Part shown: one piece after another, positions 1 through 21,176 of the stretch
How the letters are laid out: every line of letters begins with the position of its first letter
Position numbering within the stretch: the first letter of the stretch is position 1
Translations under genes and position numbers: made by a program
The notes under the pieces: generated by a model
Databases searched by the model: none
Told to the model about the DNA's origin: nothing
Seen by the model: the letters and a program-made list of their open reading frames with translations, nothing else
Source of the DNA: a virus
Direction: 5' to 3' (one strand)
IMG/VR virus record: IMGVR_UViG_3300005663_001291
Span: 1 to 21,176 of that record
DNA length: 21,176 bases

Positions 1-1
1 A

Positions 2-523
2 ACCAAATCACACGCGCTTGAAACCGGCGGAATAATCAAACCCAACCGGTTGAAGATCATAGCAAAGCCCAGCGGGAAGTTTTCGCTCCCGGATCTGGAA
101 ACGCTCATGGGCAACCTGGAATACTACGAAGGGTTTGAAGCCGATGTGCTTGTGACTGACCTGGCAGACAAGTTCCGATCTGACGTCAGCGAGTACCGGC
201 ACGGCATAGCCGATGTGTGGGAAGGTCACAAGGCCATCGCACAGGAACGGAACATACTGGCCGTGACCGCAAGCCAGAGCAACACGACCCGGTCCGGCAA
301 GGATACCAAGGCCGGCGACTGGGCAGAGGATATCAGGAAGAAAAACGAGATCGATGCCGGGGCAGTAGTCAACCAGACCCCGATTGAAAAGCGCAATGGG
401 ATCTATCGAATCGGTATGGCCAAACAGCGTGACGATGACTTTGATGTACTCGGTGAAGCTATCGTGTTGCAGTCGCTGAAGATCGGTCGGCCGTATTTGG
501 ATTCGACCTACAGGAGATATTGA
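2..523 (+). CDS. DnaB-like replicative DNA helicase, C-terminal part (partial at window start)
   Basis: The reading frame is open to the left edge, so only the C-terminal part of a RecA-fold ATPase is present; the first in-frame start-like codon (TTG at 50) is not taken as the true start. Visible: a Walker B-like strand (DVLVTDLADKF), a later strand ending in ASQSNT in the place of the SQLNR motif of DnaB/gp41 helicases, an acidic segment (WAEDIRKKNEIDAGAVV) like the region where DnaB proteins test for the bound strand, and AKQRDDDFD in the position of the KNR motif. In the family this hexameric helicase unwinds the fork 5' to 3'. Walker A would lie upstream of the window. The other replisome genes here (clamp, loader, DnaE, SSB) fit this role. 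A KaiC/RecA-like ATPase with another role is the main alternative. Confidence 0.72.
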   Translation, partial: TKSHALETGGIIKPNRLKIIAKPSGKFSLPDLETLMGNLEYYEGFEADVLVTDLADKFRSDVSEYRHGIADVWEGHKAIAQERNILAVTASQSNTTRSGKDTKAGDWAEDIRKKNEIDAGAVVNQTPIEKRNGIYRIGMAKQRDDDFDVLGEAIVLQSLKIGRPYLDSTYRRY

Positions 524-527
524 ACGT

Positions 528-700
528 ATGAAAATATATTTTGCCGGAGAACCATATGCTCACAAAGAAAGTATCTTCGGTAAATGGGGGGTAATAGGTT
601 GTTTTCGTATTTTGAAAAGGGTTATTTCGAGAGAGGCCTACAATATTACAGGAATAAAATCGTACACAGAATAGCTAAAACAAAAGGAGACCGAACATGA
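528..700 (+). pseudogene. Small phage ORF, apparently frameshifted at a G6 run
   Basis: The ATG at 528 has AGGAG 11 bases upstream (512-516) and opens a frame that encodes 48 residues (MKIYFAGEPYAHKES...) and stops at 672-674. At 586-591 there is a run of six G. Re-reading one base there (a -1 shift) gives a continuation GNRLFSYFEKGYFERG... that runs to a TGA at 698-700. That stop overlaps the queD start as ATGA, the junction style of this genome. The -1 frame also has its own ATG at 584. The composite product would be about 57 aa. It resembles, from memory only, the N-terminus of phage proteins starting MKIYFAG and continuing with an RLxSY segment. Possible readings: assembly error in the homopolymer, a decayed gene, programmed slippage, or two tiny genes. 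Confidence 0.45.
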
Positions 701-1101
701 AAGAGATCACAGTGTGCAAGACATTTACATTCGCGGCCGGCCATCATCTGCCGTATCATAAGGGATTATGCCAGCGCCCCCACGGCCACAACTATAGGCT
801 GGAAGTTGAGGTTGCCGGGGCGATCAAAGCCGAGGCAAATAACTATAATTGCAAAGACATTAGTCAAACCGGCATGATAATTGACTTCGGCCAGCTGAAA
901 GATGTTGTCGGCCGGTTGGTTATAGACCGGTATGATCATACCGGTCTCAATGATCGATTCCCAAACCCGACAGCAGAAATAATGGTCGAGGCGATCTTTG
1001 CCAGGTTGAAACTGGAGCTTTGGGACGAGTACAAACTTCATCTGAAACGCGTCCGGCTGTGGGAGACTGACACATCCTGGGCGCAAGTGGAGAGTAATTG
1101 A
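697..1101 (+). CDS. queD: 6-carboxy-5,6,7,8-tetrahydropterin synthase (QueD)
   Basis: QueD converts 7,8-dihydroneopterin triphosphate to 6-carboxytetrahydropterin, the second step from GTP to preQ0. The 134-aa length fits the family. The zinc ligands of the T-fold enzyme are visible as H16, H29 and H31 in AAGHHLPYH and RPHGHNY. Candidate catalytic residues are C25 (GLCQRPHG), the D80-H81 pair in RYDHTGLND, and E123 in RLWET, which sits where the pterin-anchoring Glu is expected. The start is set by AAGGAG at 684-689. The gene is followed after one base by queE, so the two steps are translationally linked. In phages this pathway supplies 7-deazaguanines used to modify DNA. folE and queC are not in the window. 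Confidence 0.93.
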   Translation: MKEITVCKTFTFAAGHHLPYHKGLCQRPHGHNYRLEVEVAGAIKAEANNYNCKDISQTGMIIDFGQLKDVVGRLVIDRYDHTGLNDRFPNPTAEIMVEAIFARLKLELWDEYKLHLKRVRLWETDTSWAQVESN

Positions 1102-1102
1102 T

Positions 1103-2752
1103 ATGGATACCAACGATCAGACATTGAACGTGTGCGAAACATTCCTCAGCATTGATGGCGAGGTCAACGGGTTCGGCCGGATGAAACCTTCGTTTTTTAT
1201 CAGGCTGGCTGGGTGCAATTTGAAATGTAAGTGGTGTTTCGGGATTCGTCCAGGAAGAAGGATCCCAAGAATAGCAACTGCCATAGGGCCAAATAAGAAA
1301 TTGAACGAGGTAAAGATTGGCGATATGCTAATGACCTATGACTCTGATCACAACTTGGTAGAAACAGAAGTTGTTGATGTCCTCACCAGAGAAGTGGATA
1401 GATGGCTGAGGATAAAGATAGACGAGGTTGTTTATTTCGTCACAGAGGAACATCCATTTTTCACCACACATGGACTTATGCCTGCAAGCAATCTTGTAGT
1501 GGGGGATATGATATTGCATGCCTCGCCAGATGATAAAGTATCGTTCTCTAAATTAGGAGACCGCAACCCTATGAAGAGGCCCGATGTGGCTGCTAAATCA
1601 ACCGAGAATACCGATTATACCTCAGTAGGTAAAAAGATATCTACAACCATCAGGCGCAAACAACAGTTGGGAATATACAATCATCCATGGGTTAATATGT
1701 CTGAAGACAGAAAGGCTGAAATCAGGAAGCAGTTTTCAGCAAGGATGAAAGGTGATAAGAATCCCAATTGGAATGGGGGCAGTAAGACACCGAACTTCGA
1801 CATCCTGTCTGAATTGTGTACTGCCGGCGTAATCAATGTTTGTACTATTTGCAACAATGAGACAAGGGTTATCCCTCATCATATCGATGAAGACCCAAAG
1901 AATGATTCACTCGCCAATATACAAATTGCATGCCATCCTTGCCATAACAAGATACACAAAAGAGGATATAATTTTTGGAGGGGCGAGAGGAAAGACGGCA
2001 AGGTTCTATCGGCAGAAAAACAATTGCAGATGTTACAATCAAATGGGGTTGAAGTGCAAGAGATCAAACTATTTGACAGAAAAGACTTCCTGCCGTCCAT
2101 AAAACCCAAACCTCTAAAGGTTTACAATCTCACATGCACTCCATATAATACTTACTTGATTGACTATATGTGGGTGCACAATTGCGATTCTGAGTATGCC
2201 AGGGAGATCGGTTCGGGTGAGGACATGACCGTTGCACAAATTCTGACCAAGATCAAAGACGCCGGCAATCCGCCCAAGATCACAATCACCGGCGGTGAAC
2301 CGCTGCTGCAAGATAGGGCGCAAGCATTGACACGAACATTGCTCGACTTCGGTTACTATGTATCGGTCGAAACCAATGGCAGTATTGATATCGCCGATTA
2401 CTCATTGCGATACCGAGATAACCACATTTCATTCGTGATCGATTATAAACTGGATCAGCCGGATAAGATGGTGCCTGACAATTTTGTTAACGCGACCGAA
2501 CGCGACTGGGTCAAGTTCGTGATCGATACTGATTCCGATTTTGAACAAGCGGCCGATCTGGTCCGTGCATTTACTCGCCTGCGTTCACAGACGTCGTTCG
2601 CATTCAGCCCCACGGTCTGGCCTGGTGATCATAATGTATCCGACCGCAGCGCCTGGCTGGTAGATAAAATCCTCGCCGCCCAACTCTGGAATGTAGCCTT
2701 AAATGTCCAATTCCATAAGATAATCTGGCCGGGCCGTCAACGCGGGGTGTAA
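1103..2752 (+). CDS. queE: 7-carboxy-7-deazaguanine synthase (QueE), intein-containing precursor
   Basis: QueE is a radical SAM enzyme that contracts carboxytetrahydropterin to 7-carboxy-7-deazaguanine. The precursor is 549 aa. Removing residues 45-360 (the intein) leaves 233 aa, close to the family's usual size. Extein motifs: substrate-site N-terminus ETFLSIDGEVNGFGR, the radical-SAM motif GCNLKCKW + CDSEYA (cysteines 38, 42 and 361 of the precursor), ITGGEPLL for SAM binding, SVETNGS, and a C-terminal FHKIIWPGRQRGV that closely matches QueE endings. The frame is continuous across the insert, so it is spliced as protein rather than RNA. It starts one base after queD stops. Activity should depend on splicing, because the third cluster cysteine is separated from the first two in the precursor. 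Confidence 0.92.
   Translation: MDTNDQTLNVCETFLSIDGEVNGFGRMKPSFFIRLAGCNLKCKWCFGIRPGRRIPRIATAIGPNKKLNEVKIGDMLMTYDSDHNLVETEVVDVLTREVDRWLRIKIDEVVYFVTEEHPFFTTHGLMPASNLVVGDMILHASPDDKVSFSKLGDRNPMKRPDVAAKSTENTDYTSVGKKISTTIRRKQQLGIYNHPWVNMSEDRKAEIRKQFSARMKGDKNPNWNGGSKTPNFDILSELCTAGVINVCTICNNETRVIPHHIDEDPKNDSLANIQIACHPCHNKIHKRGYNFWRGERKDGKVLSAEKQLQMLQSNGVEVQEIKLFDRKDFLPSIKPKPLKVYNLTCTPYNTYLIDYMWVHNCDSEYAREIGSGEDMTVAQILTKIKDAGNPPKITITGGEPLLQDRAQALTRTLLDFGYYVSVETNGSIDIADYSLRYRDNHISFVIDYKLDQPDKMVPDNFVNATERDWVKFVIDTDSDFEQAADLVRAFTRLRSQTSFAFSPTVWPGDHNVSDRSAWLVDKILAAQLWNVALNVQFHKIIWPGRQRGV
1235..2182 (+). mobile_element. Intein with HNH homing endonuclease domain inside queE
   Basis: The element is 316 aa (precursor residues 45-360). 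It begins with Cys1 (CFGIRPGRR) and ends HN, followed by Cys as the +1 residue. Splicing motifs: block A start with VKIGDML shortly after; block B TEEHPFFTTHG with the expected T..H, then LVVGDMI; C-terminal block F-like VYNLTCTPYNTYLI and block G WVHN/C. The middle holds an HNH endonuclease rather than a LAGLIDADG type: NUMOD3-like stretches (NPMKRPDVAAK near 155, KGDKNPNWNGG at 216-226), then C247/C250, HHID at 259-262, N272, C277/C280 and H281/H285, a zinc-bound HNH pattern. All residues normally needed for splicing appear present. The element should home into intein-free queE alleles. Confidence 0.9.
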
Positions 2753-2778
2753 TCGGCATTCAACTATTTCATAGTGAT

Positions 2779-2806
2779 TTGAGCCCGACAGCCTATAATA
2801 TATAAT
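2779..2806 (+). promoter_or_regulatory. Promoter for the 2857 gene (repeated phage promoter motif, copy 1)
   Basis: TTGAGC at 2779-2784 and TATAAT at 2801-2806 are 16 bases apart; a second TATAAT lies at 2794-2799. The block from about 2775 aligns without gaps to the one upstream of 16362: TGATTT, then A, CCC, AC and CCTATAATATATA are shared. The gap between queE and the next gene contains nothing else. It may be read by host sigma-70-type RNA polymerase. The start point is not determined. Confidence 0.6.
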
Positions 2807-2856
2807 AGATGCAGCATAAAAACGATCAACCATTAACCAAAGCAAAGGAGCACCGC

Positions 2857-3696
2857 ATGGCAAAGACGATTGTGTACACACGGAAGCAACTGACCAAGGG
2901 CGTACTTGAAGACGTGGCCAAGTACCTGAACAAATCCATCCCGCTGACAAAGACGCCGATTGCTATCGGCAAGGACACCACGGTGGCGCGCCTGATTGAG
3001 GATATCGGTGGTGTTGTGACAGAGGTGCTCAACATGTCGGACAAGATCAATCCTCAGACCGCGGGCGTGATTAAAACCCTCGGGCTGACTGTCCCGGAAC
3101 CGAAGGTTGATGTAAGCGCCGAAGAAGATCCGGCTGCTGTAGCTTTGGTCGGGGTTGCAAGCGTTGATCTGGCAGCCACCATCGGGAAAATCAACGAGGC
3201 GTTGAAATTCGACGAGCCGATCCCGACCGGTGACGATGAGCAGATGAAGAAAGATATCCTTGAGGTTGCTACCGACCCCAAGGGTCTGACCGCCCAGGAC
3301 AACATCGGTGATGAAGCGCGTGCTGTGATTGCTGCACTGGTAGCCGAGGCCGGTGGTAGTTCTACTGATGGCGAGCTGGACCCCAAGCCCGCCGGGAAAG
3401 AAACCCCACCTGCAAGCCAAGGCAAAAAGGCTGCGGGCAAAAAAGCAGGGACATCAGGTAAATCGCCGACGCCCTCAGCCAAGAAACCCGGCAAGGTTGA
3501 CGTTATCATTGAAGCCCTAAAGGGCAAGGTGAAAACCCTTGATGCAGTCATTGATCAGGCTGAAGCAGCATATGTCAAGGCCGGTGGCAAGCCCAACAGG
3601 AACGGCACGAAGAAAACTGCTGACTGGCTGATTCCTGCATTTGAAACAGTCGGTGCTGTAACGATCAGCGATAAAGGGATCAAGGCCAACTTCTAA
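2857..3696 (+). CDS. Phage protein of unknown function with Lys/Ala-rich linker and possible C-terminal winged helix
   Basis: The start at 2857 is chosen because AAAGGAG (2844-2850) sits 6 bases upstream; an in-frame ATG at 2809 overlaps the promoter and lacks a binding site. The 279-aa product is soluble. Residues 1 to about 80 are mixed helical (MAKTIVYTRKQLTKG...). The middle is acidic and Ala/Gly rich. A disordered basic linker follows (SQGKKAAGKKAGTSGK, then SAKKPGK), similar in composition to histone H1-like tails. The last ~65 residues (VDVIIEALKGKVKTLDAV ... TISDKGIKANF) have the helix pattern and terminal strand of a winged-helix domain. The family is not recognised. A DNA-binding or nucleoid-like role is inference. 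It has its own promoter and a downstream hairpin, so it is a single-gene transcription unit, probably strongly expressed. Confidence 0.7.
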   Translation: MAKTIVYTRKQLTKGVLEDVAKYLNKSIPLTKTPIAIGKDTTVARLIEDIGGVVTEVLNMSDKINPQTAGVIKTLGLTVPEPKVDVSAEEDPAAVALVGVASVDLAATIGKINEALKFDEPIPTGDDEQMKKDILEVATDPKGLTAQDNIGDEARAVIAALVAEAGGSSTDGELDPKPAGKETPPASQGKKAAGKKAGTSGKSPTPSAKKPGKVDVIIEALKGKVKTLDAVIDQAEAAYVKAGGKPNRNGTKKTADWLIPAFETVGAVTISDKGIKANF

Positions 3697-3729
3697 AGGC
3701 ACAGCTGGCTCCCTGCCGCAATGCAGAAC

Positions 3730-3764
3730 CAGGAGGGCAGTAATTTAAGGCCCCTGCCCTCCTG
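3730..3764 (+). terminator. Strong hairpin, likely transcription terminator
   Basis: CAGGAGGGCAG (3730-3740) is perfectly complementary to CTGCCCTCCTG (3754-3764), an 11-bp GC-rich stem with a 13-base loop, starting 34 bases after the stop of the 2857 gene. The sequence after it (ATTCTTAAATC) has only a weak U tract. It may therefore be an imperfect intrinsic terminator, or an mRNA-stabilising hairpin. It separates the preceding gene from the AT-rich glycosyltransferase cassette. Confidence 0.6.
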
Positions 3765-3806
3765 ATTCTTAAATCAAAATATAACCAATAGGATTTGATT
3801 ACTACA

Positions 3807-4094
3807 ATGAAGCGTACCAGAAGCAAACCAAAAGACAAACCTGTCGAAAAAAAGAGCAGAGCCCTCTTTGATATGCCTACATGGCAAGAGAATGAATGGC
3901 AAGGGATGCCAGAATTTGTTCAAGAGGATCTGACCCTTCATTCTTTAGTTGTCCATTTCCAAACGAAAGAAGACATTGAAGCTTTTTCTAAATTGGTTGA
4001 TCAACAAATCACAAGCAAAACCAAATTCATTTGGTATCCGAAAGTCACCCAAGAACAACTTGAGAAGCTTAGATTTGTTGATGAGGAAGAATGA
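3807..4094 (+). CDS. Small phage protein upstream of and coupled to the TAGT glycosyltransferase
   Basis: This 95-aa protein has a basic N-terminus (MKRTRSKPKDKPVEKKSR) followed by a compact domain: EWQGMPEFVQEDL, then VVHFQTKEDIEAFSKL, then KTKFIWYPK. The domain resembles, from memory, a short module found in phage proteins and next to ParB-like or DNA-modification genes; no biochemical role can be stated. The ATG at 3807 is preferred over an in-frame TTG at 3795, which lies directly on the only SD-like AGGA (3790-3793). Its stop overlaps the next start as ATGA, so the two are translationally coupled and probably act together. Like its partner it is visibly more AT-rich than the flanking clamp and dnaE genes, which suggests a joint origin by transfer. 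Confidence 0.7.
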   Translation: MKRTRSKPKDKPVEKKSRALFDMPTWQENEWQGMPEFVQEDLTLHSLVVHFQTKEDIEAFSKLVDQQITSKTKFIWYPKVTQEQLEKLRFVDEEE

Positions 4095-4924
4095 ACCCGA
4101 GATATCCAGTTTATATCATTTCCAAAGGCAGATGGGAATCTAGACACACTGTCAAGTCGATGGAAGACATGAACTTGCCATATCACATCGTGATTGAACC
4201 TCAAGAATATGGTCAATATGCAGCTGTGATCAATCCATCTAAAATCTACACGCTGCCATTTAAGAATCTTGGTCAAGGTTCAATACCTGTAAGGAATTGG
4301 GTATGGGAACATTCAATATCAATTGGAGCCAAGCGTCACTGGATCCTTGATGATAATCTGAATTGGTTTTATAGGCTCAACCGTAATATCAAAGCACGAG
4401 TTGCATCTGGAACAATCTTTCATGCTGCTGAGGATTTCATTGATAGATATGAGAATGTTGCAATCGCTGGCTTTCAATATGAAATGTTTGCTCCAAGAAA
4501 AAAAAGATGGCCGCCATTCCAACTTAACACACGCATATACAGCTGTATCCTGATTCAAAATGATATCCCATACAGATGGCATGGTAGGTACAATGAAGAC
4601 ACAGACCTTTCATTGCGGGCCCTGAAGGATGGCTGGTGTACGATCCTATTCAATGCCTTTCTGGCTAACAAGCTTCCAACCATGACCATGAAAGGTGGCA
4701 ATACTGATGAGCTATACAAAGATGACGGCCGCCTACTCATGGCTCAATCTCTACAGCAACAACACCCAGATGTCACAGAGATAGTATGGAAGTGGGATCG
4801 TTGGCAGCATAGGGTAGACTATACACCGTTCAAAAAGAACAGGCTGATCAAACGACCTGGTATTACTATCCCCAAGGGGATCAACAACTACGGTATGAAG
4901 CTTATCAATATAGCTGATGAATAA
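4091..4924 (+). CDS. TET-associated glycosyltransferase (TAGT) family protein, predicted DNA base glycosyltransferase
   Basis: The 277-aa protein matches the TAGT pattern predicted by Iyer, Aravind and colleagues to glycosylate oxidised pyrimidines in phage DNA. It starts YPVYIISKGRWESR, a GT-A-like first strand. It has a short IVIEPQEYGQY segment, LGQGSIPVRNWVWEHS, and the metal/nucleotide-sugar motif HWILDDN with D87-D88-N89. Also present are PPFQLNTRIYSCILI, the acidic RYNEDTDLSLR (E169, D170, D172) and KGGNTDELYKDDGR. Length is normal and no truncation is seen. Cytoplasmic; no signal or membrane segment. No TET/JBP dioxygenase is in the window, so the hydroxylated acceptor base must come from elsewhere in the genome, or the acceptor differs. 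Start overlaps the upstream stop (ATGA). AT-rich codon use contrasts with the next gene. Confidence 0.85.
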   Translation: MNPRYPVYIISKGRWESRHTVKSMEDMNLPYHIVIEPQEYGQYAAVINPSKIYTLPFKNLGQGSIPVRNWVWEHSISIGAKRHWILDDNLNWFYRLNRNIKARVASGTIFHAAEDFIDRYENVAIAGFQYEMFAPRKKRWPPFQLNTRIYSCILIQNDIPYRWHGRYNEDTDLSLRALKDGWCTILFNAFLANKLPTMTMKGGNTDELYKDDGRLLMAQSLQQQHPDVTEIVWKWDRWQHRVDYTPFKKNRLIKRPGITIPKGINNYGMKLINIADE

Positions 4925-4941
4925 ACCGAAAAGGAGACCCA

Positions 4942-6018
4942 ATGGCAAAACGAACAAGAGGAACCACAGCACCACCAGTACAGGACGGTCACGGCGGACT
5001 GAAGATTAACCGGTCGGTATTCCTCGATGCGCTGACCAAGGTCAAGCCCGGTCTGGCCAATAAAGAGATCGTTGAACAGTCCATCCACTTCATCCTCGAT
5101 AACGATCGTATCTGGACTTACAATGATCAGCTCGCTATCAGCCATGCGATCAAGACCGGCATCACCGGGGCTGTCAAGGCAAGTGAGTTCCACGCGCTGA
5201 TCAGCAAGATCGATGGCGATGACATCTGGTTTGAGCAGCAGGAAGGGCAGATCTTAATTGAAGCAGAACAGGACAGCGCGACCGTTAATGTTGACCCGGA
5301 TATCAAGTCGCAGGGTATCACCGTGCCGGGGATCAACAGTCGTCAATGGAAGCCCCTGCCGGGAAACTTTGTCGATGCGGTGCGGGCCTGCCTATTCTCG
5401 GTAAGCAAGTCCCTGGATCGCCCGGCGCTGAACTGCCTGTGGGTTGATCAGGATATGATCATCTCCACTGACCGGTACCGGGCTTCACAGCACGTGCTGG
5501 ACGCCCAGATCGAACAACCATTCATGCTACCATTTATTGCAGCCAAAGAGATTGGCAATTACAATCCATACAAGGTATGCGTCGAGGACCGGTGGATTCA
5601 CTTTGTCAACAAGGAGAAGACGTTCTTTTCCTGCCGGGTTACCGATGGTGAATACCCGGTCGAGACTGCAATGGCAATCTTCGACGCCAAGGGTAAGAAG
5701 TTGACCCTGCCGGATAACCTGGATGCCGCGATTGACTTTGCTGATTCGATCCTGGTCGAGGACTTTGCAATCGATAAGTTCGTCACGCTGACGATCGAAC
5801 CGGGGCTGATTACCTGTTCAGGTCTGTCTTCGATTGGCCAAGCCAACAGGCGGATCAAGGGCGAGAACGGATACAAGGGCGCACGTATCCAGGTTGATGT
5901 CAACCCGGCGTTCCTCAAGGAGATAATCGGCCGGCTGGATACGGTTGTGATCGCCGACCGGCTGCTGTTTGAAGGTGAAGGGTTCAAGCACGTACTGTGC
6001 TTGGTAGATGACGAATAA
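4942..6018 (+). CDS. dnaN: DNA polymerase III beta subunit-like sliding clamp
   Basis: At 358 aa this is the size of a bacterial beta clamp (three clamp folds). Recognisable parts are the N-terminal FLDALTKVKPGLANKE, where bacterial clamps carry the first helix and a v.p....l...l pattern; LTKVKP with WTYNDQLAISHAI (typical D..l.i...); central STDRYRASQHVL; and CRVTDGEYPVE, equivalent to the conserved G-YP segment. It should tether the DnaE polymerase encoded at 10211, loaded by the ATPase at 15373. It begins with an extra basic peptide, MAKRTRGTTAPP, absent from bacterial clamps and like the ends of other proteins here. The start is fixed by AAGGAG at 4931-4936. Confidence 0.88.
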   Translation: MAKRTRGTTAPPVQDGHGGLKINRSVFLDALTKVKPGLANKEIVEQSIHFILDNDRIWTYNDQLAISHAIKTGITGAVKASEFHALISKIDGDDIWFEQQEGQILIEAEQDSATVNVDPDIKSQGITVPGINSRQWKPLPGNFVDAVRACLFSVSKSLDRPALNCLWVDQDMIISTDRYRASQHVLDAQIEQPFMLPFIAAKEIGNYNPYKVCVEDRWIHFVNKEKTFFSCRVTDGEYPVETAMAIFDAKGKKLTLPDNLDAAIDFADSILVEDFAIDKFVTLTIEPGLITCSGLSSIGQANRRIKGENGYKGARIQVDVNPAFLKEIIGRLDTVVIADRLLFEGEGFKHVLCLVDDE

Positions 6019-6027
6019 GGGATCAGA

Positions 6028-7440
6028 ATGAAATTCAAAAGAAGCAACCAGGACTATACTGCATTCCTCAAAACCAAAGCCATATCTGATAACCCATCAG
6101 GATTTGATGTTGATCTTGATGATCTAAATCAGATGCTTTTTGATTGGCAAAAGGTGCTGGTCAAATGGAGTCTCTACAAAGGCAGGTCTGCATTGTTTGA
6201 GGATTGCGGTCTGGGCAAAACGCCTCAGCAATTAGCATGGAGCGATACAGTGCATCAAAAAACAGATGGCGATATTTTAATTCTTGCGCCATTGGCCGTA
6301 TCAATCCAGACGCAAAAGGAAGGCGAGAAGTTCGGGGTCGACGTCAATGTGTGCAAAACGCAAGACGGGATGAAGCAGGGCATTAACATAACTAATTACG
6401 AACGGCTTCATCATTTCGATCAGGCAGATATTGCAGGCATAGTACTGGATGAAAGTTCAATCCTCAAAAACTTCGCTGGCATGATTCGCAACCAGATCAT
6501 TGATCAATTCATTTCTGTCCCGTTTAAGCTGTGCTGTACCGCCACGCCAGCCCCAAATGACTACATGGAACTGGGCAATCATTCTGAATTTCTTGGCGTG
6601 ATGACCCGGACTGAAATGCTGGCCATGTTCTTCATCAATGATTCTGGCGAAGCCGGAAAATGGAGACTGAAGGGCCACGTCAAGGATAATCTATTCTGGA
6701 AGTGGTTAAGCTCATGGGCCGTTATGCTATCAATGCCATCTGATCTTGGTTATGAAAATGGAGGATTCGAACTTCCCGAGATCAAATATCATGAATGCAT
6801 AATCCCGACTACGGCCAAACCAAAGAGAGGGCTCTTTGTAGATGAGGTCCAGACTCTTAATGAACGCCGGCAGGTCCGCAAGGAAACCATAGATATTCGC
6901 ACTCGGCTGGCGGGCAATATCATAAACCAAACCGATGACAGATTCGTCATATGGTGCAATCTCAATGATGAAAGCGCAGCACTTACCGAATGCATTGACA
7001 GTGCTATTGAGGTTGCAGGCCGACACGACAATGATATCAAATCCAAAAGGATGCTTGATTTTGCATCTGGGCAAATACGGCGGATAGTCACCAAACCAAA
7101 GGTCGCCGGGCTCGGAATGAATTGGCAGATATGCCATAATGCTATCTTTGTCGGGTTGAGCGATAGCTGGGAACAACTCTATCAGGCAGTGCGCAGGATA
7201 TGGAGGTATGGCCAAGTCGAAGAGGTCAATATATATATCATCATAGAAAGCCGAGAGGGTGCGGTCTTGAAGAACATAAAGCGCAAAGATAGGCAGGCCA
7301 AAGAAATGATCGAAAATATGATCACCCACACGAAAGAATTGACAAAGCGAGAGCTGGCGCAGACCACAAAGGATATAACCGATTACGTTCCGCAAATTAC
7401 TATGGAGGTTCCAGCATGGCTGCAAAGCCTCCAACCATAA
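6028..7440 (+). CDS. SNF2-like DEAD/DEAH-box helicase (SF2 ATPase)
   Basis: The 470-aa protein has both RecA-like lobes of a superfamily 2 SNF2-type translocase. Motif I is GLGKT (61-65), motif II LDESS (DESS at 141-144, as in phage SNF2 proteins), motif III TATPAPND (from 171), a lobe-2 GLGMNWQ motif V, and motif VI QAVRRIWRYGQ (from 386, arginine fingers R389/R390). It should be an ATP-driven dsDNA translocase. The gene starts 9 bases after the clamp stop. It overlaps the next gene by 25 bases. Its combination with a downstream DNA methyltransferase is a recurrent phage pair; here a radical SAM gene is placed between them. Base composition is more AT-rich than in the clamp gene. Start at 6028 has only GGGATCAG upstream, a modest binding site. 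Confidence 0.88.
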   Translation: MKFKRSNQDYTAFLKTKAISDNPSGFDVDLDDLNQMLFDWQKVLVKWSLYKGRSALFEDCGLGKTPQQLAWSDTVHQKTDGDILILAPLAVSIQTQKEGEKFGVDVNVCKTQDGMKQGINITNYERLHHFDQADIAGIVLDESSILKNFAGMIRNQIIDQFISVPFKLCCTATPAPNDYMELGNHSEFLGVMTRTEMLAMFFINDSGEAGKWRLKGHVKDNLFWKWLSSWAVMLSMPSDLGYENGGFELPEIKYHECIIPTTAKPKRGLFVDEVQTLNERRQVRKETIDIRTRLAGNIINQTDDRFVIWCNLNDESAALTECIDSAIEVAGRHDNDIKSKRMLDFASGQIRRIVTKPKVAGLGMNWQICHNAIFVGLSDSWEQLYQAVRRIWRYGQVEEVNIYIIIESREGAVLKNIKRKDRQAKEMIENMITHTKELTKRELAQTTKDITDYVPQITMEVPAWLQSLQP

Positions 7441-8591
7441 CAGAACAGGATCTTTTCAAGCATTTGGATAGAGCCAAAAATGTGTTGCTCCTGGAGCCTA
7501 ATTACCGCCGGAGCTATATGCCACTTGCCCTTGCTAAGATCGCAACATACATAAAGGATCGAGGTGGTCAGATAACCTTTTCCAGATCAGCCAATGTAGA
7601 TCCTGGGCCGTCAGGCAAATTTGATTTGATTTGCGTCACCTCCATCTTCACGACTGATAGCAAGATTGTGATTGCCGCAATCAAAGAATGTAAGCGGGAT
7701 ATGTTTCTTGCAGGCGTACCGCTTATTGTCGGGGGCATATTCGCATCACTAATGCCGGAATATCTTTACAAAGAGGCTGGCGCCCCAATCTTCGTTGGAT
7801 ATTCAAGAAAGCTGGATAAGCAAATGCCAGACTACACAATTGATTGGCAGGTCAAGCCACCATGGGACGATGCAATGCTTGTTTTCACAACCAGAGGATG
7901 CCCTAACAAATGCGGATATTGCATGGTGTGGAGAATGGAGCCGGAGTTTTATATCGAACCAAAATGGAAGGATGCAATTTCCAAGAATGACAAACCGATT
8001 GCAATCATTAGTGACAATAATCTGCTCGCGGCCCCTATTGAGCACTTGCGGGCAGTCGTGCAAACTCTCAATGATAATCAAAAGCAAGTGATTTTCAACA
8101 ACGGAATAGATTGTCGGCTGATCAATAATCAGAATGCCAAGCTGCTGGCCACATTGAAGTATACCAGGAATGGATTCAGAACTGCTTTTGATAGAATGTC
8201 GGATGATGGCCATTATCAGCAGGCAATGGAAATGGTGATCGCGGCAGGGCTGAAGGTCAAGGGCAATTCTTATACGTATGTTCTTTTCAATTTCGACGAT
8301 ACTCCGCAAGAAGCTTACTACAGAGCCAGAGAATGCTGGAAATACGGCAGCAATCCATACCTAATGAGATACAGGCCGCTTAACCAAGCAACACACCGCC
8401 TTGATTACGTCAGTAAATACTGGAGTCCTGCATTGATAACCGCATTCAGCAATTACGGCCAGAACTTCGGCTATAATCGCAAGGATGGAACTTTTGAATC
8501 TTGGATAAAGGGATATACAGAAGGCGGCAAATGGAAATACAAAAGCAAACTAACAGATAATGATTGGGATAAATGGCACTATAAAAGATAG
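7416..8591 (+). CDS. Radical SAM protein with B12-binding-like N-terminal domain
   Basis: The 391-aa protein has the cluster motif TTRGCPNKCGYC, cysteines 162, 166 and 169 (CxxxCxxC). It is preceded by a Rossmann-like region (RRSYMPLALAKIATYIKDRGG ... GVPLIVGGIFASLMPEY) as in cobalamin-dependent radical SAM proteins. The DxHxxG cobalamin ligand motif is not present, so B12 binding is doubtful. A Trp/Tyr/Lys-rich C-terminus follows (YTEGGKWKYKSK). The start at 7416 has GGAGG at 7404-7408, 7 bases upstream, and lies inside the helicase gene, so translation is coupled. Sandwiched between a SNF2 helicase and a DNA methylase, it may act on DNA bases, but its substrate is unknown. Roles on RNA or protein are equally open. 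Confidence 0.82.
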   Translation: MAAKPPTITEQDLFKHLDRAKNVLLLEPNYRRSYMPLALAKIATYIKDRGGQITFSRSANVDPGPSGKFDLICVTSIFTTDSKIVIAAIKECKRDMFLAGVPLIVGGIFASLMPEYLYKEAGAPIFVGYSRKLDKQMPDYTIDWQVKPPWDDAMLVFTTRGCPNKCGYCMVWRMEPEFYIEPKWKDAISKNDKPIAIISDNNLLAAPIEHLRAVVQTLNDNQKQVIFNNGIDCRLINNQNAKLLATLKYTRNGFRTAFDRMSDDGHYQQAMEMVIAAGLKVKGNSYTYVLFNFDDTPQEAYYRARECWKYGSNPYLMRYRPLNQATHRLDYVSKYWSPALITAFSNYGQNFGYNRKDGTFESWIKGYTEGGKWKYKSKLTDNDWDKWHYKR

Positions 8592-8599
8592 GAGCTGAC

Positions 8600-9652
8600 A
8601 TGCCGACGACTTTATCAGAAATCAATGATGCATATGGAGCAATCAATTTCTATGAGCAGAAACTGAAAGAAGCACGTGCAGCCCGGCACAAGCTGCTCAA
8701 TAGAAAAAAATCAAACCCGAAAGTAATCGCCCAAGACTCCACATCCAAATGGGCGGCATATCATGGTGATGCAGTAGAAGTTACAAAAGGGATCCCTGAT
8801 AACAGCATCCATTATTCGATCTTCTCCCCGCCATTTGCTTCGCTCTTTACCTATTCAAACTCAGCACGAGATATGGGCAATTCTCAGGATGGCAACTTCT
8901 ATGATCACTTCGCATATCTCTTGCCTGAGCTATACCGGGCAATGATGCCGGGCAGGCTAATCTCGATTCACTGCATGGATATCCCGGCAATGAAAGAACG
9001 TGATGGATATATCGGGTTGAAAGATTTTCCCGGTATGCTACTGAAAGAATTTGAACGCATCGGATTCATCTACCATAGCAAAGTTCACATCAAAAAGAAC
9101 GAATTGCTAGAAGCTCAAAGGACCCGGGCTATTGGCTTGGCCCATAAGCAAGTAGTCAAAGATAGCGCAATCTGCCGGAATGCACTGCCCGACTATATCA
9201 TGACAGTGCGCAAGCCGGGAAATAATCCAGAACCAATATCACGCAAGAATGGATTTGAAATCTATCGTGGTTCCAAATCTCAACCGGATAAACCTAAGCA
9301 TAAGAAACACGCACTGAATAGATTTAGCCAAAAGATTTGGCAACGATATGCCGCTTCCGTTTGGCTGGATATAAATCAGACCGATACGCTGAATGTTCAG
9401 GCTGCCAGAGAACAGAATGACGAACGTCACATCTGCCCTTTACAACTGGGCGTCATAACCAGATGCCTTGAGCTATGGACTAATGAATCAGATACGGTAT
9501 TGGATCCATTCGGGGGCATCATGTCGGTCGGATATCAAGCACTACTTATGAACCGGCGGGCCGTTATGATTGAGCTGAAGGAATCTTATTACAAACAAGG
9601 CATAAAGAATCTGAAGCGGGCAAGTAAGCCAACGACCAAAAGGTTCTTCTAA
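8600..9652 (+). CDS. Site-specific DNA methyltransferase (N4-cytosine or N6-adenine, beta-class order)
   Basis: The 350-aa protein carries catalytic motif IV SPPF (76-79) before the SAM-binding motif I LDPFGG (302-306), the order of beta-class amino-methyltransferases. The segment after SPPF (ASLFTYSNSARDMGNS) with HCMDIPAMKERDGYIGL and LAHKQVVKDS is characteristic of a phage methylase family that travels with an SNF2 helicase. The S in SPPF favours N4-cytosine, but N6-adenine is not excluded. The N-terminus is a short coiled coil (EQKLKEARAARHKLLNRKK). GGAG at 8591-8594 lies 5 bases before the ATG, next to the radical SAM stop. No restriction endonuclease is adjacent, so it is more likely to mark phage DNA than to be part of a restriction system. 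Confidence 0.88.
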   Translation: MPTTLSEINDAYGAINFYEQKLKEARAARHKLLNRKKSNPKVIAQDSTSKWAAYHGDAVEVTKGIPDNSIHYSIFSPPFASLFTYSNSARDMGNSQDGNFYDHFAYLLPELYRAMMPGRLISIHCMDIPAMKERDGYIGLKDFPGMLLKEFERIGFIYHSKVHIKKNELLEAQRTRAIGLAHKQVVKDSAICRNALPDYIMTVRKPGNNPEPISRKNGFEIYRGSKSQPDKPKHKKHALNRFSQKIWQRYAASVWLDINQTDTLNVQAAREQNDERHICPLQLGVITRCLELWTNESDTVLDPFGGIMSVGYQALLMNRRAVMIELKESYYKQGIKNLKRASKPTTKRFF

Positions 9653-9665
9653 GAAAGGAGCAAAT

Positions 9666-10208
9666 ATGGAACCATGGATAGCAGTACACAGCGGAAAGAA
9701 AGTTGATCCATTTGAGTTCAAGCCCGAAGACGTTAACCTGTTGGATATAGCTCATTCCCTATCTCAGCTCTGTCGGTTCACCGGCCATACAGACCGGTTC
9801 TATTCCGTCGCCCAGCATTGTGTTCTGGTATCACATGTGCTGGAAGGCAAAGATGGGTGCGGCCAGCACGGACTACTACATGAAGTAGATGAACCTTATC
9901 TCAACGACATTAGTTCTCCTGTAAAGCAACATCCTGAGATGCAATTTCTACGCCCGGTTGCAGATGCTATATTTACGACAAGCATGGGTGTGTTGGTTCC
10001 GACTATAGAACTGTCGTCTAATCTGCACGAAGTCGACGCCTGCGTGTGCCTAACCGAAGGCCGAGATCTGATATCGCTTTCTGATATCAAGGAATGGTCC
10101 CTTTACAAAGAAGGACATCGGCCATATATCGACATCCATATTGAACCGCTGATATCGACCGCTGCCGAGCGATTGTTCTATGAGCGATACTATGAACTGA
10201 AAGGATAG
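9666..10208 (+). CDS. HD-domain phosphohydrolase-like protein with HE in place of the HD dyad
   Basis: The 180-aa protein follows the layout of small phage HD hydrolases related to YfbR-type 5'-nucleotidases: a PEDVNLLDIAHSLSQLCRFTGHT segment, SVAQHCVLVSHVL with metal ligand H51, the dyad region, and a later HEVDACVCLTEGRDL with the last Asp. The expected LLHDxxE...D is LLHEVDEPYLND, so residue 73 is Glu instead of the metal-binding Asp. Activity may be altered or lost. In phages with modified DNA such enzymes can adjust nucleotide pools; that role here is inference. AAAGGAG at 9654-9660 sets the start. It precedes the polymerase gene by two bases. Confidence 0.75.
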   Translation: MEPWIAVHSGKKVDPFEFKPEDVNLLDIAHSLSQLCRFTGHTDRFYSVAQHCVLVSHVLEGKDGCGQHGLLHEVDEPYLNDISSPVKQHPEMQFLRPVADAIFTTSMGVLVPTIELSSNLHEVDACVCLTEGRDLISLSDIKEWSLYKEGHRPYIDIHIEPLISTAAERLFYERYYELKG

Positions 10209-10210
10209 AC

Positions 10211-13200
10211 GTGTTCATACATTTACACCTACACAATGAGTTCAGTGCCCTGGACGGCTACGGCACGGCCGAGCAATACACCGCCCGAGCAGCCGAGATG
10301 AACTTCTCCCACCTGGCGCTGACTAACCATGGCAATGTAGCCGGGGCGATCAAATGGCAACGCGCCTGCCAGAAGGCCGGGATCATCCCGATCCATGGAT
10401 GTGAAGCATATATCGTCCCAGACATCTCACGCAAGTTCAAAGCCGAACGGCGAGGCCACATCACCCTGCTGGTGACCAACATGGACGGGTGGACAGAACT
10501 TTGCCGGATGCTCACGGTCGCCCACCTGGAAGGGCACTACTATAAGCCCAGGATTGATTTCGAAATGATACGTGAGATGGACCTGTCAGGGTTGATCATC
10601 CTCACCGGCTGCGCCGCATCATTTCTAAATCTACCGGGCGGATTTAAACTACTTGCCGAGCTGCATGAAAAGGGTGCCCGTGTATACTACGAGATCATGC
10701 CACACAATATCGAACCCCAACAGGCTCAGAATCAATTGGTATGTGAGCTATCAGTACAAACCGAGTTCCCCCTTGTGGCCACTAACGATTGCCACTACGT
10801 GCTGCGGTCCGAACACAAGGCACAGGAAATGCTCCTGGCCATCCAGACCAAGGCCAAATGGGATGACCCGAAGCGGTGGTCGTTCGGATTCACCGGGCTG
10901 CACCTGCGGTCAGAACAGGAAATGTTCAAAGCATTTCAGCGCTTGGGTGGCTTCACCGATGCTGAGATACAGCGTGCCCTGGATGCCACCGGGATGATCG
11001 CAGCCGAGTGTGAAGGCTTTGAGATCCCGCAACAGGATATCAACTTGCCGTCGATGGCAGACGATCCAGATAAAGCCCTTGACGACCTGTGCCAAACAGC
11101 CTTGCAGGCGAAGCCATTTAGCGATCCTCGGGCGTACGAGGACAGGTATAGGGTAGAGTATACCTTGATCAAGAACAAGGGATTTGCGGACTATTTCCTG
11201 ATCGTATATGATCTGATTCAATACGCCAATGAACACGGGATTATGATGAGCCCAGGTCGTGGATCGGTCGGGGGTAGCCTGATCGCTTACCTGCTGGGGA
11301 TAACCGAACTTGATCCGATCTATCACGATCTATCTTTCAGCCGGTTCATTAGCGAGGACCGTGTCGACTGGCCCGATATAGATTTGGATTTTCAGAAAGA
11401 GCACCGGGCACGGATCGTTGAATACATCGAGGGCAAATACGGCCAGTTCAATACCTGTGGGATCACAACCGACAGCAGGCTGAAGGGTCGGGCGGTGCTC
11501 AATGATGTGGGTAGAGCTTTCCGGGTACCACCGGCAGACATTGCGCAGGTATCAAAGCTGATCGATACCAAGGCCAAGCGCGACACTGTCAAGACCATGT
11601 TGGACGGAACCGATGAAGGTAGCCGGTTCTATGCGGTGTACAAAGATGCAGCCCGGCTGGCCATGAAGCTGGAAGGGCAACTGCGACAGCACGGGCTGCA
11701 TCCCGGCGCGGTTGTGATATCGGCCGATGACCTGCGCGATGGTAGCCGTGGCAATCTGAAGATGCAAAAGGATCGGGTGGTGTCCTGCTTTGATATGGAG
11801 GATGCAGAATACTGCGGTCTGATGAAGCTGGATATCCTCGGGCTGGTGACCCTGGATGTGCTGGTCTATTGTAAGGAGTTGATTAAAGAATCAAGGTCGT
11901 TTTGGTTTCACCCGGAGAGCGGTGAACACTTTGTTTGGAAAGATTCACCGGGCGGATATATGTTACCCAAAGAAGGGAAAAGAGTCGATTTCGATTACGA
12001 CAAGATTCCATTTGATGACCCCAAGGTGTTTGCCGAAATCAGCGCAGGCAATACAGCCGGAGGGTTCCAGATATCAGGCAGAGCCACCACGCAGCTTGCG
12101 CAGGATATGATCATCACAGAGTTCAAAGATATCGTCGCCCTGATCGCCCTGGTGCGCCCTGGTCCGACCGATAGCGGAATGACTGAGATGTATGTTGCCC
12201 GATCAAAAGGAGCCACCTACGGCCAGCAGCACCCCATCTATGAACAAGTGACAGCAGACACCCATGGGATTCTAATCTACCAGGAACAGATCATGCAGGT
12301 TATTTCCAAGGTAGCCGGGATGTCTGAAAGCGATGCCGACAAAGTCCGCAAGATCATCGCCAAGAAACGAGACCTGGCAGAGTTGGCTCCATATGAGCAG
12401 CAGTTCGTAGACGGCTGCCAGCAGATGGAAACGTTCAGCGCCGAACAGGCCAGAGCGTTCTGGGCTAACCTGCAAGAGCTGGGCAAGTACGGATTCAACA
12501 AGGCGCACTCAACCGGATATGCCGTCCTGGCCTACTGGACGTGTTGGTGCAAAATAAATTACCCAGGCGAGTTCCTCGCGGCTTGCCTTACATACGATGA
12601 GAAGGAGGACAAGCAACGATTGATCAAAGATGCATACCGGTATGGGTTCACCGCCAGTTACCCCAAGGACGGCCTATCAGACCCCCTGCGGTGGACAATC
12701 CACGACCGGGTAATGTATGCCCCGTTTTCTGAGATCATCGGCATGGGTGAGACCGAGGCGAAGCGCGCCGCCGGCCAGGGGCCAGAACGCAAAACGCGCA
12801 TGAAGGGTTTCTTCAATATGAAGCCGGTAGTCAATCAGCAAAGTGATATCGGCAAAGTGCTCAAGGCGGCGGGCGTGTTTGATCCCGAGCGGATGTTCAC
12901 CACCGAAGAAGCCGGGCAGCTATTCAAGTTTGTGATCGACCCTGATCTGACCCCTACGCAAGACAGCGGCGAGCCCGGAGCTGATTATCCAGAGCTGAGA
13001 AAGATCTTACTTGACCTTGATCCGGTTTATGCAGCCGAATTATGGTTTGATATCCCTGGTGAATTTGTCAACGCAATCTCATTGCCGTCCGGGTTGATAA
13101 CTGAAGAGCACGCAATCGCACAGGCGTTCAAAGGTCCGCTGTGTCCTGACCTGAAAGATTGCTATGATTGCCCGCTGGGTGATCAGACCGGCAAAGGTCC

Positions 13201-13714
13201 GGTAGGTCCGACCATGGGCAAATACAACATTATGATCACCGGGGAAGCACCTGGGCCGGAAGAAGATGAACACGGATGGGGGTTCTACGAAGGGGCTCCG
13301 GCTGGTAAGCTGTTGTGGGATACCTTGCTAAATAGACAGGCTCGCAAAGGGAAGTGGAATCTACCCCGAGAGTTTTTCTACGTGACTAATATCTGCAAGT
13401 GTTATCCGTCTAAGACCAGGACGCCATCACACACCGAAATCGAGACTTGCTACGACCGGTGGCTGCAACATGAGATCGAACAGATGCAGCCGCGTATTAT
13501 CCTGGCCTTCGGCAATACATCGCTGTACGCTTTCACAGGGGAGAAGGGCGGGATCAATAATCTATCGGGCAAGGTCCAATGGAACGAACGCGTACGGGCC
13601 TGGATAGTATGGTGTGCTCATCCGGCGAGTGTAAAGCGCAGCGGGGATTCGCAGTACTTTGACCGGGGTATGGAAACATTCTACAAGATATTGTTGAAAG
13701 CATGGGGGAGATAA
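10211..13714 (+). CDS. dnaE: DnaE-type DNA polymerase III alpha subunit fused to a C-terminal uracil-DNA glycosylase-like domain
   Basis: The 1167-aa protein uses a GTG start with AAGGA at 10201-10205. Residues 1 to about 260 are a PHP domain (HLHLHNEFSALDG, then LTNHGN and GCEAYI). The C-family polymerase core follows: PGRGSVGGSL, catalytic PDIDLDF (D389, D391), KLDILGL (D541, the third Asp), LVRPGPTDSG, IYQEQIMQV and FNKAHSTGYA. In place of the usual OB-fold tail, residues ~975-1167 look like a family-4 uracil-DNA glycosylase. They carry C984xxC987, GEAPGPEED (1011-1019), C1064 and C1080 with 15 residues between, TNICKCYPS, LAFGN and CAHPAS (H1137). The four cysteines match the iron-sulfur ligand spacing of that family. 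It is one continuous frame. It should copy the phage genome with the clamp at 4942; the UDG part may sense or remove uracil. The downstream methyltransferase start overlaps its stop. Confidence 0.92.
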   Translation: MFIHLHLHNEFSALDGYGTAEQYTARAAEMNFSHLALTNHGNVAGAIKWQRACQKAGIIPIHGCEAYIVPDISRKFKAERRGHITLLVTNMDGWTELCRMLTVAHLEGHYYKPRIDFEMIREMDLSGLIILTGCAASFLNLPGGFKLLAELHEKGARVYYEIMPHNIEPQQAQNQLVCELSVQTEFPLVATNDCHYVLRSEHKAQEMLLAIQTKAKWDDPKRWSFGFTGLHLRSEQEMFKAFQRLGGFTDAEIQRALDATGMIAAECEGFEIPQQDINLPSMADDPDKALDDLCQTALQAKPFSDPRAYEDRYRVEYTLIKNKGFADYFLIVYDLIQYANEHGIMMSPGRGSVGGSLIAYLLGITELDPIYHDLSFSRFISEDRVDWPDIDLDFQKEHRARIVEYIEGKYGQFNTCGITTDSRLKGRAVLNDVGRAFRVPPADIAQVSKLIDTKAKRDTVKTMLDGTDEGSRFYAVYKDAARLAMKLEGQLRQHGLHPGAVVISADDLRDGSRGNLKMQKDRVVSCFDMEDAEYCGLMKLDILGLVTLDVLVYCKELIKESRSFWFHPESGEHFVWKDSPGGYMLPKEGKRVDFDYDKIPFDDPKVFAEISAGNTAGGFQISGRATTQLAQDMIITEFKDIVALIALVRPGPTDSGMTEMYVARSKGATYGQQHPIYEQVTADTHGILIYQEQIMQVISKVAGMSESDADKVRKIIAKKRDLAELAPYEQQFVDGCQQMETFSAEQARAFWANLQELGKYGFNKAHSTGYAVLAYWTCWCKINYPGEFLAACLTYDEKEDKQRLIKDAYRYGFTASYPKDGLSDPLRWTIHDRVMYAPFSEIIGMGETEAKRAAGQGPERKTRMKGFFNMKPVVNQQSDIGKVLKAAGVFDPERMFTTEEAGQLFKFVIDPDLTPTQDSGEPGADYPELRKILLDLDPVYAAELWFDIPGEFVNAISLPSGLITEEHAIAQAFKGPLCPDLKDCYDCPLGDQTGKGPVGPTMGKYNIMITGEAPGPEEDEHGWGFYEGAPAGKLLWDTLLNRQARKGKWNLPREFFYVTNICKCYPSKTRTPSHTEIETCYDRWLQHEIEQMQPRIILAFGNTSLYAFTGEKGGINNLSGKVQWNERVRAWIVWCAHPASVKRSGDSQYFDRGMETFYKILLKAWGR

Positions 13715-14271
13715 TGAACTCAGCCGAGGTTAAAAAGTATTGGGAAGAACGAGGGTTGAAGTATGAAGGTGCGCCGAACGACGATGAGTACGCATTCTTG
13801 GCCTCGCTCGTAGGGTACCACACAAATCCGGGAGGCATGATTGCTGAGATCGGCTCCGGCTGGGGTCGGGTATATATGCAGCTTGATAAGTCAGGGTTGC
13901 TAAATGAAAGCAGGGTCTTTCGTATGTTTGACTTCGTAAAGTCCATGCGAGATGTGTGTGAACAGAAAACTGGTTCAAGGCCAACTGCATGGAATGGAAA
14001 ATATATCCCGGCGCGTACTGACCTGTACGACTTTGTAATCTCGGCTTCAGTCCTACTCCATGTTCCACCGGAAGATATCGAGCAGGTATTTGCTGAACAT
14101 GTCAGGATCACCCGGAGATACTTGTATGTGGCTACATATACCGGACAGCAGAAATATTTGGCCAAGCATTGTTTCTGGCACGACTATGAACAGTTATTTG
14201 ACAACCATCAGCTGAAGATAGTTGACCAGCGGGAGTATCCGTCAAGGACTAATTGGCTGCTGGAAAAGTAG
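13714..14271 (+). CDS. Class I SAM-dependent methyltransferase, substrate unknown
   Basis: This 185-aa protein is a compact Rossmann methyltransferase. Motif I is MIAEIGSGWGRVYMQL, followed by FRMFDFVKSM (acidic residue after strand 2) and DLYDFVISASVLLHVPPEDI (motif IV, then the LLHV typical of this group). It lacks an N/DPPY motif, so it is not an obvious DNA amino-methylase; a small molecule, sugar, RNA or protein target is possible. The start at 13714 overlaps the polymerase stop (TAATG) with GGGAG at 13706-13710. An upstream ATG at 13702 is possible but less well placed. Confidence 0.75.
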   Translation: MNSAEVKKYWEERGLKYEGAPNDDEYAFLASLVGYHTNPGGMIAEIGSGWGRVYMQLDKSGLLNESRVFRMFDFVKSMRDVCEQKTGSRPTAWNGKYIPARTDLYDFVISASVLLHVPPEDIEQVFAEHVRITRRYLYVATYTGQQKYLAKHCFWHDYEQLFDNHQLKIVDQREYPSRTNWLLEK

Positions 14272-14286
14272 CCGGAAGGAAATGAC

Positions 14287-14667
14287 ATGAGCAAAGACAA
14301 TGCTATAAGAATTGTGAAGACCAAAGACGGTGAAGGGGATCTCGTATTCAAGGGTTATGACCGCTGTATCAGCGTTGATTTTAACCCGGCACAACCATGC
14401 AATCCGTTTCATACATTAGAAGCTGCGATGGTATGGGGAACAGCGCAGGAAGCAGAGCATGGCATTGAATATTTTGATGAAACAGCTATTGTTGAGCTTG
14501 GGCAAGCAATAACGAATACAGCCCAATGGCTCTTGGATAGACTATTGGAACGCGATTGCAAAGCTGTGTTAAAAATTCTCAACCCTTACAACCACGAAAT
14601 TGAACTTGAAGATCCACCGATGCTGATAACGATTCGGCCATCAGTAAGAGTCCCATGGATAGCATAG
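14287..14667 (+). CDS. Hypothetical protein
   Basis: The 126-aa product is not recognised. It has an N-terminal beta-rich part (DNAIRIVKTKDGEGDLVFKG), an acidic helical middle (FHTLEAAMVWGTAQEAEHG) and a C-terminal region LLERDCKAVLKILN. No membrane segment, signal or cysteine motif is present. GGAAGGA at 14274-14280 lies 6 bases before the ATG, supporting translation. It overlaps the next gene by 13 bases. Its position among replication genes is the only clue to its role. Confidence 0.6.
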   Translation: MSKDNAIRIVKTKDGEGDLVFKGYDRCISVDFNPAQPCNPFHTLEAAMVWGTAQEAEHGIEYFDETAIVELGQAITNTAQWLLDRLLERDCKAVLKILNPYNHEIELEDPPMLITIRPSVRVPWIA

Positions 14668-14840
14668 ACCCCGACAGGATCAAAACGATCTTCTTGCTGA
14701 TGGAATATGACGAGCTGACAGAGTGGGAACTGGGCTTTGTGGAAAGTGTTGAGAAACAATTCAATGCCAACGGTGAATTGACTGAGCCGCAGTATGATAA
14801 GCTTGAAGAAGTCTTTGAGCGGGCAGCTGAAAGGGCATAA
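14655..14840 (+). CDS. Small acidic conserved phage protein
   Basis: A 61-aa acidic protein with the pattern LTEWELGFVESVEKQ ... GELTEPQYDKLEEVFERA. This W-E-x-x-F-hydrophobic then LT-x-x-Q-hydrophobic-x-x-L arrangement occurs, from memory, in short phage and plasmid proteins and in tails of some replication proteins, and would form two or three helices. No catalytic residue is evident. Its start lies inside the preceding gene and its stop is one base from the next start, so it belongs to the same translated cluster. The ribosome binding site is weak, which suggests coupling. Confidence 0.6.
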   Translation: MDSIDPDRIKTIFLLMEYDELTEWELGFVESVEKQFNANGELTEPQYDKLEEVFERAAERA

Positions 14841-14841
14841 C

Positions 14842-15369
14842 GTGCAAGCCAAGATGACATTCTACACAACCCGGCATTTTATCGAGCAGAGCCCAGTCCC
14901 CATCGACCGGATTGAACAAATGCTCAACGCTGCCTGGGTACTAACCAGCCGGATGCCTACGTCCGCAGACGGATCACTGCTCAAGGCAGCCGATGAAATA
15001 GGCCGACGTATCTACGCCTATTGTCAGGGGAAGAAGAAATATATAATCGTCATAGGCAAGGATCGGGATACCGACAAGTTCAATACGCTTATCACCATGT
15101 ACAGGCTCGATCACCAAGGGGCCTGGGCGATTAAGAAGTTCCGCAAGACCCCGGTTAAGAAGCGCCGGCTGCTGCGCACGTATCTGAAATTTACTACAGC
15201 GGTTGTAACCACTCGACAGGTCGAGAAAGCACCACAGCAGTCGCGGCCCCAACCGCGCAAGCGCGTCCATCCTCAATCTCGCCCGGTGGCGTACGAACCA
15301 CGTAAGAACAATATCCTCACTGTCCGTGAACTTGGAATTGATATTGAGCCAATCAAAAGGAGACGATAG
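14842..15369 (+). CDS. Hypothetical basic protein, possible RelE/DUF4258-like fold
   Basis: The GTG at 14842 is chosen because AAAGGG (14830-14835) lies 6 bases upstream and the previous gene stops one base earlier; an upstream in-frame ATG at 14794 would overlap that gene, and an ATG at 14854 has no good site. The 175-aa product begins TFYTTRHFIEQSPVPIDRIEQML and continues through a helix to KKYIIVIGKDRDTDKFNTLITMY. This helix then beta-hairpin layout is like RelE-superfamily or DUF4258-type small proteins, a weak visual match. The C-terminal half is very basic and proline-rich (RPQPRKRVHPQSRP, ending IKRRR), probably disordered and nucleic-acid binding. Nothing beside it looks like an antitoxin, so a toxin role is not claimed. 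Confidence 0.55.
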   Translation: MQAKMTFYTTRHFIEQSPVPIDRIEQMLNAAWVLTSRMPTSADGSLLKAADEIGRRIYAYCQGKKKYIIVIGKDRDTDKFNTLITMYRLDHQGAWAIKKFRKTPVKKRRLLRTYLKFTTAVVTTRQVEKAPQQSRPQPRKRVHPQSRPVAYEPRKNNILTVRELGIDIEPIKRRR

Positions 15370-15372
15370 ACC

Positions 15373-16308
15373 ATGCCGCTGCATATTGATTACCGACCAA
15401 ATGATTTTGATCAAGTTATTGGTAATACATCTACAATCAAAAGTATGCTGACCATACTCGAAAGAGAGAACAAGGACTTCCCCCATGCGATAATGCTACA
15501 CGGACCACGAGGCACTGGTAAGACTACCTTAGCATATATTTGGGCCAAACACTTAGGTTGCCCGCCCGAAATAAAAAAGGGCGAGACAAATATAGATTTC
15601 CGAGAGATCGATACAGCACAGCAAACCGGGGTAGATACAGCGCGTGATATAAGAGGCGAGATAAGATACAGACCCATTAACTCAGATGTCCGGGTTTACC
15701 TACTTGACGAATGCCACAAAATGTCGCCGGCGTTTCAAAACGGAATGCTCAAGGCAACAGAAAAGCCGCCCTCTTTTGTTTATTTTATCTTGTGTACTAC
15801 CGAACCGAATAAAATCATCCCCACGCTGACAAGTCGCTGTATGAAGTTTGCGACTGAAAAAGCAAGCGATATCGATTTACAGAACTTGGCATTAGATATC
15901 TTTGAAAGTGAAGGGCTTATTAATATCAGCAGTGATATTCTCAATGCCCTTGTTAAAAGTGCGGACGGTGCACCCCGAGAACTACTCATCAATATGGATA
16001 AGATCCTGGACCTGGATCCAGATGAAATGATGGAAGCTATTATTCAGGTCGATCAACAACAGGTGATTGATCTCTGCCGGGCGCTGATCAAAAAACAACC
16101 ATGGTCAGCCATTGCCCAGATCCTACAGGGTATCAAGGACAACCCCGAACAAGTACGCCTGGCCGTGATGGGCTACATGAGCACAGTACTGTTAAACAAT
16201 GACCGGCTGGACAGCCACGCACTGCTGATTATGAACTGTTTTAAGGATCCCAATTTCAACAACGGCAAGCCCGGCCTGGTCACTGCTTGCGCCGAGGTGT
16301 ATATTTAA
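15373..16308 (+). CDS. Clamp loader ATPase subunit (DnaX/RFC-like)
   Basis: The 311-aa AAA+ protein has the clamp-loader signature: YRPNDFDQVIGN at the N-terminus, Walker A GPRGTGKTT (44-52), Walker B VYLLDECHK (D112-E113), sensor 1 CTTEPNK, and the SRC motif (154-156) that places the arginine finger of loader subunits. A helical collar-like C-terminus follows. It lacks the four-cysteine zinc module of bacterial DnaX, so it is closer in plan to RFC small subunits or T4 gp44. No second loader subunit (delta-like) is recognised in the window. It should open and load the clamp at 4942. AAAAGGAG at 15355-15362 precedes the ATG by 10 bases. The first half is more AT-rich than the second. Confidence 0.88.
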   Translation: MPLHIDYRPNDFDQVIGNTSTIKSMLTILERENKDFPHAIMLHGPRGTGKTTLAYIWAKHLGCPPEIKKGETNIDFREIDTAQQTGVDTARDIRGEIRYRPINSDVRVYLLDECHKMSPAFQNGMLKATEKPPSFVYFILCTTEPNKIIPTLTSRCMKFATEKASDIDLQNLALDIFESEGLINISSDILNALVKSADGAPRELLINMDKILDLDPDEMMEAIIQVDQQQVIDLCRALIKKQPWSAIAQILQGIKDNPEQVRLAVMGYMSTVLLNNDRLDSHALLIMNCFKDPNFNNGKPGLVTACAEVYI

Positions 16309-16314
16309 TTCATC

Positions 16315-16347
16315 TTGATTTTAACCCAACGACCTATAATATATATA
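16315..16347 (+). promoter_or_regulatory. Promoter for the recombination operon (repeated phage promoter motif, copy 2)
   Basis: The 53-base gap before 16362 holds TTGATTTTAACCC, then CCTATAATATATATA (TATAAT at 16335-16340, TATATA at 16342-16347). Aligned at CCTATAAT with the block at 2775-2806, the two agree at TGATTT, CCC, AC and the whole CCTATAATATATA. Depending on which element is used, TTTAAC at 16320 is 16 bases from TATATA. It is followed by AAGGGGG, the ribosome binding site of the UvsY-like gene. Confidence 0.6.
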
Positions 16348-16361
16348 AGGGGGTAGCAAAT

Positions 16362-16919
16362 ATGGACGATCAAATAGAATACGATTACCAGAAAGACCTG
16401 GCGATTGATCTTGACCGGCTTGAAGAAGAGTGCCTGGAGCATCCGCAGCTGTATATGAAGTATGTAATTGCGTTGGCAGAGATCAAAAAGCTCAAGGCAA
16501 AAGTCTGGGAGCGGCTCAAGATACGTCGGAGCCAATTGGCCAAGGAAGCCAAAGATCACGGCGCTACTAATGCGACTCTGGTTGAAGCATACTACCGGGA
16601 TCATGAAGACCACATCGCGTTGAAAGAAGAACTAATCGAGGCTGAATATCAGGTAGATATCATCCAGGGTATAGTCGATGATTTTGGATATCAGCGCAAG
16701 GCCATGCTGGAACATGAAGTGTCGTTGTGGATTGGCCAATGGTTTGCCGGCCCGAAGGAACCACGTATATTGCAAGGTGGCAAACGGCTAATCGCTATGC
16801 AGACCGCTTCCATCGAAGGTACAGCCAAAGGGATACGTGCAGCGCTGAATAAGGATCGGGCCAAGACAGAAACAACACCACCAACTGGCAGAAAGACCAG
16901 AAGTCGCAGTCGCGGTTGA
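16362..16919 (+). CDS. UvsY-like recombination mediator
   Basis: The ATG at 16362 has AAGGGGG 8 bases upstream; the longer frame from 16287 would cross the promoter. The 185-aa helical protein starts YDYQKDLAIDLDRLEEECLEHPQLYMKYVIALAEIKK, which has the D..ID...L..E....P.LY.KY plan of T4 UvsY. It continues with charged coiled-coil segments (ERLKIRRSQLAKEAK, then LKEELIEAEYQVDIIQGIV). In T4 UvsY loads UvsX recombinase onto gp32-covered single strands. The downstream SSB and RecA-like genes fit that trio in the same operon. The C-terminus ends in a basic peptide (GRKTRSRSRG) also found in other proteins here. The assignment is by pattern, not by search. Confidence 0.65.
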   Translation: MDDQIEYDYQKDLAIDLDRLEEECLEHPQLYMKYVIALAEIKKLKAKVWERLKIRRSQLAKEAKDHGATNATLVEAYYRDHEDHIALKEELIEAEYQVDIIQGIVDDFGYQRKAMLEHEVSLWIGQWFAGPKEPRILQGGKRLIAMQTASIEGTAKGIRAALNKDRAKTETTPPTGRKTRSRSRG

Positions 16920-16922
16920 GAT

Positions 16923-17081
16923 ATGAAATGGGCAATCATCATAATCGTACTTGTGATCGCACTGGTATTTGTTGCACGTGTGATCACCAGAATCACTGTC
17001 AGAACTTACTATGAAGAAAGGAAACGGTATTATGGACAGAGAAGAACAAAGACGGAGGATGAGGGAGAGGACGGCGCGTAG
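16923..17081 (+). CDS. Small single-pass membrane protein
   Basis: The ATG at 16923 follows the UvsY-like stop by 3 bases and encodes 52 residues. Residues 4-20 (AIIIIVLVIALVFVARV) form one strong membrane helix, followed by a basic (RITVRTYYEERKRYYGQRR) then acidic tail. Its last 50 bases overlap the start of the SSB gene in another frame, so the two are probably translationally coupled. Such short membrane proteins in phages can be lysis- or superinfection-related, but nothing here tells which. The ribosome binding site is weak. Confidence 0.5.
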   Translation: MKWAIIIIVLVIALVFVARVITRITVRTYYEERKRYYGQRRTKTEDEGEDGA

Positions 17082-18270
17082 CGCAGCCAATACGAAGGCA
17101 ACCGGCCTGGGCAGAAAAACCGTCCTGGATCTAACCGTTGTTGGTGACCGGACAATCGATCAATACAGGATGAAGGGAGGGGTCGGTATCAAGAACGCCC
17201 TGGACATCCTACCATATGAGATCACCCAAGATTGGTACAAGGACATGCGGGAACCCAGCGGTGCTCCGACTGGGCTGGCCGTGGGTGATAGTGATTACAA
17301 ACTTGAGTACGGCGTACACAAACGCCAGGGTGAAAACCAAGACACCGTGCTTTGCCTACGGCTTACCTTCGGGCGTCAGTGTCCCATGTGTGAACCGATG
17401 CAGACCCTATGGGGTATTGACAAGGCCAAGCGCACCATTGATCAGCAGAAGATGCTGGACTTCCTCAAGCCCAGTTGGCGGTGTTCATACAACGTGTTCG
17501 ACTACGATGAGCCGGCCAAAAACATCCAGCTATGGGATGACCAGAGTTATAAACTTTTCGAGGAGCTGCTCAAGCTGCGCATCCAGACAGACCCGGAAGG
17601 TCTACAGGCGTTTTCGGATCTGGAGACTGGGCTGATTGTAGAGTTCGAAGGGGTTTCAAAGACATTGGGCACCAATACCAAACCCTTCTATGAGGCTGCG
17701 CAGTTCGCCTTCCTGCAACGGTCGGAGCCGTGGCCGTATGAAACCTTGCAGGAAACATTCCCACTCGATCAGATGTTGCCGATCCCGACCTATAATGAAG
17801 TGGCCGCGATCTTTAACTCTCTGGAAGCCCCGCCTGATATGGACGGTTACGATGATCAGCAACCTACGGCCGGCACAAGATCAAGGGGTGATGCTGGCGG
17901 CGGTCGTAGCCGGGATGATGCTCAGCCAGGCGCTACCCAATGTTCGGGCGGGCATACGCTCGGCAAGGATTACAACCAATTTGAAAACTGCAATGCTTGT
18001 GACGAACAGGAATATCAGCAATGCGCAGATCTGAATAGACCTGACGGTGACACTGCGGATAGTCCGGGCGACGGTAGCCAACCATGGACACCGGGTCAAT
18101 CAGATGCCCCCGCTGACAATCAGCCGGCAACGAACACACGTAGTCGGACCCGTGAGGCTGATGCCGGTGGTGACCAGCCTGCTACTGGACAAAGAACCAG
18201 AGGGCGCCAGGACACACAGCCCCCTGCCGACCCCGGCACCCGGCAAAGAGTACAGCGCACGCGAGGCTAA
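17032..18270 (+). CDS. Single-stranded DNA-binding protein, T4 gp32-like
   Basis: The start at 17032 is supported by AAAGGA at 17017-17022, 9 bases upstream; an upstream ATG at 17011 has no site. The 412-aa protein begins with a basic peptide (MDREEQRRRMRERTAR), like the cooperative-binding N-terminus of gp32. Then comes a core with an H..CPMC zinc-knuckle pattern (LTFGRQCPMCEPM) as in gp32, WRCSYNVFDY, IQLWDDQSYKLF and LIVEFEGVSK. A long disordered tail follows, with a second Cys cluster (CSGGHTLGKD ... CNACDEQEYQQC) seen in other phage SSBs. It ends in several repeats of an R-S-R-G or R-T-R-G peptide and closes with VQRTRG. It coats single strands during replication and recombination, between UvsY-like and RecA-like partners. 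Confidence 0.82.
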   Translation: MDREEQRRRMRERTARSAANTKATGLGRKTVLDLTVVGDRTIDQYRMKGGVGIKNALDILPYEITQDWYKDMREPSGAPTGLAVGDSDYKLEYGVHKRQGENQDTVLCLRLTFGRQCPMCEPMQTLWGIDKAKRTIDQQKMLDFLKPSWRCSYNVFDYDEPAKNIQLWDDQSYKLFEELLKLRIQTDPEGLQAFSDLETGLIVEFEGVSKTLGTNTKPFYEAAQFAFLQRSEPWPYETLQETFPLDQMLPIPTYNEVAAIFNSLEAPPDMDGYDDQQPTAGTRSRGDAGGGRSRDDAQPGATQCSGGHTLGKDYNQFENCNACDEQEYQQCADLNRPDGDTADSPGDGSQPWTPGQSDAPADNQPATNTRSRTREADAGGDQPATGQRTRGRQDTQPPADPGTRQRVQRTRG

Positions 18271-18274
18271 CACC

Positions 18275-18529
18275 ATGGATTCAACCTACATATCCACACG
18301 TGATGCCCACGCCCTGACGGTGGCGGCCGGTATTGATCCGATCACATTCGTCACCATCAGGACGTGGGTACACAAATATAACCTGGGCAAAAAGATAGGT
18401 GGCCGGCTCCGCATTGACAAAACCAAATACATGGAATTTCTACACGGTGATAATGAATGGAAAGAACGCGCGAAGAACAACCAAGGCAGCGGGGTCGATC
18501 CCGAGCAGTACCCGCTTCGGAACTGGTAA
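18275..18529 (+). CDS. Small helix-turn-helix DNA-binding protein (excisionase/MerR-like)
   Basis: An 84-aa protein with GAGG (18263-18266) 8 bases before the ATG. It reads YISTRDAHALTVAAGIDPITFVTIRTWVHKYNLG, then KKIGGRLRIDKTKYMEFLHG. That is the winged HTH plan of excisionase/MerR-type domains: helix, turn, recognition helix with TIRTWV, then the GGRLRI wing and a final helix. In this position, between SSB and RecA-like genes and overlapping the latter by 73 bases, it may regulate this operon or assist recombination; that is inference. No integrase is near, so an excisionase role is not supported. Confidence 0.7.
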   Translation: MDSTYISTRDAHALTVAAGIDPITFVTIRTWVHKYNLGKKIGGRLRIDKTKYMEFLHGDNEWKERAKNNQGSGVDPEQYPLRNW

Positions 18530-19641
18530 CCCAAGCAGAAGAGCATAGCGCCCAGCCGGTTGTGCCCCAGGCCAAGATCGACACTTCCGTGCTGATCCCC
18601 AGCGGGTTGACGTTACTGAATTGTGCCTGTAGCGATAACCCGCTGGGGGCATTTGCACTCGGCCGGATTGCTACCATACCGGGAGCATCACAGGGGGGCA
18701 AGACCCTACTGATGCTGAATATGCTTGCCCAGGTTGCTACAGATCCCCGGTTCGATGAACACGAACTGATCTATGACGACTCCGAAGAGACAATGGAATC
18801 ATTCGATATACCACATCTATTCGGGCTAAAACTGGTCAAGCGTATCCGGGCTCCATTCTACGATGGTGATGATCCGATTCACAGCAACACCATCCAAGAT
18901 CTCAAAGCGTATCTATTAGAGAAAACCAAGCCTGGTCAACCGCCGTTTATATACGTAGCCGATTCGCTGGATGCCCTCACTACCGATGAAGAGCTAACGC
19001 GAGAATACCAGAATGCACTAATCAAGGCCGCCAATCCCGAAGCGGTGGAAGAGTTGAAAAACAGCTACAAGGCAGAAAAAGCCAAGGGCATTGGTGAAAC
19101 CCTGCGGATGATCAATGGTAGTCTAAAGAAAACTCAGTCTGCCCTATTCATCGTCCAGCAAGTCCGGGCCAAATTCAATGCAATGAAGAACGCCCGGCAA
19201 TGGACAACCAGCGGGGGCAAAGCCCCATTCTTCTATAGCACTCATCAGGCGTATCTGACCAAGGTCAAGACGCACAATCCAGAAATCGGCAAGATGAAAT
19301 TGAAGACTGGCATGCGCGCCCGGATTGAACTGATCAAGAACAAACTCACTGGTAAGGAGCGGTCAATTGAAGTCGACGCCTTTGTAGATTACGGCATGGA
19401 CGATATCGGTTCATGTGTAGACTTCCTGGTCAAAGCCGGGCGGTGGAAAAAGGACAAGGCTAAGATCGTCCCGGAAGATCTATTTGGCTCAGCACAACAA
19501 GGAGAGAAGTTCATGCGCCGGGAGCTGGTCAAGCTGATCCAGACTGAACAGGCCGGGCTGGAAATGCAAACCCTTGTGGGTGATACTTGGCTACAGGTAG
19601 AAGAGAAATTCAAGACGGATCGACCTCGGAGGTTTGAATGA
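18457..19641 (+). CDS. RecA/UvsX-like DNA recombinase
   Basis: The 394-aa protein has a RecA-fold ATPase core. It reads VLIPSGLTLLNCACSDNPLGAF, Walker A GASQGGKT (76-83), Walker B FIYVADSLDAL, then SALFIVQQVR, and GGKAPFFYSTHQAYLTK, which matches the GG..lkFy segment of RecA/UvsX. It ends with YGMDDIGSCVDFLVKAGRW, like the RecA region after the core. It should form filaments on single-stranded DNA and drive strand exchange. The N-terminal ~40 residues are disordered, starting MERTREEQPRQRGRSRAV, a basic peptide shared with neighbours. The start lies inside the HTH gene with a weak GGTG site, so it is probably coupled. Its stop overlaps the next start (ATGA). Confidence 0.85.
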   Translation: MERTREEQPRQRGRSRAVPASELVTQAEEHSAQPVVPQAKIDTSVLIPSGLTLLNCACSDNPLGAFALGRIATIPGASQGGKTLLMLNMLAQVATDPRFDEHELIYDDSEETMESFDIPHLFGLKLVKRIRAPFYDGDDPIHSNTIQDLKAYLLEKTKPGQPPFIYVADSLDALTTDEELTREYQNALIKAANPEAVEELKNSYKAEKAKGIGETLRMINGSLKKTQSALFIVQQVRAKFNAMKNARQWTTSGGKAPFFYSTHQAYLTKVKTHNPEIGKMKLKTGMRARIELIKNKLTGKERSIEVDAFVDYGMDDIGSCVDFLVKAGRWKKDKAKIVPEDLFGSAQQGEKFMRRELVKLIQTEQAGLEMQTLVGDTWLQVEEKFKTDRPRRFE

Positions 19642-19826
19642 AAACCATCACCGTCAGTTATGGCAAGACCGTCAGCACAGGTCATTTTGAATCGGCCAAA
19701 TTCAACGCAAGCATATCGGTCGAAGTCGATGACGACGCCAACAATCAGGAAACCCTGGATGATCTCATGCAGCAGGTCAATGATTTTGTCGAGACAGAAG
19801 TTGAAGGTATCAGGAGTAATCTGTAA
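19638..19826 (+). CDS. Small conserved phage protein
   Basis: A 62-aa protein starting MKTITVSYGKTVSTGHFESAKF, then NASISVEVDDDANNQETLDD and a helix. The start ITV.yg.tv..G.fes..f..s is familiar from short phage proteins next to recombination genes, but no function is known to me. It is a two-strand plus helix unit with an acidic C-terminal half. It is translationally coupled on both sides: ATGA with the RecA-like gene and a one-base overlap (TAATG) with the RuvC-like gene. GGAGG at 19628-19632 (inside the RecA-like gene) supports translation. Confidence 0.65.
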   Translation: MKTITVSYGKTVSTGHFESAKFNASISVEVDDDANNQETLDDLMQQVNDFVETEVEGIRSNL

Positions 19827-20539
19827 TGAAACGCACACGCAGCAGTCTTCCAAGTGACCCCGGATATGTCCAAGGATCAGGAGTAACGCCACGCAGAGGT
19901 CTGTCCACTCAAGCTCAACACTTCTTGCTCCAAAGTCCTTCCCCAAACATCCTTTCCATTGACGCCGGCTTCACCAAGTTCGGCTGGGCGGTATTCAGCA
20001 ACCACGAACCGATTGCTTGCGGCGTGATCCAAAATAAAGCCGTGGACAAAAAGACTGTCGCTGTCTCGAATGAATACCAGACGATGGCTTCCTTTCTGGC
20101 CAGGGCCTTGCGCGGGATCTATACCGAACACAATTGCCAGGCACTCGTTGGCGAGCTACCTCACGGCGGCGGGCTATCCGCCAGGGCAGTATCACATATG
20201 AATATGTCCACCGCCATAGTCGGGGCCGTGACTGGCCTGCTGGATATCCCCTGCGAGTTCTGTTCCCCTACTGATGTAAAGATCGCAACCTGCGGTACGA
20301 CCACTGCCAGTAAACTTGAAATGATGAAACGGATCATTGAGATGTATAATGGATACTGGGATACAAAACGCGTCCGCTGCAAGGCATCTGTTAAATATCC
20401 GGAAGGATACCGCGAAGATTACATCTGGAATTTTCGTGGTGGTAGATATGGCTCAGGATTGTTTGAGCATGTTGCGGATTCGTGCGGGGCGTATTTGGCA
20501 TTAGCGGATTCAAATTTGATTAAACTTCTTGGGAGTTAA
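19826..20539 (+). CDS. RuvC-like Holliday junction resolvase
   Basis: The 237-aa protein has an RNase H-fold with RuvC motifs: ILSIDAGFTKFGWAVF (D46), ALVGELPHGGG (E110), a Lys-containing SPTDVKIATCGTTTASK, and a C-terminal FEHVADSCGAYLAL with H215 and D218 spaced as HxxD. These are the acidic metal-binding residues of RuvC. The ~40-residue N-terminal extension is disordered and begins with MKRTRSS, a basic peptide seen in other proteins here. Its partner genes (SSB, RecA-like) make resolution of recombination intermediates or branched replication DNA before packaging the likely role. Confidence 0.82.
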   Translation: MKRTRSSLPSDPGYVQGSGVTPRRGLSTQAQHFLLQSPSPNILSIDAGFTKFGWAVFSNHEPIACGVIQNKAVDKKTVAVSNEYQTMASFLARALRGIYTEHNCQALVGELPHGGGLSARAVSHMNMSTAIVGAVTGLLDIPCEFCSPTDVKIATCGTTTASKLEMMKRIIEMYNGYWDTKRVRCKASVKYPEGYREDYIWNFRGGRYGSGLFEHVADSCGAYLALADSNLIKLLGS

Positions 20540-20543
20540 GCGA

Positions 20544-20639
20544 ATGGAAAAGAGCCATATCGTTTGGAATGTTCATCACCCTGATGATCCGATTCTTCCC
20601 GGTGAAGTGATCCACCATAAGGATGAAAACCATGACTGA
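20544..20639 (+). pseudogene. Probable remnant of an HNH endonuclease
   Basis: An ATG shortly after the RuvC-like stop, with GGGAG at 20531-20535, encodes 31 residues. They include HIVWNVHHPDDPILPGEV and end IHHKDENHD. The HH-x-D-x-N pattern after a PGEV turn is like the first half of an HNH endonuclease (typically ..G.vvHHidgN..NN). The frame stops right after it, with the second half (N and final H) missing. It overlaps the next gene by 8 bases. Either it is a truncated free-standing homing endonuclease or a tiny ORF with chance similarity. Confidence 0.4.
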
Positions 20640-21072
20640 TATCATAATGAAAGAGTTCGTCTGTGTCAGCTGCTCCCATAGCGAACTGGAGCCGGGCGAA
20701 AAGATAATCCGCGTTGCACATATCCGCATCCGGGCTGATGACGATCCGACGAATTACGGATGGATCAAAGAAGCTGATACATTCTGGATGTGCCCGGATT
20801 GTTCCCGGCCTAAAGCAATATTGCGTTGCTACTATTGCAAAGCGACTACGCAAGACTTAGCTAAACGCAGAGATACAATCCCGCAACTATATACCATAGC
20901 CTGGGCCGCAACAGATACAGAGACAACATATTGCTTCCGGTGTGCTGATTCAGCAATTTACGGGATCAAAAATGAACATATAAAAGATCCAGAAAAACAG
21001 AAAGAGCTGATCAAATCTTTTTCAACAACCGCAATGTTAGATCTATCACAAAGGCTCTTACAAAAGGATTGA
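20632..21072 (+). CDS. Zinc-ribbon-like protein of unknown function
   Basis: The start at 20632 is preferred because TAAGGA (20618-20623) is 8 bases upstream; the in-frame ATG at 20623 overlaps that site itself. The 146-aa protein contains four CxxC pairs: FVCVSCSHS, WMCPDCSRP, RCYYCKATT and CFRCADSA, enough to bind two zinc ions. The C-terminus is a plain charged helix (DPEKQKELIKSF). Family not recognised. Zinc ribbons with this spacing often contact DNA, RNA or proteins, so it may be an adaptor of the recombination operon. Confidence 0.65.
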   Translation: MTDIIMKEFVCVSCSHSELEPGEKIIRVAHIRIRADDDPTNYGWIKEADTFWMCPDCSRPKAILRCYYCKATTQDLAKRRDTIPQLYTIAWAATDTETTYCFRCADSAIYGIKNEHIKDPEKQKELIKSFSTTAMLDLSQRLLQKD

Positions 21073-21073
21073 T

Positions 21074-21176
21074 ATGAACTTCGCAATCATCGGAGCTGCC
21101 GGATTTGTTGCACCGCGCCATATGGAAGCCATCAAGGCAATCGGCGGGAAGATCGTCGCTGTCTGTGATCCTTCTG
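21074..21176 (+). CDS. Gfo/Idh/MocA family oxidoreductase, WlbA/WbpB-like (partial at window end)
   Basis: Only the first 34 residues are present: MNFAIIGAAGFVAPRHMEAI, then KIVAVCDPS. This is an NAD-binding Rossmann start with GAAGFVAPRH, which resembles UDP-N-acetylglucosaminuronate dehydrogenases (WlbA/WbpB) that begin FALIGAAGYIAPRHM. AAAGGA at 21063-21068 lies 5 bases before the ATG. These enzymes take part in making diacetamido-uronic acid sugars for surface polysaccharides. A sugar-nucleotide gene next to a phage recombination operon could serve surface modification or supply a donor for the TAGT glycosyltransferase; both are inference. Confidence 0.7.
   Translation, partial: MNFAIIGAAGFVAPRHMEAIKAIGGKIVAVCDPS

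Follow-up and report, generated by a model that had tools for sequence, protein, structure and literature searches.

The window analyzed here, a linear IMG/VR virus fragment of 21 kb taken over its whole length of 21,176 nucleotides, codes for a sliding clamp, a UvsY-like recombination mediator, a gp32-like single-stranded-DNA-binding protein (SSB), a RecA/UvsX-like recombinase and a RuvC-like resolvase, all of which bear a short basic peptide at or close to one of their ends (Table 1). The same peptide opens a 95-aa protein encoded 5′ of a TAGT glycosyltransferase gene, for which comparison with Pfam and PHROG yielded no convincing match. The UvsY-like and SSB genes probably start at the positions given in the table. 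Every peptide end quoted in the original prediction was found at the gene named for it, and the 95-aa protein, which that prediction cited in its text while the span it gave left the gene out, does carry the tag. Codon reading of the window tags likewise confirmed that different codons are used among the copies, and since the codons differ, a recent copying of one start region is unsupported.

Table 1. Tag-bearing genes of the window and the positions of their terminal peptides
Feature	Coordinates	Strand	Basis
95-aa protein (5′ of the TAGT glycosyltransferase) N-terminal tag MKRTRS	3807..3824	+	ATG AAG CGT ACC AGA AGC
Tag-bearing 95-aa protein, putative	3807..4094	+	translation
Sliding clamp N-terminal tag MAKRTRG	4942..4962	+	sequence
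DnaN-like sliding clamp (processivity factor)	4942..6018	+	PHROG 947, E=2e-21
UvsY-like recombination mediator	16362..16919	+	Pfam UvsY, E=2.5e-6; PHROG 231
UvsY-like protein C-terminal tag GRKTRSRSRG and stop	16887..16919	+	sequence, codons
gp32-like ssDNA-binding protein, C4 finger and long disordered tail	17032..18270	+	PHROG 1192, E=6e-8
SSB-tail motif copy TRSRG, 5′ of finger	17875..17889	+	sequence, codons
SSB-tail motif copy TRSRTR, past finger	18136..18153	+	sequence, codons
SSB-tail motif copy QRTRG, past finger	18190..18204	+	sequence, codons
SSB C-terminal motif VQRTRG, past finger	18250..18267	+	sequence, codons
RecA-like protein N-terminal tag MERTREEQPRQRGRSR	18457..18504	+	sequence
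RecA/UvsX-like recombinase	18457..19641	+	Pfam RecA, E=6e-13; PHROG 97, E=2.5e-31
RuvC-like resolvase N-terminal tag MKRTRS	19826..19843	+	sequence
RuvC-like Holliday-junction resolvase	19826..20539	+	PHROG 159, E=5e-13

An RTR-type peptide lies within nine residues of an end in 6 of the 25 window genes (a count that excludes the gene truncated at the 5′ edge), against shuffle means of 0.11 when whole proteins are permuted and 0.33 when only the end 25 residues are; the maximum in 5000 shuffles of either type was three tagged genes. No match to [KRE][TS]R[GSTE] within 20 residues of either end was found in the remaining window genes.

A direct search of IMG/VR with the window RecA recovered no relative. 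The clamp as query recovered two relatives whose clamps are 45% identical to it and begin MTRTRRSPR and MTRTRRQPR; the N-terminal peptide is thus kept among close clamps, and the clamps of more distant relatives lack this N-terminal extension. Alignment of the clamp gave 44 virus loci and five bins, in which RecA starts as MERTKKP, MKRTKNS and similar, and RuvC as MERTKPS, MERTRQ and MKRADR. Alignments of RecA and the portal protein gave up to 160 IMG/VR loci, a part of which lay on contigs that the set already included; for 26 contig sets the reading covered all or nearly all of the sequence. The loci come from a large group of uncultured phages, with at least 577 RecA loci among the IMG/VR relatives. 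A peptide absent from the orthologs of relatives would speak against a tag; in these loci the orthologs retain it.

Across the ~160 loci, [EKQR]RT[KR] occupies residues 2–8 in 138 of 3016 proteins, versus 1.9 expected from internal windows, and the C-end in 21 of the same 3016 genes, again versus 1.9 expected. As the loci were picked via RecA, portal and clamp, these families were removed for a recount, which still returned 68 N-terminal matches versus 1.84 ± 1.32 in 500 shuffles (maximum 7), and 18 C-terminal matches versus 1.79 in shuffles. Copies are present in 26 protein clusters at the N-terminus and in 11 at the C-terminus in the whole set, and in 49 of 86 contigs two or more of the four families scored are tagged. 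Of ten genomes that were examined after the pattern had been found, seven have RTK, KRT or ERT among their most enriched N-terminal tripeptides, not always in first place, and one has ERA there. The strict tag is missing from several genomes (G005, G006, G017, G023 and G040), and 0 of 292 genes from T4 and three other isolates have an N-terminal [EKQR]RT[KR]. The scan of proteomes against their shuffled versions that had been proposed as a check of the terminal peptide is thus strongly positive, in the window as in the relatives, and rules out a chance origin in both.

The distribution of the tag over protein families was scored strictly with a start-aware pattern and, for tag-like termini, with tolerant anchors. 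By these measures the tagged families include RecA (51/85 strict; a tag-like N-terminus in 73/86 related contigs), the portal protein (39/70 strict, with both ends tagged in several phages), SbcD (20/40 strict; tag-like in 30/39) and RuvC (20/47 strict; a tag-like N-terminus in 31/45 related contigs). They are joined, on strict counts, by the DnaD-like helicase loader and RusA (5/11 each), the GIY-YIG nucleases (5/10) and a 121-aa protein whose gene directly follows that of the major capsid protein (14/40). In the alignment of this last family, no fewer than 90% of the members have Glu2-Arg3, followed by a linker of variable length; an AF2 model of modest confidence gave no significant structural match for it. 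Lower strict counts are seen in TerL (3/15), TerS (2/13), the clamp (3/45) and the SSB (3/84), and UvsY has xRT[KR] in 11 of 83 related proteins by the strict count, at the C-end, as does its counterpart in the window. None of 107 DNA polymerases and just one of 84 clamp loaders are tagged, indicating that the tag is not placed on every DNA-acting protein. Its bearers RecA, RuvC, RusA, SbcD, the DnaD-like loader, the portal, UvsY and the 121-aa protein have mutually unrelated folds, and several RuvC and SbcD proteins begin directly at the fold without it, implying that it is a detachable appendage. Thus, its association with replication and recombination proteins, as originally predicted, stands, but a restriction to these is too narrow given the portal, the 121-aa protein and some terminase subunits; indeed, the portal and the capsid-neighboring 121-aa protein rule out a tag of replication proteins only. 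Nor is it equally common on structural proteins, being found on none of 33 major capsid, 39 decoration and 66 head-morphogenesis proteins. Its bearers are mainly proteins of recombination, of helicase loading and of the packaging vertex.

The core form of the peptide is [E/K]-R-T-[K/R], with the window displaying an Arg-rich form, KRTRS or RTRG. RecA, portal, RuvC, SbcD and the 121-aa family, though unrelated, have one information profile in common, in which most of the information sits in positions 2–5 and then drops. Of the gene starts in the 26 contig sets, 50 have [EKQR]RT[KR], versus 4 with KT, 3 with RS and 3 with RL in place of the central pair, and the reversed motif is found at the same N-terminal place in 9 genes versus the 50 with the forward one. 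These counts bear on the possibility that the tails bind DNA or RNA by plain electrostatics and so increase the affinity of DNA enzymes, with no dedicated receptor involved. The tagged proteins are, after all, mostly DNA-acting, and some versions besides that of the window are rich in Arg: in its closest relative that has a RecA gene (G005), RecA starts MVRRRRS, UvsY ends RRRKRTDKVKE, and the SSB has TRNRSRQR before the C4 finger, at the same place as TRSRG in the window, NTRNRRR past the finger, corresponding to TRSRTR, and a terminal TTRRRRRR, also past the finger. The ends of the same proteins in the Vibrio phage KF3 and the Edwardsiella phage ZHS are still more Arg-rich. However, the forms with Lys for Arg and with Ser or Leu for Thr are unenriched, which makes the tag more than a basic tail; Glu is often found at position 2, with MERTK having a net charge of about +1; and the tag is on the portal and the capsid-neighboring protein, yet not on the DNA polymerase. 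Hence, we consider the electrostatic explanation rather unlikely. Of the two readings offered by the original prediction, a shared interaction or localization tag has good support from hundreds of related genes, and a DNA-binding tail is the less likely one, as the substituted forms are unenriched and position 2 is so often Glu.

A further alternative draws on the LAST motif of T4 gp32, i.e., Lys-Arg-Lys-Ser-Thr at residues 3–7, which mediates self-association (PMC12424627). Under it, the peptide would bind the SSB core, and the tagged proteins would dock on SSB-coated DNA. The two resemble each other as short basic and Ser/Thr-bearing end peptides of recombination or replication proteins, with a protein–protein contact that is described for gp32 (PMC12424627) and would be predicted here; furthermore, gp32 has an acidic C-domain to which UvsX and UvsY bind (PMC3016280). 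The motif is present in the window SSB, and the KRTRS of the 95-aa protein and RuvC, with three basic and two Ser/Thr residues, fits the LAST composition (Lys/Arg)3(Ser/Thr)2. However, the KRTRG of the clamp, the ERTRE of RecA and the MERTK of relatives do not, the last of these, in which just two residues are basic, being the common form. All copies of the window SSB lie in the C-terminal tail, in stretches with AF2 pLDDT below 50, rather than at residues 3–7, and just the three related SSBs mentioned above, out of 84, are tagged. The sequence likeness to gp32 is also weak, with T4 gp32 providing the two best PDB matches of the window SSB profile at E=0.12, and a Foldseek comparison of the AF2 model with the PDB returned no significant match. 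Moreover, LAST serves one protein in binding its own neighbor and its own DNA trough, whereas the present peptide is common to more than 10 unrelated families, which include the portal and terminase. The LAST motif is the nearest described peptide, unlike this one in position, breadth and composition, and a LAST-type cooperativity appears improbable as its explanation.

The conservation of individual residues speaks to whether the peptide could be a modification or turnover signal, in which the conserved Arg or Thr is the substrate of a phage or host enzyme, be it in ADP-ribosylation, phosphorylation or proteolysis. Arg is the most conserved tag residue in RecA, portal, RuvC and SbcD, as might be expected of such a substrate; some lineages have Ile, Ala, Val, Asp or Asn instead of the Thr, which argues against phosphorylation, and we regard a signal of this kind as very improbable. 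A translation or mRNA element at the start codon, such as early codons rich in A or an operator of the RegA type, with the peptide being incidental, is scarcely credible: A-ending codons are slightly preferred at the tag and T4 RegA is annotated as repressing the translation of replication-gene mRNAs, but the full set of six Arg and four Thr codons is in use, pointing to selection on the peptide and not the RNA, and the same peptide also stands at the C-termini of UvsY and portal and within the tail of the window SSB, which together rule out an RNA-level element.

Thus, the peptide is far above chance, maintained at the protein level, confined to ends, sequence-specific beyond its charge and common to unrelated folds. 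It has three features of a short linear motif, namely a length within 3–10 residues, a disordered context and presence on unrelated proteins. Hence, we propose, with somewhat better than even confidence, that a single hub reads it as a short linear motif and would thereby collect recombination, replication-restart and packaging proteins on the phage DNA. Its copies, borne by many unrelated phage proteins on their disordered ends, would all be read by one common partner, which could gather RecA, UvsY, the resolvases, SbcD, the helicase loader, portal and terminase on the same DNA. Concatemers made by recombination might then be resolved and passed directly to the packaging vertex. Indeed, as the tag links the resolvases, RecA and SbcD with the portal and terminase, it suggests that recombination intermediates are coupled to packaging.

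As a candidate for the partner we put forward, more tentatively, the SSB, on account of the acidic linker and C-terminal C4 finger found in most relatives and the several motif copies in the window. The linker of the related SSBs is on average 34% Asp/Glu, and 70 of 84 have the finger-like C-terminal motif. The motif copies of the window SSB itself could add a self-association like that of T4 gp32. The C4 finger was also considered as the sole reader of the tag and rejected because of two counter-examples: one locus (L012) has a tagged RecA and lacks the SSB finger, and another (L050) has the finger and an untagged RecA. Tag variants agree within genomes more than in label shuffles, but nearest-relative pairs agree almost as well as same-genome pairs; since this explains most of the agreement, we do not claim a within-genome co-evolution of the variants with a receptor.

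The proposed hub-centered collection has partial parallels in known systems. The bacterial SSB C-terminal peptide (SSB-Ct, DDDIPF) is a hub for genome-maintenance proteins on DNA, and is comparable in that one peptide code organizes many such proteins; in that case the hub bears the peptide and the clients the pocket, whereas here it is the clients that bear the peptide. The T4 capsid-targeting sequence is a short N-terminal peptide of several internal head proteins, cleaved during head maturation, and it resembles the tag as a peptide common to several phage proteins that are sent to one place. Its cargo is internal head proteins and not enzymes, whereas the present tag is found on RecA, RuvC and SbcD, and also at the C-ends of UvsY and portal. 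The PicA-dependent import into the phage nucleus of Chimalliviridae similarly sorts phage DNA enzymes, including RecA, to a DNA compartment; however, no conserved linear signal was found there and a surface is recognized (PMC11087766), unlike the linear terminal peptide described here. For T4, PMC10893049 reports, with reference to Golz and Kemper 1999, an association between the resolvase EndoVII and the portal gp20, which offers a precedent for tying Holliday-junction resolution to the packaging vertex. Such a tie is proposed here from the sequences, in which the resolvases and the portal bear the same peptide. We know of no shared peptide for EndoVII and gp20. A full-text literature search, covering few subscription journals, found no terminal peptide common to phage recombination and packaging proteins. 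The kind of signal in question is a client-borne linear motif.

More broadly, we entertain the possibility, which we rate at a little under an even chance, that small tailed phages without a known nucleus have a phage-encoded protein-sorting code, in which one terminal peptide and one receptor would define a shared DNA-handling site for recombination, replication-restart and packaging proteins and link recombination to packaging. How tailed phages lacking a nucleus unite recombination, replication and packaging is poorly understood, and a four-residue code on RecA, UvsY, resolvases, SbcD, helicase loader, portal and terminase opens the question to direct tests, as so small a peptide lends itself to pull-downs, deletion and transplantation. 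The tag also provides a sequence handle for placing unknown phage genes in this machinery.

The uncultured phage group that includes the related virus loci L029 and L218 is large, with at least 577 RecA loci in IMG/VR and several contigs of about 69 kb; in INPHARED no close isolate of it was found, the best RecA and portal matches being at most about 35% identical. The tagged protein encoded beside the capsid gene, 110-130 aa long and of unknown fold, is present in L218 and some 40 relatives. Its gene lies 3′ of the major capsid gene, and its almost invariant N-terminal MER is followed by a linker of variable length.

In the window, DnaE polymerase and a domain resembling uracil-DNA glycosylase form a single fusion protein, and in the related locus L003 the DnaE gene is interrupted by an extra ORF. 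The QueE protein of the window is interrupted at its cysteine motif by an intein-like insert that keeps the reading frame: the 215-aa QueE of relatives aligns only to residues 6-45 and 361-541. Many short ORFs beginning with MKIYFA, MKIYLAG or similar are dispersed through this group of phages.

The SSBs of Edwardsiella phage ZHS and Vibrio phage KF3 bear long mixed-charge Arg/Asp tails, and in ZHS both the SSB and UvsY terminate in RRRED. In the window and in these two phages, the position between the UvsY and SSB genes is occupied by a gene for a tiny membrane protein (44-52 aa), which could be a membrane tether for the recombination machinery.

Coordinates of the features in the window and related loci (L003, L005 and L218, related virus loci; L006, Edwardsiella phage ZHS; L007, Vibrio phage KF3)
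Feature	Locus	Position
DnaE fused to UDG-like domain	window	10211-13714
Interrupted DnaE gene	L003	11784-15756
Extra ORF within DnaE	L003	13499-14089
QueE with insert	window	1103-2752
Short MKIYFA/MKIYLAG-type ORFs	window	528-674
	L003	4906, 8588, 9662, 9811
	L005	9738, 9877
Tiny membrane protein	window	16923-17081
	L006	13430-13564
	L007	5929-6069
SSB with Arg/Asp tail	L006	13561-14931
	L007	6072-7220
Capsid-neighbor protein	L218	11588-11953

Follow-up and report, generated by a model that had tools for sequence, protein, structure and literature searches.

What is a uracil-DNA glycosylase (UDG) doing at the end of a viral replicative DNA polymerase? The question is raised by one gene in a stretch of viral DNA of 21,176 nucleotides (IMG/VR record IMGVR_UViG_3300005663_001291, positions 1 to 21,176; hereafter the window), for which the original prediction, made from the letters of the DNA, had proposed a DnaE polymerase fused to a family-4-like UDG with an Fe-S cluster.

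Architecture of the DnaE-UDG gene

The gene occupies 10211..13714 on the + strand, which also carries the domains and replisome genes given with coordinates below, and is a single 1167-aa frame with no internal stop and a GTG start, directly 5' of which lies AAGGA. Pfam placed PHP at residues 4-142, DNA_pol3_alpha at 290-544, DNA_pol3_finger at 588-738 and UDG (PF03167) at 1006-1145 (E=2e-20), which confirms the proposed PHP, DnaE core and UDG in one chain. The protein scored 652 bits against polc (TIGR00594, NCBIfam; curated cut-off 434) and carries the three catalytic Asp residues, both of which mark the DnaE type of C-family polymerase. NCBIfam UDG_fam4 matched residues 984-1144 with 78.2 bits, below its curated cut-off of 125.3, and for this reason we call the domain family-4-like.

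Alignment to Taq DnaE set the PHP domain at residues 2-239 (10214..10927), followed by the palm, thumb and fingers of the polymerase core (residues 290-832; 11078..12706; catalytic D389, D391 and D541). An HhH region (residues 840-890; 12728..12880) was assigned from its position and from alignment to relatives with Pfam HHH_6, a domain that Pfam did not detect in the window protein itself. The UDG domain (residues 980-1160; 13148..13690) was delimited by Pfam, NCBIfam, a solved-structure match and the predicted fold. Past the core Pfam sees only the UDG, which occupies the place where bacterial DnaE has its OB domain and its tau-binding C-terminal domain. Both of these are absent, and the claim of a complete DnaE stands for the catalytic core only. 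The window protein has the DnaE-UDG architecture described in 2014, in which PHP, Pol3 and HhH lead directly into PF03167 instead of OB and CTD.

A conserved YFxF element (residues 904-907) was considered as a clamp-binding site and dropped because it aligned, weakly and in relatives, with the LGFYxSGHP-like element that precedes the OB domain of bacterial DnaE. Some long-tailed relatives (L006, L061, L083, L085, L087, L097, L098, L104 and L106) have about 100 additional residues between HhH and UDG that look OB-like by eye and are suggestively colinear with E. coli, and that could be an ancestral OB retained beside the UDG. We do not claim an OB-like domain in L006, L061, L083 and the other long-tailed relatives, because the hhalign probability was 0.2%.

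At the other end of the protein, all nine predicted metal ligands of a self-proofreading PHP polymerase of the Mycobacterium DnaE1 type are present (H6, H8, D15, H40, E65, H83, C134, D193 and H195), and an exonuclease is predicted on this basis. The nine-ligand set and its spacing are what we take to be those of Mtb DnaE1; the set is partly backed by Taq PHP D-to-N variants in the PDB.

Fold and active site of the fused UDG

The closest solved relative of the window UDG was TthUDGa of Thermus thermophilus (1ui0, E=3.6e-19). An AlphaFold2 model of residues 833-1167, built with 51 relatives in the alignment, had UDG pLDDT mostly above 90 with a single weaker block (66) around residues 1043-1052, and its best Foldseek match was again TthUDGa (1ui1, E=2e-11, TM 0.80 on target), bearing out the proposed UDG fold. 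The CX2C, CX15C, GEAPG and HPAS elements named in the original prediction were all confirmed. By alignment, C984-X2-C987 (13160..13171) and C1064-X15-C1080 (13400..13450) are the two predicted pairs of Fe-S ligands. Motif 1, GEAPGPEED...F (13241..13282; GEAPG at 1011-1015), would line the uracil pocket, with E1012, E1018 and F1025 equivalent to E41, E47 and F54 of TthUDGa; N1060 (13388..13390) is the equivalent of the uracil-binding N80, and H1137 of motif 2, HPAS (1137-1140; 13619..13630), that of the catalytic H155. The domain thus shares with TthUDGa the fold, the four Cys of a predicted cluster and these five residues, but TthUDGa is a free enzyme, and its G42 and N89 correspond in the window to A1013 and T1069 (13415..13417), the latter a substitution typical of the class that removes the water-positioning Asn of family 4. 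Membership in UdgX was rejected, as the CX15C loop has no KRRIH insert and motif 1 is GEAPG, not GEQPG.

To judge conservation, we drew on an IMG/VR scan with a UDG profile, which gave 396 relatives, 80 of them kept and most of these DnaE-UDG in one frame; 58 non-redundant fused domains were scored. The equivalents of H155 and N80 were present in 58/58 and that of E41 in 57/58; the Fe-S ligands C13 and C16 were each kept in 57/58, and C84 and C100 in every domain. The patterns used to fetch loci contained GEAPG or T/S-N..KC, so that the counts for E41, N80 and C84 in part reflect this selection, while the counts for H155, C13, C16, C100, E47, F54 and N89 are free of it. A further scan that used DnaE core patterns only, and so gave a sample unbiased by UDG motifs, agreed with this active-site conservation, with one dead exception, L282. 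The N89 position behaved differently: it was Asn in 62/62 cellular homologues, but was replaced in 55 of the 58 fused domains (Thr in 32, Ile in 8 and Ser in 7; Asn kept in 3). In TthUDGa, uracil is bound by N80 and stabilised by H155 as it leaves, N89 positions the water, and the N89A variant keeps its Km with a roughly 7-fold lower k2/Km (PMC5387724), from which slow excision rather than loss of excision would be expected of DnaE-UDG.

Two variants within the class deserve mention. L091, and also L081 and L286, have QD instead of EA/EG in motif 1, a natural counterpart of the TthUDGa E41Q-G42D doublet. In L114 and L115 (DnaE-UDG frame 3696-8327), an intein lies within the UDG domain, directly following the KC pair in the Fe-S loop.

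Spread, history and two states of the fusion

An assembly artefact joining two genes near 13100 was considered as an explanation of the fusion. No support for such a join was found, beyond the window being a 21 kb metagenome fragment; in a whole-protein scan of IMG/VR, relatives matched through to the UDG end, and the identical layout was present in 58 non-redundant contigs, many with only 26-43% tail identity to the window. Because the join recurs in contigs this independent and this divergent, we consider it excluded that the fusion is an assembly product, an explanation left with a negligible probability.

The architecture itself is not new. A DnaE in which a PF03167 UDG takes the place of OB and CTD was published in 2014 as a polymerase that certain strains of Yersinia pestis and Salmonella have in addition (PMC3919608), and, judging from its hosts and from sequence comparison, the enzyme of Timinskas et al. 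would be the polymerase of SSU5-type phage-plasmids. The join is common among uncultured phages, and many phages and hundreds of phage-plasmids have it in fused or degenerate form, so the suggestion that a DnaE-UDG fusion is unusual was only partly right. Literature searches, with subscription papers outside their coverage, found no further report of DnaE-UDG, and the paper on the YerA41 polymerase does not mention a UDG. A Syntrophaceae MAG contig also carried the fusion; its DnaE core lay at zero tree distance from that of a viral contig, which suggests that the MAG contig may be viral.

In a tree of the DnaE core, a single group (SH-aLRT 98) took in every fused or degenerate form together with two long-branch rows without UDG. 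In the near clade of the DnaE-pattern sample, 15 loci were fused and 6 stopped about 50-65 aa past the core without a UDG. With UDG-less relatives added to a second tree, UDG presence required 6 changes, or 4 when the rows scored as lost were counted alone, and the history looks most simply like one old gain followed by at least four losses. The UDG-domain tree did not reject a single DnaE-linked UDG clade (p-AU 0.42), nor did it demonstrate one. The UDG is under purifying selection, with dN/dS of 0.035-0.16 where measurable; together with the repeated losses, this indicates a domain that is selected but dispensable. L282, which lies near the window, has a dead UDG that keeps its Fe-S ligands but has N80 changed to T and H155 to N, and it is sister to the UDG-less L285, a pair that we read, from their sequences, as decay preceding loss. 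The close relative L015 (2259-6971) has a DnaE split into pieces; its palm carries an intein-like insert, and its chain stops just short of the UDG position. No separate UDG in trans was found in the records searched for UDG-less relatives, several of which are short fragments. A different kind of change was observed between L056 and L060, whose DnaE cores are 99% identical and UDG domains 92% (dS 0.04 versus 0.38), which suggests that the UDG may have been exchanged by recombination.

The SSU5/nickie/RHEph10-type members represent a second state of the design. They share with the window the order of PHP, Pol3, HhH and C-terminal UDG and the same DnaE-core tree group, but their UDG has lost its active site and Fe-S ligands and their PHP domain its metal site, all of which the window keeps. 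In 21 non-redundant members the nine PHP ligand positions were lost (L219 retains one His), while the polymerase keeps its Asp triad. In the UDG of SSU5, nickie, RHEph10 and relatives, N80 and H155 have no equivalent left, and few or none of the Fe-S Cys remain. Their C-terminal domain, modelled from an alignment of degenerate members only, is nevertheless predicted to be a family-4 UDG, with a TM of about 0.7 to solved family-4 UDGs. This branch shows that H155 and the Fe-S Cys are needed neither for the fold nor for survival of the polymerase. PHP ligands were intact in nearly all members with an active UDG site, and in L008 the PHP site is intact beside a UDG that is dead. Loss of both sites predicts a separate proofreader in the SSU5-type branch, and a search for DnaQ-like exonuclease (PF00929) agreed, with a match in 11/12 dead-branch records versus 2/16 active-branch records; with incomplete contigs and a dead branch that forms a single lineage, this pattern counts as one contrast, not many.

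What is new is that, by residue comparison, the window branch keeps the predicted UDG and PHP sites in cis, while the cultured SSU5-type branch has lost both. One replicase design with two editing sites, set against relatives with none and an apparent separate exonuclease, is a natural comparison, and the relatives that shed the UDG altogether add a further contrast. Such comparisons would allow tests of whether polymerase-joined uracil repair alters fidelity or uracil content, and of what benefit a replicase has from carrying a dead glycosylase.

UDG has been joined to other viral polymerases. Phage PolA with an N-terminal UDG is known from Pseudomonas phage PaBG (PMC7412058), and the solved phiLo polymerase (9qhs) is a further PolA-type enzyme with a UDG. 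Like the window gene, these have a family-4-like UDG fused to a phage DNA polymerase, but the polymerase is of family A, the UDG is N-terminal, and five aligned PolA-type domains keep N89 where the window has T1069. Vaccinia D4 belongs to a different UDG family from the window's family-4-like domain. It is likewise physically part of a viral replicase, the E9-A20-D4 holoenzyme (PMC3946371), but as a separate subunit held via A20 to a family B polymerase.

Gene neighbourhood and candidate functions

The window encodes further replisome genes on the + strand: a sliding clamp (4942..6018; phrog_947), a clamp loader (15373..16308; domain and PHROG matches), a UvsY-like recombination mediator (16287..16919; profile match), a single-strand binding protein (17011..18270; phrog_1192) and a RecA/UvsX-like recombinase (18457..19641; domain and PHROG matches), all of them members of a conserved block. 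Around DnaE-UDG in 80 loci, many of them truncated, we found SSB in 53, RecA in 41, loader in 40 and clamp in 25, and the clamp, DnaE-UDG, loader, UvsY-like, SSB and RecA genes recur as a group. This recurring block marks DnaE-UDG as the main replicase.

We think it somewhat probable that DnaE-UDG is the phage's main C-family replicase with PHP proofreading and UDG uracil-editing modules in cis. The N-terminal PHP, with its full predicted metal site, would probably proofread as a 3'-5' exonuclease, and the C-terminal Fe-S UDG would scan DNA at the fork for uracil from misincorporated dUMP or deaminated C, flip it into the conserved pocket and probably excise it. The conserved uracil pocket and catalytic His lend indirect support to the detection of uracil at the fork that the original prediction proposed. 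With its water-positioning Asn replaced, the domain would excise more slowly than a free family-4 UDG, and the abasic site would presumably be repaired by other enzymes. Against uracil editing stand the replacement of N89 in most fused domains, the missed UDG_fam4 cut-off, the lack of a UDG in several close relatives and its death in L282, and the absence of a consistent uracil-metabolism partner in fused records (dUTPase in 2/35, ThyX in 6/26, ThyA in 4/26 and dCMP deaminase in 3/26).

The main rival is that the UDG serves mainly as a non-catalytic DNA-binding or processivity module in place of the OB and CTD, much as D4 does in the poxvirus processivity factor. D4 has a catalysis-independent role in replication (PMC1936997, PMC3946371), and many phages and phage-plasmids of the SSU5-type branch, in which this role probably applies, keep a dead UDG fold at the corresponding position. 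For the UDG in general, such a role is possible if rather unlikely: DNA binding alone would need neither H155 nor the Fe-S ligands and uracil pocket so strictly kept in the window branch, the whole domain has been lost at least four times with the polymerase retained, and the phage encodes its own sliding clamp.

Archaeal family-B polymerases stall at template uracil, via a different pocket. By analogy, the UDG might read ahead, binding uracil in the template and making the polymerase stall while excising little or none of it. The kept pocket, the frequent N89 replacement and the unchanged Km of TthUDGa N89A might suggest this; since N89A leaves substantial activity, the N89 change alone gives no pure reader, and with the catalytic His invariant we regard this as quite unlikely. 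A milder version, in which N89 loss retuned the fused UDG to bind uracil normally and cut slowly, with recognition coupled to polymerase pausing before excision, is doubtful; if true, a bacterial-type replicase would have uracil surveillance as an integral part.

Recognition of a modified pyrimidine in the phage's own DNA, raised in the original prediction, found no conserved genomic support and is very improbable. The window does have a TET-associated glycosyltransferase, a radical SAM protein, QueD/QueE and a DNA methylase, but such genes are missing from near the polymerase in most DnaE-UDG relatives, and the pocket has the set of residues used for uracil. Neither QueD/E nor MTase nor HD phosphatase was a conserved neighbour among relatives, and we dropped a link of DnaE-UDG to uracil or base-modification metabolism.

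The window phage itself may have modified DNA, to judge from its gene content: a TET-associated glycosyltransferase (PF20691, 1.3e-42) is encoded at 4091-4924, with the QueD/QueE, radical SAM and DNA methylase genes nearby. At 1103-2752, the QueE (radical SAM) frame is broken by a HINT/HNH intein, which appears to sit directly ahead of the third Cys in the CX3CX2C motif.
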